Shown here piece after piece: positions 1-64,000 of a DNA stretch of 64,000 nt; the first letter of the stretch is position 1; every line of letters starts with the position of its first letter. A program made the translations under genes and the position numbers. Below the pieces are notes generated by a model. That model saw nothing but the letters and a program-made list of their open reading frames with translations, was not told the DNA's origin and did no database searches. Source of the DNA: Chaetoderma sp. LZ-2023a (lineage: Eukaryota > Mollusca > Caudofoveata > Chaetodermatida > Chaetodermatidae); assembly GCA_034401795.1 (NCBI GenBank), contig CM067366.1, positions 78,669,470 to 78,733,469 on the forward strand, read 5' to 3'.

Positions 1-3000
1 CAGAAGCCATGTCCCAGAAACCACATCTGCAATATAATTCTAACCCACAACAAAATGTGTGCTAAAACAAATTCAGGTATAGAAAACCCCGCAGAAGCCA
101 GGTCCCAGAAACCACATCTGCAATATAATCCTAACCTACAACAAAATGTGTGCTAAAACAAATTCAGGTATAGAAAACCCAGCAGAAGCCATGTCCCAGA
201 AACCACATCTGCAATATAATTCTAACCTACAACAAAATGTGTGCTAAAACAAATTCAGGTATAGAAAACCCCGCAGAAGCCAGGTCCCAGAAACCACATC
301 TGCAATATAATCCTAACCTACAACAAAATGTGTGCTAAAACAAATTCAGGTATAGAAAACCCCGCAGAAGCCAGGTCCCAGAAACCACATCTGCAATATA
401 ATTCTAACCTACAACAAAATGTGTGCTAAAACAAATTCAGGTATAGAAAACCCAGCAGAAGCCAGGTCCCAGAAACCACATCTGCAATATAATTCTAACC
501 CACAACAAAATGTGTGCTAAAACAAATTCAGGTATAGAAAACCCCGCAGAAGCCAGGTCCCAGAAACCACATCTGCAATATAATTCTAACCTACAACAAA
601 ATGTGTGCTAAAACAAATTCAGGTATAGAAAACCCAGCAGAAGCCATGTCCCAGAAACCACATCTGCAATATAATTCTAACCTACAACAAAATGTGTGCT
701 AAAACAAATTCAGGTATAGAAAACCCCGCAGAAGCCAGGTCCCAGAAACCACATCTGCAATATAATTCTAACCTACAACAAAATGTGTGCTAAAACAAAT
801 TCAGGTATAGAAAACCCAGCAGAAGCCAGGTCCCAGAAACCACATCTGCAATATAATTCTAACCCACAACAAAATGTGTGCTAAAACAAATTCAGGTATA
901 GAAAACCCAGCAGAAGCCAGGTCCCAGAAACCACATCTGCAATATAATTCTAACCTACAACAAAATGTGTGCTAAAACAAATTCAGGTATAGAAAACCCA
1001 GCAGAAGCCATGTCCCAGAAACCACATCTGCAATATAATTCTAACCTACAACAAAATGTGTGCTAAAACAAATTCAGGTATAGAAAACCCCGCAGAAGCC
1101 AGGTCCCAGAAACCACATCTGCAATATAATTCTAACCTACAACAAAATGTGTGCTAAAACAAATTCAGGTATAGAAAACCCAGCAGAAGCCAGGTCCCAG
1201 AAACCACATCTGCAATATAATTCTAACCTACAACAAAATGTGTGCTAAAACAAATTCAGGTATAGAAAACCCAGCAGAAGCCAGGTCCCAGAAACCACAT
1301 CTGCAATATAATCCTAACCTACAACAAAATGTGTGCTAAAACAAATTCAGGTATAGAAAACCCAGCAGAAGCCATGTCCCAGAAACCACATCTGCAATAT
1401 AATTCTAACCCACAACAAAATGTGTGCTAAAACAAATTCAGGTATAGAAAACCCCGCAGAAGCCAGGTCCCAGAAACCACATCTGCAATATAATCCTAAC
1501 CTACAACAAAATGTGTGCTAAAACAAATTCAGGTATAGAAAACCCAGCAGAAGCCATGTCCCAGAAACCACATCTGCAATATAATTCTAACCTACAACAA
1601 AATGTGTGCTAAAACAAATTCAGGTATAGAAAACCCCGCAGAAGCCAGGTCCCAGAAACCACATCTGCAATATAATCCTAACCTACAACAAAATGTGTGC
1701 TAAAACAAATTCAGGTATAGAAAACCCCGCAGAAGCCAGGTCCCAGAAACCACATCTGCAATATAATTCTAACCTACAACAAAATGTGTGCTAAAACAAA
1801 TTCAGGTATAGAAAACCCAGCAGAAGCCATGTCCCAGAAACCACATCTGCAATATAATTCTAACCCACAACAAAATGTGTGCTAAAACAAATTCAGGTAT
1901 AGAAAACCCAGCAGAAGCCATGTCCCAGAAACCACATCTGCAATATAATTCTAACCTACAACAAAATGTGTGCTAAAACAAATTCAGGTATAGAAAACCC
2001 AGCAGAAGCCAGGTCCCAGAAACCACATCTGCAATATAATTCTAACCCACAACAAAATGTGTGCTAAAACAAATTCAGGTATAGAAAACCCCGCAGAAGC
2101 CAGGTCCCAGAAACCACATCTGCAATATAATCCTAACCTACAACAAAATGTGTGCTAAAACAAATTCAGGTATAGAAAACCCCGCAGAAGCCAGGTCCCA
2201 GAAACCACATCTGCAATATAATTCTAACCTACAACAAAATGTGTGCTAAAACAAATTCAGGTATAGAAAACCCAGCAGAAGCCAGGTCCCAGAAACCACA
2301 TCTGCAATATAATTCTAACCTACAACAAAATGTGTGCTAAAACAAATTCAGGTATAGAAAACCCCGCAGAAGCCAGGTCCCAGAAACCACATCTGCAATA
2401 TAATCCTAACCTACAACAAAATGTGTGCTAAAACAAATTCAGGTATAGAAAACCCAGCAGAAGCCAGGTCCCAGAAACCACATCTGCAATATAATTCTAA
2501 CCTACAACAAAATGTGTGCTAAAACAAATTCAGGTATAGAAAACCCCGCAGAAGCCAGGTCCCAGAAACCACATCTGCAATATAATCCTAACCTACAACA
2601 AAATGTGTGCTAAAACAAATTCAGGTATAGAAAACCCCGCAGAAGCCAGGTCCCAGAAACCACATCTGCAATATAATTCTAACCTACAACAAAATGTGTG
2701 CTAAAACAAATTCAGGTATAGAAAACCCAGCAGAAGCCAGGTCCCAGAAACCACATCTGCAATATAATTCTAACCTACAACAAAATGTGTGCTAAAACAA
2801 ATTCAGGTATAGAAAACCCCGCAGAAGCCAGGTCCCAGAAACCACATCTGCAATATAATTCTAACCTACAACAAAATGTGTGCTAAAACAAATTCAGGTA
2901 TAGAAAACCCAGCAGAAGCCATGTCCCAGAAACCACATCTGCAATATAATTCTAACCTACAACAAAATGTGTGCTAAAACAAATTCAGGTATAGAAAACC

Positions 3001-3686
3001 CCGCAGAAGCCAGGTCCCAGAAACCACATCTGCAATATAATTCTAACCTACAACAAAATGTGTGCTAAAACAAATTCAGGTATAGAAAACCCAGCAGAAG
3101 CCAGGTCCCAGAAACCACATCTGCAATATAATTCTAACCTACAACAAAATGTGTGCTAAAACAAATTCAGGTATAGAAAACCCCGCAGAAGCCAGGTCCC
3201 AGAAACCACATCTGCAATATAATTCTAACCTACAACAAAATGTGTGCTAAAACAAATTCAGGTATAGAAAACCCCGCAGAAGCCAGGTCCCAGAAACCAC
3301 ATCTGCAATATAATTCTAACCTACAACAAAATGTGTGCTAAAACAAATTCAGGTATAGAAAACCCAGCAGAAGCCATGTCCCAGAAACCACATCTGCAAT
3401 ATAATTCTAACCCACAACAAAATGTGTGCTAAAACAAATTCAGGTATAGAAAACCCCGCAGAAGCCAGGTCCCAGAAACCACATCTGCAATATAATCCTA
3501 ACCTACAACAAAATGTGTGCTAAAACAAATTCAGGTATAGAAAACCCAGCAGAAGCCATGTCCCAGAAACCACATCTGCAATATAATTCTAACCTACAAC
3601 AAAATGTGTGCAAAAACAAATTCAGGTATAGAAAACCCAGCAGAAGCCAGGTCCCAGAAACCACATCTGCAATATAATTCTAACCT
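1..3686. repeat. 91-bp satellite array, 40 full copies plus a 46-bp partial
   Basis: The unit begins CAGAAGCC and recurs at 1, 92, 183, 274 and so on up to 3641, exactly 91 bp apart with no indel in 40 copies. The array runs off the left edge, and the last unit breaks off at about 3686. Nearly all variation sits at four two-state sites per unit: CCATG/CCAGG, AATTC/AATCC, AACCC/AACCT and ACCCCG/ACCCAG. One private change (TGCTAA to TGCAAA) occurs in unit 40, next to the edge. No long open frame crosses the array. It is a homogenised satellite or long minisatellite; location at a centromere or heterochromatin cannot be judged from here. Confidence 0.98.
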
Positions 3687-3922
3687 TTTCGCTTTTCCTC
3701 TTTTTTACCTGCCTTACAACTAGACAGCATGGCTTAGCCAGTTCCCTTGAGCCGCAAATACTTTAGGAAGCTGTGGTCTATCAGTAGCCCTGGCAACTAT
3801 TTGGGATTTTTGACAAGGAAGTGCTGGTGGCAGATGGGGCATTATTGGTGTATATCTCCTCGTTTCATGTTTTTAGGAACGATGATTGCCAGATTGCTGC
3901 CAAGTCTTACTTTGCGCTCAAC
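3687..3922. other. Unique-looking sequence flanking the satellite
   Basis: The sequence changes abruptly from satellite to non-repeated sequence beginning with a pyrimidine tract. I see no exon, ORF or repeat-family match here. Confidence 0.5.
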
Positions 3923-4123
3923 TTAACCCTTTCACTGATGAATTTCTCAAATTTCATTTTCAAGGCAACCATACAGAAATTTAAAAGCTGTTGAGTATTT
4001 TGAAATTAATTTGCCTGAAGTCGAGGCAGCGATGCCTTCCAGTCAAATTAATTTCAATATATGGAACAGAAAAATTTGTATAAAGTATTTACATTTTCAG
4101 GGATTTGTCAGTGAAAGTGTTAA
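3923..4123. mobile_element. TTAA-ended hairpin MITE, type P3
   Basis: It starts TTAACCCTTTCACTGA and ends TCAGTGAAAGTGTTAA, which are imperfect terminal inverted repeats. The centre (about 3990-4075) folds into a hairpin with arms TATTTTGAAATTAATTTG and the complementary CAAATTAATTTCAATATA. No coding capacity. It is a non-autonomous element by structure; relation to piggyBac is only suggested by the TTAA ends. Confidence 0.7.
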
Positions 4124-4349
4124 ACATCTATCCTTGTCACCGCCTAGCCTGTTCACTGATAAAATCTCCAAATGTCATGACAATCATACAGGACAGCAAT
4201 TGAATATTTTGAAAATAATTTAACTGGAAGCTGCTGCTAACTATGGAAGCAAGATCATCCAGGCAAATCATTTTCAAAATATTCAACAGGATATTTCTTC
4301 CTTCAAATGGAGCTTGTAATCTCTGTCTGCAGTGCTGAAATGGTTAAAC
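4120..4349. mobile_element. Degenerate hairpin MITE chained to the previous one
   Basis: It shares the TTAA at 4120-4123 with its neighbour. A central hairpin at about 4188-4290 has arms TTGAATATTTTGAAAATAAT and ATTTTCAAAATATTCAA. The loop contains a GCTGCTGCTAA segment like the loops of other copies. The ends are weak, so the boundaries are approximate. Confidence 0.5.
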
Positions 4350-4539
4350 AGTTTTATTGTATGTTCTTATAGACAATGTCATAGTGATGTTCGTATTCTG
4401 CTGATTATTTTGAAAAGCATTTTACTGGTGTCTTAAGCAGCAGTAGAATAATTTACAAAGTATACATCATACTTTATATTTCTGTTCTTTGGAGCTATCT
4501 TCTGTGTGTCTGTATGCCCCTACTTGACAAATTTATTTT

Positions 4540-5086
4540 TAGCTCACCATGGTGACCATCCATCATCTGTCCATTTGTCTGTTATCCGTATGTCCATCAA
4601 CTTTTGTTTAAAAACAGTACTCCTCATTAACTGCTTGGCAAATTTCAACCTAATTTGATTGGTTAATTTCTGGGGTGAAAATCTGAGATTGTATGAAAAA
4701 TTAACCGGAAATTCCCAAAACATGACTTCTCATTAACTGCTTAGCAAATTTCATCCTAATTTCATCCTAAGTATTCTATAGCTGTACGTTCTAGAACTTC
4801 TCTTCAGAATTTTTGTTAGTCTATTTTTTGGTGGCCATCTTGGATTATCTGAAAATTTTCCTGAACTATTTAAAACACAACTAAATTAATGGCCAGATTT
4901 CAACGAAACTTGTGTGCCCTGATCCTATGGCAATAGGTTTCAACGTACCAAACGTGAATTTTGATTGGTCAATTTGTTTGGTGGCCATCTTGGATTTTTT
5001 AAAGTTATACACCATGTCTATTTAAATGCAAATGGTTCAAATGCTAATGGTGCAGGAGAGCATCACAGGCCTTTGGACCTCTTGTT
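4540..5086 (+). repeat. Short 'AGCTCACC' element
   Basis: The head AGCTCACCATGGTGACCAT is followed by CCGTATGTCCATCAACTTTT and by phrases such as 'GGTGGCCATCTTGGAT' that recur in the long arrays at 21.3-25.8 and 45.7-50.1 kb. It closes with the family's end, CAGGCCTTTGGACCTCTTGTT-like sequence at 5066-5086. Non-coding; the small open frame inside it (4965-5228) is a chance ORF. Confidence 0.7.
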
Positions 5087-5337
5087 AAAAATAATTTGTG
5101 TATTAAAATTTTTAAAAAGCAACTTTTCATACACTTCAGTGAAATTATCACTTTTCAACCCTCAAATAATTCTACCAGTTCTTGTATATCAATCTCGAAA
5201 TGACAGCAATGCTACAAGAAGGTATTGAATGTTTTGAAAATAATTTGACTGGAAATTAATATAACAAGAGCAATCAGAGATTGCAGATCCTTAGACCTCC
5301 TCTTGTTTATGTCACGTTTAATCCTTTAATGGCTAAA

Positions 5338-5531
5338 TTACCACTCTGACATCAAAATCTTTAATTCTCATATAAAAATACAGGATTAACTGGTGTTTAT
5401 TTTTCAACAAATTTGGTGGAGGATGGTGCTGTCATAGACAGCAACATCTTCCACCAAAATTGTTGAAAAATGTACACCAGTTTCTTCGCTATTGACACCG
5501 TAAAGATAGAATATTGACATCAGAGTGGTAC
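5338..5531. mobile_element. Single palindromic MITE of a separate family
   Basis: The outer arms TACCACTCTGACATCAA (from 5338) and TTGACATCAGAGTGGTA (to 5531) are inverted copies. A second inner inverted pair, 5390-5481, carries TTTCAACAAATTTGGTGGA and its complement around a GTCATAGAC centre. A gap of non-complementary sequence separates the outer and inner pairs. No other copy was noticed in the window. Confidence 0.65.
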
Positions 5532-5984
5532 GGGTTAATAGTATATTTGCAGACTAAGATTGCGCAATTTTTAAAATATTTACCACCGAGCCAGTCATTC
5601 CACTGATAAATTTTCAAAAATAGTCTTCTCTTGGACCTTAAATGGGCATTTCTCAAGACCACTTGACAGGCCATTTGTTGCTGGATAGGTCATGAAAGGG
5701 TTAAAAGAATTGATTCTTTAGGATTTTCCACATTTTTAGACATTCTCTAGGGATCCCGACCGATGTTGTACAAACATAGTGTACCATCACAATCTTTCTT
5801 GTGTTAAAACTTCAGAAAAATCAAACAAGTAGCTTCCAAGATATTCATAGATCCAGAATTGATCTAATCTGAATACATAAGCTTTTAATCCGGATCATGG
5901 CCAAAATCTAGAAGTCGATCCCATTTGAGAAAAATGGGATCAGTTGTTTTGGATTAACAATGAGGAACATACTCACATGCACAG

Positions 5985-6040
5985 GTGCGCGCACACGCGA
6001 CTAACATTCACGCACGCACACGCACGCATGCACACAAAGA
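5985..6040. repeat. CA/CG-rich simple repeat
   Basis: An impure run of GCACACGC and CACGCACG words. No neighbouring gene feature was recognised between 5700 and 6210. Confidence 0.7.
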
Positions 6041-6261
6041 TGAATAGCTAATATAATAGTCAGAACATTTTGTGGTGAGACAAAATATTTTAGAACTATT
6101 TTACTGAAAGCCTTCTAGTCAAATTAGTTTGAAATATTCAACAGCTTACCCAGACATTTGCTGTGAAAATTTGATATCATGATATCAAGATTTAACAGGA
6201 TAAAAACTGAGTATCTAGACAAGATTCAGTTGTGTAAGCTCTGTGTGTACATACATGTATG

Positions 6262-6505
6262 TCTTTAGACCACCATCAGTCAAACGTTTAATGGACAGCA
6301 CACTGAATTTCTGCAGACTACATTTTCCTTGGGGTTTAACTTTGAATATGATGATTATTTTGAAAACAATTTGACTGAAAGTTGTTGGTGGCTTATCCAC
6401 CAACAACTTTGAGTCAAATTGTTTTCAAAATATTCAGCAATTCCTGAGTTATTGCACATTGAAATTAGTGTCTGGTGGTTTGCATCAGTCAAACATTTAA
6501 ACTGT
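6262..6505. mobile_element. Hairpin MITE, type P2
   Basis: The body words CTGCAGACTACATTTTCC on the left and CATTGAAATTAGTGTCTGG on the right are shared with copies near 32.3, 42.8, 44.0, 57.3 and 61.6 kb. The centre 6351-6439 is a near-perfect hairpin: TTTTGAAAACAATTTGACTG, then GTTGTTGGTGG, then the complements. The ORF at 6215-6406 is produced by the hairpin. Confidence 0.75.
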
Positions 6506-6627
6506 TTACTATAGCAGATTGCAATCTAGAGATGTAAATTTGATAGGCATCTCTTCTCATGGATACAGACAGATGCACGAAAACCTGTATATAATGACCA
6601 CCTGCTTTTAGGTGTGTGTTCTCAACC

Positions 6628-6793
6628 CGTTAATGGTAAAGATTAGTCAAGAAAATTTAGATCTCAGTGAATGTTCATTTACAGGCTAAAAGATTACTAT
6701 TTTTTACTGGCTCAGTTATCGAGCCAGTCATTCCACTGAAAAATTCTCAAAAATATCCTCGGTATCTGTAAATAAACATTCTTTAATTCTTTA
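6628..6793. mobile_element. Degenerate TTAA hairpin MITE, type M
   Basis: It carries the family-M core ACTGGCTCAGTTATCGAGCCAGTC and the arm words TTCATTTACAGGC and CTGTAAATAAACA. It abuts the next copy at a shared TTAACC. Confidence 0.6.
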
Positions 6794-7017
6794 ACCATCA
6801 ATTTTGTTTTAAAAATTCAATTTTCTAATAGAAAATGTCCACTTGCAGACCAAAGAAAGACAATTTTAGAAAATTTGCCACCGGAATGACTGGCTCAGTT
6901 ATTTAGCCAGTCATTCCAGATGTAAATTTTCAAAAATAGTCTTCTTGTCTGCAAATGGACATTTCTCAAGACCACTGCAGAAGCCGCTTTTGGCTGATAT
7001 GAGTGTTAAAGGGTTAA
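6791..7017. mobile_element. TTAA hairpin MITE, type M (alpha/gamma subfamily)
   Basis: It runs from TTAACC to AAAGGGTTAA. The arms GTCCACTTGCAGACCAA and TTGTCTGCAAATGGACAT face each other around GGAATGACTGGCTCAGTTAT...AGCCAGTCATTCC. The left terminus is of type gamma (AATTTTGTTTTAAAAATTC) and the right is type alpha (TTTTGGCTGATATGAGTG). Two opposed small ORFs (6911-7165, 6945-7136) are artefacts of the palindrome. Confidence 0.85.
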
Positions 7018-7311
7018 GACCACCACAAAGCCCGGTTTTGTCCAGCTTGACCATTAAATGGTTATGGAACAGCAGTCTGACCACCTTTCCTGACCGCATG
7101 ACCACATTTCCAAGATCCATACAGGTGACCATATAGATACAGATACAGAGACATTGGTCATGCACTGTACATGTTTATTTGGGATGGAACTAATTTATAA
7201 CAAAAATAAGGAAAAACACCCAACTAATTTGATCATTATCAGATTTTCCCCTGATCAGAGTTTCAGTAAACAATTTTTGTTGACAGATTTATTCTGTACA
7301 TACACAGAGCA

Positions 7312-7595
7312 ATTGATGAATCAAGTTTCTCAGTCATATGGCGTCATAATCAACTACATCACATGTAGTCTGATGTCATAATCAATTACATCATTAATGA
7401 CAAGATTTAGTTTGTCATAAACGGTTAATAGTCTGTCAAGTTGTATGAATTGTATGTCTTTGCTATTTAATAAACATTCTGTTGAATATTTTGAAACTAA
7501 TTTGGCTGGGAGCTGTTGCTGCCTATGGCAGCAACAGCACCAGTCAAATTAGTTTCAAAATTTTCAACAGCTTACCTAACTGGAATCCTCCATTA
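7312..7595 (+). mobile_element. Hairpin repeat, type P1, 3' part missing
   Basis: The upstream body has ATATGGCGTCATAATCAACTA and CTATTTAATAAACATTC. The hairpin at 7479-7570 has arms CTGTTGAATATTTTGAAACT and its complement, with loop arms GAGCTGTTGCTGCC / GGCAGCAACAGC. The usual downstream GATCGATC...GGGCGGGGC tail is absent. Confidence 0.75.
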
Positions 7596-7830
7596 AGTTC
7601 CATTCATCTGCTCTGTTGCATTAGTGTTTCATGATTTTATGTTGTGTCACGGAAGAGGTTTCCGTTCTTGATCTCCCAGGTACACGCATTCAGCCATGTT
7701 TGATATTTTGCACTTAGAGCACTTGTAAATATGAGTTAATGTGAGATGTTAATGTTTGTAAATTAATGTTTAGCTAATTTATTTGCTTCTTTTTTCGTAT
7801 TTCGGTAAAATCTATTTCTGTATCTGTCTA

Positions 7831-8063
7831 TTAACCCTTTAAGCCTTAAATGTGTTTCCAAGAAAATTTTAATTTACTCAAAGAAAATGTCAATTTGCAG
7901 ACCAAGAGAAGACAATTTTTTTAATTTGGCACTGGAATGACTGGCTCGGTTATCGAGCCAGTTATTGCAGTTGTAAAATTGTAAAAATTGTCTTCTATTG
8001 GTCCGCTATTGGGCATTTCTCAAGACCACTACGGAAGATGTTTTTGGCTGATATGAGTGTTAA
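7831..8063. mobile_element. TTAA hairpin MITE, type M (alpha/gamma)
   Basis: It starts TTAACCCTTTAAGCC and ends GATATGAGTGTTAA. The core is GGCTCGGTTATCGAGCC. The left arm keeps AATTTGCAGACCAAGAGAAG and the right arm the complement with several changes. Confidence 0.85.
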
Positions 8064-8144
8064 TCTTCATATTTATGTTTCTCATGGAACATTGCTTGGT
8101 CAGGTGTAAACAGGTACAATTGTAAAAGGATTATTGAGGGCAAT

Positions 8145-8532
8145 TCATGAATCCGGTTTCTCAGTCAATCATATGATGTCATAATCAACAATATCACGTG
8201 TAGGATGATGTAATTAATCAATTAGGTCATGAATGATTCAATTTAGTCTGTCTTAAATGATTAATAATCCGTCAAGTTGTACAAATTGTATGTCTTTACT
8301 ATTTAATAAACATACTGTTGAATATTTTGAAACTAATTTGACTGGGAGCTGTTGCTGCCTTAGGCAGCAACAACACCCAGTCAAATTAGTTTCAAAATAT
8401 TTAACAGCTTACATGTATAGTTTTCTGGAAATTGAGATTCAGAGAGGGCAGGGATCGATCGACCCCAACACGGAGAAAGTGTGAGTGGAGCTTAGCTAGA
8501 GATGGGCGGGGCATAGCTAAAACTGGATTCCT
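8145..8532 (+). mobile_element. Hairpin repeat, type P1, full length
   Basis: Body: CATATGATGTCATAATCAAC, then TTTACTATTTAATAAACATA. The hairpin is at 8315-8407 (arms CTGTTGAATATTTTGAAACT and complement, loop arms CTGTTGCTGCC). A tail at 8440-8532 has GGGATCGATCGACCC, GTGGAGCTTAGCTAGAGATG and GGGCGGGGCATAGCTAAAAC. Nine copies in both orientations occur in the window. Confidence 0.85.
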
Positions 8533-8747
8533 CGGGGTTTTTTGTGTACATATTGTTGGGTTCTCTGTATAACTTCAAGAACACAAAGATTTTAAAACAA
8601 AACAAGAGAATCCAACTAATTGTATGCTTTACCAAAGTCATTATTTGGTAGTGCAGTTTACTTTATATATAACTATATACAACAATATTTAAACCTTAGC
8701 GGTTCAAAGCGTCATGGCCAGTCAGTGTTCAGTGAATTGTGGCAAAC

Positions 8748-8759
8748 CCCCCCCCCCCC
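8748..8759. repeat. Poly-C tract
   Basis: An uninterrupted run of C follows GGCAAA. It is a simple homopolymer, prone to length error in assembly. Confidence 0.9.
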
Positions 8760-9142
8760 ATCATATTGTCCTGGGCCTTCTATAGGGTTGGGCAATATGC
8801 ACGTTTCAAACACCGGCGTGTTTCCGTGATTCTCTCGTGTGTCTCCGCTCTGCGTGTCACCCGCACTGGCATGACGTGTCAGTGGACATGGCGGAGATTA
8901 TCAGAGATATTCAGGTACACATAACCTTCCCTATAGTCTTGGCCAGTCTGTGACCTAAATCTAATGCTCTGGTATGCTGCTGCTGCTACTCTCCATTCAG
9001 TTAGTACACACACACTCACACCCAGGCATAGCAGCATCCAAGGCATCAATAGCTTGTCTCCCCTTATGAAATACTTGTATTAAATAATTCTCATAATCAG
9101 TCAGAAAACTACCCTAGCAATATTGACTCTCTAATGGGCCAT

Positions 9143-9257
9143 GGGCCATGTTCCATGTTCCCGAAGCTATCATTAGCTAGCGATATCGTTACACGGATTG
9201 CTTTAGTAGGGTGTAGCGATATCGCTAACATAGCGAGAGCTTCGGGAACATGGGCCC
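9143..9257. mobile_element. Short palindromic element with GATATC-rich arms
   Basis: The outer arms CATGTTCCCGAAGCT (from 9154) and AGCTTCGGGAACATG (to 9252) are perfect inverted repeats, extended by GGGCC words on both sides. The inner arms contain AGCGATATCGTTACAC and GTGTAGCGATATCGCT. The size and structure fit a small MITE or foldback element. Confidence 0.7.
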
Positions 9258-9483
9258 TGATTTGTCAAGAAAATCTAATTTTATCCTTCTTGAATGTCCA
9301 CTTGCATGCCAGGAGAAGACTATTTGTTGAAAATTTACCACTGGAATGACTGTCTGTCTCACATATCAAGCCAGTCTTTTCAGTGTTAAAATTTCAAAAA
9401 TTTCCCTTTTACCCTTCAAATGAACATTCCTCAAGACCCCAGTAAATACCAATTTTGGCTGACTTTGATCATTAACCCTTTAA
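9256..9483. mobile_element. TTAA hairpin MITE, type M (beta/delta), diverged
   Basis: Core ACCACTGGAATGACTG...AGTCTTTTCAGTG. The right terminus TTTGATCATTAACCCTTTAA is shared with the next copy. The two arms have diverged more than in most copies. Confidence 0.7.
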
Positions 9484-9690
9484 TGGTCAAGCCGGTCAAA
9501 ACAGGCCTCTGCAGTGGTTTGAGTACCTATTTGCAGGCGAAGATAAGACTATTTTTGAAAATTTACCACCAGAATGACTGGCTCGATAATCGAGCTAGTC
9601 ATTCCAGTGATAAATCTTCAAAAATTGTCTTATCTTCATTTGCAAATGGACATATTGAGGAAAATTTTCCATTTTTGTGAAAAATCTTAA
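9472..9690. mobile_element. TTAA hairpin MITE, type M (beta-ended), chained
   Basis: It starts TTAACCCTTTAATGGTCAAG (beta terminus). Core GACTGGCTCGATAATCGAGCTAGTC. The far end fades near 9690 without a clear TTAA. Confidence 0.75.
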
Positions 9691-10002
9691 GTTATTATGC
9701 GACTACTTTCCCTGGGCATGGTGGATCGCTATTGAAAGGAACTACTCAAGATTACAAGGGTACCCATTTCTAGGTAGCGAGGAGTGAATGAATTTACCCA
9801 TGTAAGTCACTGTAAAGGTACTTATTCCTTGGAAGCGATTCAGTCACGGCTCACCTCCTGGAAACATTCTGGCTTCTTCATGGTCAGGTTATGGAATACT
9901 GGATCCTGACTGAGATGTCAGGGCCAAGCCGTTATCAATATTTGAGCTAACAGTGACAGCATCAGAGGTTGATATCTATGGAGATTTGAACCGGTATTTG
10001 AT

Positions 10003-10240
10003 TTAACCCTTTAACATTCATATCAACCAAAAACCGCTTCTGCAGGGGTCTTGAGAAATGTCCATTTGCAGAGAAAGTGAAGACTATTTTTGAAAATTAA
10101 ACCACTAGAATGACTGGCTTGATAATCGAGCCAGTCATTCCAGTGGTAAATTTTCTAAAATAGTCTTCTTGATCTGCAAATGGATATTTTCTATGAGAAA
10201 ACTGAACTTTTTTTAACAAATTCGAGGGTTAAAAGGTTAA
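10003..10240. mobile_element. TTAA hairpin MITE, type M (alpha/gamma)
   Basis: A full copy from TTAACCCTTTAACATTC to TTCGAGGGTTAAAAGGTTAA. The core TGGCTTGATAATCGAGCCA is almost perfectly paired. Confidence 0.88.
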
Positions 10241-10398
10241 TTGCTTACAAAATACTTCTTCTACTCTGTAGCATCCGGTATATAATAATGATAAATAATT
10301 TGTCACATGAGCGATCTTTGAAAATTATTTTTCGCAGAAAGCATCACTAGAGGAATGTTTTCATTCACAATCTAGTGCACCAAGAACTGATTAGCCGT

Positions 10399-10564
10399 TT
10401 AACCCTTTAAACCTTGAATTTGTTTAAAAAAATTCAATTTTTTCAAAGAAAATGTCAATTTACAGACCAAGAGAAGACTGTTTTTAAAAGTTTAGCACTG
10501 GAATGACTGGCTCGGTTATCACTGTAGAAGCCATTTTTGGCTGATATGAGTGTTAAAGTGTTAA
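10399..10564. mobile_element. TTAA hairpin MITE, type M, right arm deleted
   Basis: The gamma end and left arm are intact up to GACTGGCTCGGTTATC. The sequence then jumps directly to ACTGTAGAAGCC of the alpha end, so about 70 bp of the right arm is missing. The deletion falls in the hairpin, as expected for replication slippage across a palindrome. Confidence 0.8.
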
Positions 10565-10792
10565 CACTCATATCAGCCAAAAATGGCTTCTCCAGTCGAC
10601 TTGAGAAATGTCCATTTCCAGACCAAGAGAAGACTATTGTTGAAAATTTACCACTGGAATAACTGGCTTGATAGCCGAGCCAGGTATTCCAGTGGTAAGT
10701 TTTCAAAAATAGTCGTCTCTTGATCTGCAAATGGCGACTTTCTTTAAGAAAATTTATATTTTCTTGAACAAAGTCGAGGGTTAAAGGGTTCA
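10561..10792. mobile_element. TTAA hairpin MITE, type M (alpha/gamma), chained
   Basis: It shares TTAA at 10561-10564 with the previous copy. Starts TTAACACTCATATCAGCC, ends GTCGAGGGTTAAAGGGTTC. The minus-strand frame at 10455-10838 is spurious and runs through both copies. Confidence 0.85.
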
Positions 10793-10824
10793 ACTTTGCA
10801 GGTTCAGAAAATGCACATATTTGC

Positions 10825-11023
10825 TTATTGAATGTCAACCATTTGTTGGTCAGGGGAGGAGTGTTTTTGCCGATTCAATGCCACTGGAATAACTCGTGGC
10901 TCTATTATCGAGACCGTCATTTCACTGGTATATTTTCTTGAATGGACTTCTCTTTGTCGACAAATGGACGTTCTTCAAGACAACTACTGAAGCCATTTTA
11001 GCAGACTTGATCATTAACCCTTT
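10825..11023. mobile_element. Degenerate type M hairpin MITE
   Basis: Recognisable from CACTGGAATAACTCG, CTATTATCGAGACCG and the end GACTTGATCATTAACCCTTT. Arms are poorly paired. Confidence 0.6.
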
Positions 11024-11270
11024 CACCGACAAATTCCTAAAAAAGTAAAATCTTTACGATATAAAATTTATTATGTTGAATATTTTGAAATTAATTTGAC
11101 TGGAAGGCGTTGCTACCTAATTAGACAGCAATGGCTTCCAGTCAGATTAATTTTTTAAAATTCAACAATTTTCCTGTATGGTTGGTTGCCTTGGAAAAGA
11201 GAAATATTCAATTTTTCATAGAAAATTACATTTGAGGCCACAAGATGGTTTGCATGAGACAGTAACCTAT
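11015..11270. mobile_element. Hairpin MITE, type P3
   Basis: It begins TTAACCCTTTCACCGACAAA and shares its start with the preceding copy. Hairpin about 11080-11168: GTTGAATATTTTGAAATTAA with its complement and a loop of GGCGTTGCTACC...GACAGCAATGGC. The body word TCTTTACGATATAAA is shared with the copy near 36.2 kb. Confidence 0.7.
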
Positions 11271-11545
11271 TAATGGTCAAGCCGGCCAAAATCGGCCTCT
11301 GCAATGGTCTTGAGGAATGTCCATTTACAGGCCAAGAAAAGCCAATTGTTGACAATTTACCACTGGAATGCATGGCTCAATAACTGAGTCATGGCTCAAT
11401 AACCGACCCAGTCATTCCAGGGGTAAATTTTCAAAAATAGTCCTTGATCTGCAAATGGACATTCCTCAAAAATTGTTTTGGCCTGCAAATGAAAATTATG
11501 TAAACAAATATTTTGGTCTTCTTGACCAAATTTGGCAATTAACTA
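11265..11545. mobile_element. Type M hairpin MITE (beta/delta) with local core duplication
   Basis: The beta end TTAATGGTCAAGCCGGCC is at the left and TTGACCAAATTTGGCAATTAA at the right. The centre has a repeated CATGGCTCAATAAC word (11381-11404), so the core is longer than usual. Confidence 0.75.
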
Positions 11546-11735
11546 AGTTAGTGACAAGCCTGTAAACAATGGCTTGTACAGTGGGAAATAAGAAATGGTA
11601 GGCTTACCTTTGTTCTTTCAACAACATGTCAGGACGGACCACCTTCCTGCCACCAATAGTCATGTGATCTTTCGAAGGCGTTCGAATACACTGCACCAGT
11701 ACATTGACATGGATATCTGAATCTTGTTTTCACAG

Positions 11736-11813
11736 GACAAGAGATACCTGATTGTCCAAGAATTACATAGAAATGAACAGGAGTATGTACACGCATTGAA
11801 AACACTCAAAGAT
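11736..11813 (+). CDS. RhoGEF (DH domain) exon 1 of those visible, conserved region CR1
   Basis: The 26 codons from GAC at 11736 to GAT at 11811-11813 encode DKRYLIVQELHRNEQEYVHA followed by LKTLKD. This is the first helix of a Dbl-homology domain: the family pattern is R-x-x-V-x-E-L-x-x-T-E-x-x-Y-V-x-x-L, and the conserved Glu and Tyr-Val are present in NEQEYV. The exon is bounded by a TTTTCACAG acceptor and a GTAAGTA donor, phase 0 on both sides. DH domains catalyse GDP release from Rho-family GTPases. Residues join smoothly with the next exon (LKD-KYMSRL). The best family match from memory is ARHGEF17/ARHGEF10; I do not assign a symbol. Upstream exons were not found in the window, so the N-terminus is unknown. 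Confidence 0.82.
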
Positions 11814-11999
11814 GTAAGTACAAAGAAATGTAATATTATAAATGGTTTGAACTGGAAAAGAAATATTTATTTCGTACATCTATCAAGAGAGAGAATTAAC
11901 ATATTAATTGTGTATATACATGCGTATGTACAAGGACAAACACAACTAACTATTTATTTGATACTGATGTATAGTTAGGGACTGCCACCCGGTGAAATG

Positions 12000-12366
12000 G
12001 AGGAATTCAGTTTTAGCTATGCCCCTCCCATCTCTAGCTAAGCTCCACCCACACTTTTCCGATGTTGGGATCAATCTATCTCTGCACTCTCTAAATCTCA
12101 ATTTCCAAAAAACTATACAGGTAAGCTGTTGAATATTTTGAAACTAATTTGACTGGCCGCTGTTGCTGCAGTCAAATTAGTTTTAAAATATTCAACAGCA
12201 TGTTTATTACATAGCAGACATACAATTCATACAACAATGCTTAGTCCATCATCAATTAAGCGTTCGTAGAGAACTTAGTTACGTCGTTCATGATGTAATT
12301 GATTATGACCGCAGCATACATGTCACCTAATTGATTATGACATCATATGATTGATCGATAAACTGG
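12000..12366 (-). mobile_element. Hairpin repeat, type P1, full length, inverted
   Basis: The tail (TTAGCTATGCCCCTCCCATC, then GCTAAGCTCCACCCACAC) comes first, then the hairpin at 12126-12198, then the body with ATGATGTAATTGATTATGAC. The hairpin loop is shortened to CCGCTGTTGCTGCAG. Confidence 0.82.
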
Positions 12367-12419
12367 GATCCTACTTTGGTGTTGTTGTTGGTAATGGTGC
12401 ATCATGTTGTAAAACTGAG

Positions 12420-13075
12420 TCACCTTGACTTGTTTGTCATCACTAACTGAACATGGAAAACCATCATATAATTGCGAAAGTAATCACTTTGTCCACGTCT
12501 GCCCGAGTGTCTGCGACCATCCATCAGTGATTATTTTCCTGCTTATACTGTCTACACTTTTTGTTGTCGGAGCCCTACACACAGCGGAGGAAAGCTGGAT
12601 TGGTAATAGGTCAAGTTGTCCAAGAGCAAAGTCGTCCAAGTACATGCTAATCAAGTCATCCAATCTGAATGGTCAAGTCATCCAAGGTGAATGGTCAAGT
12701 TGTCCAATATATTGGTTGTCTTCCAAAATCTGTATGGATGACTGGACTGATAAGTTTATGGAAGACTTGACCACATGATGTACAGACATAGGCCTCTACA
12801 TGCAGTTCACAAACAACAATCAAATTCTGTGTATGGATGCATCGTTGTATGTATCAAAGGTTGGTGTGGCCCTACATTCTCTGGCCCCACCCACCGATGT
12901 CTATGCCATCTGAAACAGTATACCTTTCACATTCACTGAGCCTTGAAGGACATTTTCTCTGAAGACATATGGCTGTGACAATTGATGTAGTCATGCATCT
13001 TTAGCTAAGCCTGTCTTGCTGCTTGTTTGCTAAGCTGAAGTACATTTCATCTTACATGGTTAACCATACCTCAAC
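12420..13075. other. Intronic stretch with short TCAAGTCATCCAA repeats
   Basis: Between about 12610 and 12710 the words TCAAGTTGTCCAA and TCAAGTCATCCAA recur several times at irregular spacing. A 117-codon frame at 12425-12778 shows no recognisable domain and is probably chance. Nothing else supported. Confidence 0.4.
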
Positions 13076-13284
13076 CCTTTAATCCTTTGATCACAAAATT
13101 TGATCGGTGAAATTTAAATTTTCTTGTAGAAATATCCATTTGCAGAACCAGAGATTATTTTCGGAAATTTACCAGTGGAATAACTGCATGGTTCTTGGCG
13201 TACAAATGCACAATTCTCAAGTGCACTGCAAATGCATATTTTGGCTTGCTTGACCAGTAAATTGACCAGTAAATGGTTAAGGGC
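13076..13284. mobile_element. Degenerate type M hairpin MITE
   Basis: Starts CCCTTTAATCCTTTGATC, contains CATTTGCAGAACCAGAGA and CAGTGGAATAACTGC, and ends near TTAAGGGCTAAAG. The right arm is largely missing. Confidence 0.55.
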
Positions 13285-13384
13285 TAAAGCAAATTATGTT
13301 CGTGTTGGTACAATGGATCATTGACATTCTATACAGTACAGATCAGAAATATTTTAAATGTTTCGAAAACAAAGAAAAATTATA

Positions 13385-13668
13385 CTGTTGAATATTTTGA
13401 ACATAATTCAATTGGAAGACGTTCTGAGCCTGGGCCATGTATCTATCTGCCTGGGCCATGTAGCTATCTGCCTGGGCCATCTATCTATCTGCCTAGGCCA
13501 TGTAGCTCTCTGCCTGTGTCATGCAGCTATCTTCCTGGGCCATGTATCCATCTGCCCGGGCCATGTAGCTATCTGTCTGGGTCATGTAGCTATCTGCCTG
13601 CGCCATGTATCTATCTGCCTGGTCTGTGTAGCTATTTGGTTGGGCCATGTAGCTATTTGTCTGAGATT
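13385..13668. repeat. 21-bp minisatellite grown in a hairpin half-element
   Basis: After a left hairpin arm (GTTGAATATTTTGAACATAA, 13386-13405), a unit read as TGGGCCATGTAGCTATCTGCC repeats about eleven times from 13431 to 13668 with no change of 21-bp register. Because 21 is a multiple of three, long frames open on both strands (13321-13692, 13358-13675 and 13582-13773). They read seven-residue repeats such as GPCSYLP. I regard them as non-coding. Confidence 0.85.
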
Positions 13669-13688
13669 TGTTTGAAGAACTTTAACCA

Positions 13689-13926
13689 TTAACCATTTAA
13701 TGGTTAAGACGGCCATAAACAGATGCTGCAGTGGTCTTGAGGGATGTCCATTTGTAGGCCAAGAGATGAACATTTTTCGAGACTATCACTGGAATGCCTG
13801 ACTCAATAAACATTCCAGTTATTCTAGTGATAACATTTCAAAAGTAATTTTCTCTTGACCTGTGAATGGACATTTACTAAGCAAAATGATTATTTTCTTG
13901 ACTAATCCTGACCATTAAAGTGTTAA
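13689..13926. mobile_element. Type M hairpin MITE (beta/delta)
   Basis: Starts ATTTAATGGTTAAGACGGCC and ends CTGACCATTAAAGTGTTAA. The centre is diverged (CCTGACTCAATAAACATTCC). Confidence 0.7.
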
Positions 13927-14353
13927 AAGAACAGCTGTATAGATTTGTGTTAAGTTTAGTACACAAATACATATTGACAGTTTGCCAGTATGTATCTCCC
14001 CTTAAGTACTTAAATTTGTACAAAAATCTGGAGCATAATTCTACTATGTTTTCATGGACTCATTTCAAATTTGTTAGAGTCTTACCTTGTGTTGCGACAA
14101 TGACAAAATGAGAAAGTGGTCACTCGTGCCAGATGTCCTTTTAAATGCTATGAGAAATGTCTTTTGGGACCACTCCGCCACCTGTTTTGCCAAACCACTT
14201 TCTTGTGGCCCAGAAAACAGATTTTTTTTCTTATGTATGCTTATGCATGTGATGATGTGTGCATGTATGTTTATATATTGATCTCATTATAGTCTCTGTG
14301 CTGTCTGTCTCTCCACTATTTAGTCGTCATATTGAATTTATTTCCGCCTCCAG

Positions 14354-14530
14354 AAATACATGAGTCGGTTAAAATACCAGAGTGTTCTCGACGAGACGGT
14401 TGTTGATAATATCTTCTATATGATTCCGGAGATTCTCATTCATCACATGATCTTCCTCGATTTCCTCGACAATACGTGGAGAAACTGGGACCCGAAGATC
14501 AGCACTGTAGGAAACATCATTACTAATATC
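14354..14530 (+). CDS. RhoGEF (DH domain) exon 2 of those visible
   Basis: Fifty-nine codons, starting KYMSRLKYQSVLDETVVDNI and ending VGNIITNI. The segment FYMIPEILIHHMIFLDFLD matches the DH-domain pattern in which 'IP-E-I-L-x-x-H-x-x-F-L' leads into the helix that follows conserved region 1. It is flanked by CCGCCTCCAG and GTGAGT, phase 0 at both ends. The order and spacing relative to exons 1 and 3 agree with the ARHGEF17-type DH domain, where a W-containing loop (here NTWRNWDPK) precedes the 'FSK' helix. An antisense frame (14369-14566) is a shadow. Confidence 0.85.
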
Positions 14531-14604
14531 GTGAGTAATGCATATATTTAAATTATTATGTATCATTATTTCTCCCTATGTAAGAAATTTAATTAGTTAA
14601 CAAT

Positions 14605-14823
14605 TTAACCATATAACACTTGAACTTGTTCAAGAAAACTTGATTTGCAGCCCAAGAGAAGACTATTTTTGAAAAATTTACCACTAGAATGACTGGCTCG
14701 GTTATCGAGCCAGTCATTCCAGTGGTAAATTTTCAAAAATAGTCTTCTCTTGGTCTGCAAATGGACATTTCTCAAGACCACTACAGACGCCGTTTTTGGC
14801 TGATATGAGTGTTAAAGGATTAA
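14605..14823. mobile_element. Type M hairpin MITE (gamma/alpha), near-perfect palindrome
   Basis: From TTAACCATATAACACTTGAA to GTTAAAGGATTAA. Core GACTGGCTCGGTTATCGAGCCAGTC; the arms from AAGAGAAGACTATTTTTG to CAAAAATAGTCTTCTCTTGG pair with almost no mismatch. It begins only 75 bp after exon 2. Confidence 0.9.
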
Positions 14824-15197
14824 CACACAAGCTGGCCAAAAAAAGCTTCTGCAGTGGTCATGAGAAATGTCCATTTGCAGACCAAGAGAAGGTTCTTAGC
14901 TCACCTGGCCTGAAGGGCCAAGTGAGCTTCTGCTGTCGTAACCGTCCGCCATCCATCCGTGGTCTGTCCATCAACTTTTGCTTTAAAATGGTACTGCTCA
15001 TTAACCGCTTGGTGGATTTCAACCTAATTTTGCTGGAACCAGCCTATGGGGTATTAGCATCAGAATATGTATACAGAATTTTGATTGGTCAATTTCTTGG
15101 TTGAAAATCTTAGATTTTATGAAAAATGATAAAATTCCAAAAAATAATCTTGTGGTCTGCAAATGGACATTTTCTATCAATTTTCTGGAACAAATTT
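14820..15197. mobile_element. Type M MITE split by an 'AGCTCACC' element
   Basis: The alpha end and left arm (14820-14895, ending GACCAAGAGAAGGTTC) and the gamma end (about 15140-15197, TCTGCAAATGGACATTTTCT) belong to one MITE. The family hairpin head TTAGCTCACCTGGCC and about 240 bp of its body lie between them. The MITE core is lost. Confidence 0.7.
14896..15135 (+). repeat. Truncated 'AGCTCACC' element
   Basis: Head AGCTCACCTGGCCTGAAGGG, then GTCCATCAACTTTTGCTTTA and ATTTTGATTGGTCAATTTCT. The family's CTTGGGCCTCTTG end is missing. Confidence 0.7.
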
Positions 15198-15203
15198 GGG
15201 TAT

Positions 15204-15440
15204 TATCCCTAAGCCTTTAATTTTTTCAAGAAAATTTCAATTTTCTCAAAGAAAATGTAAATTTTCAGACTAAGAGAAGACTAATTTTGAAAATTTACCA
15301 CAGGAATGACTGGTTCGGTTATTGAGCCAGTCTTTCCAGTGGTAAATTTTTTAAAATAGTCTTCTCTTGGTCTGCAAATGGACATTTCTCAGGACCACTG
15401 CAGAAGCTGTTTTTGGCTGATATGAGTGTTAAAGAATTAA
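15204..15440. mobile_element. Type M hairpin MITE (gamma/alpha)
   Basis: CCCTAAGCCTTTAATTTTTT on the left, GATATGAGTGTTAAAGAATTAA-type end on the right. Core GGTTCGGTTATTGAGCC. Confidence 0.85.
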
Positions 15441-15737
15441 AGGGTTTAGATGGGTTACAGTCGGCTCTGCTATAGCAAGGAATCCCACCCCAGCTATTTC
15501 TGTGTCCATCCATCTGCCTGTCCATCTGTGGATCATTTACAAATGGTGGCACGTTGTATTGCTATATAATAGAAATATTGTTCTGCATTACTATTATATC
15601 ATACAAATAACTTAACATCTCTCTTCCTTCTTAAAAACTGTTAGAAATCTGAATTCTGAGTATTGTATTTTATAAAACAATAGAGAGATCCGATCTGTCA
15701 CTCAAGTAGATGACGTTATAATCAACAGATCTTTCCA

Positions 15738-16095
15738 TGTTTGGCTATGCCCCGCCCATCTCTAGCTAAGCTCCACCCACACCAAACTCATGTTGGGATC
15801 GATCGATCTCTGAACTCCCTGACTATCAATTTCCAGAAAAGTATGCAAGTAAGCTATTGAATGTTTTGGAACTAACTTGACTGGATGACTAATTTGTCCA
15901 GTTAAATTAGTTTCAAAATATTCAACAGCGTGTTTATTAAATAGTAGAGACATACAATTTGTACAACGTGTCGGACTAATAAGAGTTAAAGACGGGCCAA
16001 ATAGAATCATTTATTACGTAATGATTATGATGTCATCCTACACACTTAGCTGATTATGATGTCATATGGCATCAAATGATAGATGGATACTCTGG
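15738..16095 (-). mobile_element. Hairpin repeat, type P1, inverted
   Basis: Tail (GGCTATGCCCCGCCCATCTC), GATCGATCGATC, hairpin at about 15854-15928 with a shortened loop, then ATGATGTCATCC-type body. It joins the next copy head to head near 16095. Confidence 0.82.
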
Positions 16096-16438
16096 AAAGG
16101 TGAATTATGTCATATGTAGGCTGACGTTGAAATCAAAATGCATAAGGAATGAATGATGTATCTATCTAGCTCTGTCATGAACATTGAATAGTCCATTAAG
16201 TGTACAAATTGTTTTTTCTATTTAATAAATCAGTCTGTTGAATATTTTGAAACTGATTTGACTGGACGCTGTTGCTACATCACCCAATCAAATTAGTTGC
16301 AAAGTATTCTTACAGCTTACCTGTATATGTTACCTTGTTATTGGGATTCTGGGAATTCAGGATTCGATCGATCCCAACACAGTCAAAGTGTTGAAAGAGC
16401 TTAGCTAAAAAGGGGCGGGGCAAAAGTTAGAAATGGAT
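16095..16438 (+). mobile_element. Hairpin repeat, type P1, plus orientation
   Basis: Body, hairpin at about 16235-16315 (left arm intact, right arm diverged: TTGCAAAGTATTC), GATTCGATCGATCCC and AAGGGGCGGGGCAAAAG tail. With the preceding copy it forms a head-to-head pair. Confidence 0.8.
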
Positions 16439-16607
16439 CTTATTATTCTACATATGTGTTGATTATTTTATTCATAATGACCTTGGAAACTGTTACTAGC
16501 TATTAGCTATTGCTACCTTAGCCAGCAACAGCAAACAGTCAAATTTTGTGTTCAAAATGTTCAAAAGAATATTTTGTGTGCTTGAAAAAGTGTCCTGCCG
16601 TAAGGGT

Positions 16608-17014
16608 TTATCCCTTTAAGCCTCAAATTTTCTCAAGAAAATTTTAATTTTCTCATAGATTATGCCCATTTGCAGACCAAGAGAAGATTATTTTTTGAAA
16701 ATTTATCACTTTAATGACTGGCAAAATCATCTAGCCAATGACAGAGCCAGTCTTCTTCTTCTTTTCGTTCGCTGATCATACCGCCAGTCCTGTAAGTGAC
16801 TATCGGCATGATCATAAGCGTTAAGTGCGTGGATCCATGGTTTATTAGCGTGCGCCGTGCGGCCTGGAACCTCCGTCTTCAGCACTCGAGGTTTCTGTCA
16901 GAGCCAGTGATTCCAGTGATATATTTTCAAAAATAGTCTTCTCTTGGTCTGTAAATAGACATCTCAATACCACTACAGAAGCCGTTTTGGCCTGCTTAAG
17001 TGTTTAAGGATTAA
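16608..17014. mobile_element. Type M MITE (gamma/alpha) carrying a SINE-like insertion
   Basis: Left half from TTATCCCTTTAAGCC to ATCTAGCCAATGACAGAGCCAGT; right half from CAGAGCCAGTGATTCC to TTTAAGGATTAA. An inserted sequence at 16752-16898 interrupts the palindrome near its centre. Confidence 0.85.
16752..16898 (-). mobile_element. SINE-like insertion with 10-bp target duplication
   Basis: About 147 bp between duplicated CAGAGCCAGT copies (16742-16751 and 16899-16908). On the plus strand it starts with a CTTCTTCTTCTTTT tract, which on the minus strand is an A/G-rich 3' tail. On the minus strand GGTTCCAGGCC (about 16859-16869) fits the polymerase III B-box consensus GGTTCRANNCC with one mismatch. 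No convincing A box is seen, so it may be 5'-truncated. GC content is well above the surroundings. Alternative: another short retroposed RNA. Confidence 0.65.
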
Positions 17015-17246
17015 CCCTTTAGTGGTCAAGCCGGCCAAAAACTGCCCCTGCAATGATCTTGTGGTATGTCCATTTGCAGACCATGGCAATACTATGTTTG
17101 AAAATGTATCACTGGGAATGCCGGGCTCCATAACCGACCCAGTTATTCCAGCAGTAAATTTTCAAAAATAATCCTCTTGGCCCACAAATGGATATTCAAA
17201 GAAAATAATTTGGGTTTTTTGATGAATATTAACAATAAAAGTGTTA
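17011..17246. mobile_element. Type M hairpin MITE (beta/delta), middle of a chain
   Basis: Starts TTAACCCTTTAGTGGTCAAG and ends AACAATAAAAGTGTTAA. Shares TTAA with both neighbours. Confidence 0.82.
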
Positions 17247-17484
17247 ATCCATTACCACCAGTATCAGCCAAAAACAGCTCCTGCAGTGGGCGTGAGAAAT
17301 ATTCATTGGCAGGCCAAAAGAAGACTATTTAAAAAAATTTACCACTTGAAGGACTGGCTCGATAACCGAGCCAGTCATTCCAGTGGCAAATTTTTTTAAA
17401 TAGTCTTCTCTTGGTCTGCAAAATGGACAATTTCTATGAGAAAATTTAAATTTTCTTGAACAAATTCAAAGGTTAAAGAGTTAA
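17243..17484. mobile_element. Type M hairpin MITE (alpha/gamma), end of a chain
   Basis: From TTAATCCATTACCACC to GGTTAAAGAGTTAA. Core GACTGGCTCGATAACCGAGCCAGTC. Confidence 0.85.
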
Positions 17485-18395
17485 GCGATGTGCACGCCCA
17501 TATGGCTGAATAATAATCAGACATTTTCTCTTCTTTCCACTTTTTGCCCTCTATTTTGACATATATAATTAAACATTGCTCAGCATGCAGCATGTGTGCA
17601 CCAGATAACAGAAGCATTTTGCCTTCAGAGTTCAAAAATGTATTTAAGTATAGCTGTCTCACGGGACCACCTCTCAGAGACCCATATCAACAAAAAACTA
17701 TTTGTGATCGCTAAAGTCAATCTACAGTCTCTAACTTACTAGTCCAATTAATCACCATATAATCAGTTCACAAGATCTTGAATCTTAAATACGTGTTGCT
17801 TCAATCAAAATTCTTGAAGTACACCTCACATTGACCCCCAAAAGCCAGTTGGTCTTTGTGACAGGTATATTTCTAGTATTACATAAACCAGATGAGAGCT
17901 CATCAAGTCTTGATTAATGATTGTATTGAGTGTGCACTAAAGCTTTGTGGGAGTAATGCATTCGGTCTTCAGAAGTCAAACTCAAAATTGCTTTATCAAT
18001 GTTATGCAATTATATATGCAGATGGGAACCTCTTTTAACAGTTAACTGTACCAACAAGAAATAGATTATATGACTATACATGTAGGCAATGAACTATTCA
18101 TTTGCTACCCCCTGCCACCTCTGAGTTACTAAAGTCTGTTAAATGAAAGCAGCATTCGCAGCAGAACATATTAAGCATGGCCAGTCTTTCCAGCCACATG
18201 GAATATCTCTTTTAAGTAAGATTCATTGTTGAGATTACTCAGGTGAAGCTGTTACCTGTAGAGAATTCATAGCTGCAGATAGCAGCAGCAGCAGTTACAC
18301 CTGCTTAACCATTTTCATAATGAATTCTGCTATAGATCTACATTTCAAGACACCTCTTCTACAGTTTTGGAACAAAATGACCCAGAATTATATAC
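17485..18395. other. Intronic sequence, no feature recognised
   Basis: AT-rich, no family repeat, no open frame of note apart from a short GCAGCAGCAGCAG tract near 18284. Confidence 0.5.
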
Positions 18396-18420
18396 TGGTC
18401 TGGCATTTTGTTAGCTTACT

Positions 18421-18705
18421 AAAATACTTACCACTCAATTCACTGTTTGCTATAAGTCACCTGACTTAGATATCTCAGAAAATTTTAACTTATTCATTCC
18501 CATGGCGTGTGGGTTTCCTAGTAAACAAGGTTAGCAGAGATACATCCCTCCATTGGGTATTCTTGATAGTATCTCTTTAACTCTAAAGCAGTCATTGCTC
18601 TAGGGAACCGGTTCCTCTATTCCTATAGAGAACATATAAATGAGTCTGTGAGCATGTGTACTTATGCTACTATGCATGCGACCGAGTCCAAGCCGTCATT
18701 AATTA
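18421..18705 (+). repeat. Left member of the long inverted-repeat pair
   Basis: Landmarks: CCACTCAATTCACTGTTTGC, CCCATGGCGTGTGGGTTTCC, AGAGAACATATAAATGAGTC, AAGCCGTCATTAATTA. All recur in reverse complement and in the same order at 30741-31028. Confidence 0.9.
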
Positions 18706-18758
18706 ATTCCACAAATTTTTAATAATGATTTGCAATTTAATGACGCGGGGTGGCCGAG

Positions 18759-18878
18759 GTGAATTGAGTGGTAAGTATTTTAGTAAGCTAACAAAACGCC
18801 AGACCAGTATGTACGTCTGGGTCGTTTTATAACACAACAAAAATACTAAGCCACTCAATTCACTGTTTGCTAAAACAG
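18759..18878. repeat. Extra copies of the inverted-repeat terminus
   Basis: 18759-18811 is the reverse complement of 18396-18448 (CTGGTCTGGC...ACTCAATTCA). 18830-18878 repeats the AACACAACAAAAATACTAAG edge that the right member also has. So the terminal ~50 bp is present three times at the left end. Confidence 0.8.
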
Positions 18879-21282
18879 AATTGGTCAGAGCCCAAATACT
18901 AGGTGGGTTGGTAAATTGCAAATCAGGAATGAAAGGTTAATCACCAAAAATACTAAAACCAACTAAATTGCTGAAGTGCTGAAAGAGCACGAACAAACAA
19001 ATGTTCTAAATAAAATACAATAAAATAATGATAATTAAAAAATCTCAGCAAAGAGAATTTAAAAACAGACGTGAGATGGTGAAGAAGACGGCTGACTAAA
19101 GAATCTAGGCAATTGAGCCTAGGTTTGAGTGGCGAAACTAGAAATGTCAGATTGTGAATTGAATCTGATCTTTCAGATAAAAATAATGTAGAATCTGACA
19201 TTTATACTGCACCTTGCATAATGTCGCATCCACTGATAGATCTGCATAGAATGCGAAGGAGAAAGCCATACCATGAACATCTTGTGCCTTAACACTTACT
19301 GAGTGTCTCCTGGAGATACATTCTAGTGTCAATTAATGGTGTCTGTATTCCAGTTGATGAGATCCGCGCTTACTAAACAAATTTGCTTAAGTAATCCTAA
19401 CGGTGTTTCAAAAAGATCTTTTAAATTGGAAGGATTGAAAACAATTAATTAGGTTTTATATATATAAGATCTCTTCAAGGGCGAAGAATGTAGCCAGATC
19501 TCCTACCACTTAGAAAAGATCATTCACAAAAGACAATTGCACTAGAAACTGTTGACAAAGGATATTAAAGACAATTGGCACTAGAAAGTTAAATTGAAGA
19601 TATTTAAACAAAATGTGATATCTATGACTGGGCCAGAGCATCTACCGCCAGAGCCTAGCCTGGAGGAAGAATATGAACATCAGATCTGGACGCTATACTG
19701 AGTAGAAACTTAGTGGGATGTTATAAATGAGCTACATGGAAAATCATTCTACCTGGAATGCGAGATGCTGATAGATTTCCTGACATCTCCACCGCAGGAG
19801 GAGGACCAAGACTCCAGACAAAATATGATAACCTCAAGCACCCTGCTTGTTGATGAAAGTTGCTACTATAGAAATGACTGCATGAGCAGATAGGTGGCTT
19901 GTGAAAGAGACAATATCTCTTCATTCTCCGATATTCCAGAGTATTGAAGAGGGAATAAGACTACTTTATCTGATTCCATAGACACAAGAATGAGAGGAAA
20001 TTTATAGCGATCCCCCATCCCCAAACTCTTAGTAGAAAGGATCAAAGGAAGGATTTGTCCGAAGACTACGGGTTCAAACATATGATGAATTTAAACGAGA
20101 CTCATAAAAGATATGGCTGAAGAACCTTCGAACTGGCCATGAGGCTGAAGAAACTCTGAGGAAGAAGCTTAAACATACCAATGTATTCTGGAGAAAAAAA
20201 TACATCATGCATGATATTAAGTCTAACATGATATTTTGGTTAAAAAATCCCAGCAACAGATCAAATTTATATATGACGATGAAGGATTGGTATGGAAATA
20301 TGCTCAACTTTTTCTCAATCTTTTATCCTGTCTAAGACCGGAGTGAAAAACTTGGTTGATTTGATGATGCCACATAAGAACAAGACATCAGAAAGGACCT
20401 ACAGATGGATAAACTGGAGAATTGGTACCAATGACACCCAGCGAATGAAAATGCAGTGTATGCGGTCGGGATGAAGGACAAAATTCTGACTTACCAGACT
20501 TGACCTTTGTACACAAAACTGACTCCATTCAGCCCAAATTTTAACACAATTAAGGAACCTTCCAAGCCAGAGGAATCCTAGACTGGGAATGATGTGATTA
20601 AAAGAACCCAGATCCAGTTAGGATCAATTCTGTATATATGGAAATATCAGAAAACACTGTCCCTTATCCTTGATGAGACCAGTGATGACTGGCCAAAATG
20701 ACTCCATCTCCATATTATTCCTTTCATTGATGAACTCCATTTCTGAGACAACATATCAGGAAAAGAGTTGAATATTATAAAACGATTTGACTGTAAGTCA
20801 TCGTTGTCTCAAACGGCAATAAAGCAGCCATGGGTTCCAGTCAAAATAATTCCAAAATATGCAACAGAATTAGTATTAAATCATAAGAACATGAGGTGTA
20901 AAATTTTCCCGCAAGTTGTCAGAAAGGATAAATATGTGAGTTGAAGATAAGAGCTGAAACCCTATAAAAGATGATCTGCCAGCACCTCATACTCCTTAAA
21001 ATCCTTGGATACTGCCATTCCTCCACTGTATCCTACTTGAAAAGAGCAGAAATGTATTGATCAGAAACAGATGCAAGACCTAATGTCTCAGGAGACTAAC
21101 ATGGTTTGATAGAAAAATGGGTGAGGATTCAATGACTAAGTTGATTGTACCTTATAATGTAGGAAATCTGATACCTATGACACGCATGAGACTAGCTATA
21201 TCCATCCCCACCCCTGAGAGAGTAGAGATTACCTAGAAGCGCTTAAGCATGACAGCTAGGACCAGAATAAACCTGTAGAATC
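18879..21282. other. AT-rich intronic region with many stop-broken frames
   Basis: It contains a degraded hairpin at 20767-20872 (GAGTTGAATATTATAAAACG / TTCCAAAATATGCAACAG). Runs of amino-acid-like sequence broken by TGA and TAA are present near 19650-20500, but I cannot match them to a protein. It could be a decayed interior of the long-inverted-repeat element. Confidence 0.4.
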
Positions 21283-23622
21283 TTATTAGGTCACCTGGCC
21301 TGAAAGCTTATGTCATGGCGACCGTCCGTCGTGTGTCCGTCCGTCAAGTTTTCCTTTAAAACGACTTCTTCTCAAGAAGCACTGGACCGATTTCAATTAT
21401 ATTTGGCAGGAAGCATCCCTATGGCATAGAGATTCAGGTTTGTTCAAATGAAGCCGATCGGCCAAAATTCAAGATGGCTGCCGGCCAAAATAGCCGATTT
21501 TTTGAAACCCATTAAAAAATCTTCTCCGAAAACACTGGAGGAATTGATTCAAAACTCATAACACATCATCTATTGCAATGGTAGACCCAAGTTTGTTAAA
21601 GGCAGCCTGATTGGCTTATTTGCCTGATGGCCATCTTGGATGACCTAGTTTTCGTGAAAATGACTTCTTCTACCGAACCGCTGAAGGGATAGGTCTGAAA
21701 TTTTGTAAATATGCTTAGGGACCAAAGTCCATTCAAGTTTGTTCAAGGGAAGTTCGTACATTAAAAAACATGGCCGCCATCAACCAATGAAAATTTAGCG
21801 TTTGTTGGTCATATTGGCTTTTTTGTATTTGATGTATTTTGATGGCGAAAATTGCTTAATATATGCTTATCAGTGTGGCGAGTTCAAATATGCCAAGTTG
21901 AAGATTATTGGATAAACGGTTTGGCTGCCATCTTCGTTTGTTTTCCCGCCATAGGCTCCCATAGTAAAGCAATGGGCCAATAGTAAAGCAATGGGGAATT
22001 CTTTAAACGACTTCTCAAGAACCACTGGGCCAATTTCAATTATATTTTGGAGGAAGCATTCATAGGGCACAGAGATCTAAGTTTGTTTAAACGAAGCAGA
22101 TCGGTCAAAATCCAAGATGGCCGTCGACCAAAATGGCTGATTTTTAGAAACACTTTAAAAAATCTTCTCTGAAACTGCTTGAGGAATTGATTCAAACCTC
22201 ATAACACTTCATCTGCGGCAGCGGTAGATCCAAGTTTGTTCAAGGCAGCCTGCTTGGCCGATTTGCTTGGCGGCCATCTTGGATGACCTAGTTTTTGCGA
22301 AAACGACTTCTCCCGAATCGTTGAAGGGATAGAGCTGAGATTTTGTAAATATGCTTAGGGACCAAGCGCCTTTCAAGTTTGTTCAAGGGAAGTTTGTTCG
22401 TTAAAAAACTTGGCTGCCATCAACCAATCAAAATTTGGCGTTTCTAGGTCATATTGGCTTTTTTGTATTTGATGTACTTTGATGGCGAAAATTGCTTTAT
22501 ATATGCTTATCAGTGTGGCGAGTTCAAATATGCCACTTTCAAGACTGTTGGATAAACGCTTTGGCTGCCATCTTGGTTTGTTTTCCTGCCAAAGGCTCCC
22601 ATAGTAAAGCAATGGGCCCATAGTAAAGCAATGGGGAATTCTTTAAACGACTTCTTCTCAAGAACCACTGGGCCGATTTCAATTATATTTGGGAGGAAGC
22701 ATTCATAGGGCATAGAGATCTAAGTTTGTTCAAATGAACCCGATTGGCCAATTTGTCCGGCGGCCATCTTGGATTTAGGCCGATTTTAGGAAACGTCTTT
22801 AAAACTCTTCTCCGAAACGGGTTGGTGGATTGATGCAAACATCATAAAATATGATTTATGGCAAAGGAACTTGATTGGTCAAATGGTTCGGTGGCCATCT
22901 TGGTTGACCTAGTTGTAGTGAAAATGACTTATTCTCCAGAAGCGCGGAAGGGATTGGGCTGAAATTTGGCAGATATGATTAGGGCCTAAGGGCCATTAAA
23001 GTTTGTTCAAGAGAAGTTGATCCGTCAAAAAACATGGCCGCTGTGGACCAATCAAAATATAGCATGTTTGGTGGCCGTATTGTACTTTTTTATTTGATGG
23101 ATTTTGAGGCTGAAATTGTTTTTATCTGTGTTTTTGGGTATTCTGATCTCAAATTTGTGATTTTCGAAACTGTCGGATAAATGGTTTGCTGGCATCTTGT
23201 TGATAAAGAGCATTCTAGTGTTACATATGCAATGGCGACTGTCCGTCATCTGGCATCCGTCAACTTTTCCTTTAAACAACTTCGTCTCAAGAACCACTGG
23301 GCCGATTTTAATTATATTTGGCAGGAAGAATCCTTAGGGTATAGGGATTCAAGTTTGTGCAAATGGACGTGGTCGGCAAAAATCCAAGATGGCCGTCTGC
23401 CAAATCGGCCGATTTTGAGAAATGTCTGAAAATCTTCTCCGAAACCGCTCAGGGGATCGATTCAAAATTCATGGAATATCATCTAGGCGTGTAGCTGAAC
23501 CAAGTTTGTTCAAGGGAACTTGATACTCCATATGGTCCGGCGGCCATCTTGGATGATCTACTTTTCGCGAAAACGACTTCGCAAGAACCACTGAATGGAT
23601 CAGGCCCAAATTTGGGAAATAT
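21283..23622 (+). repeat. Long 'AGCTCACC' element, first of two, ~640-bp monomers
   Basis: The head is a variant (TTAGGTCACCTGGCCTGAAAG). The landmark 'ATATTTGGCAGGAAGCATCC' or close variants recurs near 21400, 22040, 22683 and 23313, giving monomers of about 630-643 bp. Each monomer contains CCATCTTGGATGACCTAG, CAAGTTTGTTCAAGGGAA and a short GCAATGGGAAATT-like block. Non-coding; the scattered 60-90 codon frames on both strands are accidental. Confidence 0.85.
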
Positions 23623-25789
23623 TATTAGCTCACCTGGGCTGAAAGGCCAAGTGAGCTTATGTTGTGGCGACCGTCCATCGTCCGTCTGTCGTCCATTCGT
23701 CAACTTTTCCTTTAAACGACTTCTCAAGAACCGCTGGGCCAATTTCAATTATATTTGGCATGACGCATCCTTAGGGCATAGGGATCCAAGTTTGTTCAAA
23801 TGAAGCCAATCGGCCAATTAGGCCAGTAGCCATCTTGGATTTTGGCTGATTTTTAGAAACGTCTTTAAAATCTTCTTCTCCGAAACCGTTTGAGGGATTG
23901 AAGGAAACCTGATGAAATATGATCTAGGGCAGGAGCTCTACCAAATTTGTACAAGGGAACTTAAGTGGTCAAATAATTTGGCGACCATCTTGGTTGACCT
24001 AGTTTTAGCGAAAATAACTTCTCCAGAACCCCTGAAGGGATCAGGCCGAAATTTGGCAGATATGATTAGGGACTAAGGGCCAGTAAAGTTTGTTCAAGAG
24101 AAGGTGATCCATAAAAAAACATGGCCGCCGTGGGCCAATCAAAATATAGCATGTTTGGGGGCCATATTGGATTTTCTTATTTGATGGATTTTGAGGCCAA
24201 AATTTGGTTTATATAGGTTTTTGGGTATTCTGATCTCAAATGTGCAATTTTCGAAACTGTCGGATAAACGGTTTGGCAGCCATCTTGGATCATTTTCCCG
24301 CCAAAAGCTCCTATACTAAAGCAATGGGAAATTAAAAATATCTTCTCGAGAACTGCTGGGCCGATTTCAATAATATTTGGCATGAAGCATCCTTAAGGCA
24401 TAGCGATTCAAGTTTGTTCAAATGAACCCGATCGGCCAATTTGACCGACGACCATCTTGGATTTTGGGCGATTTTTAGAAATGTCTTTAAAAATCTTCTT
24501 CGCCCAAACCATTTGAGGGATCTATTCAAAACTCACGAAATATGATCTATGGTAAACGCTGAATCAAGTTTGTTCAAGGGAACTTGATTGACCAAATGGT
24601 TCAGCAGCCATCTTGGATGACCTAATTTTCACAAAAAGGACTTCTTTCTCAGAACCGCTGAAGCGATCAGGCCGAAATTTATGATATATATTTAGCAACT
24701 AAGGGCGATTAAGATATGTTGAAGAGAAGTTGATTCGTCAAAAAACATGGCCGCGGTGGACCAATCAAAATATAGTGTGTTTGGCAGCCATAATGGATTT
24801 TTTTATTTGATGGATTTTGAGGCCAAAATTCGTTTTCTATAGGTTTTTGGGTATTCTGATCTCAAATTTGCAATTTTCGAAACTGTCGGATAAACAGTTT
24901 GGCAGCCATCTTGGATCATTTTCCCGCCAAAAGCTCCCATACTAAAGCAATGGGAAATTTAAAATGTCTTCTCGAGAACTGCTGGGCCGATTTGAATTAT
25001 ATTTGGCAGGAAGCATCCTTATGGCATAGAGATTTCATTTCGTTGAAACGAAGCTGATCGGCCAATTTGGCCAGTGTCCATCTTGGATTTTGGCTGATTT
25101 TTAGAAATATATTTTAAAATCTCCAAAACCATTCGAGGGATCAATTCAGACTTCATGAAATATGTTCTATGGTAAGAGCTGACCCAAGTTTGTTCAAGGG
25201 ATGGAACTTGATTGACTAAACGGTTCAGCGGCCATCTTGGATGACCTCGTTTTCGCAATAACTACTCCTTCCCCAGAACTGCTGAAGCGTTCAGGCCAAA
25301 ATTTGTAAAATATGATTAAGGACTAAGGGCCATTAAAGTTTGTTCAAGAGAAGTTGATCCATCAAAAAAACTGGCCAATTTAAAATGTCTTTAAAAATCT
25401 TCTCCAAAATCGATTGGGGGACCAATTCAAAATGCATGAAATATCATCTAGGGCAAGAGCTGCACCAAGTTTGTTCAAGGGAACTTGATTGGTCAAATGG
25501 TTTTGTGGCCATCTTTGATAACCAAATTTTTACCAAAATGACTCCAGAACCACTGAGCGGATTGGGGCAAAATTTGGGAGATCTGATTAGGCGCTGAGTG
25601 CCATTAAAGTTTTTTCAAGGAAAGGTCGGCCAATGTCAGAAACATGGCTGCAGTGGACCAATCAAAATGTAGCATTTTGGCGGCCATATTAGACTTGCAA
25701 AAATGGTCACAAACTCATTTAGACGACTACTAAACCACCCACCAACAATTGTGACAAAAATGCGTAATGCTCCCTTGGGCCTCTTGTTT
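23623..25789 (+). repeat. Long 'AGCTCACC' element, second, with complete ends
   Basis: Head TTAGCTCACCTGGGCTGAAA, end CTTGGGCCTCTTGTT at 25774-25788. Monomer landmarks near 23750, 24370 and 24998 (about 620-630 bp). It interrupts the preceding element in mid-monomer, right after TTTGGGAAATATTA. Confidence 0.88.
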
Positions 25790-26578
25790 TAGAAAATCTA
25801 ATTTTAAACAAAGCTAATGATATGAGCCCAATTATTAATATCTTTATCAGATGATTAAACAGGAAAGAAGTCCACCAACCCTGTTACCAGATCAATGAAG
25901 GATAACGAAAAACACTGAAACTACACAGAAGGGTGAAAGGAAAAAACCATATTCCACAATCCATGAGAAGGTAATGACCCAATCATCTTAGTTAGGACCC
26001 CTTGAGGAATTTATTTAATAATGCCTGAGAAAGTTAGAATTTAGAAGCTTAAAACAGCTCCATATGAAAATAACAGAAATAGACATACCACTAGTCAAAG
26101 AAAAAGATCAAAATTTCTACTGAACTCGAGAAAGGAGCTGTGTAAGTCTTGATAAGACAAAAAAGATTGGAGGAGGTACCTTATGTAGACTAACTTTATT
26201 ATTGTGACAAGCTTACACTCGCACATAAATATGTTTCATCATGGCGAGGGATCCTGCTGACTGACAGAAAGGAAAGACTGATGTAAAAAACTACGTGAAA
26301 AATAAATCAGGCCAGATATGATCTTAAAAGATAGCAAACCACTATTCACAATTAAAATAATAATAAAGACTGACGCGCTGATTTGCAGATTGATATTAGG
26401 AGAATCGAAAGATTATTGATTCCAATTTTTTGAGAGAACAGGTCGAAAGATGAAGGCTGATAGGAAGAGACTAGAAGATTCAGTAGCAAAACGAAATCTA
26501 GTGAAGTCAAAATGACAATAGAACTGCTAGGATCATAAGAAAAAATAAAATTATTCTTAGAAGATAAATGTGAATATG
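25790..26578. other. AT-rich intronic stretch
   Basis: Purine-rich on the plus strand. No repeat family, exon or RNA gene seen. Confidence 0.4.
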
Positions 26579-26702
26579 TACCCCTACGAAAAAACCGGTC
26601 CTGCCGCTAACCAGCCACAAACTAGCCGCTAAGTAGCGGGTGGTTAACATTTTACCATGCAAATTAGTTAACCACTAAGTAGCGACAGCTCAAAATCTGA
26701 TT

Positions 26703-26925
26703 AGTTAAGAAGGATTCAGTTTGCCGCTAACCAGTCGCTCAGTTTGCCGCTAACAAGTCGCACAGTTTGCCTCTAAGTACCAGCCGCTCAGTTTGGCGCT
26801 AACCAGCCGCTCAGTTTGCCGCTGACCAGCCGCTCAGTTTGCCGCTAACCAGCCGCTCAATTTGCCGCTAACCAGCCGCTCAGTTTGCCGCTAACCAGCC
26901 AGCCACTCAGTTTGCACTACTTTCC
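26703..26925. repeat. ~23-bp minisatellite inside the TIR element
   Basis: Unit read as GCCGCTAACCAGCCGCTCAG followed by TTT, about nine copies with small variation (for example AACAAGTCGCACAG). Confidence 0.88.
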
Positions 26926-27440
26926 CTGTTTGAAGAAGAAAATGGCTACCATTCATGCCATTACTACTTCCCTTTAAACTAGGTCAATATATATGCATGT
27001 ATATTCATTCTAAAGCACATAAATAACTGTGATAACTTACTAGTGGTTCAACACTTTATCTTCCTTATGCTACAACCATATGTAGTATTCAGGCATCATA
27101 GCATTGACTAACAACAGGTTTCTAAATGCGTCAATTAAATTATGTCCAATATGACAGATGTATTGCTAGTATACATGATAAAATAATCAACTTTGCTGTC
27201 AGAAACTTGTTCAAGAAAGATCTGCTTGCATTGCAGCACAGCAACTTGCTACATGTATCTATCCACTTAGTCTACACCAACATATACTTACTAACCACAT
27301 TGTTCACTTAAACAAGCTTGAGATCAAAATATATTTACACAAAACTACATCAACAAGAAAAGCAGATACTCTGCCAGAATGAGGCTTTGACCGTTCTCTC
27401 AAATTTAGTCAGGGAAAATATAGTCTTTGTGAGAAACATA

Positions 27441-27838
27441 GTCATTTTAACCAGCCGCTCAGTTTGTGAGAAAAAAGAGTCCTTCATGTTAAGCAGCCAC
27501 TCAGTTTGTGAGAAACATAGTCCTTCATGTTAACCAGCCACTCAGTTTGTGAGAAACAGAGTCCTTCATGTTAACCAGCCACTCATTTGTGAGAAATAAA
27601 GTTCTTCCTGCTAACCAGCCGCTCAGTTTGTGAGAAACAGAGTTCTTCCTGCTAACCAGCTGCTCAGTTTGTGAGATACAGAGTCCTTCATGTTAACCAG
27701 CTGCTCAGTTTGTGAGAAACAGAGTTCTTCATGTTAACCAGCCGCTCAGTTTTTGAGAAACAGTCCTTCATGTTAAGCAGCCGCTCAGTTTGTGGCAAAT
27801 CACACTCTTCTGCCAACCAGCCGCTCAGTTTTAATTAT
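27441..27838. repeat. ~41-bp minisatellite inside the TIR element
   Basis: TTAACCAGCCGCTCAGTTTG followed by TGAGAAACAGAGTCCTTCATG. Unit starts near 27447, 27489, 27530, 27571, 27611, 27652, 27693, 27734, 27773 and 27813. The first half of the unit is the same CCAGCCGCTCAGTTTG word as in the 23-bp array. Confidence 0.9.
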
Positions 27839-27971
27839 GTCACCACTTAGCGGCAGGTTAACATCTAGTTGCTAGGCCATGTTAAGTCATGTTGCTCAGT
27901 TTTTTCTTTGCCGCAAACTAGTCATTAACTAGCGGCTCGTTATCCACATAGTAAACTTTTTCGTAGGGGTA

Positions 27972-30240
27972 TAAGGGTGAACTAGAGCATAAAAAATTAG
28001 GACATTACGCAGAGATGGGTGTACACAAGGTTCCGAAGGATACGGGTAATTGGATGGTTCAGCCATTGCACTAAGAACAACTAATAAAGAATTAAAAAAT
28101 TTTTAAATAAGAGCCCCTGAGATCGGGCATTTAAATTGTCAAATGTGATTTAGAAACATAAACAATACCAGCAAAACAACAGAAATGAATTGATTTGGCA
28201 TACCTAAACCAGAAGTTTAATTATAATCAGTTGCTATACCATAACTACTGAGAGTTATAATCTAGGTAATAATTCTGAGCACAGGACAATTTAGGCCTTA
28301 TGCTCATCTTTTCTTCGTTTATCTCTATGACTGTGCCGTCACCTCTGGTCATGGTTTGCATGTATGGTGTAGTAATGCATTGCCTATTGACTATGTCAAA
28401 CCTATTTAAACCATTTTCGAATGTTTTAAGAGTTGGTGTGGGAACAACACGTTCAGAGAAACCATTTCATGGTTTGCACACCCCTTAGAGAAATTCTTTC
28501 TAACTAGGTTAATTCGCCCCCTCTTCTGGTAGACTTTCAGATGATTTCCACGAGTAATAGTCCACATGCAAGCAGAATGTTATATTTAAATATAGCAATT
28601 AATCGATTGAGAGCCTATAGAATGATCCTTTATGGCGGGGCGGGGTATGCGCTCTTTATATCCAATTTCGCCCGAGTTAAGTACCCACAGAAAGAATTTC
28701 CAAAATGGTGAGAGATTAGATTATACATTAAGTAGGAAAAAATCCATCTTAGGGCTAATAAAAGGGTCTGATAGTCAATAACTTTCCTGATCCTGCTACT
28801 AAAACATTGAGATCGACAAACATCTCTGATATACTAAAACTTGGCCATCAAAGTTTGTAGTGTTTACTATCAAAATATTAAACTCTCGAAGTTATTAGTC
28901 ATAAGTTGCAACTGAAATAAGTTAAATCTGAATGAGTGCCAGCAAAGATAGGAGTGGCGTATTTACTTATAAACCCATAAATAGGCCACACATTTATGCT
29001 CAATTTACACGTTCTAAAAAATTAGTGCGCACTATTTACAAGGATAAAACTTGTCACGTTGTTTTCCTCTGGATTTTGAATTTCCGCTGCACAAAACTTG
29101 TCACCTCGCGGCTATGCTTAATGTGTACCTCAAAACATCATTCGCAGAAGTGAAATTATTAAATTGAACAGCCTAAATATTGCGTATCCTTTAATAAAGA
29201 TTGTTTATTCCAGCAAAATTAATCCTAACTTGACATGAATGTCGTCTTGAAAATATATAAATCAAAATCACATGATAATCATGTGATATATAAATCATGT
29301 GATATTATCTGATCAGATCAGGTTAAAGTAAATTTTAATGAGGTATCTTGAGCGAGTACTCGGATATAGAGTTATCCTGGAATTGGAAATTTGGCAATGC
29401 GATCTACGCTTCTCGTCAGCGCCTCCAAATGGAGATTTACTTGCCACTGGCTGGCTCACTAACATTAGATGCGGTCTACCTCAGTTTAATTCTCGGGTGT
29501 TCAAGCAATTTTTCTCAAACATCGCATTTCATTTTGGATCATTATATGTTGATCACTTACATTACAATATAACCAGTCAATGATAAATTTTCTCGCTAGA
29601 TTTAGAAGTCAAGTGAACGCAAGTTTCTCGCTAGATTTAGAAATCAAGTGAACCTGATAACCTGACACAGGCTTAATAGCCTATCTAACAAAAGAGGGTT
29701 TTGTGATTACGAGGATCCAAATCAGTATCGTAATTTTGAACATCCGGGTATTCTGAGATCGTCCGACATTTGCCAATTTACTACACATTAAAGAGGATAG
29801 TCCATAGCAACGCAATGTTTACATTTTCCATGAAACTAAGGCCATAAAAAACCTGTATTGAATAACCCCGCCCGGTATTAGAAAACATAAAATCTCGAGT
29901 GATTTTTGCAAGATATTAAATAAAAGGTTTCACGGCCCATTGCTAATAATGTTAAATTAGCCTGCAAAAACTGCGCCAATACCAGGGTATCCGATATGGG
30001 AAATTTTAATGCGATGACCGAATCGCGAATTAATATGATGGTCTTGTCTTTATTGTAATGTGACTGACATTACTGAGCATCATGAAGTACTTGCGAGTTT
30101 CATGTTAGTTGGTTAGTAATGGTCCTTAGAAGGATCACTCGCTTTTTTTCAGGGGATGATCGTGGTGTATCCTTGTGGTGTTCATCCCGTCCACTACGCC
30201 TATTTGCACCACTGTCACGTTCTTAATATATCCAATAATT
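27972..30240. other. Intronic region with little recognisable content
   Basis: A 35-bp direct duplication lies at 29589-29658 (TTTCTCGCTAGATTTAGAA twice). An ATCATGTGATAT word repeats around 29272-29315. Two overlapping frames at 29338-29583 are unmatched and most likely chance. No exon supported. Confidence 0.4.
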
Positions 30241-30467
30241 TCCCAACCGGTATGTTACATAGTTATGTAGGATACCTTATGTAGGATTCGATCCAAACCG
30301 GTATGTAGTATACCTTATGTAGGAAAGAATGACGCTCATAAATATGTACCTAGTCAAAACTTTTAATTGATCCAAGAACTTCCCAACCGGTATGTTACAT
30401 ATGTCATGTAAGATACCTTATGTGGGAGATGTTCCAAACTGGTATATAGTATACCTTATGTAGGAAC
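30241..30467. repeat. 140-bp tandem duplication with CCGGTATG/ATACC palindromic words
   Basis: TCCCAACCGGTATGTTACAT occurs at 30241 and again at 30381. Each is followed about 50 bp later by AACCGGTATGTAGTATACC-like sequence and CTTATGTAGGA. The GGTAT...ATACC words are locally palindromic. Confidence 0.75.
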
Positions 30468-30740
30468 GAGCCTCGTGGCTAAAATAGGATCAGAGTTATT
30501 GACGTCACCTGGCTTGTAATGTGAAGCTGGCGCCATTTGCTTTCAACTTGGTCACAACGAACTTTCCATTCATATTCACGTAAATTATAAACATTTTACA
30601 TAAGTACTATGACTTATTCAACAAGGACTGCTTGTTCTGTGGTATTCATGAAAAATCAAATGTGGATGTAACTCCACAAGATCAGGAAATGATAGGATTT
30701 GTTGAGATATAAATCAGGTGTTTCCTGTAATACAGAAAAG

Positions 30741-31028
30741 TAATTAATGACGGCTTGGACTCAGTCGCATGCATAGTAGCATAAGTACACATGCTCACAG
30801 ACTCATTTATATGTTCTCTATAGGAATAGAGGAACTGGTTCCCTAGAGCAATGAATGCTTTAGAGTTAAAGAGATACTATCAAGAATACCCAATGGGGGG
30901 AATGTATCTCTGTTAACCTTGTTTACTAAGGAACCCACACGCCATGGGAATGAATAGGTTAAAGTTTTCTGAGATATCTAAGTCAGGTGACTTATAGCAA
31001 ACAGTGAATTGAGTGGCTTAGTATTTTT
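30741..31028 (-). repeat. Right member of the long inverted-repeat pair
   Basis: Reverse complement of 18421-18705 from TAATTAATGACGGCTT to AAGCCACTCAATTCACTG (read on the minus strand), with scattered substitutions and one-base indels. It continues to TAACACAACAAAAATACT, which the left member has only at 18830. Confidence 0.9.
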
Positions 31029-31167
31029 GTTGTGTTACAAAACAGGTTACCACGCTGAATATGAAACATGTTTTAATTAGCCATACTCCTGAATTTTCCA
31101 TCTATTCCCCTCCAGTCACCCTCAACTGAAATATTTAAAAGATTTATGGAGCACAAACAACTGTGGT

Positions 31168-31750
31168 ACCTGTTTCCTAGTCTATTCCAGGGTCTTTGAT
31201 ACTGTTAAACATCAGTGCAGGTGGCTCACAGTAGAAGACATGGGATTTCCCACACATATGACAGGCAGACCTTCTGCGATCATTATGCAGCATGAAGTCA
31301 TCAACTGTGTGAAGAGCATGTGTGGACTGCGACTGGTTTAACACCAGACTCTCACAAGGTGTACATTAAGGTCGTATTGCTTCACTATACGTGATCAAAG
31401 GTTATGCAAATTGTACTGGATGGCTATTTCAGAGGCGTGGTCATTGAGGGAGAGGACAAGAGCAAGTAGTGATATGCTGATGGCACAACACTACTGGCAA
31501 ATCCAAGAGAGGAACTTCCAGAACTGATTGAAAGTGTAAGAGGTACCAGTGAAGAACCCAGTAATCCCTTTCGTAATGACATGAAAATGAAGATCATGGT
31601 CATTGGATAAAATCAGACACAAGGAAAAGCTTAATAGTGTTGAATTGATGGATGTGATAGACTTTAACTTTCTTGACAGTTACATAGTCAATATGGGACA
31701 TAGTGAAAGGAAGTTAATATCAGAATTAATATTAAACAGTTTTTTAACCT
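31168..31750 (+). pseudogene. Non-LTR (LINE) reverse transcriptase fragment
   Basis: Conceptual reading with several frame changes and stops. 'SRVFDTVKHQ' near 31185 corresponds to the RT motif F-x-x-A-F-D-T-V-x-H, followed by 'EDMGFPTHM'. 'DWFNTRLSQGV' (about 31328) corresponds to the Q-G region. 'YADGTTLLANPREELPELIE' (about 31472) is the catalytic Y-A-D-D box with the second Asp changed to Gly. 'MKIMVIG' and, in another frame, 'FLDSYIVNMGHSERKLISEL' match the following thumb region. There is no endonuclease part. It lies in sense orientation in the RhoGEF intron. The clade is uncertain (RTE/Jockey-like by feel). Inactive: one catalytic Asp is gone and the frame is broken at least three times. 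Confidence 0.8.
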
Positions 31751-31869
31751 ATGCAAAAATATTAGCAGATTTTGATGAGAACTCTACTAAATTTTGTTGG
31801 ATCAGGTTAAAATTTTCAATGTCCAAATTGGATTATGTTGTTGGAAGAAACAAAAGTCAAAATTGAACA

Positions 31870-32230
31870 AATAAACTTAACTTTTTATCTGATTTGGATT
31901 TCAATGGAATACAATATATTCATTTGTCATTTTAAGGCATAATATAGAAATTGTATAAAATTGTTGGTGTATGTCCAACGGTAACTAAATTAAATATTCT
32001 AACTGGGCATGAACTTATTCAGTTGAGTGCATGCATGCTTGTAAGGGCGTGCACACATAATATAATGACGAGATAAAGTATATCTTTATTCTTTATTGCC
32101 TATCTTCACCCTTTAGATGCTTGTTGAATATTTATCATAGAGTATGTCTGAGACATTTCCTCATTTCCTCGTTAGAGGGTGGAGTTAAATAGATACACAC
32201 CACTCACTTGATACAGTATCTCAGCTGACA
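31870..32230. other. No feature recognised
   Basis: AT-rich intronic DNA between the LINE fragment and the next hairpin element. Confidence 0.4.
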
Positions 32231-32236
32231 AGTAGC

Positions 32237-32443
32237 TGTCTGCCTGCTGAATTTCAGCAGACTACATTTTCCATGTGGTTTAACTCTGGATATACTGAGT
32301 ATTTTGAAAACAAGTTGACTGAAAGTTGTTGGTGGCTAAGCCACCAACAACTTTTAGTCAAATTGTTTTCAAAATATTTAGTATCTTCAGAGTTATTGCC
32401 CATTGAAATTATTGTCTGGTAGCTTGCAGCAATCAGACAGTTA
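32237..32443. mobile_element. Hairpin MITE, type P2
   Basis: Left GTCTGCCTGCTGAATTTCAG, hairpin 32294-32382 (GTATTTTGAAAACAAGTTGA... with GTTGTTGGTGGCTAAGCCACCAAC centre), right TTATTGCCCATTGAAATTAT and CAATCAGACAGTTAA. Confidence 0.8.
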
Positions 32444-32490
32444 ATTCCAAGCATGAACATTTCAACGCTGAATAGTGGATATGAAACGTG

Positions 32491-32576
32491 CTGAATATTG
32501 TGAGAACAATTTTACTACAGCAGTGAGCGACTTTCTTCAGTCAAATTGCTATCAGAATGTTCAGCAGGGTTTTGAG
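32491..32576. mobile_element. Degenerate hairpin of the P2 kind
   Basis: GTGCTGAATATTGTGAGAAC and GCTATCAGAATGTTCAGCA are imperfect inverted arms; CAATTTTACT faces AGTCAAATTG. No flanking body was recognised. Confidence 0.5.
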
Positions 32577-33032
32577 CACCATTTGTAGTAAATTGCTAGA
32601 GGGATATATGTTGATAAATGCAAGATGTGTGTATCCAGTTCTGTTTATGTGCAACAAATCTGTCTCAAAAACTAACAAACCATTAGTAGCTCTGCTTTCA
32701 GAATGTGATAGAAATCTTTGCAAAAGAATCTGGACAAAGAGAAAGTTATCAGTACACTGTCTTCTTGATGTTTGAAAATTGTATTCCGTAATTAGCTGCA
32801 CTTAGCATATTGTTTCCTTGCAAGTTGGATACACACACACATATATAAAAATGTTTAGCAACAATGAGAATATTACTGTATAAAGGTTATTTAACAAAAA
32901 CAATAAATTGATTCAAATATATTATTTAATTGATAGGCCATTTTCCAATCTTGTTACTGTAATGCTAGCATCGCGCCTTTAACACGGCATCATTCAACGG
33001 AAGGGTCCAATTTAAATAATGACACTGAGCTG

Positions 33033-34056
33033 TCAATGCCGGTTGTGACCGCCGCATGCATTAACCACCGCCGTACATCGCGTTCTCATGCTTCGAATTA
33101 AGCACCTGATGTCACGAAGAGGAATCGCATCCCATTCCTGGAGCAGTGCAGCTTCCAGCTCCCGCACGTTGTGACGATGTGGATGGTTCTCACACACCAT
33201 ATGGCCAAGAATGTCCCACACGTGTTTGATAGGAGACAGGTCCGGCGATTGTGCTGGCCAGTCCAACACCGGAACGTTGTTAGCCTCAATGAAATCACTG
33301 GTGACCCTAGCTGAATGAGGACGGGCATTGTCTTGCTGGAACATAGTCTGCATGATGCTGCATAAAAGGGATGACAACAGGGGCGACAACTTCTTCACAG
33401 TAACGTTGAGCCGTTAAATTTCCGTGAATCACAATAAGATCTATTTTGCTATTTTCATGGATTCCAGCCCACACCATGACACTGCCGCCATCGAATTTGT
33501 CGTGCTGAATGATGTTGGCTGCATCATACCGTTCTCCTAAACGTCGCCAAACCCGTTGCCTACCATCCGCCACATCCACACAAAACCTTGACTCATCACT
33601 GAACAAAACGTGGCTCCATTGTTGAGCACGCCATCGCTGATGAGTTCTTGCCCATGCAAACCAATTCTCGATGTGACGCTCTGTAAGTGGAACAGCAACA
33701 AGTGGATGACGGGCATGCAGTCCAGCATCATGGAGTCTGTTTCGCACAATTTGTGCATGCGCTGTAGTGCCGGTAGTGGTGTGCAAATTATGGGACAGCC
33801 GCGGCGCAGTCTCAAACCTGTGACATCGTGATGACGTCACTAAGTAGCGGTCTTCTCGTGGTGTTGTTGCTCTCGGTCTGCCAGATTGTGGTCGGTCATA
33901 AACATGTCCAGTTTCCTGCTCACGTTGGCAGAGACAGGAAATGGTTGAGGCGTGAACATTAAAATGTTGAGCAACAGCGCGAACGCTCTGCCCAGCAGCA
34001 AGTCTTCCCATTGCTTTATGGTGCTGATTTACGGGTCGCCCTGGGTGGCGGCCCAT
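33033..34056 (-). pseudogene. Tc1-like transposase, frameshifted, catalytic Glu replaced
   Basis: The frame starts at the ATG at 34054-34056. Residues 1-110 form the paired-like helix-turn-helix DNA-binding region (AVAQHFNVHASTISCL) with the GRPR-like hinge (SGRPRATTPREDR). 'HVLFSDESRFCVD' supplies the first catalytic Asp and 'VMVWAGI' is typical. The frame breaks near 33335-33350, just before 'MFQQDNARPHSARV', which gives the second Asp; the 3' frame is 33033-33398. The third catalytic residue should be Glu in 'SPDLxPIEHxWD', but AAA encodes Lys (SPDLSPIKHVWD), 34 residues after the second Asp. So this is a DD34E-family relic with D, D, K. About 340 residues in total is the usual Tc1 length. 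Tc1 proteins cut and paste DNA at TA sites. Clear TIRs were not found. It is antisense to the RhoGEF gene. Confidence 0.93.
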
Positions 34057-34202
34057 GTTCGGTATGGTAAACTTTTAAGCGTTTTCTGTTACCGTTCGTT
34101 ATCTGCTTTTGCAATATGGTGAAGTATTGCCTTCGCTACCCACCAATGTGGGCTAGTGCATGAAAAATGCATTTTCACATGCAGTAAGCGTGCGGCAGAG
34201 AA

Positions 34203-34310
34203 ATGCGATGTGGGTGTGTGGTAGTGAGTGTGAGTGGGTGGGTGGGTGGGTGGGTGGGTGGGTGGGTGGGTGGGTGGGTGAGTGAGTGAGTGAGTGAGTG
34301 AATGAATGAA
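34203..34310. repeat. GGGT/GAGT tetranucleotide microsatellite
   Basis: About eleven GGGT repeats at 34234-34278, then GAGT and AATG repeats. The minus-strand frames made of PTHP and LTHS repeats here are artefacts. The G-rich strand could form quadruplexes. Confidence 0.95.
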
Positions 34311-34402
34311 TGAGTGTGCCATTAAATGGAATCAATCAATTAATCAATGTATGCATTGAATGGAATGCATGCACTCAACTGAATAAGCGCATGCATATAT
34401 AC

Positions 34403-34493
34403 GCGGTTAACCAATTTCATTCTGAGATCCGAGAAAATTAATCTAAATCTATCTAGATATAGATATCGAACAAGCTTGTTGAAAAGTGCCATT
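34403..34493 (+). repeat. Direct repeat, first copy (pair with 35421-35502)
   Basis: GCGGTTAACCAATTTCATTC, GAGATCCGAGAAAATTAATC and ATAGATATCGAACAAGCTTG recur, slightly changed, about 1,018 bp downstream. Confidence 0.8.
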
Positions 34494-34496
34494 AAA

Positions 34497-34580
34497 TGCG
34501 ATCGATCGATCGATCGATCGATCAATCAATCAGTTAATCGATCAATCAATATAATAAATCAATCAATCAATCAATGCTTA
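34497..34580. repeat. GATC/AATC tetranucleotide repeats
   Basis: GATCGATCGATCGATC followed by imperfect CAATCAAT repeats. Confidence 0.95.
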
Positions 34581-34758
34581 AAACTAATCTAAGACATTAC
34601 AATTAAACAGCTTTTTATATACATGTATAACTACAGCACAAAATCTGACCAAAATATTTGTCATAAGTGATTTTTCTACAGAAATTGATCCACACTAGCT
34701 AGTAGAGTTTGTGCATTATTGATAGTGGGTTGTGTGCCAAGATAGATGCAGATCTCCA

Positions 34759-34998
34759 TTAACCATTCAACACTCATATCAGCCAAAAATGGCTTCTGCA
34801 GTGGTCTTGACAAATGTCCATTTGCAGACAAAGAGAAGACTGTATTTGAAAATCTACCACTGGAATGACAGGCTCATTTATCGAGCCAGTTATTCCAGTG
34901 GTGAATTAAAAAAAATTGTCTTCTCTTTGTGTGCAAATGGACATTTTCTAAGAGACAATTTAAATTTCCTTGAACAAATTTGAAGATTAAATGGTTAA
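34759..34998. mobile_element. Type M hairpin MITE (alpha/gamma)
   Basis: From TTAACCATTCAACACTC to TTGAAGATTAAATGGTTAA. Core GACAGGCTCATTTATCGAGCCAGT. Confidence 0.87.
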
Positions 34999-35185
34999 TG
35001 ATGGGTCTGCAGTATACCACGTAATCAAGCGGTGAAAAATTGCCTCAACTGACTTGTCAGTTCTCGAGTAATGAGTACTGATTTTTCATTCCCTTATGTG
35101 ACCATGATTTACAGTGTACACCTGGTTACACAGGTACGCGTTGAAACACGCTCAAGCAACCACTAATCTTCTGGTGATATATCAT

Positions 35186-35235
35186 GGTGGTTCTTTAAGA
35201 CAGGTGTTAAGAAGACCACATGTCTTAACGAACCA
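35186..35235. repeat. Small imperfect inverted repeat
   Basis: GTGGTTCTTTAAGACA and TGTCTTAACGAACCAC face each other with an AGAAGACC spacer. A separate GTGTTAAGA / TCTTAACG word lies inside. Function unknown. Confidence 0.55.
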
Positions 35236-35420
35236 CAATCTTCTGGCTCCAAAGGGCAAAACTTATAACGGGGTACTTGTATTAGGACACCACCTCTTAA
35301 CGGTGACTAATCATTGATGTTCCATAAGGTGGTTGCATAAGGCAGGTTACTGTCTGTACGCTGTGCGGTGGCGGGCAATTTCTCCAGAATCTGATCACGC
35401 AAGATGCTGCTGGTCTGTAC

Positions 35421-35502
35421 GCGGTTAACAAATTTCATTCTGAGATCCAAGAAAATTTGTCCAAATCTATATAGATATCGAACAAGCTGTTGAAAAGTAA
35501 TT
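35421..35502 (+). repeat. Direct repeat, second copy
   Basis: GCGGTTAACAAATTTCATTC through CGAACAAGCTGTTGAAAAGT, matching 34403-34493 apart from a small deletion. Confidence 0.8.
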
Positions 35503-35942
35503 AAGTGATTGCTTTTTCAGTCCTACTGCTTTCCAAATAATAGGTAGGATTCTCTCTATTTTTAATGAAAAGATTAAATGAGCTGTAAAGTGTAGAGTAA
35601 TGTCTGATCTTCATTATACAAACCAATCAGGTATTCAGAGATAGAATGAAGTGGGTTAAGACTGACTGGGACTGGCAGACTAGCGAACCACTTAAATTGT
35701 ACCACCCCTGAATGTGTTAATGGACTATGTTTGATAGATCAGATAGAAGAGTCTACCTTTGTAGGTTGAGGTGTGCAATGAGTTGTAATTATAATTGGCA
35801 TACAGCGGTTTGAAAAGTAGAAATGTTTTCACTTTTCGTTCGCTTTAAGAGAGCCAGGTGATGAATGTTCTCCAAGAAGTAGGTTAATTCTTTCCTCCAT
35901 TAACATGTGGTCAAATTTCTCATATTTGCTTTTAAAGAAATG

Positions 35943-36184
35943 CTTTAAAGCTTTCACGATGATGCCGGACAAAATCTGACTCTGCAGCGGTCATCTTCAG
36001 GAGTAGTCTCCCTTTGCAGGCTAAGAGAAGACTATTTTTGAAAATTTACCACTGGAATGACTGGCTCATTAAACGAGCCAGTCATTCCAGTGGTAAATTT
36101 TCAAAAATAATCTCTTGGCCTGCAAATGGGCATTCAATAAAATATTTTAATTTTCTTGACTAAATTTAGCGATTAAATGATTAA
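35943..36184. mobile_element. Type M hairpin MITE (beta/delta)
   Basis: Left end diverged (GCCGGACAAAATCTGACTC). The core GAATGACTGGCTCATTAAACGAGCCAGTC lies within arms that pair without visible mismatch from TTTTTGAAAATTTACCACTG. The right end is GACTAAATTTAGCGATTAAA. Confidence 0.85.
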
Positions 36185-36198
36185 ACATATGATGCGTT

Positions 36199-36440
36199 TA
36201 ACAAAGTATTAACAGACAATTCCCTGAAAAAGTAAATTCTTTACGATATAAAGCTTAATCTGTTGACTATTTTTTAATTAATTTGACTAGAAACCATACG
36301 CAGCAACGGCTTCCAGTCAAATTAGTTTCAAAATATTCAATAGTTTTTCTATATGGTAGTGTTAAACCTATGGCAGCAACGGCTTCCAGTCAAATAATTT
36401 TAAAATATTCAACAATTATCCTGTATGGAAGTGTTAAATA
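36199..36440. mobile_element. Hairpin MITE, type P3, with duplicated right arm
   Basis: Body TCTTTACGATATAAAGCTT as at 11.05 kb. Left arm at about 36257-36290, first right arm ending near 36346 (TCAAATTAGTTTCAAAATAT). A second copy of the right arm (GGCAGCAACGGCTTCCAGTC to TATTCAACAA) follows at 36371-36414. Confidence 0.72.
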
Positions 36441-36734
36441 TGAGATATGGGAAATTCTGCATCGGTAACAGTATTAAGTCACATATAGATGACAAATGTA
36501 AATTCACAGCCATATAAAACAGTAACCATTAGTATATAATAAATAAAGTACATGATATCCAGAGGGTATAGATCTACATGCCAATGCACGGTCTAGCAAC
36601 ATTAGCTAGTGATTCTCAATCTAAAGATCAATCCTTTCAGCTTGACAGACCAATGACTTTGTTACAATGTAGTGAATAGTCTTCTGAATATTTTGAAATT
36701 AATCTGACTGCCTTATAGCGCATCACGTCCCATA

Positions 36735-37020
36735 AATGGGGAGGGTGGTGATGAAGCCTGGCTGGTTGGCAGTCGAGCGAGCGGATGAGCTGGATAGATG
36801 GATGGATGTTCTGGTTGGTGGATGGATGGACGGACTGGTGGTAGATGAGTGGTGAGTCGTTGGGCAGGTTGGTGGCCACATGGATGGAGAGATGGATGGA
36901 TATAATTAATATTTCTACATACAAAAGCCATTTGGGCCATTGGTTATGTCAATGGCTGGCTGGCTTGCCGGCTGCCTGTATTGATGGATGGATAGATAGA
37001 GGGAGGGATGAATAGATGGG
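36735..37020. repeat. Impure GGAT/GATG tetranucleotide region
   Basis: GATGGATGGATG-type words and GGTTGGTGGATGGATGG recur; minus-strand frames rich in HPS residues are artefacts. Confidence 0.85.
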
Positions 37021-37310
37021 CATGAATGGTGTGTAGCCACCCTTCACCACCATGTAGACAATTACTGCTTACAAAATATATGGTTGATTGTTATCCTTTA
37101 CCTATATAATTTATATCATATGATTTTACTGGAAGATGTTGCTGGCTAAGGTAGCTGTTGTTTTATAATACAACAGCTTCCACAGTACTTGCCATTATCA
37201 AAATAATGTGTTTAGGTAAATCTGTTTGCTTTTTGGATGTCATACAAAATAAAATGTTAATAAATATATTGACATGTTAACCTTAAAAAAAATCAAGATA
37301 TTTGCTTACA

Positions 37311-37537
37311 TAACCTTTTAACACTTGAATTTGTTCAAGAAAATTTAAATTTTCTCATAGTACATTTGCAGACCAAGAGAAGACTATTTTTGAAAATTTA
37401 CCACTGGAATGACTGGCTCGGTTATCGAGCCAGTCATTCCAGTGGTAAATTTTCAAAAATAGTCTTGGTCTGCAACTGGACATTTCTCAAGATCACTGTA
37501 GAAGCCGTTTTGGCTGATATGAACGTTAAAGGGTTAA
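37311..37537. mobile_element. Type M hairpin MITE (gamma/alpha)
   Basis: Core GACTGGCTCGGTTATCGAGCCAGTC with the inner arms fully paired, ending GAACGTTAAAGGGTTAA. Confidence 0.88.
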
Positions 37538-37583
37538 GATCACTGTAGAAGCCGTTTTGGCTGATATGAGCGTTAAAGGGTTA
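37490..37583. repeat. 47-bp tandem duplication of the MITE right end
   Basis: AGATCACTGTAGAAGCCGTT to GTTAAAGGGTTAA occurs twice back to back, differing at one base (GAACG/GAGCG). Confidence 0.88.
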
Positions 37584-37741
37584 ATGTCGATTTGCAGGCC
37601 AAGAGATGCTTTTTTAGAATTGCTGAAATGACTGTGTCGGTTATCAAGAATAGTCTTCTCTTAGCCTGCAAATGGATATTCCTCAAGACCGCTGTTGAGG
37701 TCAGTTTTACGTGTGGCTTGACCATTATATGATTTTAACGG
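37579..37741. mobile_element. Partial type M hairpin MITE (beta end at right)
   Basis: TTGCAGGCCAAGAGATGC on the left, AGCCTGCAAATGGATATTCC on the right, with the core mostly lost (TGTGTCGGTTATCAAG). Confidence 0.65.
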
Positions 37742-38320
37742 GTCTGTATTTTAAAAGCCCTAGATAGAACATGCGTTTTCTTGATGGGTCAATGTCCTTT
37801 CACCGTCTAATATATTGTCAGTCATTAAATCATCCCTGACACAGGTCTGAGACGGAGACAAGCCGGTAAATGTCATGTTTAAAATTAGGAATAGACAATC
37901 TACGTAGGATCACCATCCGATTTAGAAAGCTTCATGAATAATACATCCACATCTTTCTTTCTCGGAGGGTTTGGCAACCTTTGTATCACGCTGCACTAGC
38001 CGCTAAGGAACTTGCTGTTGACAAGTTCCAAAATTGATAACTTATGGTAGTAGATAATATATTCATTAACACGCGGTCACGGAGAAGTGTGTCTTGATAA
38101 CATTTCACGGACAATCTCTTTCCATGTCTAGTTATTTCATCAAGGAGTTGTCTCCCTTACCCCCATTGAACATAAGTCATTAAACAGTGAAACGTGTCTA
38201 TATCAGATACGTGCCTTTGTGGTCAAAAGATAATTGCTTCATGAGACATGTGGTCAGGTAGTCATAAGACCACTCATTTTATGGAACCATCTACTTTTGG
38301 ACACAAAAGCTAATTAACCT
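37742..38320. other. No feature recognised
   Basis: Intronic sequence without a family repeat or plausible exon. Confidence 0.4.
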
Positions 38321-38324
38321 TTCC

Positions 38325-38628
38325 AGTTTATCCATCCATCATATGATGTCATAATCAACTAGGTGACGTGTAGGATGACATCATAATCAATGATGTCATG
38401 AATGACATAGATAAGTTCGGCGCGACCGCAGAATTGATGATGGGCTAAGCCTTGTTGTACGAATTGTATAGCTTTACTATCTAATAAAGATGCTGTTGAA
38501 TATTTTGAAACTAATTTGACTGGGCTAAATTAGTTTCAAAATATTCAACAGCTTACCCGTATAGTTTTCTGGAAATTGATAGGCAGGCAGTTCAGGGATT
38601 GATTGATTGATCCCAACATTGATCCCTA
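38325..38628 (+). mobile_element. Hairpin repeat, type P1, minimal loop
   Basis: CATATGATGTCATAATCAAC body. The hairpin at 38493-38551 has arms CTGTTGAATATTTTGAAACT and complement separated by only TTGACTGGGCTAA. GATTGATTGATCCC tail; the GGGCGGGGC part is absent. Confidence 0.8.
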
Positions 38629-38672
38629 AAACTGTGAAGGTTCATTGCTATAAGCAATAAGTTGTACAGATA

Positions 38673-38902
38673 AACCCTCTTATAGTTGAATTTGGTCAAG
38701 AAAATCAAAATATTTGCTTATTGAATGTCAATTTGCAGGCCAAGAGAAGATTCTTTTTTGAAAATCAACAACTTGAATCACAGGCTTGGTTAACAAGACA
38801 CGTATTCCAGTCGTAAATTTTCAAAAAGAATCTTATCTTGGCCTACAAATCAAATACCTCAAGATTACTGCGGAGGCATGTTTTGGCCGGCTTGATGATT
38901 AA
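38673..38902. mobile_element. Type M hairpin MITE (delta/beta)
   Basis: GAATTTGGTCAAGAAAATC at the left and GGCCGGCTTGATGATTAA at the right. Core diverged (CACAGGCTTGGTTAACAAG). Confidence 0.75.
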
Positions 38903-39112
38903 CCTTTGAGCACTCATATCAGTCAAAAACGGCTTCTACAGTGGTCTTGAGAAATGTCTATTTGCAGACCAAGAGAAGATTACATTTAAAAATTTGTCTC
39001 GATTACCATTGCAGTGGTAAATTTTCAAAAATAGTCTCTTGCTCTGCAAATGGACATTTTCTATGTGAAAATTGAAATTTTCTTGAATAAATTTGAGGTT
39101 TAAAGGGTTAAA
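38899..39112. mobile_element. Type M hairpin MITE (alpha/gamma), chained, core shortened
   Basis: TTAACCTTTGAGCACTCATA to GAGGTTTAAAGGGTTAA. Central GGCTC...GAGCC is deleted. Confidence 0.78.
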
Positions 39113-39319
39113 CAGCTAACCAGCCATAGATTGACTTTATGGACTATGATGGGCATTATGGGACATACACTGTCTGCTATAGACAAGCATTATTGTACGT
39201 GCACATTATGTCATGTGACTTATGTTCTTCATTAACCGCTTCAGATTTCAATTAAGGTTTTTTATGAGAGTGTGTACAGAGATCCACACTTGAGTCACAT
39301 TAGCTCTTTAACACTTAAA

Positions 39320-40507
39320 TGTCCATCTGTCCGTCCGTCATCCGTCTGTCTATCAAATCGTGTCTTCTTACCGGTTTGACCGATTTCAAGCAAATTTGGC
39401 TGGAATGATCCTAGGCTGCTACCCTCCGGACGTTTTTTTTCAGAATTTTAATTGATCAATTTTTTGGGTGAAAATCTGAGATTTTATGAAAAATCTACCG
39501 GAAATGGTCAAAATACTACTCCTCCTTAGCTGCTTGACATATTTCAACCAAATTTGACTAAATGCATTCTATGATGGTACTGCTCTAGAATGTCTTTTCA
39601 GAAGTTTGATTGATCAATTTTTTGGGTGAAAATATTACATTTTATGAAAAATCAACCGGAAATGGTCAAAATGCTACCCGTCTTCCTTAGCTGCATGACA
39701 TATTTCAAGCAAATTTGACTAGATGCATTCTATGGTGGTAGGCTCTAGATCATGTTTTCAAAATTTTGATTGATCAATTTTTTGGGTGAAAATCTGAGAT
39801 TTTATGAAAAATCTTCCGGAAATGGTCAAAATACTACTCCTCAGCTACTTGACATATTTCAACCAAATTTGACTAGATTCATTCTATGGCGGTAGGCTCT
39901 AGATATTCTTTTCAGAATTTTGATTGATAAATTTTTTGGGTGAAAATCTTAGATTTTATGAAAAGTCAACCGGAAATGGTCAAAATGCTACTCCTCCTTA
40001 GCCTGCATGACATATTTCAACCAAATTTGACTAGATGCCTTCTATCATGGTAGACTGTAGAACTTCTATTCAGAATTTTGATTGATTAATTTTTGGGATG
40101 AAAATCTTTGATTTGATGAAAAATTTACTGGAAATTGCCAAAAAGCATCTCTTTCTTAACCGCTTCAAGGGTTTCAACAAAATTGTGCTGGAATGATCCT
40201 ATGTCAGGATACGTGCTGTATTCAGAATTTTGATTGGTAAATCTTTTGGGTGAAAATCATGATTTTTTTTAATGAAATATTTACTGAAAATTGTCAAAAC
40301 ACATCTCCTTAACAACTTGGCGGATTTTAACCAAATTTGACTTTGATGATCCTACACGCTAGAATCTGGACTTTCTACTTAGAATTTTGATTGGTTGATT
40401 TTTCCAGTGGCCATCTGTTTAATGTAAAGATTCATGTATATTTAAATGCAAATGTTTCAAATGCTAATGGTCCAGGTGAGCGTCACAGGCCCTTGGGCCT
40501 CTTGTTT
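39320..40507 (+). repeat. 'AGCTCACC'-type element with ~158-bp monomers
   Basis: The word GATTGATCAATTTTTTGGGT or close variants recurs near 39453, 39611, 39771, 39925, 40084 and 40227. The repeats include TTTATGAAAAATC and CATATTTCAACCAAATTTGA. It ends with AGGTGAGCGTCACAGGCCCT and TTGGGCCTCTTGTT. The true head is missing or degraded. Confidence 0.82.
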
Positions 40508-40700
40508 CATTCAAAGTGTCCATTTGCAGACCAAGAGAAGGCTATTTTTGAAAATTTACCACTGAATGACTGGCTCTATTATCGAGCCAGTGTTTCCAGT
40601 GGTAAATTTTCAAAAATAGTCTTCTCATGGTCTGCAAATGGACATTTCTCAAGACCACTGCAGAAGCTATTTTTTGCTGATATGAGTGTTAAAGGGTTAA
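40508..40700. mobile_element. Type M hairpin MITE (alpha end at right)
   Basis: It begins close after the preceding repeat's end (CTTGTTTCATTCAAAGTG). Core GGCTCTATTATCGAGCC. Ends GAGTGTTAAAGGGTTAA. The left terminus is missing. Confidence 0.82.
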
Positions 40701-40800
40701 TGACTCATCAGTTCATGGGTAGTGATCTGACAATCAAATGATGTTTTTCTCTTGAATTTTCCTAAGAGGAATTTGTTGCCATTTCGCACCAAATTTATCA
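40697..40800 (+). repeat. Flank duplicated with the MITE, copy 1
   Basis: TTAATGACTCATCAGTTCAT to TTTCGCACCAAATTTAT; matches 41100-41192. Confidence 0.85.
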
Positions 40801-40864
40801 GACCAGTTTTAGCAATATCTCAGTTTGAATGAGTTTTAGCAAGCGGTTCTGGCTGGCTTGATCA

Positions 40865-41103
40865 TTAATCCGTAAACACTCAAATTTGTTCAAGAAAATT
40901 TCAATTTCCTTATAGAAAATGTCCATTTGCAGACCAAGAGAAGACTATTTTTGATAATTTACCACTGAAATGACTGGCTCTCTTATCGAGCCAGTCATTC
41001 CAGTGGTAAATTTTCAAAAATAGTTTTCTCTTGGTCTGCAAATGGACATTTCTCAAGACCACTGCAGAAGGCGTTTTGACTGATATGAGTGTTAAAGGGT
41101 TAA
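40865..41103. mobile_element. Type M hairpin MITE (gamma/alpha)
   Basis: From TTAATCCGTAAACACTC to GAGTGTTAAAGGGTTAA. Core GGCTCTCTTATCGAGCC. Confidence 0.88.
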
Positions 41104-41192
41104 TGACTCTCATCAATTCATGACAATCAAATGACATTTTTTCCTGAATTTTCCGTAGAGGAATTTGTTGCCATTTCGCACCAAATTTATTT
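41100..41192 (+). repeat. Flank duplicated with the MITE, copy 2
   Basis: TTAATGACTCTCATCAATTC to TTTCGCACCAAATTTAT. With copy 1, it shows that a MITE plus about 95 bp of downstream DNA was duplicated. Confidence 0.85.
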
Positions 41193-41439
41193 TAAAACAG
41201 GTGTGCTATTGACCACCTCTTTAAACGAATTTGTCGGCTCCAAAAGGTGGATTGCGGAGAATGTTTTATAGTATTGGCAGTTTAGTTTGACATTGATTGA
41301 TGTTTGCCAATTGACCCCATTTTGTAGCAGTGTTTTGTGGGTAAATCCTGAATCATAAATACCAATATCCTTTCATTCATTCTATCATATACCTGTACAC
41401 AGATTGTTATGTCCATTTGTATTATTACCCCTATACTGG

Positions 41440-41730
41440 TCATTATGACCTCGGCAATGGTCCTGAGGAATGTCCATTTGGAGGCCAAGAGAATATTTTT
41501 GAAAATTTATCACTAGAATATCTGATCAGTAACCAAGCCCGTCATTTCGGCAATGAATTAAAAATATGTCAATTTTTTTAAGTTTTCAGTAGTAACCCTT
41601 TATTGGTCAAATAATCAAATTTGGTCCAGAAAATGTAAATATCTGCCTATTGAATGTCAATTTACAGGCCAAGAGAATACAATCTTTGAAAATTTATCAC
41701 TGGAATGACTGGCTCTGTTATCCCATAGTA
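41440..41730. mobile_element. Two truncated type M MITE fragments
   Basis: 41440-41590 has GGTCCTGAGGAATGTCCATT and a decayed core. 41596-41730 has TTATTGGTCAAATAATCAAA and ACTGGAATGACTGGCTCTGT, then stops. Right halves are missing. Confidence 0.6.
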
Positions 41731-41931
41731 AATTATGTCAACCTTGGTCCAGACATGGTCGACCATGATCAAATAAATTTTCTCAAATTTTGATTGACTA
41801 TGGTTGACAGTGGTGGCGTTTGTGAGGAATGTCGTGGGGTGGGTGGGTGGAGGACTTGGCTAGAAATGAGAGTGGGCATAGCTAGTAATGTATTCCTCTA
41901 TTACATGTATATATCTGTGTTCTTGTTTCAG

Positions 41932-42048
41932 TTTTCCAAGCAAACAGTACTTTATAGTTATCTATCGTTTGTTCAAAATTATAAAACATCAGGAAAGGTG
42001 ATAGAGCATGCTATCCAGACTAAGTCCTCTGTACAGAAATTTATAGGG
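41932..42048 (+). CDS. RhoGEF (DH domain) exon 3 of those visible
   Basis: Thirty-nine codons: FSKQTVLYSYLSFVQNYKTS, then GKVIEHAIQTKSSVQKFIG. This is the DH-domain segment that in ARHGEF17-type proteins reads F-S-K-x-x-V-x-x-Y-x-x-Y-x-x-N-F and leads to a conserved K-x-F-L/I before the core helix. Acceptor CTTGTTTCAG, donor GTAAGT, phase 0 at both ends. It is separated from exon 2 by a 27.4-kb intron. The upstream part of the open frame (41794-41931) is intronic. Confidence 0.86.
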
Positions 42049-42072
42049 GTAAGTATTTACTGTCTGTTGTAA

Positions 42073-42308
42073 TTAAGCCTTTAACCATCAAATTAATTTT
42101 TTTAAATTTAATTTTCTCTTTGAAAATGTCCATTTGCAGACGACGATTATTTGTGGAGATTTTTTGCACGGAAATGTCTGTCTCAGTTATCGAGACAGTC
42201 ATCCCAGTGGTAAATTAAAAAGAATATTCTTCTATTACTCTACAAATGGACATTTGTCAAGACCTTTGCAGAAGCCATTTTTGGCCAACTTTAATGTTAA
42301 ACGGTTAA
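42073..42308. mobile_element. Type M hairpin MITE starting 25 bp after exon 3
   Basis: TTAAGCCTTTAACCATCAAA to AATGTTAAACGGTTAA. Core GTCTGTCTCAGTTATCGAGACAGTC: both GC pairs of GGCTCG are changed together (GTCTCA/GAGAC), so the stem is preserved. Confidence 0.82.
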
Positions 42309-42532
42309 ACATTACATTGTGTGTTAAGAAAATCTAAATATTTCCTTATTGAATGTCCATCTGTAGGTAGAGGTTTTTTTTGCAAATTTACTACTGGAAT
42401 GACTGGCTCGATTATCGAGCCAGCCATTCCAGTGGTAAATTTGCAAAAATACTCTTCTCTTTACCTGCAGATGGACATTCCTCAAGACTACTGCAGAGGC
42501 CGGTTTTGGCCGCCTTGACCATTAAAGGGTTA
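42305..42532. mobile_element. Type M hairpin MITE (delta/beta), chained
   Basis: Shares TTAA at 42305-42308. Core GACTGGCTCGATTATCGAGCCAG; ends GACCATTAAAGGGTTAA. Confidence 0.87.
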
Positions 42533-42710
42533 ATGTGGTAATGTTCAGATCAGGATATTTTTATTCCATCTGACTTACCATTCAGTGACGAATCAGTTGC
42601 CCGGTTGTCCAGCTCATCCATCTATGTAATTATTAGTCTGTTTGTCAGTCTGTCTGTCAAATTTGTAACATTTCTAACAATGCTGCATACAGTAAGTCGC
42701 AAATCACACT

Positions 42711-42917
42711 TGTCTGCCTGCTGAATCTATGTAGACTATATTTTCCATGGGATTTAACTCTGGATAAGCTAAATATTTTTAAAACAATTTGACTGAAAGT
42801 GGTTGGTGGCTAAGCTACCAACAACTTTCAGAAATTAAAAAAAAAAATATTCAGCAAGCCCAGAGTTATTGCCCATTGAAATTATTGTCTGGTTGCTTGC
42901 AGCAGTCGGACAGTTAA
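42711..42917. mobile_element. Hairpin MITE, type P2
   Basis: GTCTGCCTGCTGAATCTATG left body, GTTGGTGGCTAAGCTACCAAC centre, TTATTGCCCATTGAAATTAT right body, end GTCGGACAGTTAA. The right arm is damaged by an A-run (about 42837-42847). Confidence 0.78.
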
Positions 42918-42949
42918 AATTATATAGCACAGGATAACCATGTTGAATA

Positions 42950-43091
42950 TTTCGTACTTTAAATGATTGGTTCTCGAGCCAGTCGTTTGAATGGTCATGC
43001 ACATGCAATTTTCAAAAATAATCCCTTTGCTTGTAAATAGTGCCATTTCACAAGACCACTGTAGAGGCCATTTTGGCTGACTGGATAAGTA
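42950..43091. mobile_element. Degenerate type M MITE fragment
   Basis: GATTGGTTCTCGAGCCAGTCG, TTTTCAAAAATAATCCC and CAAGACCACTGTAGAGGCC identify the right half. Confidence 0.6.
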
Positions 43092-43131
43092 AAATGTAAA
43101 TATAATTACTACAGTACATCTCAGAAATAAC

Positions 43132-43372
43132 TTAACCCTTTAATGTTCATGCCGGCCAAAAATGGGCTCAGTTATGGTCTTATGGAATATCTATTTACAG
43201 ATCAAGAGAATACAATTTGTGAAAATTTACCACTGTAATGACTGGATCAATAAGCGAGCCAGTCATTCCAATGATAAATTTTCAAAAACTGCATTCTCTA
43301 GGCAAGTAAATGGACTTTCAATAGGCAGATATTAAAATTTTCTTGAACCAAATTTTACCATTAAAGGGTTAA
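43132..43372. mobile_element. Type M hairpin MITE (beta/delta)
   Basis: TTAACCCTTTAATGTTCATG to TTACCATTAAAGGGTTAA. Core GACTGGATCAATAAGCGAGCCAGTC. Confidence 0.85.
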
Positions 43373-43698
43373 CATGTTTCCAAAACAATATAAAGACTAT
43401 TGTTGAAAATTTTTAACAGAACATTTCTTACATTCATTTCAAAATTGTCCTAACTATCATGTTTCTGTTTTTGTTTTGAAAAGATTTTAACTTATTTCTG
43501 AGCTGTAATTTAGGCTGTAAGTTTTCTTTTCAGGACGAATGTAATTTTGAACACTCTTAAGGGTCGTTCTTAATAACATATACTAAACTTAGCAGATAAA
43601 TTTGTTTACACATTTGTGGTCCGCTGTGCATTTATATATTTAACATGAAATATACTCTTGTCGGTATTACATATACTACTTTCCTGTTTTCCTCACAG

Positions 43699-43791
43699 CA
43701 ATGCCAGCGAGACAGTGGTAGCAAACTTACGATGAAAGATCTGATCGTTCGGCCAATACAGAGGATTCCTAGATATGAATTAATATTGCAG
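43699..43791 (+). CDS. RhoGEF (DH domain) exon 4 of those visible, conserved region CR3
   Basis: Thirty-one codons: QCQRDSGSKLTMKDLIVRPI then QRIPRYELILQ. The L-x-D-L-I-x-x-P-I-Q-R-I-P-R-Y-E-L-x-L block is the hallmark of DH conserved region 3, the longest conserved helix, which contacts the Rho GTPase. Acceptor TTTTCCTCACAG. The donor is CAG|GCAAGT, a GC donor with an otherwise ideal match to the U1 consensus; reading on instead gives a 22-codon tail (ASDADLGLSPLVSENRCFSD...) with no DH resemblance and then a stop. The DH domain needs roughly 30-40 more residues, which I could not find downstream. Confidence 0.88.
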
Positions 43792-43797
43792 GCAAGT
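43792..43797 (+). promoter_or_regulatory. Non-canonical GC splice donor
   Basis: GCAAGT follows CAG exactly where DH homology ends. GC-AG introns make up a small fraction of animal introns and usually have a strong surrounding consensus, as here. Confidence 0.7.
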
Positions 43798-43885
43798 GAC
43801 GCTGACTTGGGATTATCTCCCCTTGTCAGCGAGAACAGATGCTTCAGTGATATGTGATGCACTTTATTATTGTCACAAATATGAT

Positions 43886-44087
43886 TAATTTTCTGACTGC
43901 TGTAAGACGCCAAACAATAATTTCAATGAGCAATAACACTGAGCCTAGTGAATATTTTGAAAACAATTTGACTGAAAGCTGTTGGTGGCTTAGCTTTCAG
44001 TCAAATTGTTTTCAAAATATTCAGCATATCCAGAGCTAAATCCCATGGAAAATGTAGTCTGCAGAAATTCAGCTGGTAGAAAGTTAA
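43886..44087 (-). mobile_element. Hairpin MITE, type P2, inverted
   Basis: Hairpin at 43949-44023: TGAATATTTTGAAAACAATT, AAGCTGTTGGTGGCTTAGCTT, and complement. Flanks CAATAATTTCAATGAGCAAT and CATGGAAAATGTAGTCTGCA are the P2 body in reverse. It begins less than 100 bp after exon 4's donor. Confidence 0.82.
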
Positions 44088-44132
44088 AATATGGTTTGTA
44101 TTTATATGTATTATGATTCTGTATCGATCATT

Positions 44133-44460
44133 ATTAGGGCCCCCACACCGGAAGATGCAGAAGCCCTATAGTAATCACCACGTCTGTTCGTCTGGTCGTC
44201 CGTCCACGATATCTTGTAAACAGCATATCATACAGAACCGCTTCCTTTATTTTGATGAAACTTGGTGTATGCCTCAGTTAGGACACTCAGATGTGCCCTT
44301 TGAAGAATTCACTTTTATAGGTCCGATTTTTTGGGTGAACATGGGCTTTTTAATGCAAAAACTCATGATTTTTGTTAATTTCCTCGTAAACATCATATCA
44401 CACAGAATCGCTTAAAATAATTTAATGAAACTTGGCTGGTGGCTTCTTTGTTTTCCTGTA
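44133..44460 (+). repeat. Repeat with CCGTCC head, related in style to the 'AGCTCACC' elements
   Basis: TTAGGGCCCCCACACCGGAA, GTCTGGTCGTCCGTCC, then two tandem parts each with CATATCAnACAGAAnCGCTT and TGAAACTTGG. No coding potential. Confidence 0.55.
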
Positions 44461-44517
44461 ATCATCTATAGTGACCACACTATCATCCATTCCCGTCTTA
44501 TGTACATTTTACATCTC

Positions 44518-44612
44518 ATTAATAGTCAAGTTGGCCAAAAATGGCTTCTGTTGTGGTCTTGAAAAATGTTTATTTGCAGGCAAGAGAACATTTTATAAAA
44601 CTGAACCCTAAT
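44518..44612. mobile_element. Half of a type M MITE (beta end)
   Basis: TTAATAGTCAAGTTGGCCAA, GGTCTTGAAAAATGTT and TTGCAGGCAAGAGAACA; stops before the core. Confidence 0.6.
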
Positions 44613-45240
44613 CTCTTATCAAACAACCCATTCATTCGAGTGTTAAGTTTTCTAACATGTGTGAACAGACTAGAGTTGCAACTTGTGCAGTCAGAAATGT
44701 CAAACATTTGACAGACTGATATAGCTGTGAGTTGCAACTAATAATATTCTATTGTCATGCAAATAGGCAATTCTTTTGAAAGTCTTAACCAATCCTGGTC
44801 ACTATTGGCTAAGTGATTGTACGTAATTGTCAATCACAAGTGAAAAAAGAAGGAAAGGATAGCTACTAAGATTATGCGGCCATCTATAAGTGTGCCAAAT
44901 TGTATGTGTCTGTTCACGCATCTGTCACATCTATTAAAGTGTTTTGTAGCATCATAGTCTCTCTCACATTCCATTGTACGTTACCGTATTTACAGTCCTT
45001 TGATCCCTTGCTATGTGACGTAGTGGAATAAGCAGTTTTCATTCCGCCGATCAGATTTCCTTTGTTTCTTATCAAGCAATTTCATGGCAGAAGTTGACTG
45101 ACCCCAGCTCATTGTTTATATTTATGAAGTTTCGAGAACCTACCACATATCAAAGGTCTGCAAGCACGGTACTCGATACTGGAGAACAGCGAGAGGGCAA
45201 GGCCCCTGTGATAGGATGATGGTCTTAAATTTACAGTGGA
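44613..45240. other. No feature recognised
   Basis: Single-copy-looking DNA; no continuation of the DH domain seen on the plus strand. Confidence 0.4.
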
Positions 45241-45244
45241 TGAA

Positions 45245-45600
45245 TCCATTTTTAGCCATACCCTGTCCATCTGTAGCTAAGCGCCGCTCATGCTTTGTGT
45301 GTTTGGGTTGATTTATATATTTTGAATCCTGAATTCGCAGAAAGAATCCCACTTTCATGATAACTATACAGATAACCTGTTGAATATTTTGAAACTAATT
45401 TGACTGGCGCTGCTAGTGCCTATGAAAGCAACAACAGCCAGTCAAATTAATTTCAAAATATTCAACAGAATGTTTATTTAATGGTAGACATACAATTCGC
45501 AGGTTCATCACAGAGTATTTCTGTCAATTATGACTGTTACATCAGTCTACATGTGATGTAATTGATTATGATGTCATATACTTGATTGACAGATCGGATT
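45245..45600 (-). mobile_element. Hairpin repeat, type P1, inverted
   Basis: Diverged tail (TAGCCATACCCTGTCCATCT), hairpin at 45377-45468 with loop arms GGCGCTGCTAGTGCC and AGCAACAACAGCC, then GTAATTGATTATGATGTCAT body. Confidence 0.8.
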
Positions 45601-45687
45601 CATCCGTTATTGATTTGAATTCTTTATTGGGAGATGAAACTCTGCTCCATCAATCCTGATATCTTCTGGATTTCTGAATGTCTACTT

Positions 45688-46411
45688 TTTAGCTCACCTG
45701 GCCTGAAAGGCCAAGTGAGCTTATGTCGTGGTGACCGTCCGTCAACTTTTCCTTTAAAACGACTTCTCAAGAACCACTGGGCCGATTTAAATTATATTTG
45801 GGAGGAAGCATCCCTAGGGCATAGAGATTCAAGTTTGTTCAAATGAAGCCGATCGACCAAAATCCAAGATGGCCGCCGGCCCAAATAGCCGATTTTTAGA
45901 AACCCTTTAAAAAATCTCCGAAACCGCTGGAGGAATTGATTCAAAACTCATAACACATCATCTATTGCAACGGTAGACCCAAGTTTGTTCAAGGCAACCT
46001 GATTGGCCTATTTGCCTGGCAGCCATCTTGGATGACCTAGTTTTCGCGAAAAAGACTTCTCCGGAACCGCTGAAGGGATAGGCCTGAAATTTGGTAAATA
46101 TGCTTAGGGACCAAGGTCCATTCAAGTTTGTTCAAGGGAAGTTCGTACGTTAAAAAACTTGGCCACCATCAACCAATCAAAATTTAGCGTTTTGTTGGTC
46201 ATATTGGCTTTTTTGTATTTGATGTATTTTGATGGCGAAAATTGCTTTATATATGCTTATCAGTGTGGCGAGTTCAAATATGCCACTTTCGAGACTATTG
46301 GATAAATTGTTTGGCTGCCATCTTGGTTTGTTTTCCTGCAATGGGCCCGTAGTAAAGCAATGGGGAATTCTTTAAACGACTTCTCAAGAACCACTGGGCC
46401 GATTTCAATTA
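45688..46411 (+). repeat. 'AGCTCACC' element cut by the next one
   Basis: Head AGCTCACCTGGCCTGAAAGG with the hairpin partner CCAAGTGAGCTT. It runs for one monomer plus, and stops at GGGCCGATTTCAATTAT where a second head begins. Confidence 0.85.
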
Positions 46412-49400
46412 TTAGCTCACCTGGCCTGAAAGGCCAAGTGAGCTTATGTCGTGGCGACCGTCCGTCGTCCGTCCGTCAACTTTTCCTTTAAACAACTTCT
46501 CAAGAACCGCTGGGCCAATTTCAATTATATTTGGCAGAAAGCATCCTTAGGGCATAGGGATCCATTTTTGTTCAAATGAAGCCGATCGGCCAATTAGGCC
46601 AGCGGCCATCTTGGATTTTGGCTGATTTTTAGAAATGTCTTTAAAAATCTTCTCCAAAACCGCTTGAGGGATTGAAGGACCCCTCATGAAATATGATCTA
46701 GGGCAAGAGCTCAACCAAATTTGTTCAAGGGAACTTAATTGGTCAAATTGTTCAGCGACCATCTTGGTTGACCTAGTTTTAGCAAAAATAACTTCTCCAG
46801 AACCACTGAAGGAATCAGGCCGAAATTTGGCAGATATGATTAGGCTCTAAGGGCCATTAAAGTTTATTCAAGAGAAGTTGATCCATCAAAAAACATGGCT
46901 GCTGTGGGCCAATCAAAATATAGCATGTTTGGCGGCCATATTGGATTTTTTTATTTGATAGATTTTGAGGCCGAAATTGGGTTTTATCTAGGTTTATGGG
47001 TATTCTGATCTTAAATTTGGAATTTTCGAAACTGTCGGGTAAACGGTTTGGTGGCCATCTTGGATCATTTTCCTGCCAAAAGCTCCCATACTAAATAAAG
47101 CAATGTAAAGTTAAAAATATCTTCTCGAGAACTACTGGGCCGATTTCAATTATATTGGACATGAAGCATCCTTAAGGCATAGAGATTCAAGTTTGTTCAA
47201 ATGAACCCGATCGGCCAATTTGGCCGGCAACCATCTTGAATTTTGGCCAATTTTTAGAAATGTCTAAAAATCTTCTCCCAAACCATTTGAGGGATCGATT
47301 CAAAACTCACGAAATATGATCTAGGGTAAGCGCTGAATCAAGTTTGTTCAAGGGAACTTGATTGACCAAATGGTTCAGCGGCCATCTTGGATGACCTAGA
47401 TTTCACAAAAACGACTTCTTCCCCAGAACCGCTGAAGCGATCAGGCTGAAATTTGTGATATGTAATTAGCAACTAAGGGCGATTAAGGTTTGTTCAAGAG
47501 AAGTTGACTCGTCAAAAAAACATGGCCGCGGTGGACCAATCAAAATATAGTGTTTGGCAGCCATATTGGATTTTTTTATTTTGATGCATTTTGAGGCCGA
47601 AATTCGTTTTATTTAAGTTTTTGGGTATTCTGACCTCAAATTTGCAATTTTCGAAACTGTCGGATAAACGGTTTGACAGCCATCTTGGATCATTTCCCGC
47701 CAAAAGCTCCCATACTAAAGCGATGGGAAATTTAAAATGTTTTCTTCTCGAGAACTACCTGACCGATTTGAATTATATTGGGCAGGAAGCATCCTTATGG
47801 CATAGAGATTTCATTTTGTTCAAACGAAGCCGATCGGCCAATTTGGCCGGTGGCCATCTTTGATTTCGGCCGATTTTTAGAAATGTCTAAAAATCTCGTT
47901 CTCCGAAATGGCTTGGGGAATCGATTCAAAACTTATGAAACCTCATCTAGGCAAAGAGGTCAACCAAGTTTGTTCAAGACAACTTGATTGACCGAATAGT
48001 TCGGCAGCCATCTTGGATGACCTAGTTTTCCTGAAAACGACTTCTCCAGAACCGCTGAATGGATCAAGCCAAAATTTGGGAAATATGATTTAAGGACTAA
48101 GGGCCATTAAAGTTTGTTAAAGGGATGTTGCTCCATCAAAAATCATGGCCGCCGTGGGCCAATCAAAATATAGCATGTTTGGCGGCCATATTGGTTTTTT
48201 TTATTTGATGAATTTTGAGGCCGAAATTGGTTTTATATAGGTTTTTGGGTATTCGGATCTCAAATTTGCAATTTTCAAAACTGTCGGATAAACGGTTTGG
48301 TGGCCATCTTGGATCATTTTCCTGCCAAAAGCCCCCATACTAAAGCAATGGGAAGTAAAAAAAAAAAAAAATCTCAAGAACTACTGGGCCGATTTCAATT
48401 ATATTTGGCATGAAGCATCCTTAAGGCATAGAGATTCAAGTTTGCTCAAACGAACCAGATCGGCCAATTTGACCGGCGACCATCTTGGATTTCGGCCGAT
48501 TTTTAGAAATGTCTAAAAATCTTCTCCCAAACCATTTGAAGGATCGATTCAAAACTCGTGAAATATGATCTAGGGTAAGCGCTGAATCAAGTTTGTTGAA
48601 GGGAACTTGATTGACCAAATGGTTCAGCGGCCATCTTGGATGACCTAGTTTTCACGAAAACGACTTCTTCCCCCCACCCCTTGCTGAAGCGATCAGGCGG
48701 CCGAAATTTGTGATATATAATTAGCAACTAAGGGCGATTAAGATTTGTTCAAGAGAAGTTGATTCATAAAAAAACATGGCCGCGGTGGACCAATCAAAAT
48801 ATAGTGTGTTTGGCAGCTATTTTGGATTTTTTTATTTGGTGGATTGTGAGGCCGAAATTCGTTTTATATAGGTATTCTGATCTCAAATTTGCAATTTTCG
48901 AAACTGTCGGATAAACAGTTTGGCAGCCATCTTGGATCATTTTCCCGCCCAAAGCTCATATACTAAAGCAATGGGAAATTTAAAATGTTTTCTTCTTGAG
49001 AACTACTGGGCTGATTTGAATTATATTTGGCAGGAAGCATCCTTATGGCATAGAAATTTCATTTTGTTCAAACGAAGCCGATCTGCCAGTTTGGCCGGTG
49101 GCCATCTTTGATTTTGGCTGATTTTTAGAAATGTCTCAAAATTGTGTTGTCCGAAACGAAACGGCTTGGGGAATCGATTCAAAACTTATGAAACCTCATC
49201 TAGGCAAAGAGGTAAACCAAGTTTGTTCAAGACAACTTGATTGTCCGAATGGTTCAGCAGCCATCTTGGATGACCTAGTTTTCCCGAAAACGACTTCTCC
49301 AGAACCACTGAATGGACCAGGACAAAATTTGGGAGATATGATTAGGGACTAAGGGCCATTAAAGTTTGTTCAAGGGAAGTTACTCCGTCAAGAAACATGT

Positions 49401-50125
49401 CCGCCGTGGGCCAATCAAAATGTAGCGTGTTTGGTGGACATAATGGATTTTTTTATTTGATGGATTTTGAGGCCAAAATTGGTTCTATATATGTTTTTGG
49501 TTATTCTGAGCTCAAATTTGCAATTTTCGAAACTGTCGGATAAACGGTTTGGCTGCCATCTTGCATAATTTTGCTTACGCAATGGGAAATTAAAAATGTC
49601 TTCTCAAGAACTACCAGGCCGATTTGAATTATATTTAGCAGGAAGCACCCTTAGGGCATAAGGATCCAACTTTGTTCAAATGAATCCGATCGGGCAATTT
49701 GCCCAACGGCCATTTTGGATTTCGGCCAATTTCAGGAAATGTCTTTATATATCTTCTCCGAAACCACTTGCAGAATCTTCATCTATGCCACGAGGTAAGC
49801 CAAGTTTGTTCAAGAGGACTTGATTTACCAAATGGTTCGACTACCATTTTGGATGACCTGGTTTTCACGAAAATGACTCGTTCAGAACCGGTGTAGGGAT
49901 CACGCCAAAATTTGGGCCATTAATATTTGTGCAAGGGAAGTTGATCCATCAAAAAAACATGGGCGCAGTAGGCCAATCAAAATGTAGTCTGTTTGGCGGC
50001 CATATTGCACTTGCAAAAATGTCCACCAACTCATTTAAAAGACTGCTAAACCACCCACCAACAATTTTGACAAAAATTGATGGTGCTCCAGGTGACCGAC
50101 ACAGGCCTACCTTGGGCCTCTTGTT
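46412..50125 (+). repeat. Long 'AGCTCACC' element with complete ends, ~625-bp monomers
   Basis: Head TTAGCTCACCTGGCCTGAAA at 46412, end CTTGGGCCTCTTGTT at 50111-50125. The landmark GGCAGGAAGCATCC (or near variants) recurs near 46526, 47150, 47773, 48399, 49021 and 49633, a spacing of 612-626 bp. The last ~450 bp before the end matches the same part of the 23.6-25.8-kb element (ACTGCTAAACCACCCACC, AACAATTTTGACAAAAAT). No protein of its own; minus- and plus-strand frames of 60-90 codons recur at monomer spacing and look accidental. Confidence 0.9.
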
Positions 50126-51026
50126 ACTTATTGGTCCAGAGCTGTATGGCCATTACCGTGACAACCGTAGATCTCATTGACTTAATTGTACATACCTGTA
50201 CTAGCTAGCGATTTTGAAAGCCAGTCACTGAGTTTTTTAGAAGAATTTGATAAAATTATTGCTCCCTTAATCAGCAATATCTAATGCAAGTGTTCCTACA
50301 GAGGAATTCGTGTTGATTATTTTGAGATAAGTTTGATTGAAAGTTGTTGTCAAATCATTTTCAGTCAAATCAATTTTCAAAACATTACCTAGTGGCCCTT
50401 GCATTGTCTATTTGAGAACAATTTGAAGGAAAGTTGTTACTTCTATAGACAGGAACAATTTTTAATCAACTTAATTGTTTTTAAAAATATTTAGCCTGGC
50501 ATGTTTCAGCTCTACCATAGAAAATAGATCATTATTAGAATCAAACTTCTTTGCTCTTACTTTGAACTATGGATGCAGCTTTTCTCATCTCACCTGGCAA
50601 AAGTACAATGACTATCATTAGAGTTGTTACTACATTACAACCTACCTCCTTGCATTACTATTGCTCTTTCCTTCTCTGAATTTTTAACAGCCAATGTTTG
50701 CTGGGTATTGTGGTTACAGAGTGACTGAAGGCTTCTTCAGGTATCTCCATACTCTCTCTAATGATGAGATCCATAGTAATTCGCTTGAATGCTATATCTC
50801 AGAATGAGGCAAGAAGAGGTTTAATCCAATACCCAGTGCCACTGAGTAGGTCATTAAGCACAATGACAACCTCATTGGCTGATAGCTATCACATGACCTT
50901 ATTGGTAGCACCCAAGACTTCATTCCTTTTCCTACTATTGAAGGGAAGGGTGTATAAAAAATTTTATAGCCAATTTAAAAGTTATTTTCTAACTTTTGGA
51001 ATTGCTATGGATAGACAAAAGTCATA
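50126..51026. other. Mostly unassigned; possible retroelement leader at the right
   Basis: A weak hairpin-like element lies near 50312-50390 (TGATTATTTTGAGATAAG / CAATTTTCAAAACATTACC). A GTGTATAAAAAATTTTATAG word near 50950 resembles a TATA box upstream of the frame at 51039, but no terminal repeat was found. Confidence 0.35.
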
Positions 51027-51038
51027 AGGATCATCAAG

Positions 51039-51640
51039 ATGTCGGACAAGCGTAAAAAACCCTCCCAAGATAAGTGGTTGTAGGTCCTGGTGCATTAATA
51101 ATGATTTGTAAGATCGGTTCTAATTTCGTGGTAGGCGCATTACTAGTTTTGGTTACTTGCACCCAGAGTGTACAGACTATGTGTTGTCTATTTTTTGCTT
51201 CTTCTATTACATTAGCATGTATAAGCTACTAAATTGAGATGCTTGTTGCGATTGAGCATGAATCTGCGATATCTCAGTAACATACTCTCTCAAAGAAAAC
51301 CAAAACAATTTTAAAATTAGAGATCTGTAGGGTCTCTATCAATAAATCTTGGGATTGGTGCTGGCTAATCCTGAGTCATATTCAGAGCTTTACTCTATCA
51401 AATCTCTGTTATTGCAATTTAGATTTGAGAAAGTCTCCGAAGAAGACCAAGGAGAAGGTCAAAGAAAAGAATCGGAATTATTCTATCAGATGTCCTTCTG
51501 GCAGTTGCCATGGATTCATAAAATCGGAACACGCCAGACACGTGTGTTTGTAATGTACATCGTGTACTTTAGAATTGACCAGTTTGATATGCGGGTCATG
51601 GTCCCAATCTGCCAAAATGTCATTTTTTAAAACCAAATTC
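51039..51640 (+). pseudogene. Retroelement gag-like remnant with Cys/His cluster
   Basis: A short start (MSDKRKKPSQDKWL, then stop) and, about 370 bp on, a continuous Lys/Arg-rich stretch without a start codon (KSPKKTKEKVKEKNRNYSIR) precede a Cys/His cluster, CPSGSCHGFIKSEHARHVCL-stop-CTSC. The arrangement C-x4-C-x7-H-x2-H-x-C followed by C-x2-C recalls the zinc-binding region of ORF1 in tyrosine-recombinase (DIRS-like) retroelements. No reverse transcriptase or recombinase was recognised, so the family is a guess. Confidence 0.35.
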
Positions 51641-53370
51641 CCAAGAGATTTTAAATATTCGTCGGAATCCTTCTCCTTCAGGGTCAGTGGCTAAAATAAA
51701 GGCCAAACTCGAGGCCATGGTGGATTCAGCGATCCATGAAATTTTTTTACTATATGGAATGTCTCCAGAAGCAAGTTCACAATATTGACTCATCTATTGA
51801 CAGTAGGATCAATAAGATTATCCTGGACCAGTCAGTTACCAATACTTCATCTCTTGACATAGTTGATTGTGAAGCATTGGAGCTGTCTGTTCCCAGGAAG
51901 CGCCTTTTTTTTAAATCTAATAAATTACAACTCACTGATTTACATTGTTTCAGAGATGGCACAAAAAAATGGGAAGAATAAAAGTACAAAAGCTGGGGTT
52001 TCGCCTCATTCACCACCATGCCAGGATACATTAGATCATTCTTCATCTATCAAAATTCCGCAGCCTGCGCCCATGTGGCCCGAGTTTGGTTTATCCTCTC
52101 TCGGGCCCGAGCGGGTCGTATGTCGGTCCTGTATTTCATCATTCACCTTTCCGCAGCCTGCGCCTGAGCGGGTCGTAAGTCGGTCCTGTTTCTCACCACC
52201 TATCACTGCCAATGCAACTGATCTCACATCCTTTGACTTCTATCAAGCCAGTTTCATCATCTTATGTTGTAAGTGGTGGCTCCGGCCATTCTGGGTTATC
52301 AATTTCCCCAGTATGACAGCTGGCTCCGGGGCCGGGGTTTTCCCAGCCCCGGGTCTGGATGTTGGCTGGCTTTGGTTCCTGATCTTGTCTATGGGGCCGG
52401 ATCCGGACTTTTGTCCAGGTCCGGGCGCTGGGGAGACTGGGTTTTGAGTTCTTGCCAGCCCCGGCCCGGGTCTTTTCCCGGGTCCGGGTCCACACCTCTC
52501 TGGTCAGTCCTATGGTTTCTTCGCTTTGGCTCCTTAGTAGGTCCGGGGCGGGTTTAGGGCCTTTTGATCTGTTTTTTTCAACTAATTTTTGTCAGTATCC
52601 TTGTGATTTTATTTTTATTTCCCCCGGATGCCTTGCAAAATTCTCCATCATCTTCCATTTTTTCTTTAGAATTCTGAGGTCCCCGCCCCGGGTCCAGCTT
52701 TGGCCCATGACGGGATCCAGATCCTGGGGTGTCAGAATTTAATTCCTTAAATTTTTTCCGCTATTTTTGCCATTTTTTAATCATGTTTCCCCATTCCTGA
52801 ATGGCCTAAGATTCGGGACCAGGTTTAGTGGAACGGCGCCCTGGTCCCGTTTGTGGACGCGTGTTCGGCTCATTTGTTTGGATCGGGGTTCAGGCCTGCT
52901 ATCATCTTTTTTTGTTTCGAATATTAATTTTTCTTAGCTAGATAAGTTATTTCTTTTTCAACGGGATCTTTTTTCACCTTATTACATATGTGCATATCAT
53001 TATCCTGTCTAGCAGTACTCTCTCATGTACGCGATATCTTAGTGGTTCAGGCTTCTTTCTCCGCTTTTTCTGCCTGCTATCTCTCCTTGCATTCTCACAA
53101 TTTAATTTATAGTAATTTTTATTCGTTCTCAACTTTTTCTTACAGCACTCTTTCCTATCTGTCAGATTACTGCGCAATTCTGATTTAGCTATGTTTTGGT
53201 AATTTTTTCGTCCCGAGTTAGAGGCGCAGTTCTATTGGGGCCATTAATCTTTTCGTATAGTACACCTCCCTTTTACATTGGCAGGTTGACACTTTCATAA
53301 TGCGGCGTCATGTTATGGCATCATAAGCGTCACCAAGGGTGGGGAGTCTTGGTAACCGAGTAATCAATTA
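51641..53370. other. GC-rich, low-complexity region and flanks
   Basis: 52030-52740 is markedly GC-rich with repeated GGTCCGGG, CCCGGG and GAGCGGGTCGTA words, one of them in a near-duplicate ~75 bp apart (GAGCGGGTCGTATGTCGGTC and GAGCGGGTCGTAAGTCGGTC). Several overlapping frames of 60-190 codons open here on both strands. They read Pro/Gly-rich sequence without a domain. It may belong to the same retroelement as the fragment at 51039. Confidence 0.45.
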
Positions 53371-53398
53371 AAAGTTTTACTACCATAGGTAGAGAAGG

Positions 53399-53722
53399 TT
53401 ACCAATCAGCACGATTGATGCCTACAGGATCCATACAATGTAGCTGAAAGATCCAGAATTTTTTGTGGTCCTTGCGGAAAGTAGTGGCTTCTGTGCTATC
53501 AGGATCGTGATGCAGCACCTCAATAATTCTGTGACTGGCATCTGTAGGTCTGTGGTTGGGAAGATTAAAATGTTCTGCGACAGGTGTAGGTGCGTCTTTG
53601 TTATTTTTGATATCCCTCGTGTGTTTGCTTGATGTGCACCTGAAAGTCTCATTTTGTTTCACCTACATATTGTTTTGTGCATGTTTTGCAGGTTAATAAA
53701 TAGATGACATACATTGTTTGAC
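53399..53722 (-). pseudogene. Penelope-like GIY-YIG endonuclease fragment, copy 1
   Basis: Minus-strand reading begins TMYVIYLLTCKTCTKQYVGE, the start of a GIY-YIG domain as found at the C-terminus of Penelope-like retroelements (Y-L-x-x-C-x-x-C-x-x-Q-Y-V-G-E-T). After a stop and a frame change it continues VAEHFNLPNHRPTDASHRII and ends KKFWIFQLHCMDPVGINRADW-stop, the usual W/L-x-x-L...P-x-G-I-N end. The protein is broken. No reverse transcriptase part is attached. Confidence 0.75.
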
Positions 53723-53937
53723 AAAATGTCTTTGTTCTTATGTAATATTTTCGCGCTGTATGCGAGCTTTTGAAACTGTTTGTCCTGTTCATGTGGAGAC
53801 AGAAAATAATTGTTCTTGATGCATGGGTGTATAGGGTTTGCTATACTTTTCCCTTGATGACCAAATTTCTTTGGGTCTGTAAATTTAGCTGTGACAATTA
53901 ACTGTATACTTAAATAATTGGTTACATCTACTGATTA

Positions 53938-54222
53938 TTAACCTACAAAATTGCGCCAAAAAATATGTAAGTGAAACCAAACGAGAATTTCAGGTGTGCG
54001 TCAAAGAACATGAGGGTTATCAAAAATAACAACGACCCACCTGTAGCGCAACACTAATCTTCCCAACCATGGACCTACAGATGCCAGTCACAGAATTATT
54101 GAGGTGCTGCATCACGATCCTGATAGCATGGAAGCCACTACTTTCTGCAAGGAGCACGAAAAATTCTGGATCCATCAGCTACATTGTATGGATCCTGTAG
54201 GCATCAATCGTGCTGATTGGTA
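53938..54222 (+). pseudogene. Penelope-like GIY-YIG endonuclease fragment, copy 2, inverted
   Basis: Plus-strand NLQNCAKKYVSETKREFQVC aligns with copy 1, with the domain's conserved Gly changed to Ser (YVGE to YVSE). The 3' part (CACAGAATTATTGAGGTGCT to GGCATCAATCGTGCTGATTG) is nearly identical to the reverse complement of copy 1. The inverted identity extends beyond the stop to about 54252. Confidence 0.72.
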
Positions 54223-54252
54223 ACCTTCTCCACCTATGGTAGTAAAACCTTT

Positions 54253-55020
54253 AACTGATTTCAAACAAAGTTGGCTGAAATAATCCTATGGTCATAAGGC
54301 TTCTGAAGAAATCTGATTGGTCAATCTTTCTGGTGGCCATCTTGGATTATCCTAAACATCACCTTTTGATTTAAAAAGCTTCTTGACAGATTTTAACTAA
54401 ATGTGGTAGAAGACTTCCAAACGTGTATACAGAACATTGACTGGTAATTTTCTCGACATCGATCTCGGACTTTACTTTGCAGTTATCGAACCAATCATTC
54501 CAGTGGTAAATTTTCAAAAATAGTCATCTCTTGGTCTGCAAATGGACATTTCTCAAGACCACTGCAGAAGCTGTTTTTGGCTGTTTTTGGCTGATATGGG
54601 TGTTAAAGGGTTAACCAATGGCAGATTTCATTGAAACATTGGGTAGAAAGATCCTATGGTGAGATGCCTCAAAACTTCTAACTAGGAATTTGATTGATTC
54701 ATATTTTTCGTCGCCGGTCTTGGATATTCCAAAGATGTCTGGGAAATCAGTAAAACGACCACTCCTCATTAGGCGTTCATTCAATTTCAACCAAATTTGA
54801 CTGACCACATGGCGGTAGACTTCTAAACTCGTATACAGAAATTTGATTGGTAAATTTGTCCAGTGGCCATCTTTGATTTCTTAAATATTTCAGGAAAATC
54901 GGTTAAAAGATTTACTATTTACTAACCGTTAGCCTGATTTAAATAATCTTGGCTGAAAGAACTCTAATGGTAGGCTTAATTATTCCAGATATGCGCTACA
55001 GGCCCCTAGAGCCATTTGTT
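54253..55020 (+). repeat. 5'-truncated 'AGCTCACC'-type element, with a MITE half inside
   Basis: It contains TGATTTCAAACAAAGTTGGC, GGTGGCCATCTTGGATTATC and a degraded end (GCTACAGGCCCCTAGAGCC). A half MITE sits at 54482-54614. Confidence 0.65.
54482..54614. mobile_element. Right half of a type M MITE (alpha end)
   Basis: GTTATCGAACCAATCATTCC to GGGTGTTAAAGGGTTAA. An extra GGCTGTTTTT duplication precedes the end. Confidence 0.8.
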
Positions 55021-55297
55021 TCTCTCTATATGCACATAATATCTATAGTGTGAGTTTGGGAGTGTGAGTTTCAGACATTGATGTTATTTCGACGTGAAAC
55101 ATCATAGTCTGCTCAAAATCCACTAAAATATGAGAGACAATAGAAAAAACAATACTTTGGCATTGACTGTGCTGCCATTTCATTATTTAGAGCTATTGAC
55201 TTGTAGAGTACAACATGTAAATGCCATGGACTTCTAAAGTACACCAATTAACAAAGTGATGGACTGACAACCTAATACATCATAATACTGTGTTGTT

Positions 55298-55532
55298 TAA
55301 CCCGTTATCATTCAAACTGGCCAAAAACAGCTTTTGCAGTGGTCTTGTTAAATGTCCATTTGCAGACCAAGAGACGAATATTTTTGAAAATTTATCAATG
55401 GAATGATAACCGAGCCAATCATTCCAGTGATAAATTGAAAAAAAAAACCCGTATTTCTCTTGGTCTGCAACTGGACATTTTCTATGAGAAGTTTCAAATT
55501 TTCTTGAACTAATTCGAGGGCTAAAGGGTTAA
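55298..55532. mobile_element. Type M hairpin MITE (alpha-like/gamma)
   Basis: TTAACCCGTTATCATTCAAA to GAGGGCTAAAGGGTTAA. The core has lost the left GGCTC (ATGGAATGATAACCGAGCC). Confidence 0.82.
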
Positions 55533-55639
55533 CCCTCAACTGTTCAAGATTGGTAAGAATAAAACATCAGAAATTTTCCTAACTCAATGACCATCCTTAG
55601 GCCTAGAACAGACTATTTTTGAAAATTGACCGATCCATG

Positions 55640-56060
55640 ACTTATTGTCCCCCGACGGCCATCGACGTGGACACTAGTAATAGGCGGCGTCTGTGTGTGT
55701 GTCCGTCCATCCGTCCATCACACTTTAGGTTTCCACTCGATAACTTTAGTTAGCCTGCATGGATTTATTTCAAATTTGGTATAGTGATTCCTTATGACGA
55801 GAACTCGGTGGGGATTGCGTTTCAGCGACGCGCGTCCAGATGTGATGGAGTTATCCCGCTTGAATGACATAAAATTCAAAGAAAATTTGGTTTCCGTTCA
55901 ATACCTTTAGCTAGCCTGCATGGATTTATTTCAAATTTGGTATAGTGGTTCCTTATGACGAAGCCTCGGTGAGGATTGCGTTTCAGCGACGCCCGTCCAG
56001 ATGTGATGGAGTTATCCCCCTTGAATGACACAATTCAAGGAAAATATCTAGTGTTGTAGC
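55640..56060 (+). repeat. 161-bp direct duplication in a CCGTCC-headed repeat
   Basis: GTGTCCGTCCATCCGTCC head. TAGCCTGCATGGATTTATTT occurs at 55751 and 55912, and TTGCGTTTCAGCGACGC and GATGTGATGGAGTTATCCC recur in each copy. Non-coding repeat similar in style to the 'AGCTCACC' family. Confidence 0.8.
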
Positions 56061-56157
56061 CACCATAGGTTCACATGCATATACGCACACGCAATTTTGT
56101 AAAGGCAGGAATCTCACAAATTTGTTTTACCAAAGGGGGGTTGCGACGTGATCAGTA

Positions 56158-56295
56158 CTGATCTTCTTGTTAATCTATCAAACCGACCATTCCAGTAGTA
56201 TATTTTCAAAAGTAGTCCACTTTGCCTGCAAATAGACATTTCTCAAGACCACTGCAGAAGCCATTTTGCTTGTCTTGACCATTAAGGCATTAACC
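56158..56295. mobile_element. Right half of a type M MITE (beta end)
   Basis: AACCGACCATTCCAGTAGTA to GTCTTGACCATTAAGGCATT. Confidence 0.72.
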
Positions 56296-56489
56296 TTTTA
56301 AATCTTACTGGTCAGATTTGACACATTTATTTTTCGTTTAAGAAATATATCACTGAATAATTTGAAATCAATATGACTGGTGGAAGTCGGCAGCTACAGC
56401 TTCCAGTCCACTTATTATCAAAATATAAATTTTTTTAATCTTTGCATATATATTGAAGGTTGCAACATGTGCCTAATATTAGATAGTTA

Positions 56490-56693
56490 ACTCGTCGAGA
56501 TTGGTAAAAGAATCTAAATTTTTGATCAGTGAATGTCCATTTGCTTTTTTGACAATTTGCCACTGTAATGGCTGGCTCGTGTACCGAGCCAGCCATTCCA
56601 GTAGTAAGTTTCCAAAATAGTCTTCACATGAATGATCATTTCTCAAGACATTGCATAGGTCAGTTTATGTCAAGTTGATGGTTAAAGGGTTAA
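56490..56693. mobile_element. Type M hairpin MITE (delta/beta), short arm
   Basis: Core GGCTGGCTCGTGTACCGAGCCAGCC (paired, with a compensated G:C change relative to the family's GACTGGCTC). Part of the left arm is deleted at TTTGCTTTTTTG. Confidence 0.8.
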
Positions 56694-57256
56694 TTTGGGA
56701 ACTGGCCCATTTACACTCATGAATAACAGATGGATATTCTTACAAAAACACTACTGGATTGTACTTTTACACTAATTTATATTGGCAAAAAAAATTCCCC
56801 AAGTAACTATCATGTTGTTTTTCCAAGGTCATAGCCCTTTGTGCACCAGTTTCAAGACATCAGTTACAGACGTCTATCATCTGCTGATTTGTGTAGTTTT
56901 CATCATGTACTCTTCCAACCACCAGCCCCATCAATGTTGGTCAAGAATGTTAAGTTATACATAATTAGATTATTTAAAGACAAGATCCCTGTCTTATTCT
57001 CTGAATTTGATCACTGATATATGTATATCAGCTAGACATTCCTGGAACTGAACTATACACATTAACTAGCTAAATGGTTCGAAAATTTAAATCTGGCTTT
57101 TTGACAGCAGGATTGAGTAAAACTTTGTCTAATGATTCCAATCATATTATATATAGTTTTCTAATAAAATTAAGATTACAATTATTGGTGAAGAACACAT
57201 CGTGAATTCTGTCCACTAGATATATTCAGGTTAGAGGTTCCAGAATTAGAATTTTA

Positions 57257-57453
57257 ACCATTTGACTGCTGAGCTTTTGCAGATGACTTATTCCAAGGGG
57301 TATATCTCTTGAGCTGCTGATTATTTTGAAAATAATTTGACTGGCTAAGCCACCAACAACTTTCAGTCAAATAGTTTTCAAAATATTCAGCGAGTTAAAA
57401 TGTTTTTGCTCATTGAAATTATTGTCTGGTGGCTTCCAGCAGTGAGACAGTTA
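57257..57453. mobile_element. Hairpin MITE, type P2
   Basis: GATTATTTTGAAAATAATTT, GGCTAAGCCACCAACAAC, CAAATAGTTTTCAAAATATTC. The left half of the loop stem is deleted, so the arms are unequal. Ends GCAGTGAGACAGTTAA. Confidence 0.75.
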
Positions 57454-57746
57454 AAGAAATTTTAATACATCTCCCAGAGGCTCAATATGCCTTAATAAAA
57501 TACGATTCTGTGTGGGGAAATTTCGTTGTATATGACACATCGCTAAATATTTCTTTTACTTAGGTTGACTTGAATAAAGGCAGCAACAACGTAACTGTCA
57601 GATTACATTCAAAATATATAATAGTGTTCCCGCATAGTTGTCTTGAAATTAAGTTACTGAGACTATCTTCAGCGAATCTTTTGGGCCTTGTGGTTAGCTT
57701 CATAAATCTAATAATAATAGCCAGTTAGGGCAGGGGTGGGGTGGAA

Positions 57747-57760
57747 GGGGGGGGGGGGGA
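57747..57760. repeat. Poly-G tract
   Basis: A long G run after GTGGAAG. Length is uncertain in sequencing. Confidence 0.9.
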
Positions 57761-57947
57761 ATTATGCCTGAATTATGAGTGAGGATACTCATAAGCTACC
57801 AGCTAAAATGTATCTCTGGATGCTTCACCACCTTCAAGGTTGTAGAACAGTCTGATGCATCTAATAGAGTGAATTAGAACTTCTAATATCAAAGACATAA
57901 ATTTCTATAAATATGTGTGATTAGTGCGATAGTAAACAATAGATACC

Positions 57948-58183
57948 AACCCTTTAACGCTCATATCAGCCAAAAACGACTTCTGCAGTGGTCTTGGGAA
58001 ATGTCCATTTGCAGACCAAGAGAAGACTATTTCTGAAAATTTACCACTAGAATGACTGGCTCGATAATAGAGTCAGCCATTCCAGTGGTAAATTTTCAAA
58101 AATTATCTTCTTGGTCTGCAAATGGGCATTTTCTTTGGAGAAAATTTAAATTTTCTTGAACAAATTTGAGAGTTAAAGCGGTA
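57948..58183. mobile_element. Type M hairpin MITE (alpha/gamma)
   Basis: AACCCTTTAACGCTCATATC to TTTGAGAGTTAAAGCGGTAA. Core GACTGGCTCGATAATAGAGTCAGCC. Confidence 0.88.
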
Positions 58184-58246
58184 ATCTGATTGCTATATTT
58201 AGCTATAAAGCAGTTTTAGAGAGTTTATTCATAAAGTGTGACACTC

Positions 58247-58486
58247 CTTAAACCGTTAATGGTCAAATTTTGTCCAAAAAAGTCTAAATATTGGCTTATT
58301 GAATGTCCATTTGAAGACCATGAGAAGACTGTTTGAAAATTTACCACTTGACTGACTGGCTCGGTTATCGAGCCAGGCATTCCAGTGGTAAATTTTCAAA
58401 AATAATTTTCGCTTAGTCGGCAAATAGACATTTCTCAAGACCACTGCAGAGGCCAGTTTTGGCCGTCTTCACCATTAAAGGGTTAA
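58247..58486. mobile_element. Type M hairpin MITE (delta/beta)
   Basis: TTAAACCGTTAATGGTCAAA to TTCACCATTAAAGGGTTAA. Core GACTGGCTCGGTTATCGAGCCAGGC. Confidence 0.87.
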
Positions 58487-58541
58487 CCGAAGACTTGTAA
58501 TTTAGCCTTTAATATCGTGATTCGTGTTATTTCTTGCTTTA

Positions 58542-58900
58542 ATTCACCTTTCCAGAGTACCCAGCCATCATATGATGTCATAATGAACTGCGTAATGACG
58601 TCGATAAGTACGTCACGAACGCATATTTGATGACGGTCTATGGGCTGTTGTACAAATTGTTTGCTTTTACTATTTAATAAATATTCTGTTGAATATTTTG
58701 AAACTAATTTGACTGGGCGCTGTTGCTGCCTATGGCAGCAACAGCACCCAGTCTAATTAGTTACAAAATATTCAACAGCTTCCCTGTATAGTTTTCAGGA
58801 AATTGATAGCTATGGCATTCGGGGATCGATCAATCCAAACACGGCGAGGTGTGGGTGGAGCTTAGCTAGTGATGGGCGGGGCATAACTAAAAATGGAAAG
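58542..58900 (+). mobile_element. Hairpin repeat, type P1, full length
   Basis: TTTCCAGAGTACCCAGCCAT, CATATGATGTCATAATGAAC, hairpin at 58686-58778 (loop stem GGCGCTGTTGCTGCC TAT GGCAGCAACAGC), GGGGATCGATCAATCC, GATGGGCGGGGCATAACTAA. The end AATGGAAAGG may pair with the start CCTTTCCA. Confidence 0.88.
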
Positions 58901-58956
58901 GTCCATTGTTAAATGTTAAATCCGGGTTAAATTGATCTGTGCAGAACTTCTTCCTT

Positions 58957-59190
58957 TTAACCCGTTAACAGTCATGCCAGCCAAGCTTGCTTATGCAATG
59001 GTCTCGCAAAATATCCACCTGCTGACCAAGAGAAGAGTATTTTAGAAAATTTACAACTGGAATTCCTGGCTCGATCAGCGAGCCAGTCATTCCAGGAGTA
59101 AATTTTCAAATATATTCTCTGAGTCTACAAATGGACTTTCAATAAGCAAATATTTTTTTTGGATTTTGTTAGCCAGGTTTGACCATTAAA
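58957..59190. mobile_element. Type M hairpin MITE (beta/delta)
   Basis: TTAACCCGTTAACAGTCATG to GTTTGACCATTAAAG. Core TGGCTCGATCAGCGAGCCA. Confidence 0.85.
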
Positions 59191-59321
59191 GATCCAGTAG
59201 TTTTCTGGACACCTTTAGTTTCTCACAAATTTTGCTGTCCAGTGACCAGCGATGGTTACACAGTGCAGCTGAGAAATAAGCTAACAATTTTCCAAAACAA
59301 AAACATAAACATGTTAGTACA

Positions 59322-59607
59322 ATTCACCTTTCCAGAGTACCCACCCATCATATGATGTCATAATGAACTGTGCGATGTGTACAATGACATCATAATGAAT
59401 GATGTCATGAATGGCATCGATAAGTACATCACGAACGCATATTTGAAGATGGTCTATGCGTTGTTGTGCAAATTGTTTGCTTTTACTGTTTAATAAATAT
59501 TCTGTTGAATATTTTGAAACTAATTTGACTGGGCGCTGTTGCTGCCATAGTCAAATTAGTTACAAAATATTCAACAGCTTCCCTGTATAGTTTTCAGGAA
59601 ATTGATG
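59322..59607 (+). mobile_element. Hairpin repeat, type P1, tail replaced
   Basis: Nearly identical to the copy at 58542 through the hairpin (59502-59578), but the left side of the loop stem has no partner (GCTGTTGCTGCCATAG). After TCAGGAAATTGAT it passes directly into another repeat, so the tail is missing. Confidence 0.85.
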
Positions 59608-60600
59608 GATTTCAACCAAATTTGCCTGAAATGATTCTATGATCTTAGGTTCCTAAACTTCTTTTCAGAATTGTGATTTATCAATTTTTTAGGTGAAAAT
59701 CTTGGATTTTATGAAAAATGTACCAGAAATTATCGAAATGTATTTTCTCCGTAGCCGCTTGGTGGATTCAACTTAATTTGGCTAAAAGGACCATATTGTG
59801 GCAGAATTCTAATTAGGCAAATTTTTTAGGTGAAATTCTTGAATTTTATGGGAAGTTTAAAGGAAATTTTGAAAACGGCCCTAATTGATGGATTTCAAAC
59901 AAATTTGGCTGGAAGGATTTTATGGCATAAGGCTCCAGAAATTCTATTCATAATTTGGATTGGTGAATTTTTTGTGTAAAAATCTTAGATTTTATGAAAA
60001 ATTTAACGTAGATTTTCAACACACGTCTCTTCCTTAGCCGCTTGGTGGATTTCAACTGAATTTGACTAGACAGGCACTGTGGTTGGTTTTACGCTCCATA
60101 TCATCTATTCAAAATTTTGATTGGTCAGGTTTATTTAGGTGGAAATTTCCAGAAATTCTTTAAACCACTACTCATACTTAATCAATGCCCAGATTTTAAC
60201 CAAATTTGGCCCGAAGTGCCTCGTGGTGATAGTCTCCAACTGAGCCATTCCAAATTGTGATTGGTTGATTTTCATAACTTTTCTAATGCCTGCTGTAAAT
60301 GACTTCTCAACATTCACCGGGTGGATTTCACGAAACTTGCTTGGATGAACCCTATGGTGATTGGCTCCAGAACTTCCATTCAGAATTTGTATTAGTTCAT
60401 GTATTCAGTGGCCATCTTATTCTTAGAAATGACAACTCAGGGACTGCTGTACGGATCAGGCTGAAACTCATTAGATTTCATCAATGTAACTATTTAAGGT
60501 GATTAAAGTGTGCTCAAGAGAACTTGATGTGTGATAAAACATGGCTGTCAAAATTTAGGGCTTGTGGCCATATTGGATTTGTTTATTGGCTGGATGTAAC
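59606..60600 (+). repeat. 'AGCTCACC'-type element, headless, ~155-bp monomers
   Basis: GGATTTCAACCAAATTTGCC, GATTTTATGAAAAATGTACC and related words recur. Its end (GCTAATGAGGCAGGTGAGTG, TTGTGTTTCTTGTT) appears at 60951-61022, after a MITE. Confidence 0.75.
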
Positions 60601-60622
60601 TGGATTGTATGTGTCTCTATCA

Positions 60623-60874
60623 TTAACCCTTTAATGGTCAAATTTGGTCCCGAAAATATTAATATCTGCCTATTGAATGCCCATCTACAGGTCAAGAGAA
60701 TAGAATTGTTAAAAATTTATTAAACTGGAATGACTGGCTCAGTTACCGAGCCATACCAAGCCAGTCATTCCAGTGGTAAATTTTCAAAAATTGTATCCTC
60801 TTGGCCTGTAAATGGACATTCCACAAGACCATGACTGAGACCGGTTTTGTCTGGCTTGACCATTAAAGGGTTAA
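60623..60874. mobile_element. Type M hairpin MITE (delta/beta) inserted in the preceding repeat
   Basis: TTAACCCTTTAATGGTCAAA to GACCATTAAAGGGTTAA. The core carries a short CCATACCAAG insertion after GGCTCAGTTACCGAG. Confidence 0.87.
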
Positions 60875-60950
60875 TTTCCTACTGAATACTGCGCATACTG
60901 AATTCCAATTTTGTAGTTTATGTCTTGTTACTTATGAAATTAAAGAATTA

Positions 60951-61022
60951 TGTCTGTTCAAATGCTAATGGTTCAAATGCTAATGAGGCAGGTGAGTGTC
61001 AAGGTCTTTGTGTTTCTTGTTT
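60951..61022 (+). repeat. Displaced 3' end of the 'AGCTCACC'-type element
   Basis: TGTCTGTTCAAATGCTAATG through GTGTTTCTTGTT corresponds to 5020-5086 and 40440-40507. Confidence 0.7.
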
Positions 61023-61580
61023 ATTATTACCATCGTTCAATAAGTGGGTCAGGGTATTACCTTTGAGGCTGTGTGTATGGGCGCTTGTCTGTGTGTCTGG
61101 AGATGTATATCACAATGCTGATCTGATCTACCTCAAATTTTAACACCATGAATGACCTTACTGTGGCTTCTCAGTCTTTGATCACTATCTAGTGAAAGAA
61201 CTGATATTGATCGGATGAAATTCAGGATCTATGCCTAATTCCGAAACTACATATGGGTCCTAGTTGGCTCACATTTTAATACAAGAAAGGGTGTGACTGT
61301 ACACTAGGATTTCACCTTTTTTTTTTATTGTGATCCGAAATAAATTAGTCAAATCCGAACAGATTTTTATGATGTGAGTGAAATGGGATTGTGAGTGTTT
61401 GCAAATTCTGATTGCTCATGCCAATAATGTGGTTTTCACAACATTTTCATTTGACCTTGGAATGTATAAACTCATACACTCCGTTTATATTTTGTTTCGA
61501 GTTCTGTGCGCTTTTATTCATCTCCGCAATTGATCTATTATATTGAGTTGTATTGCCAGTAGCAGGCACTTTGTTAGCTA
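61023..61580. other. No feature recognised
   Basis: A GTGTATGGGCGCTTGTCTGTGTG region near 61070 recalls the heads of CCGTCC-type repeats but is not clear. No exon seen. Confidence 0.4.
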
Positions 61581-61758
61581 TTAACCGTCTGCCGGCTAAA
61601 TTTCTGCAGACTACATTTTGAAAACAATTTGACTAAAAGTTGTTGGTGGCTAAGCCACCAACAACTTTCAGTCAAATTGTTTTCAAAATGTTTAGTAGGT
61701 CAGACGTTATTGCCCATTGAAATTAGTGTTGGATGGCTTGCAGCAGTGAGGCAATTAA
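61581..61758. mobile_element. Hairpin MITE, type P2, compact
   Basis: TTAACCGTCTGCCGGCTAAA start and GCTTGCAGCAGTGAGGCAAT-TAA end. Hairpin at 61613-61690 with the perfect stem CATTTTGAAAACAATTTGAC and GTTGTTGGTGGCTTAAG-type apex. Confidence 0.82.
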
Positions 61759-61824
61759 CACATTTCATCATATACATTGTAAATGATGTCTAGATTATGC
61801 TATGGTTAACGGGAGGCAGATTAA

Positions 61825-61902
61825 TTTGAAAACAATTTGACTGAATTTTGTTGTTACCTGAGGCAGTAACAACTTTCAGTCAAACTATTTTTTTAATATT
61901 CA
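61825..61902. mobile_element. Isolated hairpin of the P2 kind
   Basis: TTTGAAAACAATTTGACTGA, TTGTTGTTACCTGAGGCAGTAACAAC, TTTCAGTCAAACTATTTTTT. No P2 body around it. Confidence 0.65.
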
Positions 61903-61904
61903 CC

Positions 61905-62298
61905 CGGTCATATACATAGTTTATTTAAAAGTAGTTTGTCTGGAAATTGATGGTGAAAGTTGTTCATGACCATGGATTTATTGGCCACAGTAATAGGTTC
62001 CCATTCATTTCTCGTTCAAGCCATCAACCTAGATCTGAATCCGTCTATGGAAAGTTCCTTGTGTCTTTCCAAGATACATCTACAACTTCTTATTGGCCCA
62101 CACTTGGTACACCATACAGAGGGCATATGGAAGCACGCTGTGCTGGTGATTGCATAACATCACTTGGTCAGAATTCGTTAGTGCAATATTATTTCAGAAC
62201 TCTTCTATTTTCAACACGTGTGACCCACAAGTCAGTAATAATAATCTTTTTCTTGAAGTAAATAAGTATGTACACATATTTACTGCAGACTCAGTGTA
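61905..62298. other. Unassigned stretch with overlapping short frames
   Basis: Three overlapping plus-strand frames (61947-62261, 61960-62157, 62150-62350) exist but show no recognised domain, no conserved splice context and no DH continuation. Confidence 0.4.
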
Positions 62299-62300
62299 TG

Positions 62301-62487
62301 AACCATTTAGTGGTCAAACCAGCCCAAGCCAACCTCTGAAGCGGTCTTAAAGAATGTCAATTTGCAGGACAAGAGAAGAGTATTTTTTAACTTTTAAACA
62401 CCTGAAATGTCAGGCTCAATAAGTTACTCAGTTTCTCAAGACCACTGCAGAGGTAATTTTTGGTGGGATTTACAATTAAAGAGTTAA
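62301..62487. mobile_element. Type M MITE (beta/delta-like), core deleted
   Basis: ACCATTTAGTGGTCAAACCA, TCAATTTGCAGGACAAGAGA, GGCTCAATAAGTTACTCAG, AATTAAAGAGTTAA. Confidence 0.7.
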
Positions 62488-62500
62488 AATATATAGCATT

Positions 62501-63486
62501 TAGTGTGCCAACAGGAAATGAATATTCAGTGGGTAAAGATTTAGTGTGCTAACAGGAAATGAATATTCAGTGGGTAAAAATTTAGTATGCCAACAGGAAA
62601 TGAATATTCAGTGGGTAAAAATTGTGTGCCAACAAGAAATGAATATTCAGTAGGTAAAAATTTAGTGTGCCAACAGGAAATGAATATTCAGTGGGTAAAA
62701 ATTTAGTGCGCCAACAGGAAATGAATATTCAGTAGGTAAAAATTTAGTGTGCTAACAGGAAATGAATATTCAGGAGGTAAAAATTTAGTGTGCTAACAGG
62801 AAATGAATATTCAGTTGGTAAAAATTGTGTGTGCCAACAGGAAATGAATATTCATTAAGTAAAAATTTAGTGTGCCAACAGAAAATGAATATTCAGTGGG
62901 TAAATATTTATGTGTCTACAGGAAATGAATATTCAGTAGGTAAAAATTTAGAGTGCCAATGGGAAATGAATATTCAGTACCAGTGGGTAAAAATTTAGTA
63001 TGCCAACAGGAAATGAATATTCAGTAGGTAAAAATTAGTATGTCAACTGGAAATGAATATTCAGTAGGTAAAAATTTAGTATGTCAACTGGAAATGAATA
63101 TTCAGTAGGTACAAATTTAGTATGTCAATTGGAAATGAATATTCAGTAGGTACAAATTTAGTATGTCAATTGGAAATGAATATTCAGTTGGTAAAAATTT
63201 AGTATGTCAACTGGAAATGAATATTCAGTAGGTAAAAATTTAGTATGTCAACTGGAAATGAATATTCAGTAGGTACAAATTTAGTATGTCAACTGGAAAT
63301 GAATATTCAGTAGGTAAAAATTTAGTATGTCAACTGGAAATGAATATTCAGTAGGTAAAAATTTAGTATGTCAACTGGAAATGAATATTCAGTAGGTAAA
63401 AATTTAGTATGTCAACTGGAAATGAATATTCAGTAGGTAAAAATTTAGTATGTCAACTGGAAATGAATATTCAGTGGGTAAAAATT
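62501..63486. repeat. 41-bp minisatellite, about 24 copies
   Basis: The core word GGAAATGAATATTCAG recurs at 41-bp spacing with a few small indels from 62514 to 63459. Units in the left half read GTGTGCCAACAGG; those in the right half read GTATGTCAACTGG and are more uniform. No frame runs through it. Confidence 0.95.
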
Positions 63487-63505
63487 GAGATTTTCCTTAC
63501 CAACC

Positions 63506-63737
63506 TTAACCGGTAACACTTTCATGACGAATATGGCCAAAACCAGCCTCTACAGTGGTCATTTGCAGGACAAGAGTAAATTATTTTTTGAAAATTTATC
63601 ACTGGAATTACTGAAGTTACCAAGTCAGTTATTCCAGTGCAAAATTTTCAAAAATAGTCCTCTCTTGGCCTGCCAGTAGACATTCAATAAGGAAATATTT
63701 AGACTTCTTTGACCAAATTTGGTAATTAAAGGGTTAA
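63506..63737. mobile_element. Type M hairpin MITE (beta/delta)
   Basis: TTAACCGGTAACACTTTCAT to TTGGTAATTAAAGGGTTAA. Central GGCTC...GAGCC lost (TACTGAAGTTACCAAGTCAG). Confidence 0.82.
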
Positions 63738-64000
63738 TGCATTAAAACCCGTTTCAATGTCTTTGACAGAATATCTTCCAGGAACACAGGTTTCAAAGAA
63801 TATACAAGTACTCCTTCCATTCAAGGTCATATGCACTCGTGACTTTTTAGCGCCAGCATCTGGATAACAGTTTTAGCATCGCAAACCGTTATCTAATGTT
63901 CATCAAGAGAAGACTAGGTGGTTGTGATCAGTTAGTCGAGAGATAATCTACAGATTTTTAGAAATAATGTACTTTTCTAACACTGGTATGATGTATGGGC
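63738..64000. other. No feature recognised at the right edge
   Basis: No repeat family and no exon for the remainder of the DH domain was seen. Confidence 0.4.

Follow-up and report, generated by a model that had tools for sequence, protein, structure and literature searches.

Within the 64,000-nucleotide stretch of the Chaetoderma sp. genome analysed here (the window), several MITE families whose bodies look unrelated are built around what appears to be the same hairpin, raising the question of how one core came to lie between different transposon ends. The palindrome that the original prediction had read in families P1, P2 and P3 is present in all three. Each of its arms, about 45 nt in total, consists of TTGAATATTTTGAAA, 2 nt and AATTTGACTGG, followed by GCTGTTGCTGCC (P2 has GTTGTTGGTGGC where the other families have GCTGTTGCTGCC); together with a 3-nt loop and the complementary arm, this makes a hairpin of ~87 bp. 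A search of the 2.44-Gb genome with a 2-nt spacer recovered 99,827 exact core arms and none for the reversed pattern, against 481 with a 3-nt spacer, so that the "two or three" variable bases first described are nearly always two and rarely three. With a 2-nt spacer, 50 arms in the window match at 20/26 or better, and the 27-nt core arm occurs exactly nine times; no match of 20 or more arose in five Markov simulations. A profile search placed 32 core loci there, and rough extrapolation suggests perhaps ~300,000 core-bearing copies genome-wide. No exact core was found in viral contigs. Six test cores fold strongly as single-stranded DNA (z −6.9 to −16.8), with 0/200 shuffles as stable in each case.

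At least five MITE families have the core at their centre: P1, P2, P3, M and P4, the last absent from the earlier reading and present in the window as two fragments. M had been assigned an unrelated core; it instead carries a diverged version of the common one, with arms 65–72% identical to the others (0/200 shuffles). Consensus lengths of 209–391 bp (391 bp for P1), common ends, terminal inverted repeats in all five consensus sequences, no apparent coding capacity and high, interspersed copy numbers (3,447–6,177 first-look candidates per family, 40 of which were scored) identify these families as MITEs. A possible sixth hairpin family, H, bears a weak likeness to P3 (1/200). The copies in the window are as follows.

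3923..4122, plus strand: P3 copy with end TTAACCCTTTCACTG, core 3991-4064
4148..4286, plus: P3-like copy, core 4200-4286
5338..5538, plus: M copy (limits set by the span that most relatives match), core 5395-5475, distantly related to that of P3
6300..6500, plus: P2 copy, core 6352-6437
7333..7567, minus: P1 copy, B arm and core, core 7482-7567
8162..8527, minus: P1 copy, core 8318-8403
11015..11205, minus: P3 copy, core 11076-11164
11997..12366, plus: P1 copy, core 12129-12195, centre shortened
13330..13429, plus: P4 (TA-ended) fragment with half a core
15728..16106, plus: P1 copy, core 15857-15925, centre shortened
16238..16437, minus: P1-like copy, core 16238-16309, A arm 16313-16437
16501..16564, unstranded: weak core without recognised body, 27 bits
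20720..20864, plus: weak P3-like copy, core 20768-20864
32233..32444, plus: P2 copy that is a nearly full-length fold-back, core 32295-32380
32491..32564, unstranded: core without recognised body, 22 bits
36212..36468, minus: P3 copy, core partly duplicated, 36263-36340 and 36366-36412
36685..36710, unstranded: core fragment without recognised body, 16 bits
37121..37184, unstranded: core without recognised body, 25 bits
38313..38618, minus: P1 copy, core mostly deleted (38496-38525 by profile)
42711..42917, plus: P2 copy, core 42770-42836
43401..43507, plus: P4 fragment
43885..44086, minus: P2 copy, core 43949-44024
45237..45465, plus: P1-like copy, core 45380-45465
50314..50491, unstranded: two weak cores (21 bits each), no body recognised
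56353..56426, unstranded: core without recognised body, 37 bits
57256..57454, plus: P2 copy, core 57317-57390
57566..57618, strand not given: weak P3-class core fragment
58541..58907, minus: near-complete P1 copy, core 58689-58775
59321..59609, minus: P1 copy, A side truncated, core 59505-59574, centre shortened
61582..61758, plus: P2 copy, core 61613-61694
61818..61902, unstranded: core without recognised body, 48 bits

A Tc1-like element (32014 to 34387) encloses the P2 copy at 32233..32444 between its 23-bp inverted repeats.

The ends of the five families fall into at least three kinds, which probably need different enzymes. P2, P3 and M have TTAAC ends, and the TTAA-like termini predicted for them are borne out by their consensus sequences and by most end counts among 20 copies of each (left/right 7/15, 16/11 and 16/19 for P2, P3 and M, respectively; intact on both sides in 5, 9 and 15). 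These ends appear piggyBac-like: M starts with TTAACCCTTACCACTCTGATGTC, similar to the TTAACCCTTAGCACTCGGATGTC with which L105, a piggyBac copy from this genome, begins, and the inverted repeat of M matches L105 by eye at 17/19 positions; that of P2 matches the CACGTTGACTGCCA type at 8/14, and that of P3 has no close match by eye among seven piggyBac copies with candidate ends. P1 has the inverted repeat ACCTTTCCA and an AATT target (AATT on the right in 20/20 copies, AAT on the left in 19/20), and none of its ends carries the TTAA of a piggyBac-type element; comparison of P1 insertions inside P4-like cores (L006, L043) with the intact sequence in L112 reveals a 3-bp AAT overlap. P4 has the inverted repeat CAGTACAGCTCAGAAATAACTT (consensus TACAGTACAGCTCAG) and TA ends (13/20 at each end, 8/20 at both), a combination of CAGT-type repeat and TA that may denote a Tc1/mariner-type element; the window's own Tc1-like element has ends unlike those of P4.

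Between families, the core arms are 65–91% identical (0/200 shuffles in 20/20 comparisons), whereas identity over the next 30 nt is mostly at chance level, leaving the core as the sole part clearly common to all five. The claim that the bodies do not resemble each other holds for the outer parts of P1, which have no match in any of the four remaining consensus sequences (best E 1.2), but not throughout: P2 and P3 align weakly (A arms 40/68; for the B arms, 19/100 shuffles were as good), and P1 and P3 overlap beyond the palindrome, clearly over ~45 nt on the A side and less surely over ~24 nt on the B side. The A flank is 31/45 identical between consensus sequences and 34/46 between older representatives taken by hand (0/100 shuffles each; identity 0.67 over 30 nt, 0/200). 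Likeness on the B flank is modest, with 22/34 identities and 0/100 shuffles, yet over 30 nt 22/200 shuffles do as well. In a further test it stands out, with 9 and 20 of 2000 shuffles as good for P1/P3, 9 for P3/P4, and 7 and 21 for P1/P4, though among 76 pairs without correction and with the P3 signal confined to the hand-taken P3 B sequence as opposed to the P3 consensus. Two crossed comparisons also beat 100 shuffles (P1 A against P3 B, 28/45; P2 B against P3 A, 39/65), as expected if the P3 arms, still 38/63 alike, were once palindromic; flank orientation is therefore not strictly fixed.

These similarities bear on one alternative, that a single fold-back MITE diverged by ordinary mutation, ends included, and that the core is merely its slowest part. 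Full-length alignment of the bodies, which the original prediction had named as the sign of one old family, is approached for P2 and P3, and the TTAAC ends of P2, P3 and M together with the residual likeness of the two P3 arms agree with such a descent, but full-length alignment fails for P1, in its outer parts. Because the inverted repeats and target sites of P1 and P4 differ in kind, divergence of one old family is insufficient for these two, and we regard it as unlikely to explain the whole set. Still less probable is a hairpin that moves on its own as a small element and has entered unrelated MITEs many times: although only the core is clearly common to the five families, inspection by eye shows no duplicated target next to the palindrome in the consensus sequences of P1, P3 or P4, and the common P1/P3 flank lies outside it.

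Nor does the core move often between families today. In a comparison of core and body classes together with a core tree, 130 distinct core loci yielded 75 elements classifiable on both (28 had no known body and 27 were dropped as ambiguous), and the two classes agree in 69 of the 75. The tree, built from 93 columns with copies picked by similarity to one query per family, groups cores by body and needs four label changes, the minimum, although P3 alone does not form one side of a branch. Frequent present-day exchange is thus not supported, and of the proposal that a cassette moves or is exchanged it is ancient acquisition that is favoured, by one core within three end types and by the P1/P3 flank.

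Constraint on the core, the other option of the original prediction, is supported in outline: cores have stayed alike while flanks mostly have not, and the arms have often changed symmetrically. With M excluded, such change accounts for 2/7 to 10/13 of the columns that differ among the remaining four families. Inside single families, P4 (14 vs 6.6, 0/500) and P3 (4 vs 1.2, 5/500) are the only ones to show more compensated changes than their shuffles. Since symmetric change is seen between families and is mostly absent from single copies, upkeep of the palindrome acts on source elements. Divergence from the consensus is lower in the core than in the arms for P3 (6.3 vs 6.9–8.9%) and P2 (3.6 vs 6.0–8.2%), and not consistently so for P1 (1.0 vs 0.8–2.5%). 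A service to the host by each copy, or an RNA hairpin processed into small RNAs, would suit the strong folding and the lower core divergence of P3 and P2, but is the least probable explanation given uncompensated mutation of copies in three of five families, frequent shortened centres and the lack of any Rfam hit at gathering scores within the window.

The account that we consider somewhat better than evenly supported is a superfamily of short non-coding MITEs carrying one ancestral hairpin module. P2, P3 and M would have diverged from a TTAA-type fold-back element, and on at least two occasions the core-bearing module has probably gained new ends: on the branches leading to P1 and P4, a P3-like core with some flank would have ended up between other transposon ends, likely through insertion of one element within another, after which the inner ends were lost or recombined, and the new composites may then have been amplified by a different transposase. 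The palindrome could persist in either of two ways: an intact hairpin may make a source element likelier to give rise to a family, or one arm may be re-copied from the other as replication passes through the hairpin. Single copies would mostly decay freely.

Against this account, no core-free carrier with P1 ends was found; of 15 coreless P1 pieces, the eight viewed appear to be deleted or truncated copies or to belong to a single long repeat. Several candidate sources and routes were set aside. A repeat of ~3 kb (L001, L002, L007, L029) was rejected as ancestor and treated as a composite because more than one P1 unit lies within it (several in all) and ORF listing alone revealed no gene in its readable part. 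Derivation of the core from piggyBac subterminal sequence was likewise set aside, no core being seen in the ends of seven copies, which also counts against the favoured account. Preference of P1 for hairpin targets found no support either (mean fold z −0.59 at 20 sites vs −0.50 at 60 control AATT sites); among these 20 target sites, two clearly and one weakly match a core.

Among known systems, the best analogue would be the central domains of SINEs (CORE, V, Deu, Ceph; HaSE1/HaSE2), where a conserved middle spans families with otherwise different parts and is read by its authors as a constraint of retroposition (PMC3272025). Those families are retroposons with Pol III heads, whereas the present core is palindromic and sits in MITEs of DNA-transposon type bounded by inverted repeats, and the window contains no SINE-type RNA-gene head (no tRNA, and no Rfam match at gathering scores). 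P2, P3 and M resemble piggyBac-type MITEs in their TTAA ends, and M also in the likeness of its end to that of a piggyBac copy of the same genome; the core's absence from the ends of the seven piggyBac copies examined and the different ends of P1 and P4 depart from that model. As summarised in PMC12628747, zebrafish Angel is a fold-back MITE with a proposed hairpin-based amplification, and Xenopus miDNA4 is a MITE that captured a pre-existing repeat and then amplified. The core-bearing MITEs likewise form hairpins and enclose a module that would be foreign and later amplified; however, on that summary the Angel hairpin belongs to one element and the miDNA4 module is a tandem repeat in one Tc1/mariner MITE, whereas the hairpin sequence described here recurs between at least three types of end. 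No such design was noticed in the literature searched on chimeric MITEs and on MITEs with common internal sequence under different ends, which does not in itself establish its absence.

The huge copy numbers of a few non-coding MITEs are usually credited to their ends and transposases. An internal hairpin kept across three end types points to internal sequence as affecting success, and the core-bearing families provide natural chimaeras for testing its effect. A further reading, which we hold only tentatively, treats the hairpin as a portable module under selection for spread, one that helps an element multiply whichever transposon ends enclose it and has been taken up by MITEs of at least three transposase types; if true, it would be a DNA-transposon counterpart of SINE central domains.

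The hairpin core reported from the sequence alone is real, measuring ~87 bp with ~45-nt arms around a 3-nt loop, and DNA searches of the genome recovered five discrete MITE families that carry it (P1, P2, P3, P4 and M). With 44 hits on the molluscan haemocyanin beta-sandwich domain, the host genome is very likely that of a mollusc. Exact-pattern counts over the whole 2.44-Gb genome gave 49,662 + 50,165 occurrences of the exact arm when the spacer is 2 nt and 244 + 237 when it is 3 nt, and none of the reversed arm pattern with a 2-nt spacer. In a profile search the window yielded 32 core loci, and 69.3 kb of loci picked for piggyBac matches, a reason other than the core, yielded 9; extrapolated from the latter rate, the genome would hold roughly 300,000 cores. 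The window, where small palindromic repeats are dense, is enriched in the core, since it contains 9 exact arms against 2.6 expected per 64 kb at the genome-wide exact-arm rate. It opens with a 91-bp satellite array (1-3686; ~40 copies, 97% matches) and also harbors a very common second hairpin family with an arm ending in GCAGACCAAGAGAAGACTATTTTTGAAAATTTACCACTGGAATGACTGGCTCG (54 arm matches at 5589-63623, for example at 14675, 14708, 17336, 17369, 40956 and 40989), which is apparently denser than the core families and resembles the P3 core weakly (1/200).

The families differ in their termini: P2, P3 and M have TTAA ends, P4 ends in TA with an inverted repeat, and P1 in AAT...AATT with the inverted repeat ACCTTTCCA. 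Young P1 copies sit at an AATT within P4-type hairpin cores at L006, L043 and L047, and the target can be read from such insertions: comparison of L006 (GAACATAAT-P1-AATTGGATTGGAAGA) and the similar L043 with the uninserted P4-type core of L112 (GAACATAATTGGATTGGAAGA) indicates that P1 duplicates three bases, AAT, or only two (AT) should the neighboring A be part of P1 itself. Genome searches listed 119 piggyBac matches, and candidate TTAA inverted-repeat ends could be assigned to 7 of 15 fetched loci; the end of one copy (L105) is similar to that of M, and the core is absent from the ends of all seven. In the window, a Tc1-like element (32014-34387), whose HTH_Tnp_Tc3_2 and DDE_3 matches fall in different open frames, has 23-bp inverted repeats that enclose a P2 MITE.

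For each family, the best 40 of 3,447-6,177 candidates were scored and 20 copies retrieved among those closest to one query, so that the samples are narrow; within them, mean difference from the consensus is, by region, 0.8-2.5% for P1, 3.6-8.2% for P2 and 6.3-8.9% for P3. The low P1 value indicates a young subfamily, although the query used for P1 was itself a young copy. The P1 consensus carries GCCCCGCCC in its A arm and TGACGTCAT in its B arm, which we take to be GC-box-like and CRE-like, respectively. The loop of P1 cores occurs both as CCATAGG and as CCTATGG (window 58689-58775 versus L006, L019_L020 and L021), suggesting inversion inside the hairpin.

Across the five families the 45-nt core arms are 65-91% identical (0/200 shuffles for each comparison), and the 30 nt beyond are mostly at chance, with P1/P3 A as the clear exception (0/200), weaker matches for P3/M A (1/200) and P4/M A (2/200), and 22/200 shuffles as good for P1/P3 B. 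The bodies, originally described as unlike, are so only in part: searched against the consensus of each of the other four families, the outer parts of P1 give no match (best E 1.2); the P1/P3 A flank aligns clearly and the P2/P3 A arms weakly. Anchored at the core, the A arms of P1 and P3 agree at 31/45 positions by consensus and 34/46 between hand-taken older representatives, halting just within the P3 inverted repeat; those of P2 and P3 agree at 40/68, TTAAC included, and their B arms no better than shuffles (19/100 as good). An ungapped 24-nt test of 76 pairs (listing threshold 40/2000, values uncorrected for pair number) brought up A-A and B-B pairs only: P1/P3 on side A (0/2000) and, on side B, P1/P3 (9 and 20), P3/P4 (9) and P1/P4 (7 and 21 of 2000), the B results involving P3 holding only for its hand-taken sequence. 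That P1 and P3 share a module larger than the palindrome is thus well supported; for P4 this is no more than suggested. Compared with each other, the two arms of P2 agree at 47/63 positions and those of P3 at 38/63, so that P3 resembles a decayed full palindrome; the crossed pairs P1 A/P3 B and P2 B/P3 A likewise beat 100 shuffles, which fits P3 as once complete.

Present-day exchange of the core among elements, one of the two explanations in the original prediction, is not supported by either classification or phylogeny. After one stretch counted twice was dropped, 130 distinct core loci remained, from which 27 ambiguous ones were removed; 28 lack a recognised body and 75 were classified on both core and body, with the classes agreeing in 69. 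The six exceptions (five P1 bodies with a P3-like core, one the reverse) have margins of 3-7 bits and include the mutually related loci L001, L002 and L029. A tree of 100 cores, weakly resolved over 93 columns, requires no more than the minimum of four body-label changes. For P1, P2, P4 (support 92) and M, a single branch separates the family's cores from all others; no branch does so for P3, a pattern that fits descent of P1 and P4 cores from P3-like ones. A repeat of at least 3 kb, with several P1 units and half cores, lies around L007, L002 and L029 (L154, L155 and L156; ~71-83% alike between loci, L154 and L155 including stretches read as N).

As for constraint, differing columns between families (M left out) are often changed in both arms: 10/13 for P4/P2, 8/12 for P1/P2, 6/9 for P3/P2, 6/10 for P1/P4, 3/6 for P3/P4 and 2/7 for P1/P3. 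Among copies of the same family, compensated changes are more numerous than in shuffles for P4 (0/500) and P3 (5/500), an excess that subfamily structure could partly explain, and show no excess for P1, P2 or M. Single copies thus mostly decay uncompensated, and the palindrome is kept up among source elements, either as those with a hairpin found families more successfully or as one arm is re-copied onto the other during replication.

We favor descent of the TTAA-type families from a common line, with new ends acquired at least twice and other transposases then driving amplification. Among published patterns the SINE central domain comes closest (PMC3272025); as summarised in PMC12628747, hairpin amplification of MITEs was proposed for zebrafish Angel, and capture of a repeat by a MITE for Xenopus miDNA4. 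What is unusual here is that a single hairpin is common to MITEs of three end types.
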